Shown piece by piece: positions 1 through 64,000 of a DNA stretch of 64,000 bases. This DNA is from Butyrivibrio sp. NC3005 (GTDB lineage: Bacteria; Bacillota; Clostridia; Lachnospirales; Lachnospiraceae). The notes beneath the pieces were generated by a model. The model searched no databases. It was not told where the DNA came from and saw only the letters and a list, made by a program, of their open reading frames with translations. The stretch is taken from NCBI RefSeq assembly GCF_000424545.1, contig NZ_AUKC01000013.1, forward strand, positions 1 through 64,000, read 5' to 3'. Position 1 is the first letter of the stretch. Every line of letters starts with the position of its first letter. A program made the position numbers and the translations under genes.

Positions 1-48
1 CATAAAAGTTTATAACTTTTTATAAGTTTTCAGTAACGGGTATTAGTA

Positions 49-1248
49 ATGTTAAAAGGAAAAAATGTTTTATTATGTGTCAGTAGTTCAGTTGCAGCAT
101 ATAAGGCTGCGGAGCTTTGTTCTCTTTTGGTGAAAGCTCATGCAAATGTTAATGTGATAATGACTGAAAATGCCACGAAGTTTATTTCACCTATAACCTT
201 TGAATCGCTTACACATAATAGAACAGTTGTAGATACATTTGATAGAAATCACTCTTATGAAATCGAACATATCGCACTTGCTGATCTGTCAGATGTAGTA
301 ATGGTAGCGCCGGCAACAGCGAACGTTATTGCCAAACTTGCAAACGGACTGGCAGATGATATGCTTTCGACTACCGTTCTTGCATGTAACTGCCCTAAAA
401 TCGTGGCACCGGCTATGAATACCAAAATGTACGAGAATCCTATAACAACTGATAATATTGAAAAGCTAAGGCATTACGGATTCGAAGTAATAGAACCATG
501 TAGTGGACATCTTGCCTGTGGTGCAACAGGAAAAGGAAAGTTGCCTGCTCCGGAAGATTTGTTTGAAAGCATTGTGCATGCTATAAGTCACGAAAAAGAT
601 CTGGCTGGGAAAAATATTCTGATTACAGCTGGTCCTACCAGAGAATCAATAGACCCTGTAAGATATATAACTAATCATTCAACAGGAAAAATGGGATATG
701 CTATTGCAAAGGCAGCAGCATATAGAGGAGCAAATGTTACCCTTGTTTCAGGACCTGTTGATTTGAAAAAACCATCCTATGTTAACATTGTAGATATCGT
801 TACAGCTAGAGAGATGTTCGAAGAAGTTACAGCAAGATCTAACGATATGGATATAATCATTAAAGCTGCCGCAGTAGCAGACTATAGGCCTATTACAATT
901 GCAGATGACAAAATAAAGAAAAGCGATGATGAACTTTCTATAAAATTGGAACGAACAGATGATATACTGAAATTTCTAGGAGAACATAAGAAGGAAAATC
1001 AGTTTTTATGCGGATTTTCAATGGAAACAAAAGATATGCTGGAAAATTCCAGAAAGAAACTTGTTAAGAAAAATCTGGATATGATAGCTGCTAATAATGT
1101 CAAAGTAAAAGGTGCAGGATTCGGAGTCGAGACAAATGTCCTTACACTTATCACAAAAGACAAGGAAAAACAGTTGCCTTTAATGAGTAAGTTCGATGCT
1201 GCAAATGTTCTTTTGGATGAAATAATAGTTGATTCTAGGATAAAGTAA
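49..1248 (+). CDS. coaBC: Bifunctional CoaBC (phosphopantothenoylcysteine decarboxylase / phosphopantothenate-cysteine ligase)
   Basis: Cytoplasmic enzyme that ligates cysteine to 4'-phosphopantothenate (CoaB half) and decarboxylates the product with FMN (CoaC half), two steps of coenzyme A synthesis. The protein is 399 aa, normal for the fused enzyme. The CoaC half (about residues 1-180) shows the catalytic His74 in EIEHIALA, the substrate-binding PAMNTKM motif at 121-127 and Cys157 in the flexible flap HLACGATGKGK. The CoaB half starts near residue 185 with ILITAGPTRE and continues with NHSTGKMG, KAAAVADYRP and a KIKK lysine motif. It is followed by unrelated degraded DNA, so it marks the edge of conserved chromosome. 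The ribosome binding site is weak (acggg). Confidence 0.95.
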   Translation: MLKGKNVLLCVSSSVAAYKAAELCSLLVKAHANVNVIMTENATKFISPITFESLTHNRTVVDTFDRNHSYEIEHIALADLSDVVMVAPATANVIAKLANGLADDMLSTTVLACNCPKIVAPAMNTKMYENPITTDNIEKLRHYGFEVIEPCSGHLACGATGKGKLPAPEDLFESIVHAISHEKDLAGKNILITAGPTRESIDPVRYITNHSTGKMGYAIAKAAAYRGANVTLVSGPVDLKKPSYVNIVDIVTAREMFEEVTARSNDMDIIIKAAAVADYRPITIADDKIKKSDDELSIKLERTDDILKFLGEHKKENQFLCGFSMETKDMLENSRKKLVKKNLDMIAANNVKVKGAGFGVETNVLTLITKDKEKQLPLMSKFDAANVLLDEIIVDSRIK

Positions 1249-1269
1249 AAAGAGATTGAAGGCTGAATT

Positions 1270-1912
1270 CGTGAGATTATTTGGAGAATAGTATGCTTAG
1301 CTTGAAATAAATATATCTATCTGAGCTGATTATCTTTACGGCAATCTTAACCAGTTTCAAACGGATTGTATCTACACATTGCTTCCTCATGGAAGAGCAC
1401 AGAGCCAGCCGTTTAAACCAATTGAATATGTTGTAAGCAAGTGCATGGACCTAAAGGCGGTTTGCATTGGCGAGTTTTGAGTGGTTACATACAGCCCCAA
1501 AATTAAATCCGTTCTTGCTCTCCTTTATGAAGTTCTCCATGTTTCCTCGACATTTTAAAGACACCCCCTCTTGGTTTATTCCAAGTTCCAATCTGATAAA
1601 AAAACTCACCATATCTTCACCTTCTTGTTTGCCTAAAGATTGAATCATCGGTAAGTTCATTTGCGCAGTTATCCTCATAGTATGATGAGAAAATTTGGTA
1701 GATGACTTTCAAAAGATTTTCATCGTCCTTGTGAGTCATATGGCCTGAAAAACCATTGGTATGAAATATGCTGCCTATCAGCTTATCAAAGTGAAGTTTG
1801 CTGATGAATTCTTTTATTAGAAGAAGATCAGCATCGGAGGATAAATCGCCTTCATCAAAATTTAATTTAAAAAGCTTATTGCTTTCTAAGGTTGTATACT
1901 CATCAATTAGAT
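1270..1912 (-). pseudogene. Decayed IS1380-family transposase relic
   Basis: Reading the minus strand in shifting frames gives pieces typical of IS1380-type DDE transposases. An N-terminal piece contains FDEGDLSSDADLLLIKEF and KLHFDKLIGS. A second piece contains HKDDENLLKVIYQIF and NELTDDSIF. A C-terminal piece contains NMENFIKESKNGF, ANANRL, then LAYNIFNWFKRLAL and RKQCVDTIRLKLVKIA. Between NANRL and VHALAY a stop codon (TAG at 1451) sits where the family has Gln, a one-base CAG to TAG change. At least one further frameshift is needed, and the central catalytic part of a roughly 440-residue transposase is missing. It is therefore dead. I could not find terminal inverted repeats. It occupies nearly the whole gap between coaBC and cas12a. 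Confidence 0.75.
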
Positions 1913-2061
1913 ATATGAAGCCTCTTCTTTGTTATGTTTTTGGATTCGACACCTAAAATTTTAACAGAATTGAGGCTTTATTAATACCCCTTAAACTTCA
2001 CTTATTGGGTAAAGGAAACATCCGATATAGAATATGTGTGTTTGTATGAGGAGGTATATAT

Positions 2062-5000
2062 ATGTATTATCAGAATTTAACAAAAAAGTATCCAGTGAGC
2101 AAAACTATTAGGAATGAATTGATTCCTATTGGGAAAACATTAGAAAATATTCGTAAGAATAATATTTTGGAATCTGATGTGAAGAGAAAACAGGATTACG
2201 AACATGTTAAAGGGATTATGGATGAATATCATAAACAGCTTATAAATGAGGCTTTGGATAATTATATGTTACCAAGCCTTAATCAGGCTGCAGAAATTTA
2301 TTTAAAGAAGCATGTTGATGTGGAGGACAGAGAAGAGTTTAAAAAAACTCAGGATTTATTAAGGAGAGAAGTTACTGGTCGATTAAAGGAACATGAGAAT
2401 TATACTAAGATAGGTAAGAAAGATATATTAGATTTATTAGAGAAATTACCGTCTATATCTGAGGAGGACTATAATGCATTGGAGAGTTTTAGGAATTTTT
2501 ATACCTATTTTACAAGTTACAATAAAGTAAGAGAAAATCTTTATTCTGATGAGGAAAAGTCATCTACGGTTGCATATCGATTGATAAATGAGAATTTACC
2601 AAAGTTTTTGGATAATATAAAGAGTTATGCTTTTGTAAAAGCAGCTGGTGTATTGGCAGATTGTATAGAAGAAGAGGAACAAGATGCTCTTTTTATGGTT
2701 GAGACATTTAATATGACCTTAACACAAGAAGGAATTGATATGTATAATTACCAAATTGGAAAGGTCAATTCAGCTATTAATTTATATAATCAGAAGAATC
2801 ATAAAGTAGAGGAATTTAAGAAAATCCCAAAGATGAAAGTATTATATAAGCAGATTTTATCTGACAGGGAAGAAGTGTTTATTGGTGAATTCAAAGATGA
2901 TGAAACATTACTGTCATCTATCGGGGCATATGGAAATGTATTGATGACATATTTAAAATCAGAAAAGATAAATATATTTTTTGATGCATTAAGAGAGTCC
3001 GAAGGAAAGAACGTTTATGTGAAAAATGATTTATCGAAAACAACTATGTCAAATATTGTGTTTGGAAGTTGGAGTGCTTTTGATGAATTATTGAATCAGG
3101 AATATGATTTAGCGAATGAGAATAAAAAGAAAGATGATAAGTACTTTGAGAAACGTCAAAAAGAATTAAAAAAGAATAAGAGCTATACATTAGAACAGAT
3201 GTCGAATCTTTCAAAAGAAGATATAAGTCCAATTGAGAATTATATTGAGAGAATTTCGGAAGATATTGAAAAGATATGTATCTACAATGGTGAATTTGAA
3301 AAGATTGTAGTTAATGAGCATGATAGTAGTAGAAAATTGTCAAAGAATATAAAAGCTGTAAAAGTAATTAAAGACTACTTGGATTCTATTAAAGAGTTAG
3401 AGCATGATATCAAACTTATTAATGGAAGCGGACAAGAATTAGAAAAGAATTTAGTTGTCTATGTTGGTCAAGAGGAAGCGCTAGAACAATTAAGACCGGT
3501 GGATTCTTTGTATAATCTGACAAGAAACTATTTGACAAAAAAACCATTTTCTACAGAGAAGGTAAAGTTAAATTTTAATAAATCAACACTATTGAATGGC
3601 TGGGATAAGAATAAAGAAACAGATAATTTAGGAATATTGTTTTTTAAGGATGGAAAATACTATTTGGGTATTATGAATACAACTGCAAATAAAGCATTTG
3701 TGAATCCGCCAGCGGCAAAAACAGAGAATGTTTTTAAAAAAGTGGATTATAAGTTGTTACCAGGTTCTAATAAGATGCTTCCGAAAGTGTTTTTTGCTAA
3801 ATCTAATATTGGATACTATAATCCATCTACAGAGCTTTATTCTAATTATAAGAAGGGTACGCATAAAAAAGGACCAAGTTTTTCTATAGATGATTGCCAT
3901 AATTTGATTGATTTCTTCAAAGAATCTATTAAAAAGCATGAAGATTGGTCGAAATTTGGATTTGAGTTTTCTGATACAGCTGATTATAGAGATATTAGTG
4001 AATTCTACCGTGAAGTTGAAAAGCAAGGTTATAAATTAACTTTTACCGATATAGATGAATCATATATTAATGATTTGATTGAAAAAAATGAATTGTATTT
4101 GTTTCAGATATATAATAAAGATTTTTCTGAGTATAGTAAGGGTAAACTTAATTTACATACATTGTATTTTATGATGCTTTTCGATCAGAGGAATCTAGAT
4201 AATGTAGTATATAAGTTAAATGGAGAGGCTGAAGTCTTTTACCGTCCTGCGTCTATTGCTGAAAACGAACTGGTTATTCATAAAGCTGGAGAAGGGATTA
4301 AGAATAAGAACCCAAATAGGGCAAAAGTAAAAGAAACAAGTACGTTTTCGTATGATATCGTAAAAGATAAGAGATATAGTAAGTATAAATTTACACTTCA
4401 TATACCAATTACAATGAATTTTGGTGTGGATGAGGTAAGAAGATTTAATGATGTTATAAATAACGCGCTAAGAACGGATGATAATGTAAACGTTATTGGT
4501 ATAGATCGTGGCGAAAGAAATCTATTATACGTTGTTGTTATTAATTCCGAAGGAAAAATTCTAGAACAGATATCATTAAATTCGATTATTAACAAGGAGT
4601 ATGATATTGAAACAAATTATCATGCATTATTAGATGAAAGGGAAGACGATAGGAATAAAGCGCGTAAAGATTGGAATACAATTGAGAATATTAAAGAATT
4701 AAAAACAGGATATCTGAGCCAAGTTGTAAATGTGGTTGCAAAACTTGTTTTAAAATATAATGCAATTATTTGCCTAGAGGATTTGAATTTTGGCTTTAAA
4801 AGAGGGAGACAAAAAGTTGAAAAACAGGTGTACCAAAAGTTTGAGAAAATGCTTATAGAAAAGCTTAATTATCTTGTGATAGATAAGAGTAGGGAGCAAG
4901 TTTCTCCAGAGAAAATGGGTGGTGCGCTTAATGCTTTACAATTAACATCTAAGTTTAAAAGTTTTGCAGAATTAGGAAAGCAAAGTGGCATAATTTATTA

Positions 5001-5682
5001 TGTCCCAGCGTATCTAACAAGTAAAATTGATCCGACAACAGGATTTGTTAATCTGTTTTATATTAAGTATGAAAATATTGAAAAAGCAAAGCAATTTTTT
5101 GATGGGTTTGATTTTATTAGGTTCAATAAGAAAGATGATATGTTTGAATTTAGCTTCGATTATAAGTCTTTTACACAAAAGGCTTGTGGTATTCGCAGTA
5201 AATGGATTGTTTACACTAATGGAGAAAGAATAATAAAGTATCCTAATCCTGAAAAGAATAATTTGTTTGATGAAAAAGTAATTAATGTTACAGATGAAAT
5301 AAAAGGCTTGTTTAAACAATATAGGATTCCGTATGAAAATGGAGAGGATATAAAGGAAATAATTATTTCTAAAGCTGAAGCTGACTTTTATAAAAGGTTA
5401 TTTAGATTATTACATCAGACTCTTCAGATGAGAAATAGTACTTCAGATGGAACAAGGGATTATATAATATCGCCAGTAAAAAATGATAGAGGCGAATTTT
5501 TCTGTTCAGAGTTTTCAGAAGGTACTATGCCTAAAGATGCAGATGCAAATGGGGCTTATAATATAGCCAGAAAGGGCCTTTGGGTATTGGAACAGATAAG
5601 ACAAAAAGATGAAGGTGAAAAGGTTAATTTGTCAATGACTAATGCAGAATGGCTTAAATATGCGCAATTACATTTGTTATAA
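2062..5682 (+). CDS. cas12a: Cas12a (Cpf1), type V-A CRISPR effector nuclease
   Basis: RNA-guided DNA nuclease that also processes its own precursor crRNA. At 1206 aa it has the length I recall for Lb2Cas12a, and much of the sequence matches that protein as I remember it. RuvC residues are present: Asp815 in GIDRGERNLLY, Glu906 in LEDLNFGFKRGR and Asp1161 in KDADANGAYN. Arg1124 in QMRNSTSDGTRDY matches the Nuc-domain arginine. The crRNA-processing segment starts with His740 in VIHKAGEGIKNKNP and is followed by a lysine-rich stretch. There is no premature stop or frameshift. The start has a strong site (gaggagg, 7-8 nt before ATG). Leucine codons are mostly TTA/TTG, unlike the CTT-rich flagellar and ribosomal genes, which suggests a transferred locus. 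Confidence 0.97.
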   Translation: MYYQNLTKKYPVSKTIRNELIPIGKTLENIRKNNILESDVKRKQDYEHVKGIMDEYHKQLINEALDNYMLPSLNQAAEIYLKKHVDVEDREEFKKTQDLLRREVTGRLKEHENYTKIGKKDILDLLEKLPSISEEDYNALESFRNFYTYFTSYNKVRENLYSDEEKSSTVAYRLINENLPKFLDNIKSYAFVKAAGVLADCIEEEEQDALFMVETFNMTLTQEGIDMYNYQIGKVNSAINLYNQKNHKVEEFKKIPKMKVLYKQILSDREEVFIGEFKDDETLLSSIGAYGNVLMTYLKSEKINIFFDALRESEGKNVYVKNDLSKTTMSNIVFGSWSAFDELLNQEYDLANENKKKDDKYFEKRQKELKKNKSYTLEQMSNLSKEDISPIENYIERISEDIEKICIYNGEFEKIVVNEHDSSRKLSKNIKAVKVIKDYLDSIKELEHDIKLINGSGQELEKNLVVYVGQEEALEQLRPVDSLYNLTRNYLTKKPFSTEKVKLNFNKSTLLNGWDKNKETDNLGILFFKDGKYYLGIMNTTANKAFVNPPAAKTENVFKKVDYKLLPGSNKMLPKVFFAKSNIGYYNPSTELYSNYKKGTHKKGPSFSIDDCHNLIDFFKESIKKHEDWSKFGFEFSDTADYRDISEFYREVEKQGYKLTFTDIDESYINDLIEKNELYLFQIYNKDFSEYSKGKLNLHTLYFMMLFDQRNLDNVVYKLNGEAEVFYRPASIAENELVIHKAGEGIKNKNPNRAKVKETSTFSYDIVKDKRYSKYKFTLHIPITMNFGVDEVRRFNDVINNALRTDDNVNVIGIDRGERNLLYVVVINSEGKILEQISLNSIINKEYDIETNYHALLDEREDDRNKARKDWNTIENIKELKTGYLSQVVNVVAKLVLKYNAIICLEDLNFGFKRGRQKVEKQVYQKFEKMLIEKLNYLVIDKSREQVSPEKMGGALNALQLTSKFKSFAELGKQSGIIYYVPAYLTSKIDPTTGFVNLFYIKYENIEKAKQFFDGFDFIRFNKKDDMFEFSFDYKSFTQKACGIRSKWIVYTNGERIIKYPNPEKNNLFDEKVINVTDEIKGLFKQYRIPYENGEDIKEIIISKAEADFYKRLFRLLHQTLQMRNSTSDGTRDYIISPVKNDRGEFFCSEFSEGTMPKDADANGAYNIARKGLWVLEQIRQKDEGEKVNLSMTNAEWLKYAQLHLL

Positions 5683-5696
5683 GGAAAGCATGTAAA

Positions 5697-5921
5697 ATGG
5701 AAGATGCTATACTCATTACTGAATTAAACGATTTTATATTTTGCCCGGTTTCTATCTATTTTCATAAAATGTATAAGGAAATGGATAGAATGATCTATCA
5801 GAATACAGATCAAATAAATGGGACTGCCGCTCATAAGACTGTTGATGATGGAACATATTCATCAAGTAAAGATATTTTGACAGGATTGGATGTGTATTGC
5901 GAGAAATATATTAGGGATTGA
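5697..5921 (+). pseudogene. cas4: Truncated cas4 (N-terminal part only)
   Basis: Cas4 is a RecB-like nuclease with an iron-sulfur cluster that trims and selects prespacers during adaptation. The 74-codon reading frame matches the N-terminus of type V-A Cas4: LNDFIFCPVSIYFHK carries the first cluster cysteine (Cys16), and a histidine follows in GTAAHKTVDD. Similarity stops after GLDVYCEKY. The nuclease motifs (Asp, Glu, QxK) and the C-terminal cysteines are absent, and the frame ends six codons into foreign sequence. It starts 14 bp after cas12a. The downstream frame is cas1 in a different register, so this looks like the left side of a deletion. The product is probably unstable or inactive. 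Confidence 0.85.
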
Positions 5922-6432
5922 AGGTAATGCGGCAAAAGTATACTTTGCACGAATTTTTGACAATGTAAATTGGAAAAGACGGCAGCCAAGAATTAAATTT
6001 GATTATATAAACAGTCTTTTGGATATTGGATATACAATTTTGTTTAATTTTATAGAGTGTATTTTGAGTGTATATGATTTTGATGTATATCAAGGTGTTC
6101 TTCATACGAATTTTTATATGAGAAAGTCGTTAGTGTGTGATTTGATGGAGCCGTTTAGACCGATTATAGATTGGCGTATTAGGAAAGGAATTAATTTAGG
6201 ACAGTTTAAAAAGGATGATTTCGTTTTGGTTGGTCAGCAATGGCAATTGGAATATAAGAAATCAAATGTTTATTCAATGATTTTTCTTGAAGATTTATTG
6301 AATAATAAGGAATGTATTTTTCTATATTTAAGAAGTTATTATCGAGCGTTTATGAAAGGGAAAGATTCTAGTGAGTTTCCATTGTTTGATATTAATTCTA
6401 GTGATGTCTCATTATTATCGGGGGAGATATGA
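5890..6432 (+). pseudogene. cas1: Truncated cas1 (C-terminal part only)
   Basis: Cas1 is the integrase of CRISPR adaptation. This 180-codon frame matches only the C-terminal helical domain. It keeps the three expected metal ligands: Glu in GIEGNAAKVYF, His in GVLHTNFYMRK and Asp in LVCDLMEPFRP. The family is normally about 320-330 residues; the N-terminal beta domain, which forms the Cas1 dimer, is missing. The nominal ATG lies inside the cas4 remnant with no ribosome binding site, and recognisable Cas1 sequence begins about ARNILGIEG. It overlaps cas2 by 4 nt (ATGA), so the cas1-cas2 junction is original and only the 5' part was lost. An integrase without this domain should not work. Confidence 0.85.
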
Positions 6433-6704
6433 TTATAATTAGTTATGATATTTCGGATGATAAGTTAAGAACGAGATTTTCGAAGTATTTGTCTCGTTTT
6501 GGTCATAGAATACAGTATTCTGTATTTGAAATTGATAATAGTGAAAAGATTCTTAATAATATAATGGCAGACATATCTAATAGATATGAGAAAAAGTTTT
6601 CTCAGGAAGACAGCGTTATTATCTTTGTTTTATCGAAGTCGTGTAAAACAATCAGGTATGGATATGCTAAAAATGAGGAAAAAGATTTAATAATGATAAC
6701 GTGA
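6429..6704 (+). CDS. cas2: Cas2, adaptation complex subunit
   Basis: Small ferredoxin-fold protein of 91 aa that bridges two Cas1 dimers in the spacer integration complex. It begins MIIISYDISDDKLRTRF with the conserved Asp after the first strand, and the length fits the family. The start overlaps the cas1 stop codon, as in intact loci. The gene looks intact, but its partner Cas1 is truncated, so it has no obvious function left in adaptation unless a second Cas1 is encoded elsewhere. The AT-rich leader and the array begin about 130 bp downstream. Confidence 0.92.
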   Translation: MIIISYDISDDKLRTRFSKYLSRFGHRIQYSVFEIDNSEKILNNIMADISNRYEKKFSQEDSVIIFVLSKSCKTIRYGYAKNEEKDLIMIT

Positions 6705-6831
6705 GTGCAAACCTTTAACTTAATTAATAAATATATGGTGCTAAGTGAAGAAAAAGTGGTTTTGATTATAAAAAGTATTAAAAGAATAATGTTTAAGCTC
6801 AGTGATTATTGTTAATTGTGACAGTGTACGA
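6705..6831 (+). promoter_or_regulatory. CRISPR leader, AT-rich
   Basis: A 127-bp AT-rich, non-coding stretch between the cas2 stop codon and the first repeat, in the usual place of a leader that carries the array promoter and guides spacer integration. I cannot place a convincing -35/-10 pair. Assignment is by position: the repeat at the opposite end of the array is degenerate, which marks this end as leader-proximal. Confidence 0.6.
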
Positions 6832-7120
6832 GCTTAGTACTTATAAAGAATTTCTACTATTGTAGATTGCTCAGGAATGCTCTCTATAAGATTATGCTTA
6901 GTACTTATAAAGAATTTCTACTATTGTAGATGGAGTTGGGGTCTCCTGTGCACTTGTGTGCTTAGTACTTATAAAGAATTTCTACTATTGTAGATTAAAA
7001 ACTCATTCATATTTTCTCACTTTGCTTAGTACTTATAAAGAATTTCTACTATTGTAGATCCAACGGCTTATATAAGGGGGATGTGCTTAGTACTTATAAA
7101 GAGTCTTAACTATCGTAGAT
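6832..7120 (+). CRISPR. Type V-A CRISPR array, 5 repeats and 4 spacers
   Basis: Repeats of 36 bp at 6832-6867, 6896-6931, 6960-6995, 7024-7059 and 7085-7120. The first four are identical. They begin gcttagtacttataaag and end aatttctactattgtagat, the Cas12a-type 3' end with the TCTAC/GTAGA stem-loop. The fifth has five substitutions, all in the 3' half, and its stem is damaged on the 5' arm only. Spacers are 28, 28, 28 and 25 bp (6868-6895, 6932-6959, 6996-7023, 7060-7084). Orientation is the same as cas12a. No obvious match to a spacer was noticed elsewhere in the window. Confidence 0.97.
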
Positions 7121-7154
7121 TAATAGGAATGGGTGACACTTAATGTGTTTTAGA

Positions 7155-7505
7155 TAGAAGAAATTCTTGATAAAAATGGTTGGAATAAATATAAGACTAA
7201 TGGTGAATTTATGAGATCAGTAGTCAATAAGGGCGTAAAAGAAGTAAACGATTTTACCATCTTTGAAGGTGAAAATTGACTTAGATAAGGACGGGAAATC
7301 TGTAAAAGGTATATATTTTTATGTGTCAGAGAAAGAAGAAAATGATTATGATTATGATATTGTACAAGGAATAAAACAAGAACTGACGAGCGAAGAGAAG
7401 AATGCTGTTCTGGATGAGGTAGCAGGTAAACTGATAGCGACTTTTAAATATACAGGGATAAAAGATATATGTGATTATGCTGGCTATCAAGATATAAAAA
7501 ATTAA
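7155..7505 (+). pseudogene. Frameshifted fragment resembling a Rep_3-type plasmid replication initiator
   Basis: Starting 35 bp after the last repeat, one frame reads NGWNKYKTNGEFMRSVVNKG then VKEVNDFT and stops. The next frame continues LKVKIDLDKDGKSVKGIYFY and runs to residue 80. Joined, they resemble the end of the second winged-helix domain of Rep_3 initiators, which typically has F-x-R-x-V, VKEIN-x-x-TD and then a K-x-GR-x-V-x-x-I-x-F strand. The rest (ELTSEEKNAVLDEVAGKLI onward) looks helical and is not recognised. There is no N-terminal half and no convincing start, so this is a relic. The family call rests on pattern similarity alone; an unrelated small protein is possible for the second half, which begins at 7263 with TTG. 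Confidence 0.42.
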
Positions 7506-8200
7506 GCCTTTTATAAAGTGTGTTATTTTTTGAAAAAATAGAGGATGATGCTGAAAGAACATCAGTGAAAAGAATTGTAGGGAAATTGAATACAAGTTTT
7601 TTATCAATTTTTTGATAAAGATAAGGAAACATAACGAATAGGTATTCTTATAAATAAATTTAATTGTAAAGGAGCAATAGAGTTATTTCTTTAGCTTCTT
7701 TTTTTAAAATAAAATATTTTGCTAGATAAATTTATTTCTTATTTAAAAATTCTCTATATTAAAAATGAATCAGTTGATGAAGACTTAGTAGTCAAGATAA
7801 ATTTACCAAGGGAGGAAAAGTTAAATGGATAGTAGTGCAAATTATTTTTTAACAAACGTAAAGGAATTATATAGAGAGCGAAAATTTGAATTACTATTTG
7901 TTCAACAGAGATTATGCTTAGATTCATGCTGATATGATTTATGGTAATGCCTATATTCGTGTTTACGAGTAAAGTGAGATATTAGGATTTGATGTTGTGA
8001 CTGAAATCGGGAGACTATAGAAATGATACAAAGCTTAATATTAGGATTACTAAGTATACTATATCATCAATCCATATCTAATTAATAAAGGTATGAAAAA
8101 ATAAAGAGTTCGTAAAAATGATAAGTAATGGTTGAAAACAGTTAATCAGTTCTTTTTTATGATAAAATCTTAGAAATATGAATGAAAGGAAAAGATAGAT
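7506..8200. other. Gene-poor AT-rich stretch with a terminator and two doubtful mini-ORFs
   Basis: About 700 bp without a convincing gene. It holds a terminator-like hairpin (listed separately at 7668-7705). A 35-codon frame at 7825-7932 has a good ribosome binding site (gggaggaaaag) and begins MDSSANYFLTNVKELYRE, then stops abruptly, as a decayed gene would. A 20-codon hydrophobic frame at 8022-8084 reads MIQSLILGLLSILYHQSISN. Neither is recognised. The composition matches the CRISPR locus to its left, so this is probably part of the same transferred and decaying segment. Confidence 0.5.
7668..7705 (+). terminator. Terminator-like hairpin
   Basis: AAAGGAGC pairs with GCTTCTTT (one G-T wobble) across an 18-nt loop and runs into a T stretch. 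It could end transcripts that pass through the array and the Rep-like relic. Confidence 0.45.
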
Positions 8201-9202
8201 ATGCTTAAAACATTAGAAGTATGTTTTGCTTCTGTTTTATTTATTGTTCTAATAGTAATTAACCTTTTTTATAATAATCAAAAAGGTTGCAAAATTCTTG
8301 AAACACTTAAAAATCTGTTGGAAAAGTTTCTGAAGTGTTTCAAAAAAATTTTGAATAGTTATACAAAAATATATAACATAGATGATAATAAAACAGGTGA
8401 TAATAAAACTTGGAAACGTGTATGTGTTGTTTATGCTATTTTGTTTTTGGTATTTATTTTGTTGGTTTCTTTCTCCACTTCCATTGAAGCAAGTGATAAT
8501 AAAGCTATAGTACTTGTTACCACGATAGTTTGTTTTATTGTTTTGTTTCTTTTATCATTTTCTATTTTTGGAATTTTATTTGCATCGATTTCTTGGTTTA
8601 TTGATTTTTATGGAAATAATGAAAACAAGTACAGTAAGATTATATTTAGTATATCTGTAAGTATGGTTTTATTTGTGTTATTTGCTTTTTTATATCCAGA
8701 TATTTTTTATTCACATAATAAATTTTTAGCTTATGTATTCCTAGCAGGAACTATTACTTTCTATTTAAGAATTATTGAATTGTTGTTTATAATGATAAAA
8801 AACCCATTTAATGCTGTGAATAGTAATGACGATAAAAAGTCAGAACAGAGTGATGAACTCAAAAAAACAGAGCGAAGTCTAAAACGAATTATAATATCAT
8901 CAATCACTATTGTAATAATGATGATATTGGATCTTTTTTTTATGACATTAGGAGTAAATTGTATATGTAATAATGCTTATACTTTTGGTACAAGTAAAAA
9001 ACACATTATTATACAATTGTTCTATTATACAATTATTTCATTCACGACAATTGGATATGGAGATGTAGTTCCTCAACATCTTTGCAGTCAGATTTTGGCT
9101 AGTCTAATTTCAATATCTAGTGTTTTGTGTTTAATTATTTTTATTGGTTCTTTATTCTCGCATAATATTTTTATTAACGAAGAAAAAGCAAGCAAAAGTT
9201 AA
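8201..9202 (+). CDS. K+ channel-like membrane protein with TTIGYGD selectivity filter
   Basis: Integral membrane protein of 333 aa. About six hydrophobic segments come before a pore module: a helix near residues 225-245, a pore loop with the potassium selectivity filter TTIGYGD at about residues 282-288, and a last transmembrane helix (ASLISISSVLCLIIF region). That is the Ion_trans_2 arrangement, so passive K+ conduction across the cytoplasmic membrane is the likely activity. Unlike many bacterial K+ channels it has no C-terminal RCK domain; the tail ends about 15 residues after the last helix. A charged loop (about residues 208-226) divides the protein. The start has the site aaaggaaaag. It stands alone about 1 kb after the CRISPR array and shares its AT-rich codon use. 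Confidence 0.75.
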   Translation: MLKTLEVCFASVLFIVLIVINLFYNNQKGCKILETLKNLLEKFLKCFKKILNSYTKIYNIDDNKTGDNKTWKRVCVVYAILFLVFILLVSFSTSIEASDNKAIVLVTTIVCFIVLFLLSFSIFGILFASISWFIDFYGNNENKYSKIIFSISVSMVLFVLFAFLYPDIFYSHNKFLAYVFLAGTITFYLRIIELLFIMIKNPFNAVNSNDDKKSEQSDELKKTERSLKRIIISSITIVIMMILDLFFMTLGVNCICNNAYTFGTSKKHIIIQLFYYTIISFTTIGYGDVVPQHLCSQILASLISISSVLCLIIFIGSLFSHNIFINEEKASKS

Positions 9203-9344
9203 GATAAAACCTGTATACGAGGATGCTTAATTAGGTTTTTACAAATGATAAAAATTATCATTATCAATACTTGTTTTACTTCTCATTTTTGACTATACTA
9301 GTGTTTTGTTAGTAAGAGCTAACATCAAACATAGGAGGTTTGCG

Positions 9345-11276
9345 ATGAGGAGAGGGAATAAAAAATTGTTTTATTCAGTAGGGCTGGCAGCTGCATTGTC
9401 TGTTTCTGTGATGTTCACACCACTTGGAATGGAGAATGTCAGTGCCAAGGAGCAAGTTGTACTCCACAAAGAAGAGAGCGTTTCTTTGGAAACTGGGCAG
9501 ACAGCACTTCTTGAGTGTGAGAGAGCTTATGGCTACAGCGATTATGACATTAGCTGGTCATTTGACAAGGAAGGAATCGTTAGTATTGTAAGCAGTGATG
9601 ATGGTAACACATATGATTCCTATACTAATGCTGTGATAAAGGCTGAACATGCAGGAAAGACAACAGTTACTATGCATGCTGACTATCATGGAATGTGGTC
9701 ATATGATGAAAAGTTCGAAGTTGAAGTAACAGGTGATTCTTCTGATGACAATGGAAATAGTGAAGAAGAGAAAGAAGACACCAAAAATCTTTATATCCGA
9801 TTAGTTGGAAGTTTTAATCACAAGATGGTTGGCGAGCAGGATGTTGATACTGTTTCTAGTGCAACACATGTAAGCTACAAAAGTGACGATGTGAATGCTG
9901 TTAAACTTGAGGCAGCACTTGTTGACAAGGATACTGCAAGAGACGACATCAGCGAGGATGCATGGCATTCTTTGAGCTATTTTGAAAAAAGTGAAGATGC
10001 TGTAAAAATAAATCCGGATCATACAAAGACCAAAATTGATATTTGTCCTCAGTGTCCGGGTGTTGAGGCATCATATAATGTTTGGGATGGAACAGTTATT
10101 CTTAAAGGAACTCCGCAAAAAGAAGGTAACTATAAGGTGTCTGTTACATTTACAGATACTGAAAATAGAACCGCAGTAAGTAACGAAGTTGATTTTCATG
10201 TTTATGCTCAAAGCGAAAAACTAATCGATAATTTGAAGTATGAAAACTGTACCAAGACACCAGATGGAAAATACATTTATGATCAGACATCATGGTATAT
10301 GCCTGATCTTGGTGAAAGTACAGTTAAAGTGCCAAAGGATATAAAAGCCTGGTTTGGTTCTCATGAAATGGGAACATACGGTGAACTCGGAAAGGCGATT
10401 TCTCTTACTAATGGAGAGCAGCCTACTCAGACTCTTATAATTCCCAAAGGTGCCAATCTTACTATGGTAAATATGCGCGTTCATAGTAGCGTTAAGATTA
10501 TCGTAGAAAAAGGTGCAAAATTTTCAATCAGACAGTCTACATTAGAGGGAATAGTAGATGTAAAAAAAGGCGCATCAATTTCTGTTGATTACATTGATTA
10601 TGGTGAAGATAAGGGATTTATCTATGGTTCTGCTGTAAATGGACAGATAAGACTTCATGATGGCGCAACTATAGAAAATGCAAGAATTATTTCTCACACG
10701 AATTTTTCTCAAAGAGATGATTTTAACAGGAAAAACAGTGAACCTGTAGTTAAAGTTGATGGAAAAGTTAATGTTAAAGGAGATGTTTACATATTGGCAG
10801 ATGAAGCAGCCGATTATGGTGTTGGCCAAAAAGCTTTATATGTAAAAGGCTCTTTGAACGTCCCAGAAGGCTCTACTTTGGCAGTATATGGTGGCGGAAG
10901 ATCTCAGCTTTCTTCTAAAGGCGGAGATGCCATTACTTTGAATAAGGGTAAAATTGCAGGAAATGGAAGACTTGTTGCTATTGGCGGATTCGGAATGAAT
11001 CTTACAGGTAATAGAAGCATTATAGGCGGCGGATGTGCTGTATCAGGAAATGGAAGCATTTCTATTAGCAAAGCATACCTTGAAGGTGGTTATAGCTTTG
11101 ATAAAGAAACAGATCCTGTAGGCGGAAAAGTAAAGTTCCCGGCAAAAGCAAACTGCAAATTCGTAACCGGTAAGTGCATCGCAGGAACAGGTGAAACAAC
11201 AAGTCCATATTATTGGTCAGGGACAGGCGACTCTAATGGTACATGTCCAAAGATTGATGCTATTCCATTCAACTAA
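9345..11276 (+). CDS. Large secreted surface protein, Ig-like then beta-solenoid-like
   Basis: Predicted exported protein of 643 aa, not assigned to a named family. The N-terminus has a basic start (MRRGNKKLF), a hydrophobic core and a likely cleavage after NVSA near residue 36. Residues about 40-140 look like a bacterial Ig-like (BIG2-type) domain. An acidic linker (DSSDDNGNSEEEKED) follows, then an Ig-like region containing a CPQCPG pair. From about residue 320 the sequence repeats short strand-turn units (VKVDGKVNVKGDVYI, AKFSIRQSTLEG, GKIAGNGRL), which suggests a beta-solenoid. There is no LPXTG or second membrane segment, so attachment is unclear. The start at 9345 is chosen for its AGGAGG site; an upstream in-frame start at 9306 has none. 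It ends at a strong shared terminator. Confidence 0.7.
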   Translation: MRRGNKKLFYSVGLAAALSVSVMFTPLGMENVSAKEQVVLHKEESVSLETGQTALLECERAYGYSDYDISWSFDKEGIVSIVSSDDGNTYDSYTNAVIKAEHAGKTTVTMHADYHGMWSYDEKFEVEVTGDSSDDNGNSEEEKEDTKNLYIRLVGSFNHKMVGEQDVDTVSSATHVSYKSDDVNAVKLEAALVDKDTARDDISEDAWHSLSYFEKSEDAVKINPDHTKTKIDICPQCPGVEASYNVWDGTVILKGTPQKEGNYKVSVTFTDTENRTAVSNEVDFHVYAQSEKLIDNLKYENCTKTPDGKYIYDQTSWYMPDLGESTVKVPKDIKAWFGSHEMGTYGELGKAISLTNGEQPTQTLIIPKGANLTMVNMRVHSSVKIIVEKGAKFSIRQSTLEGIVDVKKGASISVDYIDYGEDKGFIYGSAVNGQIRLHDGATIENARIISHTNFSQRDDFNRKNSEPVVKVDGKVNVKGDVYILADEAADYGVGQKALYVKGSLNVPEGSTLAVYGGGRSQLSSKGGDAITLNKGKIAGNGRLVAIGGFGMNLTGNRSIIGGGCAVSGNGSISISKAYLEGGYSFDKETDPVGGKVKFPAKANCKFVTGKCIAGTGETTSPYYWSGTGDSNGTCPKIDAIPFN

Positions 11277-11292
11277 ATAGTGTTGTGACATT

Positions 11293-11343
11293 AAAAAAAG
11301 TAGCAATAACAAAACAAATATGTTTTGTCGTTGCTACTTTTTT
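11293..11343. terminator. Bidirectional terminator between convergent genes
   Basis: AAAAAAGTAGCAA pairs with TTGCTACTTTTTT, with a second inner stem (acaaaaca / tgttttgt). A and T tracts on both sides let it serve the secreted protein gene on the left and the acyltransferase gene on the right. Confidence 0.9.
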
Positions 11344-11347
11344 GAAA

Positions 11348-12430
11348 TTATCTAACTGATTCTCTTGCAAGTGCTCTTGGTTTAATTGCAAGTTGAGGAA
11401 CTTTAATGCTTGCAAGTTTCTTTACAATGATGAAGAAAACAAGTGATGCAATAAGCGTAAGTGGAAGGTTTAAAGTGCTTTCTTCTGCTGCAATAAATTC
11501 ATATGTATATATGATTACAACATACTGTATTACATACATTTTGGTAATATTACTGCTAAGCTGTTTAAAGTATGTCTTGACACTTTCTGGCAGTATGCAG
11601 CTTGCTACGTAGCAAAGTGCAAGATATCCAAATCCAAATGCGAGCATACAGAGGTTTCCATATAATCCCATGTGATAATAAGGTATCTGATATTTGTTAT
11701 CAAGCTGTCCGAAGTCAATTGAAAGGTAGAAAGCAACTACCATCATTATTCCGTAGATAGGAAATCCGATTAAAGCAAGTTTTCCATAAAAAGCCTTTTT
11801 GTTGCTGCAATTTGAAAGTGCTGTTCCAAATATATATCCTGCAAGTGGGAAGATTATCCATGAGCAGTAAGGAAAATATGAAGTGTCATTAACTCCGATA
11901 AAAAGATCTATTGCATAACCAAATCCTTCTTCAGGAAGTGTAAGATATTTGGAAATCAATTCTCCAGCAAGAGATACGACAACTCCGTAGGCAACAATTT
12001 TTTTCATGTTCCAGTTGAATTTTTTTATAATAGCAAATGTGAGGAAAGTAAGTGCTGCAAACTGTAAGATGTCAACATTAAGAAGTTCACTTATAGCAGT
12101 TCCGAGTCTGCTAGAATCTTTTGCTGTAAAAAACAAAATTATATGTGGGAGTGAATAAACAAGGAAGTTATACACATAACTTAGTACAAGCATTTGTCCG
12201 CCACGCTTTGCAAGCTGTTGCCATGTATTATTTCTTGAATATACAATACCGATTCCAAGTGCGAACATGAAAATCGGAGCACCTGGAGGGCTTCCAAGGA
12301 ATTCAATTATCGATTCAGCCAAAGAGTTGCTGCCATCGAAAAAGTATTCTGTGGTATGCACAAGAACCATGTAGATGATTGCTAAGCCTTTAGCAATATC
12401 AATTTCTACTTGTCTTCCCTTATTAATCAT
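11348..12430 (-). CDS. Multi-pass membrane acyltransferase-like protein (HGSNAT/DUF1624-like)
   Basis: Membrane protein of 360 aa with about ten hydrophobic helices. The N-terminus (VEIDIAKGLAIIYMVLVHTT) carries the Asp-Lys-Gly and His signature seen in DUF1624/heparan-alpha-glucosaminide acetyltransferase-like and related acyltransferase-3 proteins, which move acyl groups across the membrane to sugars or other surface molecules. A GSPPGAPIFMFALGIGIVYS segment follows. The substrate cannot be read from the sequence. It has its own site (aaaggg, 7-8 nt before the ATG) and is separated by 324 bp from the next gene on the same strand, so it is probably a single-gene unit. It converges on the secreted protein gene, but a link between them is only a guess. 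Confidence 0.65.
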   Translation of the reverse strand: MINKGRQVEIDIAKGLAIIYMVLVHTTEYFFDGSNSLAESIIEFLGSPPGAPIFMFALGIGIVYSRNNTWQQLAKRGGQMLVLSYVYNFLVYSLPHIILFFTAKDSSRLGTAISELLNVDILQFAALTFLTFAIIKKFNWNMKKIVAYGVVVSLAGELISKYLTLPEEGFGYAIDLFIGVNDTSYFPYCSWIIFPLAGYIFGTALSNCSNKKAFYGKLALIGFPIYGIMMVVAFYLSIDFGQLDNKYQIPYYHMGLYGNLCMLAFGFGYLALCYVASCILPESVKTYFKQLSSNITKMYVIQYVVIIYTYEFIAAEESTLNLPLTLIASLVFFIIVKKLASIKVPQLAIKPRALARESVR

Positions 12431-12754
12431 GACAAAATCCCTTTCTAAATAAAATACAACCTAAAAATGATACTTAAATAATTTTGGATTCATGCGGATT
12501 TACAAAAATCTCAGTAAGTAGTCATATTCTTTGTATGAGCAAGGTAAATTAGGTTATGGTTACCTAGCTGTAAATCATTGTAATCATAAAAATGCACCTT
12601 GTCTACAAAGAAATGCAAATTTATGATTTCTTAATCCTTGCTTTATAATTAAAAAACACTTTGTTATCAAAATATGCTCATTTCTAAACTAGCATAAATG
12701 GATAGCAAAGTGTTTGGCAATAAAGTGTTTTTTTAATAAAGTATTTGGTTTGTT
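12431..12754. other. Intergenic region between two minus-strand genes
   Basis: Holds the terminator of the PH-like protein gene (12649-12715) and presumably the promoter of the acyltransferase gene. I see no other gene or repeat in it. Confidence 0.6.
12649..12715 (-). terminator. Terminator of the PH-like protein gene
   Basis: A 15-bp stem (12654-12668 with 12701-12715, one mismatch) with an inner TGCT/AGCA stem. On the minus strand it runs into a T-rich tail, so it ends the transcript of the gene at 12755-13690. Confidence 0.75.
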
Positions 12755-13690
12755 TTAGGCAGCGTATGGAATTTGATAATCTTGCAAATAAGCTAAAAAC
12801 AAAACATAGTTAGTAAAACTACTGTCTATTCTAGTTATTTTGGTTGTGTTTTTAAGGGTAATGCATACTTCCTCAATATAGTAGGAAGAATTCTTTCTTT
12901 GTTTATATGTAACTTCAGTATGGAATGAAGTTACATCGCTTAGTGAAAAAGATTGTTTTCTTCCAAGTAAGCTTTTTATTTCAATGTCTGGTCCGTTTAT
13001 ACTTACCGTTTTGGAGATATCATTAATTACCATTGCCACCGAACCAATAAAAATAAGTGTAATGACAATACTAAGGATATCTAAATTTGCTATTGAAAAA
13101 CTGTTTTTATTCGTATACGAAATGTAGCACATAAAAGCTATAAGACATACTATCTCAAATATCGAATATGATTTTAACTTTTTGGACATTTTGAAAGAAT
13201 GAGTTACAAAGGTGTTTGGTCTATAATTTTTAGGAACGCTTCCAACCTGGCGTATACATAAGTTGTTTTGTCTTAAGACATTAAAGAAATACTGCTTACC
13301 ATTTGGATTTATGTTTAGAAGATCAATTATTATTTCTTTGTCTGGAGATGAAAGAGTTATAAAGCTCTGAGAATCACAAAGGCAGGTAGTTACTGTCTGT
13401 AATGGTATTTTCTTTTCGAAAATACCATATTTAACAGAAATACTGTTAGAAGTAATGACATATTTTCTTTCAAGTAATCCAAAAACTCCAAAATATAGCA
13501 CAAAGGCAATAATTAAAGAACCAGCGCAAAGAAGAGGAGATTCAAGAATTCCATTTGACCATGCAAATGTGGTAAGACCGGATAGAGCAATAAAAGTTAT
13601 AAAAAAGACTAGAGTTAGTGTTCTAAGGCGATTATCAATAATTATTACATTGTTTTTTCTAACGTGTGGCTGATATCTTTGTTTAAACAT
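12755..13690 (-). CDS. Membrane protein with PH-like domain, function unknown
   Basis: Membrane protein of 311 aa. Two hydrophobic helices lie at about residues 25-75, followed by LLERKYVITSNSISVKYGIF, which resembles the start of a bacterial PH-like (bPH2/DUF304) domain: a Tyr-x-Ile strand and a KYGIF turn. Another pair of helices sits at about 175-220 and a second soluble beta-rich domain (about 225-311) resembles the first. Such proteins are thought to act at the membrane, but I can give no reaction. The site aaagagga precedes ATG. It is divergent from the lipoprotein esterase gene and has its own terminator. Confidence 0.6.
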   Translation of the reverse strand: MFKQRYQPHVRKNNVIIIDNRLRTLTLVFFITFIALSGLTTFAWSNGILESPLLCAGSLIIAFVLYFGVFGLLERKYVITSNSISVKYGIFEKKIPLQTVTTCLCDSQSFITLSSPDKEIIIDLLNINPNGKQYFFNVLRQNNLCIRQVGSVPKNYRPNTFVTHSFKMSKKLKSYSIFEIVCLIAFMCYISYTNKNSFSIANLDILSIVITLIFIGSVAMVINDISKTVSINGPDIEIKSLLGRKQSFSLSDVTSFHTEVTYKQRKNSSYYIEEVCITLKNTTKITRIDSSFTNYVLFLAYLQDYQIPYAA

Positions 13691-15111
<1,421 letters not shown>

Positions 15112-15116
15112 AAAAA

Positions 15117-15169
15117 TATGTGCAAATTGGTTCTTTAAAGTTTTTTATGGACCAATTTGCACTTTTTTC
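15117..15169 (+). terminator. Terminator of the lipoprotein esterase gene
   Basis: A perfect 12-bp stem GTGCAAATTGGT (15120-15131) with its complement (15151-15162), followed by six T. Confidence 0.92.
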
Positions 15170-15267
15170 TAATTATACTTGCAATTAATGTAGCTTTCTG
15201 GAAAATTCTGTATCTTTCCCATTAAATATGTTATGATATTTTACGGTTTGTTTTACCTTAGTAAAAA

Positions 15268-15539
15268 TATAGATTTTTGTCACTTCGTTCCAAAAACTAA
15301 GCAAACTGGCCATTAAAAAAAGGCTTCGCCTTGGACCAGTTTGCTACTTGATTTTTATTCTCACGAAACTCGCAGTAAATGCGAGTTTCTGAATGTAAGT
15401 GACAAGAAGTCATGACTTTTTGCTGAGATTTATGATAATCATCAGCAAGAATATTGCTTTTTTGGACAAAATTTCTCTTGACGACAAATTTTGGTCTGGT
15501 ACGGTTCTTGATTTTCCTGATGGAAACAATAACCTATTG
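15268..15539 (+). repeat. Modular palindromic repeat, copy R1 (modules A-B-C-D-E-F-G)
   Basis: Non-coding chain of hairpins between the esterase and helicase genes. In order: end motif A (atagatttttgtcac, 15269); hairpin B with stem GCAAACTGG/CCAGTTTGC and inner AAGGC-TTC-GCCTT (15301-15344); hairpin C, AAACTCGCA/TGCGAGTTT (about 15363-15390); palindrome D around CAAGAAGTCATGACTT (about 15400-15420); hairpin E, TGCTGA/TCAGCA (15421-15447); hairpin F, CAAAATTT/AAATTTTG (about 15461-15495); hairpin G, GGTTCTTG/CAATAACC with one mismatch (15503-15534). The same modules recur at 34.6, 50.6, 52.0 and 54.0 kb. A 64-codon frame here (15399-15593) is repeat sequence, not a gene. Confidence 0.9.
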
Positions 15540-15624
15540 TATAAAAACAAGTGCAGCAGGAATTATTACGTTTTTTATATTGAAGGAAAGTGATAGTTGT
15601 TGCTACTGAAGGGAGTTTGTAGCT

Positions 15625-18600
15625 TTGGAATGGGAAGAATATTTTAGTGACGATATTTTAAAAAGAGGAAAAGAGTACTTTGAAAAAGAAAAAGTAAAAA
15701 GATTCGAGGTAGATGACAAAGAAAAATCCTGTCAGGCAAAGGTACTAGGAACTCACATATATAATGTCAAGATTAAAAAAAGTAAATATGGTTATGATTT
15801 TGAATGTGATTGTGAGAATTCCAAAAACTTTCATTGCAAACATATGGCAGCAGTAATGTATAAGTGGTCATATACTAGTCTGGAAGATTTGAATGAGGAG
15901 TATGGGTTTGAGTCTGATAAGGATAGCTTCTTTTTTAATATAAAAAAAATAGTAAAATCTGAAAAAGATTTTTCATATTCTGATTTTGAAGAGGCTAAAG
16001 AGTTAATAGATAAAGGAAAGATTGAACTTACCGAAGTTGAAGATCATTCTCTAAATAATGGAATTACCGGTATAAATGTTCTAAGGCTTCAAGGAACATA
16101 TCATAATAGCTTAGCAAGCTATGATGTTAGTGCTACTATATCTCAAGATAAGATTATTTTATCAAACTGTAATTATTGTAATTATGATATTCCAAATATA
16201 TTTTTTAATTCAGGTTCAAAATGCAAACATATTTTAGCCCTGATTCTTTTAGCTGACAATTATATTGCAAAATATAATCCCGGTGATGCAACAGATTATG
16301 CAGGAAGTAGTTTATTGCAGAAATATAAAAATATACGTGGAATAAAGAAAATAGACGATGACATAACAAGAACGAATCTTGTTAGAATCGTTCCAAAGGT
16401 TTCAGTTGACAGTAAGGCTCAAATGTCTGTTTGTTTTAAAGCTGGTATTGAAAAACTCAATATTATTAAAAATGTTCCTGAGTTTATTGAGGCAAGAGAA
16501 AAGTTTAAAGTAATAGATCTTGCAAAGAATAATACTATTTCTTTTATGGATTACGATTTAACTGTGGAAGCATCAAAGTATTTTGATTTTATGCTCGAGT
16601 CAAAAAGATTGGATGAATATGTTAGAGAACAAGTTACAAGGCTTGTTTCATCTTTGTATGATTTTTCATTAAAAAAAGCGCCTAAACAAAAGATAAATCT
16701 GACATCTGAACTTATAGATAAGTTTTATGATATATCTGAAAATACTTATGTAGAGTTTTCAAGTGAAGGTGCAGGTAATCAAAGCGTATTTTTTGGAAAA
16801 AAAGATATAAGAGCAAGTGTTATTGTAGATAAAGTTATTGATGAAAAAGGAAATTTTGCCTATGCAAATGTAATAGTTAAAATGCCTCTTCTATTTAAGG
16901 GAAACGAGTACAATTATTTTTTTGATGAAGATGATGGCCTTTTCTCAAGAGTTGATGAACTTTCCGAGGAATTTATGCTATTGTTTGAATTTGCCAAAGA
17001 CGGAAATACAAGCTTTAGAATTGGTAAAAAGAGATTATCCGAGTTTTATTACCGAATACTACCTCAACTAATGGATGCGCCTGATATTGAGGTTCAGATA
17101 ACTGATCGTGAAGTATTGGAAGAAAATCTTCCGCCGCAGTGCCGGATTGTTTATTATCTAGATGCGGACGACGACATTTTAAAAGCCAGAGCCGTAGCTT
17201 TATATGGTGATAAGGAATTTCAGGTTCGTGTAGCTGCTGAACAGGAATATCCGCTTCCACAAGATAGAGATATAGAATATGAGCAGTCAGCTTTAGACGT
17301 TTTGATGCGCTATTTTCCACATAATGAAAAGGGAGATGATTTTTGTTATTCTTATAAAAGGAGTGACGTTATATACGAAATTCTGGAAGAGGGATTAAAG
17401 GAATTAATGTCAGTTGGTGAGGTCAAGGCAACTGATGAGTTTAACCGACTAAGAATAAGGAAGACTCCAAAGGTGAGCATTGGTGTATCTATTTCTAATG
17501 GTATTCTGGATCTTGATATACAAACTGATGATATGTCTTCAGAGGAGCTGCTTGAACTGCTTGAAAGTTATCGTAAGAAAAAGAAATATCATATACTTAG
17601 AAATGGTGAGTTCATACGTCTTGAGCGAGAGAATACTATTGAAGAACTTAATGCTACAATGCAATCAATGGGAATTTCTGCAAAAGAGTTTACAAAAGGA
17701 AAACTTCATCTTCCTTTGTATCGTTCATTATATATAAATAAGCTATTGGAAGAACATGACGAAATAGCAGCAAAGAGAGATAAGAATTTCAAGAATCTAA
17801 TAAGAAATTTTAATGAAGTTAAAGATTCGGATTTTGAAGTTCCAGAGAGCCTGTCCAATACTTTGAGAGAATATCAGGCATATGGATTTAAGTGGCTTAC
17901 GACATTATCAGAATTGGGCTTTGGAGGAATACTGGCTGATGACATGGGACTTGGTAAGACCCTACAGGTTATAACCTTTCTTCTTTCTCGTAAGGAAATA
18001 GAAAAGGAAAATGGAAAAAATATTTCAGCTCTTATTGTGTGTCCTGCTTCTCTTGTTTATAACTGGGAAGAAGAGTTTAAGAAATTTGCTCCATCTATAG
18101 ATGTTAAGACAGTAACCGGTAGTACTTCTGAAAGAAAAAAGCTTCTGTCAGCCCAAAAGCTTCCTGAAGTTTTGGTGACTTCATACGATTTATTAAAGAG
18201 AGATATTGGGTTATATGAAGAACATAAATTTGACTATGAAATAATTGATGAAGCACAGTACATAAAGAATCAAACTGCTGCCGTAAGTAAGGCTGTAAAA
18301 GTTATAAAGAGTAATCAAAGATTTGCACTTACAGGTACACCAATAGAGAACAGACTTAGTGAGCTTTGGAGTATTTTTGATTATCTAATGCCGGGATTTC
18401 TATATACCTATGATAGATTCAAAACTGATTTTGAGAATAGCATCACCAAAGATAAGGATGAGAATGCTATTAATCAGTTAAAAAATATGGTAAGTCCGTT
18501 TATATTAAGAAGACTTAAAGAAAATGTTTTAAATGATTTGCCTGAGAAAATCGAAGAAATTAGATTTTCAAAATTTGAGAGTAAGCAAAGAAAACTATAT

Positions 18601-19257
18601 GATGCACAAGTTACACATATGAAAAAAATACTTACAAGTAAGGAATATAGCGCTGGTAAAGATAAGATTAAAGTATTGGCTGAACTGACCAAGATAAGAG
18701 AAATCTGCTGTGATCCAAGTCTTATTACAGAAGGATATACAGGTGATTCGGCTAAGAGACTTTCTTGTATGCAGCTTATTGAGAGTGCGATTGATGGAGG
18801 TCATAAAATCCTTCTTTTCTCACAGTTTACATCCATGCTCGAACTGTTGGAAAAAGATTTACAAAGTGCAGGTATAGAGTATTACAAGATAACTGGTCAA
18901 ACACCTAAAGAAGATAGAGTAAAACTGGTACATGCTTTTAATAAAAATGAAATACCGGTTTTCCTTATTTCGCTAAAAGCTGGCGGAACCGGACTCAACC
19001 TTGTAGGCGCCGATGTAGTAATACACTATGATCCATGGTGGAATCTTGCAGCCCAAAATCAGGCAACAGACAGAGCGCACCGAATGGGCCAGAAAAAGAA
19101 AGTATCTGTATTTAAGCTTATAGCAAAAGATACTATTGAAGAGAAAATCGTTGAAATGCAGAATGCAAAGAAAGATTTGGCAGATGCAATTTTGAACGGT
19201 GAAAGTGAATCTCTTATGAGTATGAGTAAAGAACAGCTTATAGAACTCTTAGGGTAA
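15625..19257 (+). CDS. SWIM zinc-finger SNF2-family helicase
   Basis: Cytoplasmic ATP-dependent DNA translocase of 1210 aa. A SWIM zinc motif is visible near the N-terminus (Cys61, Cys63, Cys71, His73 in CDCENSKNFHCKH), with a second SWIM-like CKH near residue 200. The middle is the SNF2-associated region. The SNF2 ATPase core begins about residue 740: Walker A in ADDMGLGKT near 772-780, Walker B IIDEAQYIKN near 875, LTGTPIENRLSELWSIFDYL, and the C-terminal helicase motifs GGTGLNLVGADVVIHYDPWW and QATDRAHRMGQ. The length and layout are usual for Firmicutes members, whose physiological role is not settled. The start is TTG with the site gaaggga; MEWEEYFSDDIL matches family N-termini. The stop codon touches repeat copy R2. 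Confidence 0.92.
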   Translation: MEWEEYFSDDILKRGKEYFEKEKVKRFEVDDKEKSCQAKVLGTHIYNVKIKKSKYGYDFECDCENSKNFHCKHMAAVMYKWSYTSLEDLNEEYGFESDKDSFFFNIKKIVKSEKDFSYSDFEEAKELIDKGKIELTEVEDHSLNNGITGINVLRLQGTYHNSLASYDVSATISQDKIILSNCNYCNYDIPNIFFNSGSKCKHILALILLADNYIAKYNPGDATDYAGSSLLQKYKNIRGIKKIDDDITRTNLVRIVPKVSVDSKAQMSVCFKAGIEKLNIIKNVPEFIEAREKFKVIDLAKNNTISFMDYDLTVEASKYFDFMLESKRLDEYVREQVTRLVSSLYDFSLKKAPKQKINLTSELIDKFYDISENTYVEFSSEGAGNQSVFFGKKDIRASVIVDKVIDEKGNFAYANVIVKMPLLFKGNEYNYFFDEDDGLFSRVDELSEEFMLLFEFAKDGNTSFRIGKKRLSEFYYRILPQLMDAPDIEVQITDREVLEENLPPQCRIVYYLDADDDILKARAVALYGDKEFQVRVAAEQEYPLPQDRDIEYEQSALDVLMRYFPHNEKGDDFCYSYKRSDVIYEILEEGLKELMSVGEVKATDEFNRLRIRKTPKVSIGVSISNGILDLDIQTDDMSSEELLELLESYRKKKKYHILRNGEFIRLERENTIEELNATMQSMGISAKEFTKGKLHLPLYRSLYINKLLEEHDEIAAKRDKNFKNLIRNFNEVKDSDFEVPESLSNTLREYQAYGFKWLTTLSELGFGGILADDMGLGKTLQVITFLLSRKEIEKENGKNISALIVCPASLVYNWEEEFKKFAPSIDVKTVTGSTSERKKLLSAQKLPEVLVTSYDLLKRDIGLYEEHKFDYEIIDEAQYIKNQTAAVSKAVKVIKSNQRFALTGTPIENRLSELWSIFDYLMPGFLYTYDRFKTDFENSITKDKDENAINQLKNMVSPFILRRLKENVLNDLPEKIEEIRFSKFESKQRKLYDAQVTHMKKILTSKEYSAGKDKIKVLAELTKIREICCDPSLITEGYTGDSAKRLSCMQLIESAIDGGHKILLFSQFTSMLELLEKDLQSAGIEYYKITGQTPKEDRVKLVHAFNKNEIPVFLISLKAGGTGLNLVGADVVIHYDPWWNLAAQNQATDRAHRMGQKKKVSVFKLIAKDTIEEKIVEMQNAKKDLADAILNGESESLMSMSKEQLIELLG

Positions 19258-19480
19258 GTGACAAAAAGTCATAGTTTTTGGGTTTGATGATTGTATAGAT
19301 GAGTTTTGATGGCTTGTAATATTTCATGAGCAGAACTGTTTATAAACGTTGGTACTTAGGTTCTGTTTTTTAGAACCTTATGTACCATTACGTTTATAAT
19401 CAAGCGAAAGCGTGTCTGCGACGAAATATACAAACAACAAAACGGATTACATGAAATAAAAAACTATAGATTTTTGTCAC
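19258..19480 (+). repeat. Modular palindromic repeat, copy R2 (H module with short apex)
   Basis: Begins directly after the helicase stop codon and ends 9 bp before the stop codon of the convergent lipoprotein gene. It is bounded by inverted ends gtgacaaaaagtcatag and ctatagatttttgtcac. Inside is the long imperfect hairpin H: cttgtaatatttc pairs with gaaatatacaaac, GCAGA with TCTGC, TTTATAAACG with CGTTTATAA. The apex is GGTAC/GTACC enclosing AGGTTCT-gttttttAGAACCT. Its place between convergent genes would suit a bidirectional terminator. Confidence 0.88.
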
Positions 19481-19489
19481 TTCCATCCC

Positions 19490-20230
19490 TTACTTCTTGA
19501 CGGTTGAATAGCCAATAACCTCTGCGTTTTCCATTTCATCTAGAAGGCTATTATATATTTTTTCTGCATCTTCGCTGCTTACAGAATCTTTTTTTGATCC
19601 GTCATCTGATTCATAGTGATAAGTTTCGTTTCCGTCTTTATCATATTCAACACTTACTTTTTCCATTATCATGAGCTTATTGTCTGTAAGAGAATATTTG
19701 CAGACAAAATGGTTGCCTCCTGTATAAAGCTTGCCGTCTTTTATCGACAATGGATAAGCTGTTCCGCCAGAGCATACCTTGCCGACTTCTACGATAACAG
19801 AATCCTTATACATGAAAATTGTAGAATCGATTGAGGCAAAGTTTCCATCCTGATTGTCATAGGTTCCGCTGCTTACAAGAAGAACATCCGTTCCATCTAT
19901 GTTAGCATTAGCATAACCCATTCCATCTGTAAGCTTTTTATCTACTATCTGAGTAAAAGTATCACAGCCGGAAATATCTATATTAGGAGCTGTTTCTTCT
20001 TCCATATCTGCTTTTTCAGAAGATGTATTAGTGCTTGATGAATCAGAAGATTCTTCATTAGAAGCTTTGGTGTTTAAGTCAGAGCTTTTAGTTGCTGATT
20101 CATTTGAAGCAGTAATCTGTGTAGATGAATTACTTGTTGAAATGTTTTGGTCATTTTCACTGTTTTTACAACCTGCAAGTGAAAATACCATTATTCCCAT
20201 AAGGGATAGTACTAACAGTCTTTTTTTCAT
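19490..20230 (-). CDS. Small secreted lipoprotein, function unknown
   Basis: Predicted lipoprotein of 246 aa. The signal peptide MKKRLLVLSLMGIMVFSLAGC ends in a lipobox, so Cys21 would be lipidated. Residues about 25-75 are a Ser/Thr/Asn/Glu-rich linker, followed by a compact domain (DISGCDTFTQIVDKKLTDGM onward) rich in beta strands with VLLVSSGTYDNQDG and GKLYTGGNHFVCKYSL. I do not recognise a family. Two starts lie four residues apart (MVMKK): the second is preferred because AAAGGAG then has a 7-nt spacing. A promoter is visible upstream. Confidence 0.7.
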   Translation of the reverse strand: MKKRLLVLSLMGIMVFSLAGCKNSENDQNISTSNSSTQITASNESATKSSDLNTKASNEESSDSSSTNTSSEKADMEEETAPNIDISGCDTFTQIVDKKLTDGMGYANANIDGTDVLLVSSGTYDNQDGNFASIDSTIFMYKDSVIVEVGKVCSGGTAYPLSIKDGKLYTGGNHFVCKYSLTDNKLMIMEKVSVEYDKDGNETYHYESDDGSKKDSVSSEDAEKIYNSLLDEMENAEVIGYSTVKK

Positions 20231-20563
20231 AACCATTCTCCTTTGCTTTTTTAGTCACATATTTTAATTGTATCATGTATAAGATAAAACTCAATTCATT
20301 GTTATATACAAATAAAAGGTTATGTCTTTCAAATCTCATTCCGATAAACTATGTGAAATAGTAAAAACGTTGTTGAAAGCTAGGTAAATAACTTTATTTA
20401 TTAGTTTTCAAAAAGTAAAATTACCAGCTTTTTATCAGGCAACAAATGCACCATACAACTGATATTCGATGTTTTATTTTTACAGGTAGTAAATTAAAAA
20501 CAAGGATGTTAGGTTGCTGCATAAACAGCAACATGGCGTGGATTAGCAGAAAGGAGGACACAG
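20231..20563. other. Divergent intergenic region upstream of the flagellar cluster
   Basis: Holds the minus-strand promoter above and the leader of the fliK operon. A short hairpin GTTGCTG/CAGCAAC (20513-20532) lies about 30 bp before the fliK start. I see no convincing sigma-70 or sigma-28 promoter for fliK and no riboswitch that I can recognise. Confidence 0.5.
20267..20294 (-). promoter_or_regulatory. Probable sigma-70-type promoter of the lipoprotein gene
   Basis: On the minus strand TTGAGT, 16 bp, TACAAT, lying about 40 bp before the start codon of the gene at 19490-20230. Confidence 0.55.
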
Positions 20564-22192
20564 ATGCCTACGAAAGTTCAAGGAGGTACCGATGTCTTTT
20601 CATTTGCGCAATTGACTGATCCTGCAAAAGAATGGATGGAACCAGGAATGGATATTCCAAGTTTTGGACAGACTATAGCTCAGGTAAAAGAGTCATTTAA
20701 AAGCGCTTCGGCAAAGACACAGCAGATATCTTCAAAATCAAATGCTCAGGGCGTTATGCAAAAACAAAGACTGGATTTAAATAATACCGAAAAAAATACA
20801 GACTCTAATAATAAATCCAAAAATCTCGATGCAGGTAGTTTATCAAAGACAGACCAAAGGCAATTGGTAAAGAACAAGACAGTTCAGGTAACAGATAAAA
20901 CCGCTGACACTCAAACAGATTATTCAAAGGATGATTTTATCTCGGAAGATTTGGAAAAAGCAGGAAAAGAACTTGTTGAGAAAATTGCTAAAGAGTTTGG
21001 AATTGATAGTGCACAGGTATTGGATGCAATGCAGATTCTAGGACTTGAATATGAAAGCCTTTTGCAAATTGACAATCTAAAAGATTTGGTTATGACAGTA
21101 ATGGGAAGTGATGATTCTATAGATCTTCTGACAGATTCAGGATTATACGATCAGTTTAAGAAGATTTTAGAGGAATTAAGAAATGTTTTAGAAGAAATTT
21201 CTAATGGAAACGGTATTGAGGTTTCCGAACTTTCCGACATAATCAGTGAGAAAATTTTACAAAAGCATTTATCTGATTCCAAGGAAGAATTAGAATTAGC
21301 ATCTTCAGATAATGATATTTCTTTTGAAAAAGCGCTTGAAGGTATGTCAAACAAACAGGTGGTAGATGAGTCTGGAAAGAAAACTGATGTGAAAGAAAAC
21401 GACCAAAATATAGACACAGTAGTTACACCAGATAAAAAGGATACTGAAGAAGTAAAGAATATTTCTTCTGACAAAGATTTTTCGAACAAGCATGAAGAAC
21501 TTCCGGAAAATGCCAGAAAACATCAACAGTATTTGGCAGAAAAATCTAATAATGACAATGTAGAAAAGATTGAAATTAGTCAGGATAGTAATGCTTTAAA
21601 GATGAATCTTCAGACCGCAAATCCTTTTGAACAAATTTTTACAGGAATTTCTGAAGCACTTAAAGAAAATATACAATCGCAGCAGATTCAGGGAAACTAC
21701 ACAGGACATGGAGTTGATCAGAGCAGTATTTTAAAACAGATTTCTGACGCAATTAAAGTTCAGATTAAAGCTGAGGCAACATCAATGGAATTACAACTTC
21801 ATCCAGCAAGTCTTGGTAGCGTAAAGGTACTGGTACAGCAGGCTCAGGAAGGCGGACTTATAGCAAGATTTACAGCACAAAGTGATGCAGTTAAGGCAGC
21901 TCTTGAATCTCAGATTTTATCACTTCAGCAACGCTTTGATGAGCAGGGATTAAAGGTAAATGCAGTAGAAGTAACAGTGGATGCACATGCATTTGAGCAG
22001 AATCTTGAGCAAAACAGGCAGTCAGATGCGCAGATGCAGGAGCGTAAGAATTCATCATCTAGTAAAAATAGGAGAATTAATCTTGCTGATCTGGACCTTT
22101 CTTTGGAGGATGGCAAGGAGCTAGATGACGATGAACGCATTGCTAAAGAAATGATGAAAGCAAACGGTAGCACCATCGACTACATGGCATAG
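20564..22192 (+). CDS. fliK: Flagellar hook-length control protein FliK
   Basis: Secreted ruler that measures hook length and switches the export gate (through FlhB) from hook to filament substrates. The protein is 542 aa. The N-terminal two thirds is polar, low in complexity and variable, as expected for a ruler. The C-terminal Flg_hook domain (about residues 400-485) is clear: LQLHPASLGSVKVLVQQAQE, GGLIARFTAQSDAVKAALES and LKVNAVEVTVD. It is the first gene of the flagellar run, just before flgD, the usual order. The site aaaggagg decides the start. Confidence 0.92.
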   Translation: MPTKVQGGTDVFSFAQLTDPAKEWMEPGMDIPSFGQTIAQVKESFKSASAKTQQISSKSNAQGVMQKQRLDLNNTEKNTDSNNKSKNLDAGSLSKTDQRQLVKNKTVQVTDKTADTQTDYSKDDFISEDLEKAGKELVEKIAKEFGIDSAQVLDAMQILGLEYESLLQIDNLKDLVMTVMGSDDSIDLLTDSGLYDQFKKILEELRNVLEEISNGNGIEVSELSDIISEKILQKHLSDSKEELELASSDNDISFEKALEGMSNKQVVDESGKKTDVKENDQNIDTVVTPDKKDTEEVKNISSDKDFSNKHEELPENARKHQQYLAEKSNNDNVEKIEISQDSNALKMNLQTANPFEQIFTGISEALKENIQSQQIQGNYTGHGVDQSSILKQISDAIKVQIKAEATSMELQLHPASLGSVKVLVQQAQEGGLIARFTAQSDAVKAALESQILSLQQRFDEQGLKVNAVEVTVDAHAFEQNLEQNRQSDAQMQERKNSSSSKNRRINLADLDLSLEDGKELDDDERIAKEMMKANGSTIDYMA

Positions 22193-22230
22193 ACATTTTA
22201 GCCTAGCTTTCATCGGAAAGGATGTATTTT

Positions 22231-23121
22231 ATGTCAGTTTCAGCGATTGTCAACGAGAATGGAGAAATAGTCAATAATAGTGATCCTAAAAAAGCTAAAG
22301 GGATACAGGATAGTACAGGTACTTCTATTAAAGATTATAAAGATCAGTTCATGCAGCTATTAGTAGCACAGATGAAGTATCAGGATCCTCTTGAACCAAC
22401 TTCAAACACCGAATATATTTCCCAGTACGCTCAGTTTACACAGGTTGAACAGATGCAGAATATGGCAGATGCAATGGCTCTGTCCAGAGCAGCTGATCTT
22501 GTAGGTAAGACTGTTCAGATTACTAAGGTTGATGACGAGGGTAATAGCAGAATAGTGGCAGAAGGCAAGGTTGACTATGTAACTTATCAGCATGGAGATG
22601 CATATGTAACAGTGAACGGTGTATCTTATAATGCAGATCAGGTATCTTCTGTTATAGATTCGACATACTCTAATGATACCAAGAGCCTTATGGAAATTCA
22701 GGAAATATTAGCTAAGCTTCCACCGGTAGAAGAAATTACTCTTGCCGCTAATGAAAAAGATCTTGAGAAGCTTGTTAACAAGTACAACAGCCTTAGCGAT
22801 ATAGAAAAATATCTTACAGATGCTCAGATTGCCAAGATAAAGGATTATGCTACAAAATATGCAGCTTTAGTAGTAGAAGAGACGGCTAGTAATGCGGCAA
22901 AAGAGCGTGAAAGACAAAATGAAAATGCGGTTTCACAAAACACAGGAACACAAGCGAATACAGAAGAAACATCGCAAAGTCAAGAAACTCAGAACCAGGG
23001 AACAAATGTTAATGCAGTAGAACAGGCTCAAGATAATACAGATAACAATAGCGCTGCAGATACTAATGAAGAACAGGCACAAGAAGCAACTGGTTCTACG
23101 CAGGCTCCTCAAGGGTCATAA
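22231..23121 (+). CDS. flgD: Flagellar hook-capping protein FlgD
   Basis: Scaffold at the tip of the growing hook that lets FlgE subunits assemble. The protein is 296 aa. The conserved N-terminal motif is present (FMQLLVAQMKYQDPLEPTSN, then EYISQYAQFTQVEQMQNM). The middle holds the FLgD-type domain (LVGKTVQI, VNGVSYNADQVSSV). The C-terminal 70 residues are an unusual Gln/Asn/Thr/Glu-rich tail. The start at 22231 is chosen over 22222 because the ggaaagga site is then 9 nt away. Confidence 0.93.
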   Translation: MSVSAIVNENGEIVNNSDPKKAKGIQDSTGTSIKDYKDQFMQLLVAQMKYQDPLEPTSNTEYISQYAQFTQVEQMQNMADAMALSRAADLVGKTVQITKVDDEGNSRIVAEGKVDYVTYQHGDAYVTVNGVSYNADQVSSVIDSTYSNDTKSLMEIQEILAKLPPVEEITLAANEKDLEKLVNKYNSLSDIEKYLTDAQIAKIKDYATKYAALVVEETASNAAKERERQNENAVSQNTGTQANTEETSQSQETQNQGTNVNAVEQAQDNTDNNSAADTNEEQAQEATGSTQAPQGS

Positions 23122-23163
23122 AAATTTACAAAAAGAGATATTTAAAAAACTAATGCAGTAAAT

Positions 23164-23196
23164 GGTCATGGGATGAATAAGCTTTGTCCCATGACC
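23164..23196 (+). promoter_or_regulatory. Perfect 10-bp hairpin before the flagellar operon protein
   Basis: GGTCATGGGA pairs perfectly with TCCCATGACC across a 13-nt loop. It ends 5 nt before the agaggg ribosome binding site of the next gene, so it may tune translation or protect the mRNA end. There is no T tract, so it is not a terminator. Confidence 0.5.
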
Positions 23197-23211
23197 AGAA
23201 AAGAGGGAATG

Positions 23212-23619
23212 ATGAACGGAATCAATAAAAACTTTCTCTCAATTGATCAGATTCAGAATACCTACTTAAAAGATGCTGTAGCGGTTACAAAGGAAATAGA
23301 AAAGCAGACAGCATCCTTTGCAGAAATTTTGGATATTGCGTCATCGAAGAACAAAGAGGCGGAGCCACTTCGTTTTTCAAAGCATGCGACAGCAAGGCTA
23401 ATGGACAGAAATATAGAGATGACTACGGATCAGATTAATCGCCTTAATCAGGGTAAAATCGAGGCAAGTGAGAAAGGAATAAAAGAGTCACTGATTTTGG
23501 TAGATCAGTTGGCATTTATTGTAAATGTAAAAAATAATACAGTTGTCACAGCTATGAATAATGACGATACAGATGAAACAAAAGTATTTACAAATATTGA
23601 TGGAGCTGTTATCGCATGA
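23212..23619 (+). CDS. Flagellar operon protein (TIGR02530-like)
   Basis: Small cytoplasmic protein of 135 aa in the position between flgD and flgE where many Firmicutes have the TIGR02530 flagellar operon protein. The characteristic block RFSKHATARLMDRNIEMT is followed by a helix-turn region and VDQLAFIVNVKNNTVVTAMN. Its molecular job is not known to me. The start at 23212 is chosen by the agaggg site; the longer in-frame start at 23173 would put the upstream hairpin inside the gene. Confidence 0.8.
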   Translation: MNGINKNFLSIDQIQNTYLKDAVAVTKEIEKQTASFAEILDIASSKNKEAEPLRFSKHATARLMDRNIEMTTDQINRLNQGKIEASEKGIKESLILVDQLAFIVNVKNNTVVTAMNNDDTDETKVFTNIDGAVIA

Positions 23620-23628
23620 ACCCTTTTT

Positions 23629-23668
23629 CATGAAACTTGCATCAAATGCAAGTTTCTAGAATAAAGGC
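23629..23668 (+). promoter_or_regulatory. Hairpin after the flagellar operon protein gene
   Basis: GAAACTTGCA pairs with TGCAAGTTTC across a 5-nt loop, with a partial outer CCTTT/AAAGG stem. The shape and loop are like hairpin C of the modular repeats (GAAACTCGCA / TGCGAGTTTC), so it may be a diverged relative. Confidence 0.5.
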
Positions 23669-23695
23669 AATAAAGTAAGTATAAAAAAGGAGTTA

Positions 23696-23743
23696 ATGCT
23701 TAGACCGGACCATTATGGAGGTCGTGCGTTTTGGATTGAATGA
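23696..23743 (+). CDS. Possible 15-codon leader peptide before flgE
   Basis: A short frame reading MLRPDHYGGRAFWIE, with AAAAAAGGAG three bases before its ATG, and a TGA stop. It lies about 100 bp upstream of flgE in a leader that ends in a terminator-like hairpin, the arrangement of attenuators. Its ribosome binding site can also pair with AACTCCTT at about 23767-23774. No similar peptide is known to me, so the call rests on position only. Confidence 0.35.
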   Translation: MLRPDHYGGRAFWIE

Positions 23744-23796
23744 AAAAGCGCAAAGAAAGCAGAAAAACTCCTTCTTAATCCGGATTTTGTTTCCGG

Positions 23797-23828
23797 CAAA
23801 TGCATATAGGAAGGCATTTGGTTTTTTT
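23797..23828 (+). terminator. Terminator-like hairpin just upstream of flgE
   Basis: CAAATGC (23797-23803) pairs with GCATTTG (23814-23820) and is followed by G and seven T. It ends right before the AAGGAGG site of flgE, 15 bp before the start codon. It may attenuate read-through into the hook gene. Confidence 0.6.
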
Positions 23829-23843
23829 AAGGAGGATTTATCT

Positions 23844-25895
23844 ATGTTAAGATCTATGTACTCAGGTGTTGCAGGACTTAAAACTCACCAAACAAAGATG
23901 GATGTTATTGGTAATAATATCGCTAACGTTAATACAACAGCTTATAAAGCTCAGCAGATTAATTTCAGTGATCTTATGTATCAGACAACACAGAATGCAT
24001 CTGGTGCTACAGCTACAACTGGTGGTGTAAATGCAAAACAGATTGGTCTTGGTTCTATGTCAGCATCCATTTCGACAGCTATTGAATCTCAGGGTGCAAC
24101 TCAGACTACTAACAATCCTTTCGATATCATGATAAATGGTAATCAGTTCTTCGTTGTTAACAGTGGAACACAAAATCTTTATACAAGAGATGGTTCGTTC
24201 TATGTTGACGGTGACGGAAATCTTGCAATGCAGTCTAAAGGTTTCTATGTAATGGGATGGAAAGCAGAAGAAGACGATACAGGTGCTCTTATTATCAATA
24301 CAACAGGTGAACTTACAAAACTTCAGGTTAAGAGTAAAGATATCGAGACATATCCACCAGAAGGAACAACACAGGGCCTTATGTCAGGAAATATTGATAA
24401 GAACGACAAGAATGTCCTTTCTTCAGCTGGAAAAACTCTTGCAATGGAATTCTATGACAACAAAGGTTATCTCTATACAGCTAAGTTTACAGTAAAAGAT
24501 ACGGATACTCTTAACAGATATACACTTGAACTTTCAGATGTTATTGATTCTACTAATACTTCAATTGGTAAGGCTGCAATGTCACAGCTTACATTCGGCT
24601 CGAATGTAGGTGAAGAGGACAGATCTCTTGGAAAGAGCGGAACTCTTAAGCCAGCAGTATATGGTGAGAAAGATGCAAATGGTAACATCATGTTCTTCCG
24701 TTCAGCTATAAATGGAACAACATATACATCAGAACGAATAAATACGCCTACAACAATTCCTGGTGTATATTCAATGGGCGGCACAACAACATTTACAGCG
24801 GATCAGATTACTCTTATGAATGAGGCTTACAATGGAACTTTTTCATTAGATAACGGAGTACTAAAATTCACATCTACAGAACCAAACGCAACAGCTCTTG
24901 TAGTTAGTAAGTATACAGTTGATGACAAGGGTAATATTTCATTCTCGGTTATAGATCCTGTAAACGGAAGTGACTCTGTTCAGACAGGATATTCAGTACT
25001 TACAGTTAATACAAACGTTGATCCTAATACGATTACTTTCCAGGATAGCAGCAGTACTCAGGTTGGAACATCAAGTGTCCCAATGACTTACACAGATGGC
25101 GGTTCAACAGCACTTACAGTAGACCAGGCAAGAATCCTTAGCACAGTAATGGGCGGAACATTTTCAATAAATGGATCTTCTCTTAGATATACCAATACAA
25201 ATGGAGAAACTTATACAGTTGATAGCTACACAATAGATGCTAGCGGAGCTGTTACACTCCAGATGCATGATAAAGCTATAAATTATGAGATGAACAGAAA
25301 CTCTGTAATTCTTAATTTTGCTCCATCAACTGGTAATATTGCAAACTTTGCAGAGGGAGCGGTAATGCCTATTATCAACTTTACACCTGACGTTGATGAT
25401 CCGACTCAGGCAGATGGTGATGCAGCATGGACAGATATTACAGTTAACCTTCAAACACTTACAAATGTTAACACCAACGGTTCTAGTACAATAACAGCCA
25501 ACAAGGGTGATAAAAACGGTAACAATGAAGGTCGTAAGCTTGGTAAGATGACAGGAATTTCTGTAGCAGTAGACGGAAAAATTACAGCAAGTTATTCCAA
25601 CGGTCAGTCAAGACTTATTGGACAAATCGCATCAGCAACATTTGCCAATGCATCAGGTCTTGAGAAGCAGGGTGACAACCTCTATGCTTCTACAATGAAC
25701 TCCGGTGATCCGGCAATTCAGGATATCACAGTATCAGGCGGATCAATGACTACAGGTGTTCTTGAAATGTCTAACGTAGACCTTTCAAGTGAGTTCACCA
25801 ATATGATTACAGCACAACGTGGTTTCCAGGCAAACAGCCGTATTATCACAGTTTCAGATACTCTTCTTGAAGAATTAACAAATCTGAAGAGGTAA
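23844..25895 (+). CDS. flgE: Flagellar hook protein FlgE
   Basis: Structural subunit of the hook, exported and polymerised under the FlgD cap. The protein is 683 aa, long for FlgE because of a large variable middle. The N-terminal rod/hook signature is MLRSMYSGVAGLKTHQTKMD then VIGNNIANVNTTAYKA; the C-terminal one is EMSNVDLSSEFTNMITAQRG then FQANSRIITVSDTLLEEL. These terminal helices form the inner tube; the middle (about residues 150-560) forms outer domains. The start at 23844 is set by AAGGAGG and by the family N-terminus; the longer open frame back to 23715 crosses the leader hairpin and is not part of the gene. Confidence 0.95.
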   Translation: MLRSMYSGVAGLKTHQTKMDVIGNNIANVNTTAYKAQQINFSDLMYQTTQNASGATATTGGVNAKQIGLGSMSASISTAIESQGATQTTNNPFDIMINGNQFFVVNSGTQNLYTRDGSFYVDGDGNLAMQSKGFYVMGWKAEEDDTGALIINTTGELTKLQVKSKDIETYPPEGTTQGLMSGNIDKNDKNVLSSAGKTLAMEFYDNKGYLYTAKFTVKDTDTLNRYTLELSDVIDSTNTSIGKAAMSQLTFGSNVGEEDRSLGKSGTLKPAVYGEKDANGNIMFFRSAINGTTYTSERINTPTTIPGVYSMGGTTTFTADQITLMNEAYNGTFSLDNGVLKFTSTEPNATALVVSKYTVDDKGNISFSVIDPVNGSDSVQTGYSVLTVNTNVDPNTITFQDSSSTQVGTSSVPMTYTDGGSTALTVDQARILSTVMGGTFSINGSSLRYTNTNGETYTVDSYTIDASGAVTLQMHDKAINYEMNRNSVILNFAPSTGNIANFAEGAVMPIINFTPDVDDPTQADGDAAWTDITVNLQTLTNVNTNGSSTITANKGDKNGNNEGRKLGKMTGISVAVDGKITASYSNGQSRLIGQIASATFANASGLEKQGDNLYASTMNSGDPAIQDITVSGGSMTTGVLEMSNVDLSSEFTNMITAQRGFQANSRIITVSDTLLEELTNLKR

Positions 25896-25898
25896 CTG

Positions 25899-25925
25899 TA
25901 AAGTTTTAAAATCATAAGCCGATAT
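25899..25925 (+). promoter_or_regulatory. Sigma-28 (FliA/SigD) promoter for motAB or a small RNA
   Basis: TAAAGTTT, 11 bp, GCCGATAT: seven of eight bases at -10 and all at -35 fit the sigma-28 consensus with ideal spacing. It begins 3 bp after the flgE stop codon and faces motA, a typical late gene. fliA itself is encoded at 46312. Confidence 0.8.
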
Positions 25926-25942
25926 TATTAACGAGATTTCGG

Positions 25943-26045
25943 AATTTAGATGTTTAAAAAGTTTTATCACATGCAATTTATTCGCACCTTTCCATGGGGG
26001 AAAGGTGCGAATAATTGATAAAAAACTGACAAAAAAATCTAAATT
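25943..26045 (+). repeat. Long imperfect palindrome between flgE and motA
   Basis: Three nested stems share one axis: AATTTAGAT/ATCTAAATT (outer, 25943-25951 with 26037-26045), AGTTTTATCA/TGATAAAAAACT, and an inner 18-bp stem around TTCGCACCTTTCC with one bulge and a small ATGG loop. Transcription from the sigma-28 promoter would start about 10 nt before the outer arm. There is no T tract after it. Confidence 0.8.
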
Positions 26046-26086
26046 TTGGTGTCCTAATTTATTAAAATCGACAGACAAGTACGTGA

Positions 26087-26151
26087 TATCGTGTTATAAT
26101 GTTTTATATGTAGTACATTATTAATTTTGTTAGTCCCGACATATAAAACAT
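26087..26151 (+). promoter_or_regulatory. Extended -10 promoter overlapped by a 13-bp inverted repeat, before motA
   Basis: TGTTATAAT (TATAAT at 26095-26100) is a perfect extended -10. A perfect inverted repeat, ATGTTTTATATGT (26099-26111) with its complement (26139-26151), starts inside the -10 and spans the expected start site. It may be an operator for a repressor. No good -35 is visible. Confidence 0.5.
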
Positions 26152-26254
26152 GATAATGCTGATTGCAAGTAAATTGCTCATAAAATGTCGTCGATAAAAC
26201 TGTCATTCCGCATTTGTTGACCAAAGGAAATATCAATTTAAAGGAGAGATAAAC

Positions 26255-27052
26255 GTGGATATAGCTACATTAGGTTCAGTTCTTCTAGGTTTGGCAATGG
26301 TACTTTTAGGTATCGCGACTGCCGGTGGTCTTCAATCAATTCCTAGCTACATTGATATTCCATCTGTAGCTATTACCTTTGGTGGTGCATTCGCTGCAAC
26401 ACTTGGTACGAAGACAATGGATGGCTTCGTAAGCGGTATTAAGACATTTGGTATGGCTATGAAGCTTCCGAACATGGATATGTCTGCTATGATCAAGCAG
26501 ATAATTGACTTATCTAATACAGCAAGAAAAGAAGGTCTTCTTGCTTTGGAAGAAGCATCCAGTAATATCGAAGATCCTCTTTTGAAAAAAGGATTGCTCC
26601 TTACAGCCGATGGTACAGAACCAGAGCTTGTAAGAGGTATTCTTGAAGCAGAGATTAGTTCAATCGACGGACGACATAAAGAAAATATTAAGTTCTGGGA
26701 AGACTTGGCTGCCCAAGGTCCTTCATGGGGTATGATCGGAACTCTCGTAGGTCTTGTTAATATGCTTAAGAACATGTCCGATGCTTCATCTATCGGTCCT
26801 TCTATGGCCACAGCCCTTTTGACAACACTGTACGGTTCACTTCTTGCTAACTGGATTTGTTTCCCGATTGCAGAAAAACTTAAATTTGATAATGGATCAG
26901 AGTTAACATATAAATCGGTAATGATAGAAGGTATTCTTTCTATTCAAGCTGGTGAAAACCCGCGTGTAACAGAAGAAAAACTTAAAGCATTCCTTAATCC
27001 TTCTCAGAGACAGGCTTATGAAGCAGCTAATGGTGAAGGTGGAGGAGGCTGA
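26255..27052 (+). CDS. motA: Flagellar motor stator protein MotA
   Basis: Membrane subunit of the proton-driven stator, pairs with MotB and pushes the rotor protein FliG. The protein is 265 aa with four transmembrane helices: residues about 5-25, 33-50, 155-175 (QGPSWGMIGTLVGLVNMLKN, with the conserved Pro) and 185-205. The cytoplasmic loop (about 75-145) carries the charged face that touches the rotor. It ends with a Gly-rich tail. The start codon is GTG behind AAAGGAGAG. Upstream lie a sigma-28 promoter and a second promoter, so motAB can be expressed separately from flgE. Confidence 0.95.
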   Translation: MDIATLGSVLLGLAMVLLGIATAGGLQSIPSYIDIPSVAITFGGAFAATLGTKTMDGFVSGIKTFGMAMKLPNMDMSAMIKQIIDLSNTARKEGLLALEEASSNIEDPLLKKGLLLTADGTEPELVRGILEAEISSIDGRHKENIKFWEDLAAQGPSWGMIGTLVGLVNMLKNMSDASSIGPSMATALLTTLYGSLLANWICFPIAEKLKFDNGSELTYKSVMIEGILSIQAGENPRVTEEKLKAFLNPSQRQAYEAANGEGGGG

Positions 27053-27098
27053 GAACAGGACACTCCTTTGTTTAGAATAGCTTTTATTGGAGATTTCA

Positions 27099-27959
27099 AT
27101 GAAGAAAAAAGAAGAAGAAGTCAAAAAAGGTTTGCCTGCCTGGCAAGGTACATTTGGCGATCTTATGAATTTGCTACTTTGCTTCTTCGTACTTCTGTTT
27201 TCTATGTCTACTATGGACGCTGCAAAGTACGAGGAGGTTGCTGCTTCCTTTAGTTCGGCTTTTGGTATTTTAACAGGAGGTCAGGGCGCATTAGGAGATG
27301 GTGCTTTAATTGGTGATGGTATTTCACAGCTCAACAATCTTGGAACTATGTCTTCTTCAATGGGTAAAAAGACATCAGGTGAAGCTACAGAGGATAATGA
27401 TTCCAAAGAAGGTGATAAATCACAGGCCCAGATGGAAGTAGAACAGGAACAGCTTGAAGCTTCAGAGAATCTGGCAAGTCAGGTTACAGAAAGTCTTCAG
27501 AAAGATATGACAGAGCAGGAAAAACAGGAGCTTACAGAGGAAGAAGTCATATCTGATGTTACGCTAAATTATACGAGTCAATATGTACAGCTTACAATTA
27601 ACGGTTCAATTTTATTTGATTCAGGTAGTGCAGAAGTTAAGAACGATGCTCATGGCGTTTTAAATAAGGTTGGAGCAGTTCTTGAAACTTTCGCAGGAGG
27701 CACTATTGAAATAGAAGGTCATACTGATAATGTCCCTATTAAGAATTCAAAGTTTGCCAGCAATGATGAACTATCAGATGCGAGAGCCAGATCAGTCTTC
27801 TATTACCTGATAAAAAATACTGGTCTTGACCCGGCTAATATCAAGCATGCAGGTCGTGGAGATTATGTTCCTGTGGCTGATAACAAAACCGCAGAAGGAA
27901 GAGCCAAGAACAGAAGAGTAGAAATTAGGATTTATAATCCTCTAAGTCCTAACTATTAA
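27099..27959 (+). CDS. motB: Flagellar motor stator protein MotB
   Basis: Stator subunit of 286 aa that anchors the motor to peptidoglycan. A single transmembrane helix near residues 20-42 (GTFGDLMNLLLCFFVLLFSM) holds the proton-carrying Asp21. A charged linker with a Gln/Glu-rich stretch (about 105-155) follows. The OmpA-like peptidoglycan-binding domain is clear: SILFDSGSAEVKND, IEIEGHTDNVPI, LSDARARSVFYYL and GRAKNRRVEIRI. The start at 27099 fits the GGAG site six bases upstream; an in-frame TTG four codons earlier is less likely. Confidence 0.95.
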   Translation: MKKKEEEVKKGLPAWQGTFGDLMNLLLCFFVLLFSMSTMDAAKYEEVAASFSSAFGILTGGQGALGDGALIGDGISQLNNLGTMSSSMGKKTSGEATEDNDSKEGDKSQAQMEVEQEQLEASENLASQVTESLQKDMTEQEKQELTEEEVISDVTLNYTSQYVQLTINGSILFDSGSAEVKNDAHGVLNKVGAVLETFAGGTIEIEGHTDNVPIKNSKFASNDELSDARARSVFYYLIKNTGLDPANIKHAGRGDYVPVADNKTAEGRAKNRRVEIRIYNPLSPNY

Positions 27960-27976
27960 AAAGATGGAGGCTGAAC

Positions 27977-28501
27977 ATGAAAAGAAACTTGCTATCAATC
28001 ATTATATTGGCGTTGCTTTTAGTCAATATTGTAATGAGTGCTATTATGTTGATTTCTGTGATGAATACAAATCAGAAGACAGCTGATGTCATCAGTAAAA
28101 TTGCAGAATCACTCGAGATTGAAACAACTTCTAATAATTCAGGAGCATCTTCATTTGGAAGAGATGCTCAGGATATCCCGGCATCCGAGTCAGCGAACTA
28201 TGAGATTAAGGAGTTGACACTTGCACTTTCGGATGGAAATTATCTTCAGTGCAGTGTTGTATTCTCAATGGATACACAGGCAGCAGATTACGCCACAATG
28301 GGAACAAGCGATACTCTTTCAGGAGCAGAGAGTAAGATAAAATCCATTATTACAGATGTGGTAAGTTCCTACTCAATTGATACTGTATCTTCCAGCAAAA
28401 AAGAAATAGAGAAAGCTATTTTGGAGAGAATGCAGGAATACTTTAAATCAACATTTATTTATGAGGTCAGCTTTAGCCAGTTTATTCCTGTTAAGACCTG
28501 A
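27977..28501 (+). CDS. fliL: Flagellar basal body-associated protein FliL
   Basis: Membrane protein of 174 aa that surrounds and supports the stator. An N-terminal transmembrane helix (LLSIIILALLLVNIVMSAIM) is followed by a short polar linker and the FliL domain: EIKELTLALSDGNYLQCSV, a middle helix and the C-terminal LERMQEYFKSTFIYEVSFSQ ending FIPVKT. Family sequence similarity is low, so position between motB and fliM adds weight. The site gatggagg lies just before the ATG. Confidence 0.85.
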   Translation: MKRNLLSIIILALLLVNIVMSAIMLISVMNTNQKTADVISKIAESLEIETTSNNSGASSFGRDAQDIPASESANYEIKELTLALSDGNYLQCSVVFSMDTQAADYATMGTSDTLSGAESKIKSIITDVVSSYSIDTVSSSKKEIEKAILERMQEYFKSTFIYEVSFSQFIPVKT

Positions 28502-28554
28502 TTTGGTAGCTAATAACAAGGTGATTCATGAAAACCTAAGGCAGGTGAGAAGAT

Positions 28555-29535
28555 TTGAGTGAAGTCCTTTCGCAAAATGAGATAGACAACCTACTAGCAG
28601 CTTTATCTAGCGGTGAAGTAGATGTTGAGGAGATGTCAAAAGGGGATGAAAAGAAAGTCAAAGATTATGACTTTAAACGTCCTGCCAAGTTCTCGAAAGA
28701 ACACCTGAGAACGCTGGAAATAATTTTTGAACATTATGGGCGACTCCTTGCTACGACACTTCCTTTGTACCTTAGAAAAAATGTACAGGTTTCGGTTGAA
28801 AACTCAGAAACAGTTACATTTTCTGAATTTTCAAATGCTTTGAGTAACCCTGTAATACTTGGAATTGTAAATTTTCATCCACTCCAAGGCCAGATTGTTG
28901 TTGAACTACAGTCAAATGTTGGATTTGCATTCATTGATCGAATGCTTGGCGGAGAAGGAAATGGAATAGATAAGCCAAGAGCATTTACAGATATTGAGAT
29001 GCCTCTTATCGAAAAGCTTATGACAATCTGTATTCAACAGATGATTGAACCTTGGGAAAACGTATTAGCTATAGATCCTATATTAGATAGAATTGAGACT
29101 AACCCGCAGTTTGCACAGGTAATTTCACCAACTGATATGATTGCGATTGTTACGCTTAATATCAAACTTGGTGAAATTGAAGGTCTCATGAATTTCTGTT
29201 TACCTTATTTCACTCTTGAGAGTGTAATGGATCACTTGAATACTAAATACTGGTATTCGAGTATGCAGAAACATGCAGAAGAAAATGATACAGTCTACAT
29301 GGAATCAATGGTTAGAAGAGTAAGGGTTCCAGTTACGGCTGTTCTTGGAAAATGCAGAGTTTCAGTTGCAGATTTTTTGCAGCTTCAAATAGGAGATATT
29401 ATAAGGGTGGATACGCGTGTAGATAGAGAGATGCATGTGTATGTCGGAGATATTGATAAGTTTACAGCACTACCTGGAACTGTGAATGACAAAAATGCTG
29501 TTCGCATAACATCAGTCATAAGAGAGGAGGATTGA
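28555..29535 (+). CDS. fliM: Flagellar motor switch protein FliM
   Basis: C-ring protein of 326 aa that binds phospho-CheY and passes the signal to FliG. The N-terminal CheY-binding peptide is LSQNEIDNLLAALSSG. The middle CheC-like domain begins about residue 45 with FKRPAKFSKEHLRTLEIIFE, and the C-terminal SpoA domain ends VGDIDKFTALPGT. The start is TTG behind aggtgag, supported by the position of the binding peptide at residues 5-14. The gap to fliY is 4 bp. Confidence 0.95.
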   Translation: MSEVLSQNEIDNLLAALSSGEVDVEEMSKGDEKKVKDYDFKRPAKFSKEHLRTLEIIFEHYGRLLATTLPLYLRKNVQVSVENSETVTFSEFSNALSNPVILGIVNFHPLQGQIVVELQSNVGFAFIDRMLGGEGNGIDKPRAFTDIEMPLIEKLMTICIQQMIEPWENVLAIDPILDRIETNPQFAQVISPTDMIAIVTLNIKLGEIEGLMNFCLPYFTLESVMDHLNTKYWYSSMQKHAEENDTVYMESMVRRVRVPVTAVLGKCRVSVADFLQLQIGDIIRVDTRVDREMHVYVGDIDKFTALPGTVNDKNAVRITSVIREED

Positions 29536-29539
29536 GTGG

Positions 29540-30694
29540 ATGGATGGAACGCTGTCGCAGGATGAAATAAATGCCCTGTTAAATGGCATGGATAGCTCTG
29601 ACAACGCTGCTTCCGATGGTGATGCACAGGGGGGAAGCGATTCGTCCTCAGGAATAGATGAGTCGATTCTTACAGATGTTGAGAAAGACGCCGTTGGCGA
29701 AGTTGCAAATATATGTATGGGCTCTTCAGCCACAACATTGTTTTCGTTGCTGAACCAAAAAGTCAGCATTACGACACCACGGGTTGAACTTGCTAATTGG
29801 GATACTATCATAGAAGACTATGAAAGACCGTGTGTATTTGTTCAGATTAAGTACACAATCGGATTAGACGGTATGAACATCATGATTATGAAAGAACGTG
29901 ATGTTCTTGTTATCACTGATCTTATGATGGGTGGTGATGGAACTAATATCGAAGGAGAGGTTGGAGAACTGCAGCTTTCCGCTATTTCAGAGGCGATGAA
30001 CCAGATGATGGGTGCTTCGGCAACATCACTTTCATCCATGATTAACGAAAAAGTTGATATCTCACCGCCTCAGGCGATAAGACTTGCAACCTCTAATACG
30101 GATCCGGCTGAAATTGCAGAATTTTTACAACAGACTTTTGTAAAAATAACATTCAGAATGCAGATTGGCGATTTGGTAGATTCAACCATAATGCAGTTGT
30201 ATCCGGTTGATTTTGCCAAGAGTTTGTATGAAACATTCTCTACAACTCAACCAGATAGTGATTCATCTTCGTCTCCGCCTCCTGCACCAGCACCTACACC
30301 AGCGCCTTCAGCTCCACCGCCGATGGCAATGGATCCGATGATGCAACCACAAATGGCTATGCCTCAGATGGGAATGCCTCAAATGGCACCGATGCAAAAT
30401 ATGAATGTACAACCAGCTCAATTTCAAACATTTAATCCAAATACACTTATTGGTCCGGGTGGAGAGAATATTTCTCTTATTAAAGACGTACCACTTGAAG
30501 TAACGGTAGAACTCGGCAGAACACATAAGCCGATTTCTGATATCCTGGATTTTGCTCCGGGAACGATTATAGAACTTGATAAGATTGCAGGCGAACCTGT
30601 TGACGTGCTTGTTAACGGCAAGTTCGTAGCAAAAGGTGAAGTAGTAGTAATCGAAGAAAGCTTCGGAGTAAGAGTAACAGAGATAATAAAGTAA
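29540..30694 (+). CDS. fliY: Flagellar motor switch phosphatase FliY (FliN domain fused)
   Basis: C-ring protein of 384 aa typical of Firmicutes. It starts with a FliM-like CheY-binding peptide (LSQDEINALLNGM). A CheC/CheX-like CheY-P phosphatase region follows with two active-site helices: VGEVANICMGSSATTL (about residues 53-68) and ISEAMNQMMGASATSL (about 150-165). A Pro/Met/Gln-rich linker (about 235-290) leads to the C-terminal FliN (SpoA) domain (VPLEVTVELGRTHKPISDIL, FVAKGEVVVIEESFGVRVTE). It both builds the switch and ends the CheY signal. Confidence 0.94.
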   Translation: MDGTLSQDEINALLNGMDSSDNAASDGDAQGGSDSSSGIDESILTDVEKDAVGEVANICMGSSATTLFSLLNQKVSITTPRVELANWDTIIEDYERPCVFVQIKYTIGLDGMNIMIMKERDVLVITDLMMGGDGTNIEGEVGELQLSAISEAMNQMMGASATSLSSMINEKVDISPPQAIRLATSNTDPAEIAEFLQQTFVKITFRMQIGDLVDSTIMQLYPVDFAKSLYETFSTTQPDSDSSSSPPPAPAPTPAPSAPPPMAMDPMMQPQMAMPQMGMPQMAPMQNMNVQPAQFQTFNPNTLIGPGGENISLIKDVPLEVTVELGRTHKPISDILDFAPGTIIELDKIAGEPVDVLVNGKFVAKGEVVVIEESFGVRVTEIIK

Positions 30695-30725
30695 ACCAGA
30701 CTCATAAAAAGAATGGAGAGTAACG

Positions 30726-31088
30726 ATGGCACAGAATGTTTTAATTTGCGATGATGCAGCATTTATGAGAATGATGATCAAGGATATCCTCAGCAAGAAT
30801 GGCTACAACGTAGTCGGCGAAGCTGAGAATGGTGCTAAAGCTGTTGAGAAATACAATGAGCTTAAGCCTGATTTGGTGCTTATGGATATCACCATGCCTG
30901 AGATGGATGGAATCCAGGCGCTTAAGAAAATTAAAGAAGGTGATGCAAACGCAAAGGTAATCATGTGCTCTGCAATGGGTCAGCAGGCTATGGTAGTTGA
31001 AGCAATTCAATCAGGTGCAAAGGATTTCATTGTTAAGCCATTCCAGGCTGATCGTGTTCTCGAAGCTGTAAAAAAGGTTATTGGCTAA
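30726..31088 (+). CDS. cheY: Chemotaxis response regulator CheY
   Basis: Single receiver domain of 120 aa that carries the phosphate signal from CheA to the switch. The acidic pocket (Asp9, Asp10), phospho-acceptor Asp54 in VLMDITMPEMDG, Ser82 in MCSAMG and Lys104 in FIVKPF are all present. It sits between the switch and export-gate genes, the common Firmicutes position, and its stop codon touches the start of fliO. Confidence 0.95.
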   Translation: MAQNVLICDDAAFMRMMIKDILSKNGYNVVGEAENGAKAVEKYNELKPDLVLMDITMPEMDGIQALKKIKEGDANAKVIMCSAMGQQAMVVEAIQSGAKDFIVKPFQADRVLEAVKKVIG

Positions 31089-31490
31089 ATGGACGCGAGC
31101 TCATTTGCTCAGTTTTTTACCGTCATTCTCCTATTTGTCCTTGTGCTTGGGTTAACGGCATTTGCAACAAAAAAGATTGCAGGATTCCAGAGAACCCATG
31201 CACAAGGCACTAATATTGAAATCATTGAATCTTATCGTCTGTCACAGACTAAGGTTATTGAAATTGTTCGGCTAGGTTCAAAATACGTAGCCATTTGTGT
31301 ATGCCAGGATACTGTGACAAAGCTTTGTGATCTTTCATCCGAGGACGTGGAAGCTTTCGAGGTAAAAAGTGATAAGAATAGCTTTGATTCTTTATTCAGG
31401 AGAATAAAAGGTGAAGTAAGTTCTGATGTGGATGCAGGGACACTACAAAATTCGCAAAGTAAAAAGGATGGGGATCTGACCGATATATGA
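31089..31490 (+). CDS. fliO: Flagellar biosynthesis protein FliO
   Basis: Small membrane protein of 133 aa that helps the export-gate protein FliP assemble. One N-terminal transmembrane helix (FFTVILLFVLVLGLTAFATK) is followed by the FliO domain: IEIIESYRLSQTKVIEIVRL and GSKYVAICVCQDTVTKLCDL. The C-terminal tail is polar. The ATG follows the cheY stop directly, and its end overlaps fliP by 4 nt, so translation is coupled. Confidence 0.88.
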   Translation: MDASSFAQFFTVILLFVLVLGLTAFATKKIAGFQRTHAQGTNIEIIESYRLSQTKVIEIVRLGSKYVAICVCQDTVTKLCDLSSEDVEAFEVKSDKNSFDSLFRRIKGEVSSDVDAGTLQNSQSKKDGDLTDI

Positions 31491-32428
31491 GTAATCATAA
31501 GGGTACGGAAAGTCTAAAAAAATTATGGATTAAGGCACTTATGTCTACGGCAATGCTAGCTATACTTGTGCTTATCCTTGGTGGTATCACATCAACTGTA
31601 TCCTATGCTACAGAAAAAGGCTCTACAATTGTAAATGATACAACCCCTACAGATCCTACAAGAGATCGAAAGAGTAATCTGACTGGTTCTAAAAAGGAAA
31701 GAACAAATGTTAATGAACCCGGAACCGCAAAAGATGAAGAGGATCTGAAAAAACTAAATATTGCTAATACAGTTACTGTTACCTATGACAATGGTAACGG
31801 TTCTTTAAATGGCAGTTTGCGAATACTTCTGACGCTCACACTTATTTCACTTGCTCCAACTCTTATTATTATGGTGACGTCATTTACGCGTATCATCATA
31901 GTTCTTCATTTTACAAGAACAGCCCTTAATACGCAGACTGCACCACCTAATATGGTACTTGTAGGTCTTGCGCTTTTTCTGACTTTCTATATTATGCAGC
32001 CTACAATAAATGCTATTTATACTAATGCTTATGTTCCTTTTGAAAGCGGGAGGATAGATCAGGAGCAGGCTATTGAAGCAGCAATTACTCCCATAAGAGA
32101 ATTCATGTATCCACAAACTCAGAGAAAAGATGTGGAAATGTTCATGGAAATCAGCGATCAGAAATGGGATGGTACTCTTGAGAATATTCCTACAACAATA
32201 TTAATACCAAGCTTTATGGTAAGTGAACTTAGATCAGGATTCATTATAGGTTTTTTGATTTATGTTCCTTTTATAGTTATTGATATGGTAGTTGCATCAG
32301 TACTTATGAGTATGGGTATGATGATGTTGCCTCCTACTACAATTTCCATGCCATTTAAGATTCTTTTGTTTATTCTTGCAGATGGCTGGAATCTTATTAT
32401 AGGAAATGTAGTAAGAACGTTTTATTAG
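31487..32428 (+). CDS. fliP: Flagellar export-gate protein FliP
   Basis: Core of the type III export channel. The protein is 313 aa. A signal-peptide-like helix lies at about residues 14-42, then a polar stretch of about 60 residues, then the conserved core: LTLTLISLAPTLIIMVTSFT, RIIIVLHFTRTALNTQTAPP, NMVLVGLALFLTFYIMQP, IPSFMVSELRSGFIIGFLIY and the C-terminal helix near GWNLIIGNVVRTF. The polar insert between signal and core makes it longer than the common 220-260 residues. The start overlaps fliO by ATGA. Confidence 0.95.
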   Translation: MSNHKGTESLKKLWIKALMSTAMLAILVLILGGITSTVSYATEKGSTIVNDTTPTDPTRDRKSNLTGSKKERTNVNEPGTAKDEEDLKKLNIANTVTVTYDNGNGSLNGSLRILLTLTLISLAPTLIIMVTSFTRIIIVLHFTRTALNTQTAPPNMVLVGLALFLTFYIMQPTINAIYTNAYVPFESGRIDQEQAIEAAITPIREFMYPQTQRKDVEMFMEISDQKWDGTLENIPTTILIPSFMVSELRSGFIIGFLIYVPFIVIDMVVASVLMSMGMMMLPPTTISMPFKILLFILADGWNLIIGNVVRTFY

Positions 32429-32456
32429 CAGAGGATTAAAAAAGGAGAAATGGCGT

Positions 32457-32726
32457 ATGGATGTAGATATAGTAAGCCAAATCATTAGAGAGGCGTTATA
32501 TTTGGTAATTCAGGTTTCTGCGCCTATACTTCTTATAAGTATGTGTGTAGGTCTATGCGTTTCTATTTTCCAAACGATGACCTCTATTCAGGAGCAGACA
32601 TTAACATTCGTTCCTAAAGTTCTCGTTACATTTATTACCATTATCCTTCTTGGTAACTGGATGGGCACTAGAATAACAGACTATATGACGAAACTTTGGG
32701 GGAATTTTACTTTGTATATAAGGTGA
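32457..32726 (+). CDS. fliQ: Flagellar export-gate protein FliQ
   Basis: Small gate subunit of 89 aa with two transmembrane helices: ALYLVIQVSAPILLISMCVG with the following residues, and FVPKVLVTFITIILLGNWMG. The signature SIFQTMTSIQEQTLTFVPK lies between them. It packs around the FliP-FliR core. The strong site aaaaggag precedes the ATG. Confidence 0.95.
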   Translation: MDVDIVSQIIREALYLVIQVSAPILLISMCVGLCVSIFQTMTSIQEQTLTFVPKVLVTFITIILLGNWMGTRITDYMTKLWGNFTLYIR

Positions 32727-32753
32727 TATTTTTTAATACAAGGATTTGGGGAA

Positions 32754-33536
32754 ATGATAGATTATTCTTTTTCATACGGTGATTTAGAATATTTTTTATT
32801 GATACTGATACGGGTGTCTGCATTTGTGTATGTAGCACCCTTTTTCTCGATTAAAGGGATTCCGAGGCTTATGAAAGTGGGATTTTCTGTCTTATTGAGC
32901 ATGATGCTCTATGATGTAGTCCCTAGAGAAAGTATTGTATACAGTGATGTGTTAGGATATGCATTTTTGGTGGCAAAAGAAGTATTTGCCGGAGTGACAT
33001 TGGGATTTTCTGCCCAGATTTGTATTCTTATATGTACATTTTCAGGACATATAGTTGATATGATGACTGGCCTTTCTATGGTGTCCATCATGGATCCTTC
33101 ATCCAATCAGCAGGTTACAATAACAGGCGCATTGTATCAGCAGGTTATGATGGTAATACTGGTAATAACCGGAATGTATAGATTTCTGATAAGAGCTATT
33201 GCGGATTCTTTTATTGTTATTCCTGTCAATGGAACAGTGATTAATTCCGGAAAGCTTTTAACAGTTATAACTGAGTTCTTGAGAGATTATGTCATTATAG
33301 GTTTTAGAATAACACTTCCTGTTTTTATCATCATGTTTACAATGAATATTGTACTTGGTGTTTTAGCTAAAGTTTCTCCTCAACTGAATATGTTTGCAGT
33401 TGGTATTCAGATTAAGATTTTAGTGGGGCTTAGCATTATGTTTCTTACTTGCGGAATGCTAGGCAGCGCAGCAGATTTTATTTTTTCTACTATGAAAACT
33501 TTGATGCAGGAGTTTGCGTATGGATTACAGCCTTAG
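32754..33536 (+). CDS. fliR: Flagellar export-gate protein FliR
   Basis: Gate subunit of 260 aa with about six hydrophobic helices, which fits with FliP and FliQ in the export channel. Family features include LILIRVSAFVYVAPFFSIKG near the start, VAKEVFAGVTLGFSAQICIL in the middle and GVLAKVSPQLNMFAVGIQIK near the end. Its 3' end overlaps flhB by 17 nt, so the two are translationally coupled; in some Clostridia they are fused. Confidence 0.94.
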   Translation: MIDYSFSYGDLEYFLLILIRVSAFVYVAPFFSIKGIPRLMKVGFSVLLSMMLYDVVPRESIVYSDVLGYAFLVAKEVFAGVTLGFSAQICILICTFSGHIVDMMTGLSMVSIMDPSSNQQVTITGALYQQVMMVILVITGMYRFLIRAIADSFIVIPVNGTVINSGKLLTVITEFLRDYVIIGFRITLPVFIIMFTMNIVLGVLAKVSPQLNMFAVGIQIKILVGLSIMFLTCGMLGSAADFIFSTMKTLMQEFAYGLQP

Positions 33537-34644
33537 GCTTTCCTACAATCTACAGTTCTTTGCAAAAGAAGGCCCTGGCGGTGAGAAAACCGAAGAGCCT
33601 ACTTCTAAACGTCTTGGTGATGCCAGAAAAAAAGGTCAGGTAGCCAAGAGTCAGGAGATAACTGTAGCTGCTGATTTGTTTGCTTTTTTTATATTGCTAA
33701 AAGTTTTTTCAGATATCCTTGGTAACAGAATAATAAATATTTTTAGAAGGTCTTATAACGATATTCCAGATCATATGAAGCAAATTAATGGAAGAATGCC
33801 GTTTAAGACCATGCATACAGAACTTGTAAGAATACTTTTGGAGGTATTGATTACAGCTGCACCTTTTTTTATAGCAGGTGTGGTGCTGGCTCTTTTGTGT
33901 AATTACATTCAGTTTGGATTTAAGGTTGTAACAGAACCATTGAAGCCAAAGCCTGATAAGTTTAATCCTATCAATGGTCTTAAGAGAATTTTTTCAATGC
34001 AGTCTATCTTTAATCTTATTAAATCTCTTTTGAAAATAACATTGATAAGTGCGATGGTGTTTATAACACTTACCAGAAGAAAAGAGTCAATTTTTCTACT
34101 ATATGGAATATCGCTTAATCAGGGAATCTCTCTTATGTGGGATATCATGATTGAAGTAGGAATACGATGTGCGGCAGTTTATATGATAGTGGCATTTATA
34201 GATTTCGTTTATCAGAAACATAAATTCCACGAAGATATGAAGATGACTAAACAGGAAGTAAAGGATGAATATAAAGACTCTGAAGGTGATCCTCAGATAA
34301 AGGCAAAGCAGAAACAGAAAATGCGTGAGCAGTCAATGCGAAGGATGATGAAAGAATTGCCAAAGGCAGATGTAGTAATCACTAACCCAACGCATATAGC
34401 TGTTGCACTAAGTTACCATGAAGGAGAAGATATAGCCCCTAGAGTAGTAGCTAAAGGAGAAGATTTCCTTGCGAAGAAAATTAAAGACGCTGCTAAAGAA
34501 CATGGAATTGAAATTGTAGAAAACAAACCACTAGCCAGAATGCTCTATGCAAACGTTGACGTAAACGAATTCATACCACCAGAACTTTATAAAGCAGTGG
34601 CAGAAGTACTCGCATACGTATATAAGCTTAAAGGCAAGGTATGA
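33520..34644 (+). CDS. flhB: Flagellar export switch protein FlhB
   Basis: Membrane protein of 374 aa that controls substrate specificity of export and responds to FliK. The N-terminal cytoplasmic motif EEPTSKRLGDARKKGQVAKS is typical, four transmembrane helices follow, and the cytoplasmic domain contains the self-cleavage site NPTH at residues 289-292 (cut between Asn289 and Pro290). The start at 33520 is set by CAGGAG seven bases upstream; a TTG two codons earlier is weaker. The stop codon lies inside the D palindrome of repeat copy R3, so the repeat supplies the end of the reading frame. Confidence 0.95.
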   Translation: MDYSLRLSYNLQFFAKEGPGGEKTEEPTSKRLGDARKKGQVAKSQEITVAADLFAFFILLKVFSDILGNRIINIFRRSYNDIPDHMKQINGRMPFKTMHTELVRILLEVLITAAPFFIAGVVLALLCNYIQFGFKVVTEPLKPKPDKFNPINGLKRIFSMQSIFNLIKSLLKITLISAMVFITLTRRKESIFLLYGISLNQGISLMWDIMIEVGIRCAAVYMIVAFIDFVYQKHKFHEDMKMTKQEVKDEYKDSEGDPQIKAKQKQKMREQSMRRMMKELPKADVVITNPTHIAVALSYHEGEDIAPRVVAKGEDFLAKKIKDAAKEHGIEIVENKPLARMLYANVDVNEFIPPELYKAVAEVLAYVYKLKGKV

Positions 34645-34786
34645 CTTCTTGTCACTTACATTCAGAAACTCGCATTTACTGCGAGTTTCGTGAGAACAAA
34701 AGTCAAGTGGCAAACTGGTCCAAGACGAAGCCTTTTCAAATGGACAGTTTGCGTAGTTTTTGGAACGTAGTGACAAAAAACTATAG
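34641..34786 (+). repeat. Modular palindromic repeat, copy R3 (modules D-C-B-A)
   Basis: Begins in the last codon of flhB with half palindrome D (atgacttcttgtcac), then hairpin C (AAACTCGCA / TGCGAGTTT), hairpin B (CAAACTG / CAGTTTG with GTCC/GGAC and a damaged AAGAC-GAA-GCCTT tip) and end motif A (gtgacaaaaaactatag). The orientation is opposite to R1. It lies within the flagellar run, between flhB and flhA. Confidence 0.88.
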
Positions 34787-34999
34787 AATCATATCGAAAA
34801 TAACGAAAGAATTCTTTAGTGATAAATGTTTAAAATATCGTTAATTTACGATGCAAAATTTAGGAAAATTTGATAAAATAATGATAAAGGGTTGAAAATC
34901 AAAATAAAGCATGTTTACATGCGCTTTATTTTGATTTTACAATCCGAATATTTTTCTTTTTATTACTCCAGATAGAAATCCAAGGAAGGGGGTGAAAGT
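34787..34999 (+). promoter_or_regulatory. flhA leader with a strong hairpin
   Basis: AT-rich region between repeat R3 and flhA. A perfect 16-bp stem AAAATCAAAATAAAGC (34895-34910) pairs with 34923-34938; inner ATG/CAT bases extend it. No T tract follows. It may separate flhA transcription from the upstream operon. The GGAAGGGGGTG site of flhA lies at the right edge. I cannot place a promoter with confidence. Confidence 0.5.
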
Positions 35000-37057
35000 A
35001 TGGATACAGTCAAGCTCCGCAATGTGTTAATGGACTATGGTGTTGCTTTATATGTTGTATCAGCTCTTGTCATGCTTATCATACCAATTCCTACCATTTT
35101 GATGGACATATTGTTGGCAGTTGATCTTTCCATTGCTTTTGCAATTCTTTTTAATGCGATGTATGCCAAAGAAGCTCTGGATATGAGCTTTTATCCAACT
35201 CTTTTGTTGATGACCACAGTGTTCCGTATCGCTCTTAACGTATCCTCAACTAGACTTATTCTTACACAGGGAAATGCTGGTGAAGTTATCACAGTATTTG
35301 GTAATTTCGTAGGCGGCGGTGATTTAATAGTCGGAATCATTGTCTATATTATTCTTGTTATTGTTCAGTTTGTTGTTATCAACAAAGGTTCAGAACGAGT
35401 AGCAGAAGTTACAGCCAGATTCACTCTCGATGCTATGCCTGGTAAGCAGATGGCGATTGATGCAGATTTGAATACAGGTGCAATCGATGACAAGGAAGCA
35501 AAACAAAGGCGAGAACATCTGCAGCAGGAAGCAAGCTTTTTCGGTAACATGGATGGTGCTACCAAATATGTAAAAGGAGATGCAGCCGCAGGTCTTATTA
35601 TAACAGTTATTAACCTTGTTGGCGGTATTCTCATGGGAATGACTAGAATGGGGCTTACTGCTGGAGAAGCTGCTGATAAATTTTGCATCCTGACAATAGG
35701 TGATGGTCTTGTTTCTTCAATTCCATCACTTTGTACATCACTCGCAACAGGTGTACTTGTAACAAAGGGAGCCGGAGAATCAGATTTTGGACATACGCTT
35801 ATTAAACAGGTATTTGGACTTCCAAAAGTTATGATTCTAGTGGGTGCAGTAGTTGCCTTTTTGGGTGTTTTTTCACCACTTCCGTGGCCAGTTTATTGTT
35901 CAATAGGTATTCTGTATATTCTAGGCGGCCGAATGATGCAAAAGACAATTGAAAAATCCACAGTTGAGATGCAGGTGGAAGAAAGTGAGCAAACCCAGGC
36001 AGAAGAAATAAGGCAACCTGAAAATGTCAATTCACTTCTTCAGGTTGATCCAATCGAATTGGAATTTGGATATGGAATTATTCCACTTGCTGATATCAAT
36101 CAGGGCGGTGATTTACTTGACCGAGTGGTTATGATTAGAAGGCAGATAGCCTTAGAACTAGGAACAGTTGTTCCTATTATAAGACTTAGAGATAATATTC
36201 AGCTTAATCCTAATCAGTACATTATTAAGATTAAGGGAATTCAAATAAGTGAAGGCGAGATATTATTTGATCACTACATGGCAATGAATCCTGGAAGTGT
36301 CAAAGAAGAAATAACAGGTATACCAACATTCGAACCTTCCTTCCATCTACCTGCGATATGGATTACTGAAAGCCAGAGAGAGAGAGCAGAAGCGCTAGGT
36401 TATACAGTAGTTGATCCTCCTTCCATAATAGCAACACATTTGACAGAAATAATAAGAGAACATATCGCAGAACTTCTTACAAGGCAGGATGTTCAGAATC
36501 TTATTAATAACCTTAAAGAAAATAATGGTGCTGTTGTTGAAGAACTCGTACCAAAACTTATGACTATTGGTGAAATTGAAAGAGTTCTTAAGAATCTTTT
36601 GTCAGAGGGCATATCTATACGAGATCTTGTATCAATTTTTGAAACGCTTGCAGATTATGCCGCGACGACTAGAGATACAGATATTTTAACAGAATATGTA
36701 AGACAGGGACTTAAACGAGCAATATCTTCGAAGTACTTTACAGATGAAGATTCTACAAATGTAGTAACACTTGATCCTATGCTTGAACAGGAAATAATGA
36801 GTTCAGTAAAACAGTCAGAAAGCGGCTCTTACCTTACTCTTGATCCGGAGAGAACCAGAGCAATATTAAAGAGTGTAAAAGTTCAGGCAAAGAAACTCGA
36901 AGATACAGGAAGAATTCCTATTGTAATGACATCACCTATTGTACGTATGTATTTCAGAAAACTTTCAGAGGAATCTTTCCCTGATTTAGTAGTAATCAGT
37001 TATAACGAAGTTGATACAAATATTAAAATTCAGTCAGTTGGTATGATAACTGCGTAA
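35000..37057 (+). CDS. flhA: Flagellar export protein FlhA
   Basis: Large export-gate protein of 685 aa that forms a nonamer ring and docks chaperone-substrate complexes. About eight transmembrane helices lie in residues 15-310, with the conserved FHIPEP-type segments TVFRIALNVSSTRLIL and FTLDAMPGKQMAIDADLNTG and GDAAAGLIITVINLVGGI. The soluble domain (about 350-685) includes EYVRQGLKRAISSKY. Length and motifs are standard. It is the first gene after repeat R3 and overlaps nothing; flhF starts 16 bp later. Confidence 0.96.
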   Translation: MDTVKLRNVLMDYGVALYVVSALVMLIIPIPTILMDILLAVDLSIAFAILFNAMYAKEALDMSFYPTLLLMTTVFRIALNVSSTRLILTQGNAGEVITVFGNFVGGGDLIVGIIVYIILVIVQFVVINKGSERVAEVTARFTLDAMPGKQMAIDADLNTGAIDDKEAKQRREHLQQEASFFGNMDGATKYVKGDAAAGLIITVINLVGGILMGMTRMGLTAGEAADKFCILTIGDGLVSSIPSLCTSLATGVLVTKGAGESDFGHTLIKQVFGLPKVMILVGAVVAFLGVFSPLPWPVYCSIGILYILGGRMMQKTIEKSTVEMQVEESEQTQAEEIRQPENVNSLLQVDPIELEFGYGIIPLADINQGGDLLDRVVMIRRQIALELGTVVPIIRLRDNIQLNPNQYIIKIKGIQISEGEILFDHYMAMNPGSVKEEITGIPTFEPSFHLPAIWITESQRERAEALGYTVVDPPSIIATHLTEIIREHIAELLTRQDVQNLINNLKENNGAVVEELVPKLMTIGEIERVLKNLLSEGISIRDLVSIFETLADYAATTRDTDILTEYVRQGLKRAISSKYFTDEDSTNVVTLDPMLEQEIMSSVKQSESGSYLTLDPERTRAILKSVKVQAKKLEDTGRIPIVMTSPIVRMYFRKLSEESFPDLVVISYNEVDTNIKIQSVGMITA

Positions 37058-37073
37058 AGAGGGCGTGACGGGC

Positions 37074-38666
37074 ATGATCATAAAAAAATTTGTAGGAAAA
37101 ACTGAAGAAGAGGCAACACAGCAGGCGAAAGATGAGCTTGGAGAAAGCATTGTGATCATGAATGTCAAGCTGATTAGAAAAGGCGGCTTTTTCTCATTCT
37201 TATCTAAGCCAAAAACCGAAGTTACTGTTGCCAAAGAAGAAGAGGATGTGATGAAAAGTATTACTAACAAGAAGAACTCACATCCTGAAGAAAAAATAAT
37301 AGAAAAAGAAGACTTTAGTTCAGTGAAGGTAAGCGGGCCGCATATTTCTTCTATAGATATTAAAGTCGGAGAAGAAAGTGATGAAGAGATTAGCCGCAGA
37401 AAAGCTGAAGAAGAAAAAGAAATTCGTGAAAGACGTGCAAAAGAGAAAGAAAAAGCTCTAAAAGAAGTTTCTTTGCGTGCAAAAGAAAAAGAAATATCAG
37501 GAAACAGTGATGCAGGCAAAAAACTGGCACAGGCTTCAAAAGAGGGAATTATTCCTCCTCTTAAAGTTGGCAAAGCCAAAATGTCAGAATCAAGACAGGC
37601 TACCATGGAAATTCCAGACAAGGATCCATATTTTAATAATCTTTCTATAAATGACATAGTTAACTCTGAGAAAAACATGGTAAATGCGGACAAAGATCAA
37701 GCTAAAATTATTGAAGAAAAGCTTGATAGTCTTCACCATCTTCTCGAAAAGAGCATGGGAGAGTCAGGAAAGACTACTGAGAAAAAAGAAGAAAAAACTT
37801 TTAATACTATTACAGAATCAGACAATGAAAGTGTTAATGAAGATGACGAAACAAAGTCTTTTGTGAAAGTACTTCGTAATACACTTATTGAGAATGAAGT
37901 CGATGAGAAAAATGCTGATGAATTAATAAAAGATGTAGAAAGAATTGCAAAACCTGATATGCCTATGGAATATTTGCTTGCTAATGTATATCAGAAGATG
38001 GTTTTGAGGTTTGGCGATTCAGTTAAGATAGTACCGGCCGAGAATACAGCGAAGGGACTTATTTTTGTTGGGCCAACCGGAGTTGGAAAAACGACTACAA
38101 TTGCCAAACTTGCTTCATTTTTTAGTGTAACTCAGCACAAAAAAGTGGCACTTTTGACAGTAGATACATACAGAGTTGCAGCAGCAGAGCAGCTTAGAAC
38201 CTATGCGTCTATTCTCGAAATACCATTTAGAGTTATTTATTCTGTGGAAGAACTTGAACAGGCGATAAAAGATTATATTGATGTTGATTATATTATGGTA
38301 GATACTGCCGGTCATTCTATTAAGAATGAAGAACAAAAAGAAGATGTTGAAAATTATGTGAAGTGTCTTGAACAAAATATTGATACCGATGTATTCCTTG
38401 TAATGAGCGCAACTACAAAGTATCGTGATCTTATCGGTATTGCGGATGCTTACAAAAATGCTTTTGAGTATAAGCTTATTTTTACCAAAATGGATGAAAC
38501 AGGTAGTGCAGGAAATCTTTATAATCTTCGTATTTATACGGAAAAACCCATGTCTTATATCACAGATGGACAGAATGTTCCAGATGATATAGCCATTTTT
38601 GATGCACAAAAAGTGGTTAAGAGTCTTTTAGGTGGAGGAAGTGAGACTGAGGAAGAAGAGTCATAA
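37074..38666 (+). CDS. flhF: Flagellar placement GTPase FlhF
   Basis: SRP-type GTPase of 530 aa that sets where and how many flagella form, controlled by FlhG. The N-terminal B domain starts MIIKKFVGKTEEEATQQ. A long charged Lys/Glu-rich region (about residues 60-235) follows. The NG domain begins near 255: G1 FVGPTGVGKTTTIAKLA at about 328-344, VDTYRVAAAEQLRTYASIL, VDTAGHS and TKMDETGSAGN. The start at 37074 matches the family N-terminus with gaggg ten bases upstream; a GTG three codons earlier is too close to the site. Confidence 0.95.
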   Translation: MIIKKFVGKTEEEATQQAKDELGESIVIMNVKLIRKGGFFSFLSKPKTEVTVAKEEEDVMKSITNKKNSHPEEKIIEKEDFSSVKVSGPHISSIDIKVGEESDEEISRRKAEEEKEIRERRAKEKEKALKEVSLRAKEKEISGNSDAGKKLAQASKEGIIPPLKVGKAKMSESRQATMEIPDKDPYFNNLSINDIVNSEKNMVNADKDQAKIIEEKLDSLHHLLEKSMGESGKTTEKKEEKTFNTITESDNESVNEDDETKSFVKVLRNTLIENEVDEKNADELIKDVERIAKPDMPMEYLLANVYQKMVLRFGDSVKIVPAENTAKGLIFVGPTGVGKTTTIAKLASFFSVTQHKKVALLTVDTYRVAAAEQLRTYASILEIPFRVIYSVEELEQAIKDYIDVDYIMVDTAGHSIKNEEQKEDVENYVKCLEQNIDTDVFLVMSATTKYRDLIGIADAYKNAFEYKLIFTKMDETGSAGNLYNLRIYTEKPMSYITDGQNVPDDIAIFDAQKVVKSLLGGGSETEEEES

Positions 38667-38727
38667 GACAAGTGTACGTGAAAAAGTAAAGCACCTATTA
38701 TTCTAAGAAAAGTGGGGACCGGAAAAT

Positions 38728-39666
38728 ATGGATCAGGCGACACAGCTTCGTAATATCATAAAATGCGCTAGCCTGGAGGCGGGCAGAGCATCAAGACCTC
38801 TGGCAAGAGTTATCACTGTAACTAGTGGAAAAGGGGGGGTTGGTAAAAGTAATGTTGCTATAAATCTTGCTATCCAGTTTAGGAAAATGGGGCAGAGAGT
38901 AATTATTCTGGATGCAGATTTCGGGCTGGCTAATATTGAGGTTATGTTCGGTGCAGTTCCTAAACATAATCTTGGAGATTTGATTTATCAAGATAAAAAG
39001 ATAAAAGAAGTTATAACCTGGGGGCCAATGGGCGTTGGTTTTATCTCCGGAGGATCAGGAATTTCAGGTATGTATAACCTTTCTAGAGATTATTTGGTAA
39101 AAATCATTGTAAATCTTGCGGAATTGGATGCAATTGCCGATACAATAATTGTAGATACCGCTGCGGGTATTTCTGATGCAGTTTTGGAGTTCCTTGTAGC
39201 AAGTGGTGAAATCATACTTGTTACAACCCCTGAACCTACATCTATTACGGATTCGTATTCTTTGCTGAAAGCACTTAACGCTCATCCTCGTTTCAGTCCG
39301 GATGAAACAGTTATAAAGACTGTATCTAACAGGGTTGAAACAGAAGAAGAGGGAGAACAATTGTATCACAAGCTAAGTACAGTTGTGAGTCGTTATTTAA
39401 AACTTCCAATGATTTATTTGGGTTATATTCCTCAGGATGAACTTTTAGTTAAGGCAATTATGCAGCAGTCACCTATTTCGATTACGAACCCGAATGCAAG
39501 ATCTGCTAAAGCGTTTGAACACATTGCAGCAGAACTAACAGGACCTTCATCTAGCATCAGGGAAGTAAAACCGCGTGGAATGGCAGCTTTCTTTTCTCAT
39601 ATAGTAAAAGGCAGAAAGCTAGATTCTGATGCGCAGACTCAGAAAGATAACTCTGCTGTATCATAA
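38728..39666 (+). CDS. flhG: Flagellar number regulator FlhG (MinD-like ATPase)
   Basis: ParA/MinD-family ATPase of 312 aa that limits flagellar number by acting on FlhF. The N-terminus MDQATQLRNIIK is the FlhF-activating helix (DQAxxLR). The deviant Walker A is TSGKGGVGKSNVAINLA, switch I is DADFGLANIEVMFG and Walker B-like is IIVDTAAGISDAVLEFL. A C-terminal amphipathic stretch (GMAAFFSHIVKGRKL) could bind membrane. It directly follows flhF, which separates it from the true minD at 59203. Confidence 0.93.
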   Translation: MDQATQLRNIIKCASLEAGRASRPLARVITVTSGKGGVGKSNVAINLAIQFRKMGQRVIILDADFGLANIEVMFGAVPKHNLGDLIYQDKKIKEVITWGPMGVGFISGGSGISGMYNLSRDYLVKIIVNLAELDAIADTIIVDTAAGISDAVLEFLVASGEIILVTTPEPTSITDSYSLLKALNAHPRFSPDETVIKTVSNRVETEEEGEQLYHKLSTVVSRYLKLPMIYLGYIPQDELLVKAIMQQSPISITNPNARSAKAFEHIAAELTGPSSSIREVKPRGMAAFFSHIVKGRKLDSDAQTQKDNSAVS

Positions 39667-39705
39667 ATTAAAAGTGGCTTAGAAACTGTGCCAGGGAGTG
39701 ATTTT

Positions 39706-40422
39706 ATGTTATCTGATTACATTTGCCCCGGAAATCGTATTGAATTGCAAGGCGTGACAGTCAATCCGGAAACTGGTGAAGAAGAAAAGAAAATATATGT
39801 AAGCGAAGTATATGATATTATCACGGATGAACGCATTGATTTAATGATGCCGCTTGAAAAAGGTCAGCTTCGTCTTCTTCCTGTTGATGCACGTTATCAG
39901 ATTGTTTTTTATGGAAAAAAAGGTCTGTACGAGTGCGATGGAATCATTTCTGACAGATATCGTTCCAACAATATTTTTATTCTGACAATGGATCTTTTGT
40001 CTCCACTGAAAAAGTTACAACGCAGGGAATATTATAGATTTACCTGCGTTATCGACATGAAGATAAGGCAACTTCGTGACAATGAAAGAAAATTATTGCA
40101 AGCCAATAGGTATTTTCCGATTAACAAAACTGAACCAATGGATGATGCCACTATCGTTGATATCAGTGGTGGTGGTATGAGGATGATTTCCAAAATCAGG
40201 TATGATGAAAATGTCTGGGCATACGTTACATTTGAGCTTCCTAATGGTTCATCACCACAAAAATTTCAGATGTTCACGAGAATGCTTCGTGTATCAGAAC
40301 TTGAGAATAGACCTGGATTTTTTGAACATCGTATGCAGTTTATTATAATTGATGAGGAACGAAGAGAGGATATTATTCATTATATATTTGAAGAAGAACG
40401 CAGGATGATGCGCAGACGATAG
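39706..40422 (+). CDS. PilZ-domain c-di-GMP-binding protein (YcgR-like)
   Basis: Cytoplasmic protein of 238 aa. An N-terminal YcgR domain (about residues 5-95) is followed by a PilZ domain with both c-di-GMP contacts: RREYYRF (RxxxR) near residue 107 and DISGGGM (D/NxSxxG) near 150. Such proteins slow the motor when c-di-GMP is high. Its place between flhG and cheB supports motility control. The start at 39706 is set by agggag; an upstream in-frame GTG at 39688 has no site. Confidence 0.88.
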   Translation: MLSDYICPGNRIELQGVTVNPETGEEEKKIYVSEVYDIITDERIDLMMPLEKGQLRLLPVDARYQIVFYGKKGLYECDGIISDRYRSNNIFILTMDLLSPLKKLQRREYYRFTCVIDMKIRQLRDNERKLLQANRYFPINKTEPMDDATIVDISGGGMRMISKIRYDENVWAYVTFELPNGSSPQKFQMFTRMLRVSELENRPGFFEHRMQFIIIDEERREDIIHYIFEEERRMMRRR

Positions 40423-40468
40423 ATTGTATCTATTTTGAGACGAAAAAACGTCTAAGAATGGAGAAAAA

Positions 40469-41557
40469 ATGAAAAAAATTTTTTTGGTTGATGACTCTGC
40501 ACTCATGCGAAGTGTGTTAAGTGATATTATAAACTCAGATGGAAGGTTTCAGGTAGTAAAAAGCGCAAAGGATGGTGAAGAAGCACTTTCTATACTGCAA
40601 AAAGAGGCTTCATCCTTTGATGTAATGGTACTTGATGTTAATATGCCACGAATGAATGGAATAGATCTTTTGAAATGTATTAATAAAGAGTCTATTCGAA
40701 TAAAGACAATGATGTCAAGTACGGATACAAAAGAAGGTGCAAAAGTAACATTAGATGCACTGGATTTAGGAGCTATTGATTTTGTTCATAAGCCTGACAG
40801 GGCTAGCGCATGTAAAACAGAAGATTTTGCAAAAGAATTTCTTTCTACACTAGATGCGGTTTGTAGTAGTAGAATACCAACCACACCTATTCGTAAACCG
40901 GTAAAAAACGAAGAAAAAGAGAAAGAGAAAGATAAGGCAATCTTGAATGTGATTAAAAAGCATACTAGTAGTATAACTGGCAAAAAGTTAGTTGCTATAG
41001 CATCATCAACAGGTGGGCCTAGAGCACTACAGGCAGTTATCCCTAAACTTCCTAAAAATTTAAAAGCACCTGTTATACTGGTACAGCACATGCCTGTAGG
41101 ATTCACAGCTTCATTGGCATCAAGACTTGATTCATTATCAGAACTTACTGTAAAAGAAGCTGCAGAAGGCGATGTGCTAGAGGCAGGTACTGTGTATATT
41201 GCAAAAGGCGGAATACACATGTACATTGAGAACACTGTGGGTAAATCAGTTATACATTTAAAAGATGGTCCTACGCGAGAAGGTGTTAAGCCGAGTGCCA
41301 ATAACATGTATGAATCCCTTATGGATTCAAGATATGATGAGATTGTTTGCGTAGTCTTAACCGGAATGGGTGCTGACGGAACAGAAGGAATAAAGAATCT
41401 CAAAACAAAGAAAAGAGTTCATGTCATTTCTCAGGATGAGGCATCGTGTACTGTATATGGTATGCCAAGGGCAGTAGCGGTTGCGGGACTATCTGATCAG
41501 GTAGTTTCGTTAAATGATGTGGCACAGGAAATAGTTATGAACGTCGGCGTGAATTAA
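40469..41557 (+). CDS. cheB: Chemotaxis methylesterase CheB
   Basis: Receptor methylesterase/deamidase of 362 aa that resets receptor sensitivity. The N-terminal receiver domain has Asp8/Asp9 and phospho-acceptor Asp56 in VLDVNMPRMNG. A charged linker (about 130-170) leads to the esterase domain with Ser in AIASSTGGPRAL, His in VQHMPVGF and Asp in GMGADG. The matching methyltransferase CheR is not in the window. Confidence 0.95.
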   Translation: MKKIFLVDDSALMRSVLSDIINSDGRFQVVKSAKDGEEALSILQKEASSFDVMVLDVNMPRMNGIDLLKCINKESIRIKTMMSSTDTKEGAKVTLDALDLGAIDFVHKPDRASACKTEDFAKEFLSTLDAVCSSRIPTTPIRKPVKNEEKEKEKDKAILNVIKKHTSSITGKKLVAIASSTGGPRALQAVIPKLPKNLKAPVILVQHMPVGFTASLASRLDSLSELTVKEAAEGDVLEAGTVYIAKGGIHMYIENTVGKSVIHLKDGPTREGVKPSANNMYESLMDSRYDEIVCVVLTGMGADGTEGIKNLKTKKRVHVISQDEASCTVYGMPRAVAVAGLSDQVVSLNDVAQEIVMNVGVN

Positions 41558-41598
41558 TAAGGCGAGAAACGTCGGCATTACAAGGAGGGTAAATTTTT

Positions 41599-43752
41599 AT
41601 GGATACATCTCAATATCTTGGCGTATTTCTCGATGAGGCAAAAGAGCATATTCAGACGCTCAATGACTCAATTATGACTCTTGAGGACGATCCTACTAAT
41701 GAGGATTGTATTAATGAAATCTTCCGATCTGCTCACTCTATGAAGGGTATGGCAGGTACTATGGGCTATAAGCGTATGCAGCAGCTTACCCATGATATGG
41801 AAGATGTCTTTTCTGACGTTCGTAATGGTACTCTTAAAGTTGATTCTAATATGACAGATACTCTTTTCAAGTGTCTTGATGCTGTACAGGCATATGTAGA
41901 CAATGTTGAAGAGACTCAGGATGAAGGTACAAATGATAATGAAGAGCTTATTAAAGCTCTTGCAGATATAAGAGCAGGTAAGAGCGGAGGCGGCGGTGCA
42001 GCGCCAGCACCAGCAAAGGAAGCAGCGCCGGCAGCTGAGGCAGCGCCAGCACCAGCAGCTGAGGCAGCACCGGCTGGAATAAATTTTAAAACAATGCGAA
42101 TCGACCCAAGTGCAAAGACTACACTTGAGCAGGGCATTGCAGAAGGCAAGAAAGTATTTGGACTTAATGTTAAGATTGCCGATACATGTCTTTTAAAAGC
42201 AGCGAGAGCTTTTCTTGTATTTAAAGACCTTGAAGATATAGGTGAAATTATAGCTTCAGATCCTAATACACAGGATATTGAAGATGAGAAATTTGATCAT
42301 ACATTTGCTGTTTTGGTAATTACTGATGAAGAGGAACCTGATAAAGTTGCTGAAATCGCAAAGAATGTTTCTGAAATAGAGTCTGTTGAAATAGGTGAGG
42401 TTGATGCTAAGTCTATTAAGACAACAGAAGATCCTGTAGAGGCAGCAGAAGCAGCACCGGCACCAGCAAAGGAAGCACCAGCAGCGCCGGCACCGACACC
42501 GGCACCAGCACCAGCAGCAAAGGCAGCACCAGCGCCAGCAGCAAAAGCAGCGCCGGCACCAGCAGCCGCAGCAAAGAAGCCTGCTGGGAAACCGGTAGTT
42601 AACCGAACAGTCCGTGTAGATATTGAAAAACTTGATAGTCTTATGAACCTTGTGTCTGAGCTTATCATTGCCAAGAATTCACTTATAAGTGCGGCTAGCT
42701 CGGCAGGTCTTGCAGATGGAAATGTTAATGAACAGATTGAATATCTTGAATCAGTTACAACAAATCTTCATGAATCAGTTATGAAGGTTCGAATGGTTCC
42801 TATTGAATCTGTACTGCAGAAATTCCCACGTATGATACGTGACCTTAATAAGACACTTAATAAGAAAATGGTTCTCACCATGACTGGTGAAGATACAGAA
42901 ATGGATAGAACCGTTGTAGATGAAATCGGTGATCCTCTCATGCACTTGCTTAGAAACAGTGCTGACCATGGTATTGAAGGAGATGCACAGATTCGTCTTA
43001 ACAACGGAAAATCTGAAGAAGGACATATTTTCCTTAACGCATTCCAGGATGGAAACTCTGTTGTTATCGAAGTTGGTGACGATGGTAATGGTATTGATCC
43101 TGAAGCTGTTAAGAAGAGAGCTATTGAAAAAGGCGTTGTAACGGAAGCTGAAGCAGCTGCAATGACAGAACAGCAGTGCATAGAGCTTTTGTTCCATCCT
43201 GGTTTCTCAACAGCTAAAGTCGTAAGTGAAATATCAGGTAGAGGTGTTGGACTTGACGTTGTAAAGAGTAAGGTTGAATCACTTTCTGGCACAGTATCTG
43301 TAAAGAGCAAACTTGGAGAAGGATCTACTTGGACAATTAGACTTCCTCTTACACTTGCTATTATTCAGGGTCTTATGGTTGAAGTTGGCGGAGAAAAATA
43401 TGCTATTCCGCTTGACTCTATCGAGATTATTGAGAATGTACCTGTATCTGAAATCAAACTTGTATCTAATAAGGAAGTTATCAACCTTCGTGGAACAGTT
43501 ACACCTCTTATTCGCATGAATCAGGTACTTGATAATGAATCTGAGAGCGATCCTAATGAAGATATGATAGTTGTTATCGTTAAGAAGGGCAATCAGAGAG
43601 TTGGACTTGTTGTTGATAAGATGGACGGACAGCAGGAAATCGTTATTAAGCCTCTTGGTAAGTTCATTAATAAGTGCAAGTTTATCAGCGGTGCGACTAT
43701 CCTTGGTGATGGTGAAATTGCTCTTATTCTTGATACAAATGCCATTGCATAA
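41599..43752 (+). CDS. cheA: Chemotaxis histidine kinase CheA
   Basis: Kinase of 717 aa that phosphorylates CheY and CheB. P1 holds the phosphorylated His46 in SAHSMKGMAGTMGY. An Ala/Pro/Glu linker (about 132-155), a P2-like docking domain (about 160-275), and a longer Ala/Pro/Lys linker (about 278-335) follow. The kinase core starts with the P3 helices (VDIEKLDSLMNLVSELIIAK); the N box HLLRNSADHGIE and G boxes VGDDGNGIDPE and GRGVGLDVV are intact. The C-terminal P5 domain resembles CheW. Both linkers are coded by imperfect GCN/CCN repeats, which makes the opposite strand look open. Confidence 0.96.
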   Translation: MDTSQYLGVFLDEAKEHIQTLNDSIMTLEDDPTNEDCINEIFRSAHSMKGMAGTMGYKRMQQLTHDMEDVFSDVRNGTLKVDSNMTDTLFKCLDAVQAYVDNVEETQDEGTNDNEELIKALADIRAGKSGGGGAAPAPAKEAAPAAEAAPAPAAEAAPAGINFKTMRIDPSAKTTLEQGIAEGKKVFGLNVKIADTCLLKAARAFLVFKDLEDIGEIIASDPNTQDIEDEKFDHTFAVLVITDEEEPDKVAEIAKNVSEIESVEIGEVDAKSIKTTEDPVEAAEAAPAPAKEAPAAPAPTPAPAPAAKAAPAPAAKAAPAPAAAAKKPAGKPVVNRTVRVDIEKLDSLMNLVSELIIAKNSLISAASSAGLADGNVNEQIEYLESVTTNLHESVMKVRMVPIESVLQKFPRMIRDLNKTLNKKMVLTMTGEDTEMDRTVVDEIGDPLMHLLRNSADHGIEGDAQIRLNNGKSEEGHIFLNAFQDGNSVVIEVGDDGNGIDPEAVKKRAIEKGVVTEAEAAAMTEQQCIELLFHPGFSTAKVVSEISGRGVGLDVVKSKVESLSGTVSVKSKLGEGSTWTIRLPLTLAIIQGLMVEVGGEKYAIPLDSIEIIENVPVSEIKLVSNKEVINLRGTVTPLIRMNQVLDNESESDPNEDMIVVIVKKGNQRVGLVVDKMDGQQEIVIKPLGKFINKCKFISGATILGDGEIALILDTNAIA

Positions 43753-43799
43753 ACGAAAAATGTTTTTGCTAAATCAGTTGTAAGAAAGGATAAATTGTT

Positions 43800-44279
43800 A
43801 TGAATGAACTTAGAGATATAGAGGATATAGGCGAAATCGTGCAGTATATCATCATCAAACTTGGTGACGAACAGTATGGAATTGATATTAAGTTTATCGA
43901 TAATATAGTTCGTATGCAGCAGATAACAAGAGTACCAAAAGTTGATAACTATTTCCGTGGAGTTATAAATATTCGAGGTTCTATTGTACCTGTTATGAGC
44001 ATTAGACTAAAAATGGGAATGGAACCAGATGTTCTTACGGATAAGAGCAGAATTATCATCATCAAGATGGATGAAGGCGAACTTTTAGGTATTATTGTAG
44101 ATCAGGTAGAACAGGTTATGAATATCGGCAACAAGAATATTGATAAGCCTTCTGTTGATAAGAAGAAAGAAAAGGGTGATTTTGTAAGCGGAGTTGGTAA
44201 ATATGATGGTGGTCTTGTTTCTATTCTTGACCTTACAGCTCTTAATCCTGACTACGACAAAGAACGCAAAGAGGCCTAA
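43800..44279 (+). CDS. cheW: Chemotaxis coupling protein CheW
   Basis: Adaptor of 159 aa that joins receptors to CheA. SH3-like fold with QYIIIKLGDEQYGIDIKFID, VPKVDNYFRGVINIRGSIVP and the final VSILDLTAL block. It has the usual length, with a site (agaaagga) about 9 nt before the ATG. A long hairpin follows, so the flhA-to-cheW transcript may end here. Confidence 0.95.
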   Translation: MNELRDIEDIGEIVQYIIIKLGDEQYGIDIKFIDNIVRMQQITRVPKVDNYFRGVINIRGSIVPVMSIRLKMGMEPDVLTDKSRIIIIKMDEGELLGIIVDQVEQVMNIGNKNIDKPSVDKKKEKGDFVSGVGKYDGGLVSILDLTALNPDYDKERKEA

Positions 44280-44342
44280 AAGTTTTAAATCTTTATTTTC
44301 ATTAAAAAGAAATTGTTGCTGTCAAAGTATTGTTTAGTAAAA

Positions 44343-44418
44343 AGTAACTGATATATAAGAGTCAAAAAGTCAAAATTAACTGCAAAAGATTTTGGCTTTT
44401 GACTCTTATATCGTTACT
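44343..44418 (+). terminator. Long hairpin after cheW
   Basis: ATATAAGAGTCAAAA-GTCAAAAT (44353-44376) pairs with ATTTTGGC-TTTTGACTCTTATAT (44389-44411), extended by AGTAAC/GTTACT. The stem is over 20 bp with small interruptions. The T tract after it is weak, so it is a probable terminator or mRNA-end stabiliser. Confidence 0.65.
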
Positions 44419-44527
44419 GTTTGTTCTGTAATGCTTATAAACAGTAATCTTATATCATATTGTTTTTCTGATTATTACTGCCTTTTTTAGTTTTTTTATA
44501 GCAGGCAGGGAATCTTTTTGTATAAAA

Positions 44528-44588
44528 TTGACGAAAATACGAATATTAATATATAATACTTCACTAAATATTAGAAATAAAGTATAAT
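44528..44588 (+). promoter_or_regulatory. Promoter(s) of the cheC-cheD-fliA operon
   Basis: TTGACG, 18 bp, TATAAT (44528-44557), followed by a second candidate TTCACT, 17 bp, TATAAT (44560-44588). Both look sigma-70-like, so fliA would be made independently of sigma-28. Confidence 0.6.
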
Positions 44589-44672
44589 AAAATAATAAAG
44601 AAACGATATTTAGTTGTTCATTTTTCATAAATTCTATTTGTATCTGCTTTTTGTTTTGAAGGAGGATACCAG

Positions 44673-45302
44673 ATGGGCGAGATGAGTCTGGATGCACTGT
44701 CCGAAAAATATTTCGATGTGCTAAAAGAGTTAGGAAATATTGGTGCTGGAAATGCCACAACTGCTTTGGCTCAGATGATAGGTGATAAGGTCGACATGTC
44801 CGTTCCACAGGTACGTCTTCTTGAATTTAAGGATGTAGGCGACATTATGGGTGGTGCAGACAAGATTATGACTGCCATCTATTTGAAACTTGAAGGCGAT
44901 GTTAATGGTTCGATTATGTTCATGTTAGGTCAGGCAGAAGCAAGACATCTTGTAAACAAACTGACAGGTCAGAACACTCCTGATGATGAGCCATTTGGCG
45001 AGATGGATATGTCCGCTCTTCAGGAAATTGGAAACATTATTACAGGTTCTTATTTGAATTCACTATCTCAGATGACGCAGCTTGTAATGCTTCCATCAGT
45101 TCCTTATGCAGCAGTTGACATGGCAGGAGCAATTCTTTCAGTACCAGCGATTGAATTCGGAATTATGGGCGATAAGATGCTTCTTATAGAAACAAGTTTT
45201 TCAGATGATATAAGCTTAAGTGGTTATTTTATTCTTTTACCAGATCTTGAAGGCTATACAAAGATTTTATCATCCCTTGGTATACAGTTAACGACAGAAT
45301 GA
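44673..45302 (+). CDS. cheC: CheY-P phosphatase CheC
   Basis: Phosphatase of 209 aa that removes phosphate from CheY and binds CheD. Both active-site helices are visible: ELGNIGAGNATTALAQM at about residues 18-34 and EIGNIITGSYLNSLSQM at about 117-133. The lengths and spacing fit CheC rather than CheX. It is followed by cheD, its partner. The site ggagga lies before the ATG. Confidence 0.93.
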   Translation: MGEMSLDALSEKYFDVLKELGNIGAGNATTALAQMIGDKVDMSVPQVRLLEFKDVGDIMGGADKIMTAIYLKLEGDVNGSIMFMLGQAEARHLVNKLTGQNTPDDEPFGEMDMSALQEIGNIITGSYLNSLSQMTQLVMLPSVPYAAVDMAGAILSVPAIEFGIMGDKMLLIETSFSDDISLSGYFILLPDLEGYTKILSSLGIQLTTE

Positions 45303-45345
45303 TAATAGTTCTGATGATTACGATTTTTTAGTATGAGGGACATAT

Positions 45346-45831
45346 ATGCCAACAATCGTAAAAGTTGGAATGGCGGATTTGAATACATGTAAAGCACCTG
45401 ATGGGATAACGACTCTTGGACTTGGTTCCTGTGTAGGAATAGCAATTCGAGATCCGGTAACGAAAATAGGTGGGCTTGCACATGTAATGCTTCCCGATTC
45501 CACTGAAATAAAAAACAATAATAATGTTTATAAGTTTGCGGATACGGGCATTCGTGAACTTGTTAAACGTATGATTTCGCTCGGAGCAAGTAAGACTCGA
45601 TTGGTAGCAAAAATTGCTGGTGGAGCGCAAATGTTCGCATTTCAGTCAACAAGTAATGCTATGCGGGTTGGTGACAGAAATGTGCAGGCTTCATTAAAAG
45701 CCTTAAAAGAACTTAATATTCGTGTAATAGCGCAGGATACAGGTAATAATTACGGAAGAACAGTAATTTTCTATCCTGAAACTGGAGATTATGTAATTCG
45801 AGCAGTAGGAAAGCCGGAAAAAACCATATGA
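45346..45831 (+). CDS. cheD: Chemoreceptor glutamine deamidase CheD
   Basis: Receptor-modifying enzyme of 161 aa, regulated by CheC. The catalytic Cys is in LGLGSCVGIAIRD, His in GLAHVMLPDS, and a Thr/Ser of the triad lies later. The middle IAGGAQMFAF and the end GRTVIFYPETG are family features. Its stop overlaps the next gene by 4 nt. Confidence 0.93.
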   Translation: MPTIVKVGMADLNTCKAPDGITTLGLGSCVGIAIRDPVTKIGGLAHVMLPDSTEIKNNNNVYKFADTGIRELVKRMISLGASKTRLVAKIAGGAQMFAFQSTSNAMRVGDRNVQASLKALKELNIRVIAQDTGNNYGRTVIFYPETGDYVIRAVGKPEKTI

Positions 45832-46247
45832 GTGACGATATTAAAGAAAAAAGGGATGAGATACTTAGTCGGAAGGATCCGATGGTTGAAAACATCGTTA
45901 AGGCTATCCGGCTAAATGAAAAAAAAGGATCACAGGTTGTAAAAATCAATTACAAAGTCTTAATTGATCCTAAGGTTAAGCTTATAGCTCCTTTTATTAT
46001 GCTAGGTGGTACATCTGTTATTGCAGTGTATACGTTTTTGCAGGGTAATTATTCTAAAGAAAAGTGGTTCGTGATAGTATTCTCCACAATGGTTTTGTTC
46101 TTACTGTTAGGGACAGTATTGCAGCGTTTTGTGGAAAAATTCGAAGTTGATGCAGTAAAAAGAGAAATTAAGCAAAGACTGGATGAAGAAGATGAAGCTG
46201 AAAAATTAAAAGAGCAGGAAAATGAAGATTCGATGGGACAGGAATAA
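45828..46247 (+). CDS. Small membrane protein of the flagellar cluster, function unknown
   Basis: Protein of 139 aa between cheD and fliA. Two transmembrane helices lie at about residues 50-68 (LIAPFIMLGGTSVIAVYTF) and 78-98 (WFVIVFSTMVLFLLLGTVLQ). Both ends are highly charged and probably cytoplasmic; the C-terminal 35 residues are a Glu/Lys-rich coiled-coil-like helix. I do not recognise a named family. The ATGA overlap with cheD implies coupled translation, so a role in motility is likely but unproven. Confidence 0.7.
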   Translation: MSDDIKEKRDEILSRKDPMVENIVKAIRLNEKKGSQVVKINYKVLIDPKVKLIAPFIMLGGTSVIAVYTFLQGNYSKEKWFVIVFSTMVLFLLLGTVLQRFVEKFEVDAVKREIKQRLDEEDEAEKLKEQENEDSMGQE

Positions 46248-46311
46248 TTCATTAACGGTGCAGGGACAGATACGAATCTGAAAAAAATATGGGTATGGGG
46301 GTATTTGTTCA

Positions 46312-47082
46312 ATGGATGAAGCATCCCGAATCAAAATGTGGAAAGAATATGAAAAAAATAAGACTCCTGAAATACGCGAAAAGCTTATTTTAGAATATGC
46401 ACCGCTTGTAAAACTGGTTGCAGGTCGTTTGTCGATGTACTTGGGATTTAATGTTGAATATGATGATTTGGTTGGATATGGTGTCTTTGGACTTATAGAT
46501 GCAATTGACAAATTCGATACTATGAAAGATGTCAAATTTGAAACCTATGCAAGTCTTCGAATAAGAGGCGCGATACTAGATCAGATTAGAAAAATGGATT
46601 GGATTCCACGAACAATTCGTGACCGTCAGAAAAAAATCGGTGCTGCTATTAAAGAAGTTGAAGCAGAAAGCGGACATGTGGCTACAGATTCTGAGGTAGC
46701 CAAGAAGATGCAAATTTCCGAGGATGAATACCTTAATTGGCAAAGCCAGATGAAAGTGACAGGTGTTATTTCTCTTAATGAATTCATGGAGGCTGGTAGT
46801 GATATTTCCGAAGATGCCGGAACCGGTCACACTTTTGAAAAGCCTGAAGAAGTAGTTGAGAAAAATGAATTGAAAAAAATTCTAGGTCAGGCACTTGATC
46901 TTTTGACAGAAAAAGAAAGAAAAGTTGTTCTTTTATATTACTACGAAGAGCTTACATTGAAAGAAATTAGTAATGTGCTGGAGGTTTCCGAGTCTAGAGT
47001 ATCACAGCTGCATACTAGAGCACTTCAGAAAATGAGAGTTAAATTAGGAAAGTACATGGGCATTCTTACAGATCGCAACTAA
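46312..47082 (+). CDS. fliA: RNA polymerase sigma-28 factor FliA/SigD
   Basis: Sigma factor of 256 aa that transcribes late flagellar genes. Region 2 contains EYDDLVGYGVFGLIDAIDKF and FETYASLRIRGAILDQIRK; region 3 lies near RDRQKKIGAAIKEVEAE; region 4 has the helix-turn-helix LTLKEISNVLEVSESRVSQL. The window has a matching promoter before motA. The ATG at 46312 lies 11 bases after gggggt. Confidence 0.95.
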   Translation: MDEASRIKMWKEYEKNKTPEIREKLILEYAPLVKLVAGRLSMYLGFNVEYDDLVGYGVFGLIDAIDKFDTMKDVKFETYASLRIRGAILDQIRKMDWIPRTIRDRQKKIGAAIKEVEAESGHVATDSEVAKKMQISEDEYLNWQSQMKVTGVISLNEFMEAGSDISEDAGTGHTFEKPEEVVEKNELKKILGQALDLLTEKERKVVLLYYYEELTLKEISNVLEVSESRVSQLHTRALQKMRVKLGKYMGILTDRN

Positions 47083-47099
47083 ATTGTAGATGAGGTTGA

Positions 47100-48692
47100 A
47101 TGATGAACGGTTATTTTCAATTGGTAGCAGGAAAAAACGGAACAGCAATTAAAGTTTTTAGAGGAACAAATGGAGACCCGGATGCTACAGCCAGGGAGAT
47201 TACTGAATATCTACATGTAAATGGTCTTGATTTTAATCCGACCGCACTCGACAATGCAATAAGAAAAGGTGACGGAGAACCGGTTGATATTATAGCAACT
47301 GCGCTTGAAAAACCGATTCCTGAATCTTTTGATATTGATATGTCGTTGGATCAGATGGAAGTTACAGTCCGTTTCTATCCTCCTTCAGAAAATGGACCTG
47401 AAATCGATTCTGAAAAAGTGATTTCAACCTTAAATCAGAAAAAAATAGTATTTGGAATTGACGAACAAGCGATTAATAGTTATTTTAATGATAGAAAGTA
47501 TTGTACTAATTATGTTGTTGCTAAAGGTATCCCGACTAGAGAAGGTCAAGATGCCAAGATAACATTTTCTTTTGATACAAATTTGCGTATTCATCCAGAG
47601 ACAAGAGAAGACGGAAGCGTAGATTATTATAATCTTAATCTTATTAATCATTGCAAAAAAGGCGATGTGCTAGCAACTCTTACTCCAGCAGATATGGGTG
47701 AGGGTGGCTGTAATGTTCTAGGAGCAAAAACAAGACCCAAAAATGTTAAGTCGATGTCGCTAAAAGGCGGAAAAAATGTTACAATGTCAGAAGACAAACT
47801 TACTTTGACTGCTGATGTTGATGGGCATGTTTCTTTGCAGGAAGGTAAAGTTGTTGTTTCTAATGTACTCAGTTTAAAAGAAGTAGACCTTTCTACAGGT
47901 AATATAGTATATGATGGCTCTGTTGAGATAGCAGGAAGTGTTGCCAGCGGTTTTAAGGTTGAAGCAGGTGGCAATATTCAAGTAAAAGGTAATATTGAAG
48001 GGGCTCATTTGAAAGCCGCAGCTGATGTTATTATAGAGCGCGGTGTTAACGGAATGGGTGAAGGTGTTATCGAAGCAGGCGGAAACATCGTAACGAAGTT
48101 TATTGAAAATGCTAAGGTTTATGCAGTAGGCAGTGTTGTTGCCGGTTCAATTATTAATTCTCACGTTGAATCAGGAACCGAAATTACGGTTAATGGAAAA
48201 AGAGGAAATATAGTAGGTGGACATGTTGTTGCCGCTGAGAAGATTACAGCTAAGGCACTAAGTAATGACATGGGCACTAATACAATTATAGAAGTTGGCG
48301 CAGATCCACAGCTTAAAGCAAAGATTCGTGATACTATGAAATTTATCACAGACAGTACCAAACAGCTTCAGCAGATTCGCCCAACACTGGATGCTTTTGT
48401 TAAAAAAGTCAAGTCAGGAGTTAAACTTACAAAAGAACAGATGGAATATGCTAGAAAACTATCTGATATCAATTCAAATCTGACTAAGAGTCTCGACGAA
48501 CAGACAGAAGCTCTTACAACAATGCAGGATCAGTTATCACAGACTATGGATGCAAGTGTTGCTGTAGAAGGCATATGCCATTCTGGTGCAACAATCGTTA
48601 TTGGAGATGTATCCATGGTTGTTAAGAATGATATAAAGTTTAGTAGATTTGTTAGAAAAGATGGAGAAGTTAAGATTGCACCGCTTTCGTAA
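47100..48692 (+). CDS. DUF342 (FapA-like) domain protein
   Basis: Predicted cytoplasmic protein of 530 aa. The N-terminal half matches DUF342 (FapA) proteins: FYPPSENGPEIDSEKV, then KKGDVLATLTPADMGEGGCN and the CNVLGAKTR turn. The middle is a right-handed beta-helix of short repeats (VEAGGNIQVKGNIEGAHLKA, VIEAGGNIVTKFIENAKVYA). The C-terminal third is a coiled coil (about 400-490). Such genes often follow fliA in Clostridia, but the function is not settled. ATG is possible at 47100 or 47103; the second has the better spacing to GAGG. Confidence 0.8.
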   Translation: MMNGYFQLVAGKNGTAIKVFRGTNGDPDATAREITEYLHVNGLDFNPTALDNAIRKGDGEPVDIIATALEKPIPESFDIDMSLDQMEVTVRFYPPSENGPEIDSEKVISTLNQKKIVFGIDEQAINSYFNDRKYCTNYVVAKGIPTREGQDAKITFSFDTNLRIHPETREDGSVDYYNLNLINHCKKGDVLATLTPADMGEGGCNVLGAKTRPKNVKSMSLKGGKNVTMSEDKLTLTADVDGHVSLQEGKVVVSNVLSLKEVDLSTGNIVYDGSVEIAGSVASGFKVEAGGNIQVKGNIEGAHLKAAADVIIERGVNGMGEGVIEAGGNIVTKFIENAKVYAVGSVVAGSIINSHVESGTEITVNGKRGNIVGGHVVAAEKITAKALSNDMGTNTIIEVGADPQLKAKIRDTMKFITDSTKQLQQIRPTLDAFVKKVKSGVKLTKEQMEYARKLSDINSNLTKSLDEQTEALTTMQDQLSQTMDASVAVEGICHSGATIVIGDVSMVVKNDIKFSRFVRKDGEVKIAPLS

Positions 48693-48763
48693 CTGGCAAA
48701 TCCTTTTTTCTGACAGAAATTTAAAACAATTGAAGACTGCAGGGGAATGCGAGGAGGAGCTAT

Positions 48764-50593
48764 ATGCAGATGGGAGCTATTGTATTGGCTGTAATCGGTA
48801 TTGCGGCAATTGTCCTAAGCTTTATTATTCCGGCCGATAAAGGCTTGGAAAAAGGCAGCAAAAAGGACATGGAGGCTGCTGTACACAAGGCTGTGCAGCG
48901 TAGTATTGAGGATTCACAAAGCATAATTCAGCAAAGAATCAATGATCAGATAGAAGAGTCATTGATTAAAACTGAGCGCGGAATGGACAGAATTACAAAT
49001 GAGAAGATGAGTGCAATCGGTGAATATGCTGAAAATGTGATGAGTGACATCAAGAAAAATCATGATGAAGTAATGTTCATGTATGATATGCTAAGCGACA
49101 AGCATAAAAATCTTACTTCGACAGCTTCAGAAGTTGCAAAGACTGAGAAAAAAGCAAGACAGACAGTGTTAGATGCAGAGTTAACGGCTAAAGAAGCCAG
49201 AGAAGCTGCAAGTTCGCTTGCTATGCAGGCTGCGCAGAATCAGACCGCAGCACCAAACTTAAAGAGAGCAAGAACTGCTGTAAGTGATGAAGGGGTTCAG
49301 CTTGGAAGCAGACGTGTTATTATGCCTCAGGCACCTAGTCAGGGGCCATCAAACAGACAGGCTCAGAAGCTTGATGAAGAAATAAAGAAACAAAGAAAAA
49401 AGATTTCAGGAGTAAGCGGCAAAGGATTTGTATTTGATAGCGGCGATCCTGATTTGAGTTTTCATGATTCTGCAGCATCAGATTTTTTTGGTTCGATAGG
49501 GGAAGAAGAACAAATCTACGAAGAACAGGTACCAGTTAATCCTGTTTCAAACGATAATATTCCAGAGTTAAGTAAAGAAGATAAAGTTAGAAATCGTATT
49601 GCACAGTTCCAAAGAGCACATCAAAAAACAGCATTTGCAACGGGTAAAACACCTGCTACTAATGCAAATGCTCAAAGAAGTGTTGAAAAAAGTTCTGCAA
49701 GTGCAAGAGTTGCATACAATACCGAATCAAGACCTGAGCAAACAGAAGCAATGCTAAGAAATGCTGTTGCTACTGCAAGTGCTTTTGGTAATAAAAAAGA
49801 AGTTGATGAAGAAACAATTAAAAACGTGGCAGCAAAAGCCAAGGTGGCAAGTTCTTCTAGACAGAATCAGGAACCTGCTGTTTCTTCTAAAGTTACTACA
49901 GAAATTCAGGGAAAAGGGAAAACAGCTCCTAGCCAGCAAAGAAAGACAAGTACAGATTCTATTGCAAGGCAATCACAACAGTCCATTAATAGAATTAAAG
50001 ATCAGGCAGCTGCACAGGTTAGAGAATTTGCCGGTGAAGATGCAAATCTAAATAGAGTGCAGAAGACTTTCGATGTCGAGATGAGCGATGATATTGAAGG
50101 TTCTTATGAATATGATGATGATCTTACACAGACAGTTGATGATGTAAGAAATGAAGAATTTGTTCCGCTTAAAGAAGAAAAACATTACTCACAAAAGCAG
50201 CTCAATGAGCAGTTTGCAAGAGTGTTCGGAGACGTTGCTTTGCCAAATCAAAATCAGGAAGAGGATACGGAAGATATAGATGATGTTAAGCAGGTAGCAA
50301 AGCATGTAATGACTTATGAGGAAGAACTAGCCAGCATTCCTGAGAGACCTCTTAGAAGAAGAGCTCAGACCCCGCTTCCAAAAGAAGCTGTTGTACCTGA
50401 AGATTTCTTTGACGATGTTATGGATGGGGTAGAAACAGTAGATACTTTGGATGAAAAGGCAAGAAGAAGCGAACAGATTCTTGAAATGCATAAACAGGGA
50501 AAATCCAATATAGCCATAGCAAGGGAATTGGGGCTTGGAGTTGGTGAAGTTGGATTAATGATTGAAATAGCTACTAAGAATCGACGCATGTAG
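48764..50593 (+). CDS. DUF6115-like membrane-anchored coiled-coil protein
   Basis: Protein of 609 aa, last gene of the flagellar run. One N-terminal transmembrane helix (GAIVLAVIGIAAIVLSFII) is followed by a long helical region (about residues 35-160) rich in Glu, Lys and Gln, then a long low-complexity, mostly acidic middle (about 160-545). The final 40 residues, ILEMHKQGKSNIAIARELGL then GVGEVGLMIEIA, look like a helix-turn-helix and are the recognisable DUF6115 end. Proteins of this type lie at the end of many clostridial flagellar operons with no known role. The extended middle makes it unusually long. The site gaggagg sets the start. Confidence 0.65.
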   Translation: MQMGAIVLAVIGIAAIVLSFIIPADKGLEKGSKKDMEAAVHKAVQRSIEDSQSIIQQRINDQIEESLIKTERGMDRITNEKMSAIGEYAENVMSDIKKNHDEVMFMYDMLSDKHKNLTSTASEVAKTEKKARQTVLDAELTAKEAREAASSLAMQAAQNQTAAPNLKRARTAVSDEGVQLGSRRVIMPQAPSQGPSNRQAQKLDEEIKKQRKKISGVSGKGFVFDSGDPDLSFHDSAASDFFGSIGEEEQIYEEQVPVNPVSNDNIPELSKEDKVRNRIAQFQRAHQKTAFATGKTPATNANAQRSVEKSSASARVAYNTESRPEQTEAMLRNAVATASAFGNKKEVDEETIKNVAAKAKVASSSRQNQEPAVSSKVTTEIQGKGKTAPSQQRKTSTDSIARQSQQSINRIKDQAAAQVREFAGEDANLNRVQKTFDVEMSDDIEGSYEYDDDLTQTVDDVRNEEFVPLKEEKHYSQKQLNEQFARVFGDVALPNQNQEEDTEDIDDVKQVAKHVMTYEEELASIPERPLRRRAQTPLPKEAVVPEDFFDDVMDGVETVDTLDEKARRSEQILEMHKQGKSNIAIARELGLGVGEVGLMIEIATKNRRM

Positions 50594-50600
50594 CTTCTCT

Positions 50601-50844
50601 AAATGGCCAGCTTGCGAAGGTTTTTGAACAAAGTGACAAAAATCTATAGGTTATTGTTTTTATATAGTCCGTTTTACTGTCTGTATATTTCGTCGCAGAC
50701 ACGCTTTCGCTTGATTATAAACGTAGTGATACGTAATGCGCAAAAAAACAGCGCATAAGTACCAACGTTTATAAACAGTTCTGCTCATGAAATATTACAA
50801 GCCAGTAAAACTAATCTACTAAGTATTTAAAACAATAACCTATA
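50601..50844 (-). repeat. Modular palindromic repeat, copy R4 (H nested inside G)
   Basis: Starts with half of hairpin B (aaatggccagcttgcgaag), then end motif A (gtgacaaaaatctatag). Hairpin G is split: ggttattgtttt (from 50649) pairs with aaaacaataacc (50830-50841), and the whole H module lies in its loop in reverse orientation. The H apex carries only one hairpin, GCGC-aaaaaaaca-GCGC. The copy lies between the DUF6115-like gene and the MltG-like gene, ending 8 bp before the site of the latter. Confidence 0.88.
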
Positions 50845-50860
50845 ATTATGGGAGAGTAAC

Positions 50861-51985
50861 ATGAAGTTAAAATATTATCTTAAGGGATTAGGAGCAGGGC
50901 TTTTAGTTAGTGCAGTAGCCTTTGTTCTAATTGGAAATGAAGGCAAACAAATGACAGATGCAGAAGTAATACGAAGGGCTGCAGCTCTTGGTATGACAAT
51001 GCAGGGAACGACATTATCAGGAAGCTCTTCGAACTCTGATAGTACTACCGGAAATACTAATACAGGAAATTCAGATGATACAGAAAATTTGTACGAAGAT
51101 GATTCAAAAGATGGTGCAAGAAATTCATCTGAAGAAAAGACTTTATCTGCTGCATTTGATGCGGATTTAACCTCGAATATAGTTGAAGTACCTAAGGATG
51201 ATAGCTTAGATACTAAAGAAGCAGATAAAGATGCTGGTAGTAAAACAGGAAAAGCTCAGGTTGAAAAAACAAATAAAGCTGATGCAAACAAAACAGATTT
51301 ATCTGACTCAGAAAAAACTAATAAAAATGATGTAGAGAAAACAAATAAAGCAGATAATAATAAAAAATCAGGCTCTTCTGATACGAAAGAGCCTGATTTA
51401 GGAGCATCTAAAGATAAGTATAAAAATGGTAAGGTTGAAATAACATCTGAGAAAAATGACAGTCTGTCTGAAAGTAATACTTCTGATATAAAATCTGGTA
51501 GTAAAGATACTGCTAACAAAGATGAAAAGAAAACAGAAAATAGTAGCACTGCCAATAAGACTGAAACAAAGAGTGCTGATAAAAAGACAGAAAATAAAAG
51601 TACTGAAAATGAGCAAGCAAAGAAAAACGATATTGATAGCACTGATACTAAGAATCAGAAAAAGGCTGGAAATGACCTGACAACTAATAAGTCAGAAAAC
51701 AAAACGGATAATAAAAGTACTGGAAACAGTAAAGAAGATAAAACTTCAAATGAAATCAAAAATGTGAGCATTAACACAGAAACAGTCACTGTAAAAGTTC
51801 CTGGTGGAAGCAGTTCTGAAACTGTAAGTGCAATTTTAGAAAAAGAAGGTGTAGTTTCAAGCGCAAAAGAATTTGACAATTATCTAGTAAGTAATAATCT
51901 TGATAGGTATGTAAGGTCTGGTTTGTTCACAATAAAGCCTAACTCTTCCTATAAAGATGTTGCTGCAGTTATTTGTAGGCATTGA
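50861..51985 (+). CDS. Membrane-anchored protein with C-terminal YceG/MltG-like domain
   Basis: Protein of 374 aa. A transmembrane helix near residues 8-28 (LKGLGAGLLVSAVAFVLIG) is followed by a long disordered region (about 50-300) made almost only of Lys, Thr, Asp, Ser, Asn and Glu, with repeats of KTNKAD, KTENKST and similar. The last 70 residues (VTVKVPGGSSSETVSAILEK then YVRSGLFTIKPNSSYKDVAA) resemble the LysM-like first part of MltG. The transglycosylase domain with its catalytic Glu is absent, so this is not an active MltG. It may bind cell wall. The site gggagag precedes the ATG; a large repeat follows 4 bp after the stop. Confidence 0.65.
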   Translation: MKLKYYLKGLGAGLLVSAVAFVLIGNEGKQMTDAEVIRRAAALGMTMQGTTLSGSSSNSDSTTGNTNTGNSDDTENLYEDDSKDGARNSSEEKTLSAAFDADLTSNIVEVPKDDSLDTKEADKDAGSKTGKAQVEKTNKADANKTDLSDSEKTNKNDVEKTNKADNNKKSGSSDTKEPDLGASKDKYKNGKVEITSEKNDSLSESNTSDIKSGSKDTANKDEKKTENSSTANKTETKSADKKTENKSTENEQAKKNDIDSTDTKNQKKAGNDLTTNKSENKTDNKSTGNSKEDKTSNEIKNVSINTETVTVKVPGGSSSETVSAILEKEGVVSSAKEFDNYLVSNNLDRYVRSGLFTIKPNSSYKDVAAVICRH

Positions 51986-51989
51986 AAAA

Positions 51990-52437
51990 TTATGACTTCT
52001 TGCTGAGATTTAGGATTCTTGATTTTCCTGATGAAAACAAGAACCTATAGATTTTTGTCACTGCGTTCCAAAAACTACGCAAACTGGCCATTTGAAAAGG
52101 CTTCGCCTTGGACCAGTTTGCCACTTGACTTTTGTTCTCACGAAACTCGCAGTAAATGCGAGTTTCTGAATATAAGTGACAAGAAGTCATAGATTATTGT
52201 TTTTATATAGTCCGTTTTACTGTCTGTATATTTCGTCGCAGACGCGCTTTCGCTTGATTATAAACGTAGTGGTACGTAATGCGCAAAAAAACAGCGCATA
52301 AGAATGCGGCATAATTTAAACACTTTTAAATTATGTCGTCTGCCAAAAGCAGATTTAAAGGCATTATTTATGCCTTTAAACCCCAGACCAACGTTTATAA
52401 ACAGTTCTGCTCATGAAATATTACAAGCCAGTAAAAC
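51990..52437 (-). repeat. Modular palindromic repeat, copy R5 (long composite)
   Basis: Order: part of D/E, hairpin G variant (GGATTCTTG / CAAGAACC), A, hairpin B, hairpin C, D, then half of G and a full H module in reverse orientation. The H apex is expanded into four hairpins: ATGCGC-aaaaaaaca-GCGCAT, CATAATTTAAA/TTTAAATTATG, TCTGC/GCAGA and AAAGGCAT/ATGCCTTT. It fills the space between two convergent genes. Confidence 0.9.
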
Positions 52438-52482
52438 TTCTTACTGATGACTTTTTAGAATCGCAGTAAGAAGTATTTTTTT
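52437..52482 (+). terminator. Terminator at the end of repeat R5
   Basis: CTTCTTACTG pairs with CAGTAAGAAG across about 20 nt and is followed on the plus strand by eight T. It touches the stop codon of the fucosidase gene, which it may also serve from the other side. Confidence 0.75.
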
Positions 52483-53963
52483 TATAAAAGCTCTATTTTA
52501 AAACAAATAGGTTTGTCGGTTGATGGCTTTTGATCCAAAGTAATAGATAATCCATTGTTGTCACGGCAAGATTTTGTGATTAAGTAATCGCCAAGAACTT
52601 CAACATTGGCAATTTCAAAATCATGGCTACCATTAATACAAAAAGATTTTACAAGGAAGTTATTACTGTCTGGTCGCATACAAAAGGCATAGATAAAACC
52701 GTTTTTATATGTAAATCTGTAATCGGAATTTGTGAACTTTTTTTCATCATTATCCTGAAAATAACCACCGATATTATTAACTTCGCCTTCTCCGAATTTT
52801 TTCCATGGAGTTGTTTCGTAGATTCCATCGCCATTTGTTTTCATCCACTGTCCGATTTCCTTCAAGACATCAGTTTCTTCATCAGTTATTGTACCATCTG
52901 ATTTTGGACCTACATTAAGGAGTAGCATACCATTTTTGCTGACGATATCTATAAGGTCACAGATTATTTGTCTTGATGATTTGAACTGGTTATCTTTGGT
53001 ATATCCCCATGAATACTTGCCGATTGCAGTATCTGTCTGCCAAGGTATTGGAGAGATTCCAGTTAGAGCACCGCGTTCTACATCGAAAGTTGCTACAGTC
53101 GGAGGAAAAGCTTCATGTTTGTAGTTAATGGTTACTTCTTTGCCCCATTCCTCAGCTCTGTTATAGTAGTAAGCACACAATTTCTTTAAATACGGCTTGA
53201 ATGCAACATTTTGAATCCACCAGTCAAAATATAGAATGGAAGGTTTGTAGTTGTCGATTAATTCACAGGTTCTGACAAGCCAGTCATTAAGCCATTCTTT
53301 AGTTGGTTGTATAGGCGAAAGTGCATCATCTGTTGTTGAACCAAGTTTTGCCGTTGATAACTCTTCACAATAAAAGGCAGGTCCATAGAAGTCTCTATAC
53401 TTCTCATCATTCACGTCGCTTTCAATTGTTCGTCCCATGTTCATGAAAAAATAGTGTTCAGCTCTATGAGATGAAGCACAAAAGGTAAGACCTGACTTAT
53501 CGCATGCTTTTTTGATTTCTCCTGCAATATCTTTGCAGGGACCCATTTTAACTGAATTCCACTTGTTGAAGACTGTGTCGTACATTGCAAATCCGTCATG
53601 ATGTTCGCAGGCAGGCATTACATATTTTGCGCCAGCTTCTTTGAATAACGAAATCCATTCCTCGGCGTTGAATTTCTCGCCTTTGAAAAAAGGAATGAAA
53701 TCCTTGTATCCAAAATCTTTATGATTTCCAAAATGTTCTTTATGAAATTCATATTCTCTTTGGCCTTTGTCATACATGTTCCTGGGATACCATTCGTTTG
53801 CAAATGCTGGAACGCTGTAAATTCCCCAATGAATGAAGATTCCAAACTTGGCCTTGTAATACCAATCCGGTACCTTGTGGTTGGATAAGGAAGACCAGGT
53901 GTCCTTGTAACGTCCCTTTTCAATTGTCTTGTTGATTAATTTTAGATACTCTTCATGATTCAT
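52482..53963 (-). CDS. Alpha-L-fucosidase, glycoside hydrolase family 29
   Basis: Retaining fucosidase of 493 aa that removes terminal alpha-L-fucose from glycans. GH29 features: WYYKAKFGIFIHWGIYSVPA, NEWYPRNMY, YVMPACEHHDGFAMYDT, the nucleophile Asp247 in SILYFDWWIQN, and KNGMLLLNVGPKSDGTI. A C-terminal beta domain covers about residues 390-493. There is no signal peptide, so it acts in the cytoplasm on imported oligosaccharides. No transporter or fucose pathway gene is adjacent. The start has aggggt eight bases upstream. Both flanks are modular repeats. Confidence 0.92.
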   Translation of the reverse strand: MNHEEYLKLINKTIEKGRYKDTWSSLSNHKVPDWYYKAKFGIFIHWGIYSVPAFANEWYPRNMYDKGQREYEFHKEHFGNHKDFGYKDFIPFFKGEKFNAEEWISLFKEAGAKYVMPACEHHDGFAMYDTVFNKWNSVKMGPCKDIAGEIKKACDKSGLTFCASSHRAEHYFFMNMGRTIESDVNDEKYRDFYGPAFYCEELSTAKLGSTTDDALSPIQPTKEWLNDWLVRTCELIDNYKPSILYFDWWIQNVAFKPYLKKLCAYYYNRAEEWGKEVTINYKHEAFPPTVATFDVERGALTGISPIPWQTDTAIGKYSWGYTKDNQFKSSRQIICDLIDIVSKNGMLLLNVGPKSDGTITDEETDVLKEIGQWMKTNGDGIYETTPWKKFGEGEVNNIGGYFQDNDEKKFTNSDYRFTYKNGFIYAFCMRPDSNNFLVKSFCINGSHDFEIANVEVLGDYLITKSCRDNNGLSITLDQKPSTDKPICFKIELL

Positions 53964-54038
53964 GATTTTTTACCCCTAAGATTATTTTTACTATACATAC
54001 TTTATTATAAGACATCTTGAATAAAACAGCAGAAATAT

Positions 54039-54306
54039 ATAGGTTATTGTTTTCATCAGGAAAATCAATAACCGTACCAGACCAAAATTTGTCGTCAAGA
54101 GAAATTTTGTCCTGCGAAGCAGGATTCTTGCTGATGATTATCATAAATCTCAGCAAGAAGTCATGACTTCTTGTCAATTTCATTCAGAAACTCGCATTTA
54201 CTGCGAGTTTCGTGAGAACAAAAGTCAAGTGGCAAACTGGTCCAAGGCGAAGCCTTTTCAAATGGCCAGTTTGCGTAGTTTTTGGAACGCAGTGACAAAA
54301 ATCTAT
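54039..54306 (-). repeat. Modular palindromic repeat, copy R6a (full G-F-E-D-C-B-A chain)
   Basis: The most regular copy, the reverse complement of R1. Hairpin G is perfect (GGTTATTGTTTT / AAAATCAATAACC type), F is AAAATTT/AAATTTT, an extra hairpin TCCTGC-GA-AGCAGGA type (54111-54124) follows, then E (TTGCTGA / TCAGCAA), D (CAAGAAGTCATGACTTCTTG, a perfect 20-bp palindrome), C, B with an intact AAGGC-GAA-GCCTT tip, and A. Confidence 0.92.
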
Positions 54307-54680
54307 ACTTTATTGTTACTTATATTTGATAAATGAGTTTTGCTGGCTTGTAATATTTCATGAGCAGAACTGTTTATAAACGTTGGTTTTTGGGGTTAAA
54401 AGGCATCAATGATGCCTTTTAATCTGCTTTTGGCAGACGACATAATTTAAAAGTGTTTAAATTATGCCGCATTCTTATGCGCTGTTTTTTAGCGCATTAC
54501 GAACCATTACGTTTATAATCAAGCGAAAGCACGTCTGCGACGAAATATACAAACAGCAAAACGGACTATATATTGACGAAAAACTATAGGTTATTGTTTT
54601 CATCATGAAAATCAATAACCGTACTAGACCAAAAATTGTTGTTAAGACAAATTTTGTCCTGCGAAGCAGGATTCTTGTTG
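54307..54680 (+). repeat. Modular palindromic repeat, copy R6b/c (H with long apex, then G-F)
   Basis: Directly abuts R6a. The H module is in the same orientation as R2 with the expanded apex of R5: AAAAGGCATCA/TGATGCCTTTT, TCTGC/GCAGA, CATAATTTAAA/TTTAAATTATG and ATGCGC-tgttttttA-GCGCAT. It is followed by a second hairpin G (ggttattgttttcatcatg...), hairpin F and the TCCTGC/GCAGGA hairpin (to 54672). Confidence 0.9.
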
Positions 54681-54793
54681 AAATTTAAACTATATTTAAG
54701 ATTCTTTGGAGATAATATATCATCTAATGTTTTTACACGGATTATTAACGTGCAATGGGATTTTGTTGGCATATCAACGAAATGGAGCAAAAT

Positions 54794-55333
54794 ATGGAAG
54801 TTAAGCTTGAAAAATTATTACCAAACGACAGAGAACAGTTTATACTTGATAATCAGGAGGCATTTAATTTCGGCGCTTTAGAAGAATTTGGACAAAGAGA
54901 TAATCATTTTGAAGAAGACGAGCAGATTATTTCCAGAGACACTATCGAGCAGTCAATAGACAGTGGAGAAGCGTATAGAATAATGCTTGAGGGTAAGAAA
55001 GTAGGCGGTGTCATTGTACGTGTTGAAGATGAAAAGAGAGATTTAGAGATTCTTTTTACTTCTCCAAAAGTTCACAGTAAAGGGATTGGCTATGCTGCGT
55101 GGTGTGAAATTGAAAAACTTTACCCTAAGGTAAAAGTCTGGGAGACAGTTACTCCATACTTTGAAACGCGAAACATTCACTTTTATGTAAATAGATGCGG
55201 TTTTCATATAGTAGAATTCTACAATCGTTTTCACAAAGATCCTAAAGAAATAGAAGAAAATGAAATGGATATTGATGAGCAGTTTCCAGATGGAATGTTT
55301 CGATTTGAAAAAATAATAAAGGATGAATCCTAG
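54794..55333 (+). CDS. GNAT-family N-acetyltransferase
   Basis: Acetyl-CoA-dependent acetyltransferase of 179 aa, substrate unknown. The acetyl-CoA binding loop is LFTSPKVHSKGIGYAAWCEI (motif A, Gly-x-Gly at about residues 97-99), followed by the motif B helix with YFETRNIHFYVNRCGFHIVE. The start at 54794 is set by GGAG six bases upstream; the frame stays open 13 codons further up but has no site. The stop codon lies 1 bp before the start chosen for the next gene, so the two form an operon. Confidence 0.85.
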   Translation: MEVKLEKLLPNDREQFILDNQEAFNFGALEEFGQRDNHFEEDEQIISRDTIEQSIDSGEAYRIMLEGKKVGGVIVRVEDEKRDLEILFTSPKVHSKGIGYAAWCEIEKLYPKVKVWETVTPYFETRNIHFYVNRCGFHIVEFYNRFHKDPKEIEENEMDIDEQFPDGMFRFEKIIKDES

Positions 55334-55334
55334 T

Positions 55335-55985
55335 ATGAAAGAGTTTGATGCGGTGGTTTTTGATATGGATGGAGTTATTTTTGACTCTGAAAGAGCTACT
55401 ATGTATTGTTGGATTGAACTGGCAAATAAATATGGTATTGAAAATATAGAAGAGCCGTATTTGGCATGCACAGGAACAACGATGGCAAGAACAAGGGAAA
55501 TCATGTTGGAATATTATGGAAAAGATTTTCCATATGATGAATATGCCGGTAAAGCTTCGAAGATGTATCATGACCGGTATGATGGCGGAAAACTACCTAT
55601 GAAAAAAGGTGTTAAAGAATTGCTTGGATTTTTATCTTTTAATAAGAAAAAGATCGCACTTGCGTCTTCGACCAGAAGACAAACTGTTGAAAATCAGTTA
55701 AGAGATGCTGGTATAATCGAATATTTTGATGAGATTATTACTGGAGATATGGTGAAAAAGAGTAAACCAGAGCCGGATATTTTTCTTCTTGCATGCAAAA
55801 AAATTCATGTGACGCCGCAAAGAACTTATGCAATCGAGGATTCTTATAATGGTATAACAGCAGCATATAGAGGCGGGTTAATGCCTATAATGGTTCCTGA
55901 TTTACTGCCTGCAACAGACAAAATGCGGATGATGGCAGAGGTTAAGGAAAATCTTTTTGATGTGATGGAGTATTTTGATAATTAA
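55335..55985 (+). CDS. HAD-superfamily phosphatase (beta-phosphoglucomutase-like)
   Basis: Cytoplasmic hydrolase of 216 aa that forms an aspartyl-phosphate. Motif I is FDMDGVIFDSE with Asp10 and Asp12, motif II IALASSTRRQTVEN, motif III lysine in KKSKPEPDIFL and motif IV IEDSYNGITAAY. The helical cap lies at about residues 18-85. The substrate cannot be told. The start at 55335 fits aaagg ten bases upstream; an in-frame ATG at 55323 overlaps the acetyltransferase gene and lacks a spaced site. Confidence 0.9.
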   Translation: MKEFDAVVFDMDGVIFDSERATMYCWIELANKYGIENIEEPYLACTGTTMARTREIMLEYYGKDFPYDEYAGKASKMYHDRYDGGKLPMKKGVKELLGFLSFNKKKIALASSTRRQTVENQLRDAGIIEYFDEIITGDMVKKSKPEPDIFLLACKKIHVTPQRTYAIEDSYNGITAAYRGGLMPIMVPDLLPATDKMRMMAEVKENLFDVMEYFDN

Positions 55986-55998
55986 TAAGTCATTTTAT

Positions 55999-56031
55999 GT
56001 AGTTTTGGGAACAAAAATGACAAAAAGTTAT
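55999..56031 (+). repeat. Possible relic of the modular repeat end
   Basis: gtagttttgggaacaaaaat followed by gacaaaaagttatta resembles the B/A end seen in R3 and R6a (gtagtttttggaacgcagtg then acaaaaatcta). It is a short, diverged piece with no hairpin left. Confidence 0.4.
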
Positions 56032-56055
56032 TAGTCAATTTCTTTAAGAAAGTTC

Positions 56056-56084
56056 TTGCAATGGATTCTTTCTTGTGGTATCCT
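56056..56084 (+). promoter_or_regulatory. Probable rpsB promoter
   Basis: TTGCAA, 17 bp, TATCCT, about 165 bp before the rpsB start codon, which leaves a leader long enough for autoregulation. Confidence 0.5.
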
Positions 56085-56166
56085 TATAAGGTCGTGCAGA
56101 GATTTTCTTTGCGCAAATCAATAAATAATCACGTATATCTAAGTCTTTTCATGGTGCCTTTTAGGT

Positions 56167-56211
56167 CTGAAAAGAGCCTTCAGAAAGTGTAACGCCGTTT
56201 TCTGGTTTCAG
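56167..56211 (+). promoter_or_regulatory. Structured rpsB leader
   Basis: Nested stems CTGAAA (56167) with TTTCAG (56206) and CAGAAA (56181) with TTTCTG (56199). In many bacteria S2 represses its own mRNA through such a leader. I cannot match it to a known S2 leader family from memory. Confidence 0.45.
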
Positions 56212-56250
56212 GTCGAGATATACGGAAGAATAACCAAATGGAGGTATATC

Positions 56251-56979
56251 ATGAGCGTTGTTAGTATGAAGCAGTTACTTGAAGCAGGTGTTCATTTCGG
56301 ACATCAGACAAGAAGATGGAACCCTAAGATGGCTCCTTACATCTTCACAGAGAGAAATAATATCCACATCATCGATCTTCAGAAGACAGTAGGTCTTGTT
56401 GACGAGGCTTATCGTGCAGTATTCGAAATCGCTGAGCAGGGTGGCACAGTTCTTTTCGTTGGTACAAAGAAGCAGGCACAGGATGCAATCAAGTCTGAGG
56501 CTGAGCGTTGCGGAATGTACTATGTAAACGAGAGATGGCTCGGTGGTATGCTTACAAACTTCAGAACTATCCAGTCCAGAATCCAGCGCATGAAGGATAT
56601 CGAGAGAATGCAGGAAGATGGAACATTTGACGTTCTTCCTAAGAAGGAAGTTGCTGGTCTTAAGAAGGAGCTTGAGAAGCTTCAGAAGAACATCGGTGGT
56701 ATCCGTGATATGAAGAGAATCCCTGATGCAATCTTCGTTGTAGATCCTAAGAAGGAGCACATCTGCATTAACGAGGCTCACTCTCTTGGAATTACTCTTA
56801 TCGGTATCAGCGATACAAACTGCGATCCTGAAGAACTTGACTATATCATTCCTGGTAATGATGATGCAATCCGTGCAGTAAAGCTTCTTGTTGGTAAGAT
56901 GGCTGATGCTGTTATCGAAGCTAAGCAGGGCGCAGAAGCAGTTGCTCCAGCTGAAGAAGCAGTTGAAGAGAACGCTTAA
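56251..56979 (+). CDS. rpsB: Small-subunit ribosomal protein S2
   Basis: Ribosomal protein of 242 aa. Characteristic sequence: [58 protein letters not shown] and [20 protein letters not shown]. The C-terminus ends in an Ala/Glu-rich tail. Codon use is strongly biased, as in highly expressed genes. It is followed by tsf, the common order. Confidence 0.98.
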
Positions 56980-57049
56980 TTATAGATTTTCTTAATCTAT
57001 AATTCTATATGTTGTAAGTAATACAGCTTTAGATTACAAATAAATTTAT

Positions 57050-57085
57050 GACCTCGGCTAGGCGATTTCCTCGCCGGGGTCTTTT
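57050..57085 (+). terminator. Terminator or attenuator between rpsB and tsf
   Basis: GACCTCGGC-TAGGCGA pairs with TCGCC-GGGGTC (one bulge) and is followed by TTTT. It would reduce read-through from rpsB into tsf. Confidence 0.8.
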
Positions 57086-57186
57086 ATGTAAATGCAGTTA
57101 TTGTTCAGGGATTGGTATGCTTTTTGAGTATTACCTTTTTGGGTTCGATATCTGTAATAATGCAGAAGTTAAAGGAGAAAAATAAA

Positions 57187-58140
57187 ATGGCAATCACAGC
57201 AGCAATGGTAAAAGAGTTACGTGAAGCAACTGGTGCAGGTATGATGGAATGCAAGAAGGCTCTTACAGAGTCTAATGGTGATATGGATGGTGCTATCGAG
57301 TACCTTCGTAAGAATGGTCAGGCTAAGGCTGAGAAGAAGGCTAGCCGTATCGCAGCTGAGGGTCTTACACGTATCGCTCAGAAGGACGACAAGACAGCAG
57401 CTGTTGTAGAAGTTAACTCTGAGACAGACTTCGTTGCACAGAACGAGAAGTTCCAGAACTTCGTAGCAGAAGTTGCTGAGCAGGCTGTTAACAGCGATGC
57501 AGCTGATCTTGATGCATTCATGGCTGAGCCTTGGCACGTAGATTCTTCTAAGACTGTTAAGGAAGCTCTTGTTGAGATTACAGCAGTTATTTCTGAGAAG
57601 CTTGATATCCGTCGTTTCCAGAAGGTTCAGGCTGAGAATGGTGTAGTAGTTGGATATGTTCACGGTGGCGGACGTATTTCTGTTCTTGTTGAAGCTGATA
57701 CAGACGTTGTTAACGACGATGTTAAGGAAGCTGTTCGTAACGTAGCTATGCAGGTTGCAGCTCTTAATCCTAAGTATGTTAGCATGAACGATGTTTCTGA
57801 AGAAGTTCGTAACCACGAGAAGGAAATTCTTCTTGCTCAGGCTGTTAAAGAGAACGAAGAGCTTCCAGAGAACAAGAGAAAGCCTCAGGAAATCATCGAG
57901 AAGATGCTTATCGGACGTCTTAACAAGGAACTCAAGGAAGTTTGCCTTAACGAGCAGCCATATGTAAAGGCAGCTGATGGAAAGCAGACTGTAGCTCAGT
58001 ATCTTGCAGAAGTTGGTAAGGCTAATGGTGCTACAATTTCTATCAAGAAGTTCGTTCGTTTCGAGACTGGTGAAGGTATCGAGAAGAAGCAGGACAACTT
58101 CGCTGAAGAAGTTATGCAGCAGGCTGGATTTAATAAATAA
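57187..58140 (+). CDS. tsf: Translation elongation factor Ts
   Basis: Guanine nucleotide exchange factor for EF-Tu, 317 aa. N-terminal UBA-like domain: MVKELREATGAGMMECKKAL and AIEYLRKNGQAKAEKKASR. Core: VEVNSETDFVAQNEKF. The start at 57187 has AAAGGAG eight bases upstream and matches the family; the longer open frame back to 57112 is leader. Confidence 0.98.
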   Translation: MAITAAMVKELREATGAGMMECKKALTESNGDMDGAIEYLRKNGQAKAEKKASRIAAEGLTRIAQKDDKTAAVVEVNSETDFVAQNEKFQNFVAEVAEQAVNSDAADLDAFMAEPWHVDSSKTVKEALVEITAVISEKLDIRRFQKVQAENGVVVGYVHGGGRISVLVEADTDVVNDDVKEAVRNVAMQVAALNPKYVSMNDVSEEVRNHEKEILLAQAVKENEELPENKRKPQEIIEKMLIGRLNKELKEVCLNEQPYVKAADGKQTVAQYLAEVGKANGATISIKKFVRFETGEGIEKKQDNFAEEVMQQAGFNK

Positions 58141-58183
58141 TTTGTTTTGAATGATAGACAGAATTTAGTTTGTTAAATAGTCG

Positions 58184-58221
58184 ACGAGTAGGAAAGCGGT
58201 TGCTTTTCTACTCGTTTATTG
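58184..58221 (+). terminator. Terminator of tsf
   Basis: A 14-bp stem ACGAGTAGGAAAGC with GCTTTTCTACTCGT (one wobble) and a GGTT loop, then a T-rich tail. Confidence 0.88.
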
Positions 58222-58358
58222 TTGAAGGCTTATTTTAAAAATGAATTCTTTATGTTTTAGTCTTTTATTTATCGCGAAAATGCGTTAAAATATAAAAAGT
58301 GTTGTTATAAGGTGTGGAGGCTTATAACGACTAGAAAGTTACGAGAAGAGGGATGGAG

Positions 58359-59171
58359 ATGGCACAGCCGGTTTCTATTAAGGGGACTAAGTCTGGGATT
58401 ATTCTTGTTCTGGATAAAGAAATTCCATTTGAAGAGCTTGTTCCTGTTATTGCAAAAAAATTCAAACAGGCATCTGGATTCCTCGGACAAAGCGACATGG
58501 GTCTGCTTATTCGTGGAAAAAGATTGTCTGATGAAGAAATCTCAACTGTTTTGGAACTAATAGCTCAAAATAGTAAATTGAATATTGTATGCATCTTAGA
58601 TGAAGATCATCCTTTGGAAGAAGCTTTTACTAGAAGTGTTCTTCATGAAAGCAGAAATGCGTCTACTCCTGTAGAAAAAACTGCAACTTATTCTGCAGAA
58701 TTATCACAGGAAGAAAAAGCACAAATTGAGAACGAAGCTTATAGAGCTGCTTTTGAACAGATTGGTGATGCTAATGCCAGAATTCATATGGGAAATATTC
58801 GTTCTGGTCAGGAAATTGTCTCCCAACATTCTATTATAGTTTTTGGAGATGTTAATCCTGGTGGAAGTCTTGTTTCTGCTGGGTGCATTTTTGTTTTTGG
58901 ATCACTGATGGGTAATGCATTTGCTGGAGCTTTTGGTGATACCAATGCTTTTGTTATGGCGACTGATTTTCATCCACTGCAGATTAGAATTGCAGATGCA
59001 ATTGCGGTTTCCGCAAATGATGAAGGTGGTAAGAGCGGCAGGATGCTGGGCAGAACTCGCAAAGATAAGAAAATTACTCCGGGTCCTGAAGTGGCTACAT
59101 ATTATTCAGGTCAGATAGCGAGATCTGCATATAATAAAAAGTTTCAGAGAAGTAACCAGTTTTTTAAGTAA
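58359..59171 (+). CDS. minC: Septum-site inhibitor MinC
   Basis: FtsZ inhibitor of 270 aa that, with MinD, blocks division at the poles. The N-terminal domain begins VSIKGTKSGIILVLDKEIPF. The C-terminal beta-helix domain, which binds MinD, shows GNIRSGQEIVSQHSIIVFGD, VNPGGSLVSAGCIFVFGSLM and GNAFAGAFGDTNAFVMA. A Ser/Thr linker joins the two. The start at 58359 has GAGGG seven bases upstream; an ATG two codons earlier is too close. Confidence 0.93.
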   Translation: MAQPVSIKGTKSGIILVLDKEIPFEELVPVIAKKFKQASGFLGQSDMGLLIRGKRLSDEEISTVLELIAQNSKLNIVCILDEDHPLEEAFTRSVLHESRNASTPVEKTATYSAELSQEEKAQIENEAYRAAFEQIGDANARIHMGNIRSGQEIVSQHSIIVFGDVNPGGSLVSAGCIFVFGSLMGNAFAGAFGDTNAFVMATDFHPLQIRIADAIAVSANDEGGKSGRMLGRTRKDKKITPGPEVATYYSGQIARSAYNKKFQRSNQFFK

Positions 59172-59202
59172 AATCCTAATTTAAAGTGGAGGAATGTGGA
59201 AA

Positions 59203-59985
59203 ATGGGTGAAGTTATTGTTATTACTTCTGGAAAGGGTGGCGTTGGCAAAACAACTACTACAGCCAATGTTGGTACTGGTCTTTCCCTACTTAATAAGAA
59301 AGTTGTATTGGTTGATACAGATATAGGTCTTAGAAACCTTGATGTTGTTCTTGGTCTTGAGAATCGTATTGTGTACAACCTTGTAGATATTGTTGAAGGT
59401 AATTGTAAATTACAGCAGGCTATGATTAAGAATAAGGATAATGAAAATCTTTATTTAATCGCAGCTGCTCAGCAAAAAGATAAAAACAGTGTAAATGAAG
59501 ATCAGATGCGTAAGCTTACACAGGAACTTAAGGAACAGTTTGATTATGTTCTTATTGATTGCCCGGCTGGAATTGAGCAGGGATTCAAGAATGCTATTGC
59601 TGGAGCTGATAGGGCAATAGTTGTTACAACTCCTGAAGTTTCAGCTGTTCGTGATGCTGACCGTATAATTGGTCTTCTTGAAGCTAATGAACTTAGAGAT
59701 GTACAGCTTATTGTTAATCGTCTTCGCCCAGATATGGTTAAGCGTGGTGACATGATGAGCGCTGATGATGTAGTGGACGTGCTTGCAGTAGGTCTTCTTG
59801 GTATTGTACCTGATGATGAGGAAGTCGTTGTTGCCACAAACCGTGGTGAGCCGCTTGTAGTAAATGCAAAATCAATGGCAGGTCATGCATACCAGAATGT
59901 TTGCAGACGTATCTGTGGTGAGCAGGTTCCATTCATGGATTTGGATTCTAAAAAAGGTTTGTTTAGCAAGTTATTTGGAAAGTGA
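59203..59985 (+). CDS. minD: Septum-site ATPase MinD
   Basis: Membrane-binding ATPase of 260 aa that carries MinC and is released by MinE. Deviant Walker A in TSGKGGVGKTTTTANVG, switch I VDTDIGLRNLDVVLGLENR, Walker B VLIDCPAGIEQGF. The C-terminal amphipathic membrane helix is KKGLFSKLFGK. The start at 59203 has GTGGAGG ten bases upstream; an ATG three codons earlier lies 1 nt after it. Confidence 0.96.
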   Translation: MGEVIVITSGKGGVGKTTTTANVGTGLSLLNKKVVLVDTDIGLRNLDVVLGLENRIVYNLVDIVEGNCKLQQAMIKNKDNENLYLIAAAQQKDKNSVNEDQMRKLTQELKEQFDYVLIDCPAGIEQGFKNAIAGADRAIVVTTPEVSAVRDADRIIGLLEANELRDVQLIVNRLRPDMVKRGDMMSADDVVDVLAVGLLGIVPDDEEVVVATNRGEPLVVNAKSMAGHAYQNVCRRICGEQVPFMDLDSKKGLFSKLFGK

Positions 59986-60033
59986 TTTAACTTAAAATGA
60001 CGAATAACCTTTATAGGAGAATGGAGACTGAAT

Positions 60034-60309
60034 ATGAAGTGGTCAGATTTATTTCAAAGAAAAAGTTCCGGTGATGTCGCAAAGGATAGATTGAAAATGG
60101 TTTTAGTTTCTGATCGTGCATCCTGCTCTCCGGAAGTTATGGAACGTATCAAGAGCGATATTCTAGAAGTTTTGTCTAAATATGCAGAAGTTGATAAGGA
60201 TCAGCTTGATATCCATATCACACAGGTTGATTCTGATGAAAAGGGCAGAGGAACAGTGCCTGCCCTATATGCGAATATTCCTATTCGCAATATGCACCAC
60301 AATGCTTAG
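60034..60309 (+). CDS. minE: Division topological specificity factor MinE
   Basis: Small protein of 91 aa that stimulates MinD ATP hydrolysis and drives pole-to-pole oscillation. VAKDRLKMVLVSDRASCSPE is the MinD-contact segment and the C-terminal part forms the dimer strands (DQLDIHITQVDSDEKGRGTV). Its presence next to minCD indicates an oscillating Min system rather than the DivIVA type. It ends with a terminator. Confidence 0.93.
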   Translation: MKWSDLFQRKSSGDVAKDRLKMVLVSDRASCSPEVMERIKSDILEVLSKYAEVDKDQLDIHITQVDSDEKGRGTVPALYANIPIRNMHHNA

Positions 60310-60377
60310 AATTTTCAGAAGTAGCTTACTTTTTATGCTATGTAAGAAAGTGATTCGAAAAAAGTTTAAAATTCATT

Positions 60378-60415
60378 TTAAAGCAGGCCTGTTCAGACCT
60401 GCTTTATTAATTAAA
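60378..60415 (+). terminator. Terminator after minE
   Basis: AAAGCAGG pairs with CCTGCTTT across 10 nt; outer A/T pairs extend it. The tail is only moderately T-rich. Confidence 0.6.
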
Positions 60416-60442
60416 ATACGAATATGAAAAGGGATGACGAAT

Positions 60443-62869
60443 ATGACTGGTTTGACATCAAAAGAAGCATATGATCGTTATATACGGGGATATAGTAACG
60501 TTCAGATTGATAATACTCAGAAAACAAAGGCAGATATTCTGCGTGAAAATATATGTACTTATTTCAATGCTATTTTTCTTATTCTTGCTATTTTGCTTAT
60601 TGTTGCAGGTTCTTTTCGTTCGCTAACATTCTTACCTGTAATTATAGCTAACACATTAATTGGTATTTTTCAGGAACTTAAAGCCAAGAAGATCTTGGAT
60701 AATTTGTCTGTATTAAATGAGCCAAATGCTCAGGTAATACGCGACGGCAAAGAAGTCACTCTTCCTGTTCAGGAACTTGTATTAGACGATGTAATTGTTT
60801 TAAGAAATGGTTGCCAGATTCCTGCTGATGGCGTTGTTTTATCGGGAGAAGTAAACGTAAATGAAGCGCTTCTAACCGGTGAAGCTGATGAAATCAAAAA
60901 AGAACAGGGAAGTCAGCTTATGAGTGGAAGCTTTGTCGTAAATGGATTATGTTATGCAAAACTTACCAAAGTTGGTGCTTCATCTTACATATCCCAATTA
61001 ACTCTTAAAGCTAAAAAAATGTCTAGCACTGAGCAATCTGACATGATTAAATCTATAAATCATATAGTTATAGCTGCCGGTATTGCGATTATTCCGGTTG
61101 GTATCGCGCTTTTTTGGCAGGGACTTTCTCAGGGAAATGGTTTTAGTGCTAGTATTACGTCTATGGTTGCAGCTGTTATTGGAATGATTCCAGAAGGCTT
61201 ATATCTTCTTGTAAGTATTGCACTTGCAATGAGTGCAGCTCATCTTGCATCTCAAAAAGTAATGCTTCACAACATGAAGAGTATTGAAACACTTGCAAGG
61301 GTTGATACATTATGTGTTGATAAGACAGGTACAATAACAGATAATTCTATGCTTGTTGCAAAAGTTATTCCTGTAAACGGAAGAACAATGGAACAGGAAA
61401 CAAGTGATAGGATTCACATTACAGATTATATAACTGCGCTTTCTGATGATAATCAGACAATGCAGGCGCTTAGAAACTACTTTATAGAAATGGGAAGTGC
61501 AGACTGCGTTGCATCACTTCCTTTCACTTCTGTAAGAAAATACTCTGGTGTACAGTTCAAAGATGGAACATATCTTCTAGGTGCTCCGGAAATCATTCTC
61601 AAGAAGAATTATGCTCACTATAGCGAATTTGTTAATGCATATGCAAGCAAGGGATTACGTGTTCTTGTTTTTGCACAGTTTCTTGGAAACATTAATCCTG
61701 AAACCATTCTTAGTATAGATAAGAGTATGCTTTCTCTTCCTATTCCTGAATCCGGACTTGGAGATGAAAATGTACTTCCTGTAATGTTTATTCTGTTGCA
61801 GAATCCTATAAGAGAAAATGCGCCTAAGACTTTTAAATATTTCAAAAGTCAGGGTGTTGGAATTAAGGTTATTTCAGGTGATAATCCGGTTACTGTTTCT
61901 GAAGTTGCAAGACAGGCTGGAATTGCACATAGTGAAAAATACGTTGATGCCAGAACTCTTAAAGAAGAAGCGGATTATGAAAACGCTGTAAAGAAATATA
62001 CGGTATTTGGAAGAGTTCAGCCAGAACAAAAGCAGATGATTGTACGCGCACTAAAGAAAATTGGTCATAAAGTTGCTATGACTGGTGATGGTGTAAATGA
62101 TATTTTGGCTATGAAAGATGCTGATTGTTCAATAGCTATGGCGGCTGGATCTGATGCTGCTGTTCAGGCTGCTCAGATTGTTCTTCTTGATTCCGATTTT
62201 TCAAAGATGGAAGAGATTGTTAGCGAAGGAAGAAGAGATATTAATAACATTACAAGGTCGGCAACTCTTTTCCTTGTGAAAAATATTTTTTCTTTACTAC
62301 TATCAATTTTTGCAATTATTAGCGTAATGACTTATCCGCTTCAGCCATCTCAGATTTCATTTATCAGTATGTTTAATATTGGTATTCCGGCGTTCTTTTT
62401 AGCACTTGAAAAAAATACAAAGAGAAGTGATGGCAAATTTATAATTAATGTCCTTGTTCAATCACTTCCTGCAGCGTTAACAGACTTTTTTGCAATTGCC
62501 GCATTGGTTCTTTTTGGTGATACCTTTGGTGTTACTCCAGTGGATGTATCTGTAGCTGCAACTTTTGTAATGGTTATTGTTGGATTCATGATTCTTGCCA
62601 GAATATGTATGCCACTTAATAAGTTTAGGCTTCGCATAATCATTGGATGTATTATAGGAATGATTTTTACAGCATTTACATTGAGTGACCTTTTTGCGAT
62701 TACATATATTTCCAAAGAATGTGTCATGCTCTTTGTATTGTTTGTAATTGCAACTGAGCCTTGTATGAGATACCTTACACTTTTACTTGGCTTTTTAGAG
62801 AAAAAGGGAAGACATATTTATAAAAAAATACAGAAAAGACGCAAGGCACGTAAAGAAGCAAAAAACTAA
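60443..62869 (+). CDS. P-type cation-transporting ATPase (Ca2+/Mg2+-type, subfamily uncertain)
   Basis: ATP-driven cation pump of 808 aa in the cytoplasmic membrane. The phosphorylated Asp293 lies in VDKTGTITDNS. The actuator motif is LLTGEADEIKK (Ala replaces the usual Ser of TGES, as in some bacterial members). TM4 carries IPEGLYLLVSIALAMS, and the hinge is MTGDGVNDILAMKDAD. Two helices lie at the N-terminus, two around residue 210-260 and about six after residue 610. No heavy-metal-binding domain is present, which argues against P1B pumps. The ion cannot be decided. The C-terminus is Lys/Arg-rich. The start at 60443 has aaaaggg nine bases upstream. Confidence 0.9.
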   Translation: MTGLTSKEAYDRYIRGYSNVQIDNTQKTKADILRENICTYFNAIFLILAILLIVAGSFRSLTFLPVIIANTLIGIFQELKAKKILDNLSVLNEPNAQVIRDGKEVTLPVQELVLDDVIVLRNGCQIPADGVVLSGEVNVNEALLTGEADEIKKEQGSQLMSGSFVVNGLCYAKLTKVGASSYISQLTLKAKKMSSTEQSDMIKSINHIVIAAGIAIIPVGIALFWQGLSQGNGFSASITSMVAAVIGMIPEGLYLLVSIALAMSAAHLASQKVMLHNMKSIETLARVDTLCVDKTGTITDNSMLVAKVIPVNGRTMEQETSDRIHITDYITALSDDNQTMQALRNYFIEMGSADCVASLPFTSVRKYSGVQFKDGTYLLGAPEIILKKNYAHYSEFVNAYASKGLRVLVFAQFLGNINPETILSIDKSMLSLPIPESGLGDENVLPVMFILLQNPIRENAPKTFKYFKSQGVGIKVISGDNPVTVSEVARQAGIAHSEKYVDARTLKEEADYENAVKKYTVFGRVQPEQKQMIVRALKKIGHKVAMTGDGVNDILAMKDADCSIAMAAGSDAAVQAAQIVLLDSDFSKMEEIVSEGRRDINNITRSATLFLVKNIFSLLLSIFAIISVMTYPLQPSQISFISMFNIGIPAFFLALEKNTKRSDGKFIINVLVQSLPAALTDFFAIAALVLFGDTFGVTPVDVSVAATFVMVIVGFMILARICMPLNKFRLRIIIGCIIGMIFTAFTLSDLFAITYISKECVMLFVLFVIATEPCMRYLTLLLGFLEKKGRHIYKKIQKRRKARKEAKN

Positions 62870-62910
62870 TTTTTTAAAAATGTTTTCTATATAAACTAAT
62901 TAGAGAGAAT

Positions 62911-64000
62911 ATGAGGAAGAGGATAAATTATTTAGCGGTTTGTTTATTTATATTGTCTGTACTACTGCTTGATGGCTGCGAAGAAGCAGAGCTTTCCCGT
63001 GCCCAGAATAGTCATGGCTTTTGTATTGAAAATGAGGACAAGGACTTATACAATTCTAAAGTCAATTCTAATACAAGTGATGTAAATAAAACAGATACAG
63101 AGAATAATGAAAATGTTGAAAATTCTTCTAGTGCATTAAATAGTTCTTTTTCTGAAGGTGTGTTAGAAGATGCACAAACGTCTGATAAGACTATAACTCT
63201 TGGTTTTGCTGGCGATATCAACTTTGATGAAAACTGGGCAACTACAAAGTATATGGATGCTCAGAAAAATGGAATATATGATTGCATTTCCGCTGACGCT
63301 ATACGCATGATGAATGATTTTGATATTTTCATGATTAACAATGAGTTTACGTATTCTGACAGAGGAATGCCACTTAATGGAAAGGCATACACGTTTAGAG
63401 CAAAGCCCAAAAGAGTTGAAAATATGAAGATTTTGGGCGCAGATATTGTCCTTATGGCCAACAATCATGTGTGGGATTATGGTCAAACTGCGTTTCTTGA
63501 TACGTTAGATGTATTAAATAATGCCGGAATTCCATATGTCGGAGCAGGTCATAATATAGAAGAAGCATCAAGCCCGTATTATTTTTATAGAGACGGCTTT
63601 AAAATAGCTTATGTAGCTGCATCTAAGGCTGAAAAGTTTAAAATGACGCCCCAGGCAACCAATAATAAACCGGGTATATTAAGGTGCTATGATGAAAATC
63701 TTTTTCTTGAAGAGATAAGACTTGCAAGAAAAAATGCTGATTATGTAGTTGCAAGTGTTCATTGGGGCACAGAATATGATAATAACGCTGACAACGCTCA
63801 AAGGCAACTTGCAGGAAAAATAATTGAAGCAGGAGCAGATGTTATTATCGGAACTCACCCTCATGTTCTTCAGGGTGTTGAATATATAGACGGAAAACCT
63901 GTTTTTTATAGTCTTGGTAATTTTTGGTTTAATAATAAGGATTTATATACTTGTTTGATAGAACTGTCACTTAATCTGAATACAGAAAACAAGAAAGTGG
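62911..64000 (+). CDS. CapA-family (PGA_cap) lipoprotein, 3' end outside the window
   Basis: Partial gene; 363 codons are visible and the frame is open at the window end. The signal peptide MRKRINYLAVCLFILSVLLL ends in DGC, so Cys23 would be lipidated. A Ser/Asn/Glu linker (about 30-88) follows. The metallophosphatase-like CapA domain starts near residue 90: ITLGFAGDINFDENW, FMINNEFTYSDRG, VLMANNHVWDYG, IPYVGAGHN, VVASVHWGTEYDN and IIGTHPHVLQGVEYIDGKPV then FYSLGNFWF. CapA proteins take part in poly-gamma-glutamate or surface-polymer synthesis in some species, but many members have other unknown roles. Confidence 0.85.
   Translation, partial: MRKRINYLAVCLFILSVLLLDGCEEAELSRAQNSHGFCIENEDKDLYNSKVNSNTSDVNKTDTENNENVENSSSALNSSFSEGVLEDAQTSDKTITLGFAGDINFDENWATTKYMDAQKNGIYDCISADAIRMMNDFDIFMINNEFTYSDRGMPLNGKAYTFRAKPKRVENMKILGADIVLMANNHVWDYGQTAFLDTLDVLNNAGIPYVGAGHNIEEASSPYYFYRDGFKIAYVAASKAEKFKMTPQATNNKPGILRCYDENLFLEEIRLARKNADYVVASVHWGTEYDNNADNAQRQLAGKIIEAGADVIIGTHPHVLQGVEYIDGKPVFYSLGNFWFNNKDLYTCLIELSLNLNTENKKV

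Follow-up and report, generated by a model that had tools for sequence, protein, structure and literature searches.

The BOX, RUP, and SPRITE repeats of pneumococcus are described as parasitic non-autonomous elements in PMC3049150, and a role in host gene expression is hypothesised for REP repeats in PMC3733652. The repeats that are the focus of this study were found in a stretch of 64,000 nucleotides from Butyrivibrio sp. NC3005 (NZ_AUKC01000013.1, positions 1 to 64,000; referred to as the window). Butyrivibrio are common rumen bacteria. The finding is more than a local repeat: these are probably MITE-like elements with a structured core that extends across a bacterial family, and with an unusual manner of joining.

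Element types in the window and in the source genome

The six repeat regions proposed by the first-pass annotation exist, at coordinates that were right to within a few bases; its eight hairpin modules are instead three element types with exact ends (A, B, and C; Table 1). Type A was ~142 bp long and type C 124 bp, while type B ranged between 195 and 282 bp (a short form of 195 bp, and one of ~281 bp with extra inner hairpins). When folded as DNA, A formed three hairpins, the first of them nested, C formed four hairpins, and B folded into a branched stem in which inner hairpins were optional; A and C folded far better than their shuffles on both strands. The window contained four full copies and one truncated copy of A, two full and two damaged copies of C, and four copies of B, one of them truncated.

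Table 1. Copies of the three element types, by position and strand in the window.
Type	Description	Position	Strand
A	full length, joined at CA/TG to adjacent C	15270..15412	-
C	full length	15413..15536	-
B	short form, between two solitary 14-base ends	19272..19466	+
A	isolated, between flhB and flhA; first bases TGA are the present flhB stop	34642..34783	+
A	truncated, right part only	50601..50646	+
B	short form, adjoining truncated A	50647..50842	-
C	internal deletion	51993..52047	-
A	full length	52048..52189	-
B	long form, inner hairpins present, outer end missing	52190..52438	-
C	full length	54040..54163	+
A	full length	54164..54305	+
B	long form	54306..54586	+
C	without right part	54587..54681	+

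All element ends, when read inward, conformed to TR-NN-TTNTTG, with exact ends and inverted similarity on both sides. Shared inverted ends recurred at the edges of copies, as previously noted, but the commonest was just one of several (TGACTTCTTG, TAGATTTTTG, TAGGTTATTG, and TACTTTATTG). In 11 of 28 B copies, one end was the exact inverted copy of the other, compared with 4.0 after shuffling, a difference that kinship of the copies can inflate. The alignment of B copies (A3) contained 28 of 30, L026 and L135 having been dropped because their left ends were shifted, and that of C copies (A4) 37 of 47 distinct copies; in alignment helix 1, column pair 7-30 was AU in 16, CG in 9, UA in 4, and other in 8.

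The solitary ends around the short B copy (19258-19271 and 19467-19480) would together make up a 28-base end palindrome, and an end pair resembling this one was also found elsewhere in the source genome (G000:C24:52139-52166). The solitary ends around B could represent an excision scar and re-insertion site. Among the other genes of the window, a Cas12a gene lies within 2062-7121 (TIGR04330, 1233 bits), with five CRISPR-like repeats of ~37 bases coming after it at 6832-7121, and a gene for an SNF2-type helicase of 1210 aa occupies 15625-19257 between two element regions (best NCBIfam match pilus_reg_Snf2, below cut-off).

In the source genome (3.87 Mb, 93 contigs), the 16-mer GTGACAAAAATCTATA occurred 142 times with up to two mismatches, versus 8 times for the reversed control. 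At E<=1e-3, at least 46 matches to A, at least 46 to C, and at least 57 to B were obtained by scoring 40 of 187, 40 of 219, and 40 of 142 first-look candidates, respectively. The modules were abundant and thus not absent elsewhere in the genome. Over 621,641 bases, the end motif was counted 406 times, compared with 49 for a single Markov draw. Elements covered 14,250 of 463,791 bases (3.1%) in a sample made up of the window and twenty stretches partly picked at known copies. Several contigs of the source genome start or end inside elements (C12:1, C42:1, C47:1, and C56:1) and some tandem copies contain N gaps, suggesting that the assembly breaks at elements.

The avoidance of genes and the position at gene ends, both put forward by the first-pass annotation, held for the 61 element blocks of this sample: with genes called by a simple ORF scorer, 13 blocks were in convergent, 35 in codirectional, and 3 in divergent gaps, 7 were at sample edges, and only 3 overlapped ORFs, all small predicted ones (gaps of at least 30 nt numbered 26, 185, and 21, respectively). 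The median distance from an element was 16 nt to a stop codon and 84 nt to a start codon. This position at gene 3'-ends favors RNA elements at mRNA ends (terminators, or processing or stability hairpins) kept for host gene expression, as do the stable folds and the terminator-like sites in 50400-54800 (5, four of them inside elements, versus 2.1 with an sd of 1.7 after shuffling). On the other hand, such elements are at odds with the lack of a clear orientation bias relative to codirectional genes: the two orientations were balanced in A (12/11) and nearly so in C (13/9), and B gave 16/6 with split hits counted more than once.

Insertion site and joining of elements

Flanks were analyzed for 112 full-length A and C copies, i.e., 224 ends. 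Insertion was precise, between the A and T of a YATR site, and without a duplication of TA or longer: free left flanks ended in YA in 43 of 51 cases, and 45 of 47 free right flanks started with TR. Around the 22 isolated copies, direct repeats of 4 bp or 8 bp were not found (one of these copies was counted twice through a contig overlap), and equal flanking dinucleotides were no commoner than chance (12/22 versus 10.8 after shuffling).

More than half of the ends (126/224) adjoined another end. Among the end-to-end junctions, 116 had a gap of 0, none had a gap of 1, 2, 4, 5, 6, 9, or 10 nt, and those of 3, 7, or 8 nt amounted to four altogether; these counts are not fully independent, since whole arrays might be duplicated together. 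Of the ten pairings possible between A and C ends, eight were observed, indicating that joining was independent of orientation. Therefore, the earlier proposal that the repeats insert into each other was correct in so far as they join edge to edge, but not in the sense of interruption, since the DNA examined contained no candidate for an A or C copy interrupted by a second element. The proposal of non-autonomous mobile units was supported by these exact junctions, the defined ends, and the many near-identical copies.

A single clean empty site was available, at flhB, where the comparison relatives were 53-70% identical in FlhB. FlhB now ends at the TGA supplied by the A copy at 34642, which separates flhB from flhA. 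When the flanks were rejoined without the element, they read AAG GTA/TAG, with a stop directly after codon 376, and a stop at this position was also present in 28/28 relatives having both genes (a 29th locus was without flhB). A duplication of TA would imply five further codons; since the rejoined flanks restore the stop position of the relatives, no TA duplication occurred there. This comparison of orthologous regions, recommended by the first-pass annotation, thus excluded TA, while a 2-bp duplication of AT looks the same as none and is indistinguishable from conservative insertion; no TA, 4-bp, or 8-bp duplication was found in window-type copies. An element after fliP in G099 gave no empty site against G059 and G041 because the intergenic flanks were unalignable with theirs.

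TA was the commonest free flank (31/51 on the left and 38/47 on the right), as would suit classic TA-duplicating MITEs of the IS630/mariner type, like RUP. Nevertheless, CA-left and TG-right flanks also exist, an extra TA was never seen at junctions (0 with a gap of 2), the flhB reconstruction argues against duplication of TA, and the only DDE_3 hit in the source genome was below the cut-off, so that this origin appears extremely improbable. With inverted arms that flank a palindromic AT, junctions in both orientations, and no detectable duplication, the process appears to resemble conservative site-specific recombination.

Type A core and its different ends

Type A is a member of a Lachnospiraceae-wide family with a covarying three-hairpin core. 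A covariance model (R1) was built from 24 sequences (alignment A1), comprising 5 from the source genome and 19 from 28 loci of relatives, 7 of which were not extracted (other or missing ends), while L102 and L111 were omitted from the 21 extracted. R1 matched in 55/79 genomes of the genus, with 24/79 giving no match, and in 20/392 sampled genomes of the order; eight of these lay beyond the genus: seven belonged to the same family, and one genome of another family gave a single hit. At least 120 stretches of named genomes contained a match to a DNA pattern of the core. The matches listed were mostly labelled Lachnospiraceae or Eisenbergiella, and further ones were from Murimonas, Coprococcus comes, Blautia schinkii, Clostridium fessum, and Hominisplanchenecus, together with records labelled only Clostridium sp., Eubacterium sp., Eubacteriales, Clostridiales, or Bacterium; some of these species are Lachnospiraceae.

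Among 108 distinct sequences, 95.9% of cells in the three hairpins were paired, compared with 62.6% after shuffling and 30-38% after sliding, and 30 of the 33 pairs showed changes on both sides. (Alignment A5 drew on 94 chosen sources, was fitted to the model, and included four weak matches overlapping stronger ones on the opposite strand.) The covariance check recommended by the first-pass annotation therefore gave strong covariation of the A hairpins in a family spanning Lachnospiraceae. The linker CGTRAGAA and the TGATTC following it were conserved and unpaired. G-U made up 61/3296 canonical cells of the core (1.9%) versus 54/796 (6.8%) in tRNAs of the fetched loci, a control of 36 tRNAs only, with pairs as marked by ARAGORN parentheses; small as this control is, the rarity of G-U suggests that pairing is maintained at the DNA level, or on both strands. 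DNA hairpins with GCGAAGC-type loops are unusually stable.

Outside Butyrivibrio, the core was found inside ends of a different type, GTWACWGTTC. With these ends, 55 distinct elements carried an 8-bp duplication with up to one mismatch (39 exact), versus 0/83 pairs in a shifted control, and a simple pattern found the core in 50 of the 55. An IS66-like transposon of 2237 bp with a TIR of GTTACAGTTCAGAC was found in G041, a genome of the genus Butyrivibrio, with exact 8-bp duplications at two of four fetched loci; five matches of this 2.24-kb type were listed in G041. Its single ORF of 568 aa was above the cut-off for PF03050 (68 versus 23 bits) and below that for NCBIfam IS66 (129 versus 180). 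Based on these ends, duplications, and transposon, the relatives are most plausibly IS66-type MITEs. Four of 30 fetched IS66-type loci had inverted ends and an 8-bp duplication: the IS66-like L390 and L394 (ends GTTACAGTTC), L367 (ends GTAAGCA, another IS66 type), and L395 (AT-rich, perhaps by chance). Neither was seen within the DNA fetched for L392 and L396, two more loci with the 568-aa type. Short elements at L258:1640-1747 and L300:4389-4533 had GTTACTGT.C ends and exact 8-bp duplications without the core pattern, and may be additional passengers of these IS66-type ends.

The GTWACWGTTC ends with their 8-bp duplication were present in relatives outside the genus and absent from the window copies. 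Within the Butyrivibrio genome G008, two of the copies read had the core inside ends holding GGGGACGTATCAAATTGACTC, a third end type, and a third copy had the end type of the window. G019, of the genus, had one copy that had lost its right part and showed a left end of the window type, as well as copies with IS66-type ends. The core seems to have changed its ends, and with them probably its mobilizing enzyme.

B and C were seen only in the source genome in limited searches, with no blastn match in 1.78 Mb of other genomes, mostly fetched through A. Two core patterns gave 0 and 0 matches in IMG/VR, B was not matched in plasmids, and C was not matched in phages. No Rfam family matched the window at the gathering score; under permissive settings, three matches below threshold fell on B (E 2.9-4.3, 14-22 bits versus gathering scores of 42-98), and the elements in loci of ten relatives gave none. 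Neither Rfam nor searches of the openly licensed PMC literature provided a name for the repeats, in line with the earlier view of an unrecognized family.

The covarying hairpins and the conserved unpaired linker are further points in favor of RNA elements at mRNA ends. However, rare G-U pairing argues against them, and exact abutting together with the 8-bp duplications in relatives indicates mobility. RNA structures, the other suggestion of the first-pass annotation, were therefore weakened by even orientation and few G-U pairs but keep the terminator-like sites in their favor, and we regard their maintenance for host gene expression as unlikely.

Mobilization and comparison with known systems

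A mobilizer for the end type of the window was not found when the source genome was searched for rve, DDE_3, IS66, and Y1: rve gave three hits, one with an internal stop and two short, and IS66 one partial hit. GGGGACG repeats are associated with Y1 transposases. The ten Y1 loci of the source genome contained no A, B, or C. The transposases on plasmid pNP243 of B. fibrisolvens had no pair of window-type ends. For a linked gene in low-copy genomes, the ORF lists only were inspected. The search for a longer element, in which such ends would enclose a transposase gene, covered 621,641 bases and the ten Y1 loci and yielded 13 end pairs that held 19 distinct ORFs; among the 14 ORFs scanned, the only transposase genes were in L169, a locus fetched as Y1. 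There, at L169:9-2047 (G000:C42), two loose matches to the ends (TAACTTTTTG and TGCGTTTTTG) enclose a Y1 and OrfB_IS605 gene pair in a single copy, and this enclosure is therefore indistinguishable from chance. A related autonomous element was found only for the GTWACWGTTC relatives, with one loose single-copy candidate for the window type.

The L169 pair, the hairpin ends, the folding of both strands, and the position at gene ends would also agree with REP/BIME-like repeats or IS200/IS605-type Y1 elements spread through single strands, and GTAG REPs likewise supply stop codons (PMC3733652). However, the ends, as read, have no GTAG or CGTC foot and are inverted and similar, and the Y1 loci are devoid of the three element types; we consider this origin very unlikely.

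The repeats of the window are probably MITE-like non-autonomous mobile elements with a structured core, mobilized in trans; they are short, without a transposase gene, and present in many copies with sharp conserved ends. A trans-acting recombinase would recognize the ends, as inverted arms on either side of a central AT, and move the window copies, and the core would have been re-equipped with TRNNTTNTTG-type ends in the Butyrivibrio lineage. The hairpins may matter for mobility as DNA, either extruded or single-stranded, and the bias toward gene ends would reflect tolerance with no host function. More tentatively, and with some doubt, the three-hairpin core may itself be the unit of selection, a DNA-level module hitch-hiking on three or more end systems that are unrelated to each other (GTWACWGTTC of the IS66 type with an 8-bp duplication, TRNNTTNTTG at YATR with no duplication, and GGGGACGTATCA repeats), with a conservative recombinase in Butyrivibrio building arrays in either orientation at a palindromic AT core.

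Across a bacterial family, a single structured interior has been conserved while the mobile ends change. The interiors of small bacterial repeats are easily taken for filler, and selection of MITE interiors for transposition is now testable. Furthermore, precise joining at the edges of other copies, with no duplication detectable, points to a recombination activity in Butyrivibrio.

Compared with known systems, the type A core, its length, and its hairpin order are common to the GTWACWGTTC-ended Lachnospiraceae elements, which correspond to MITEs of the (single-ORF) IS66 family, whereas the window copies differ in their ends, YATR target, lack of an 8-bp duplication, and mutual abutting. As described in PMC3049150, BOX, RUP, and SPRITE of pneumococcus are likewise short, modular or palindromic, clustered, and over-represented between convergent genes, but BOX and RUP have TIR and target duplications. 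GTAG/CGTC REP and RAYT-linked TIR repeats share hairpins, arrays, and the donation of stop codons to genes, according to PMC3733652; in contrast, the elements of the window are larger, have inverted ends without a GTAG/CGTC tag, and contain few of the G-T pairs that the same paper reports to be frequent.
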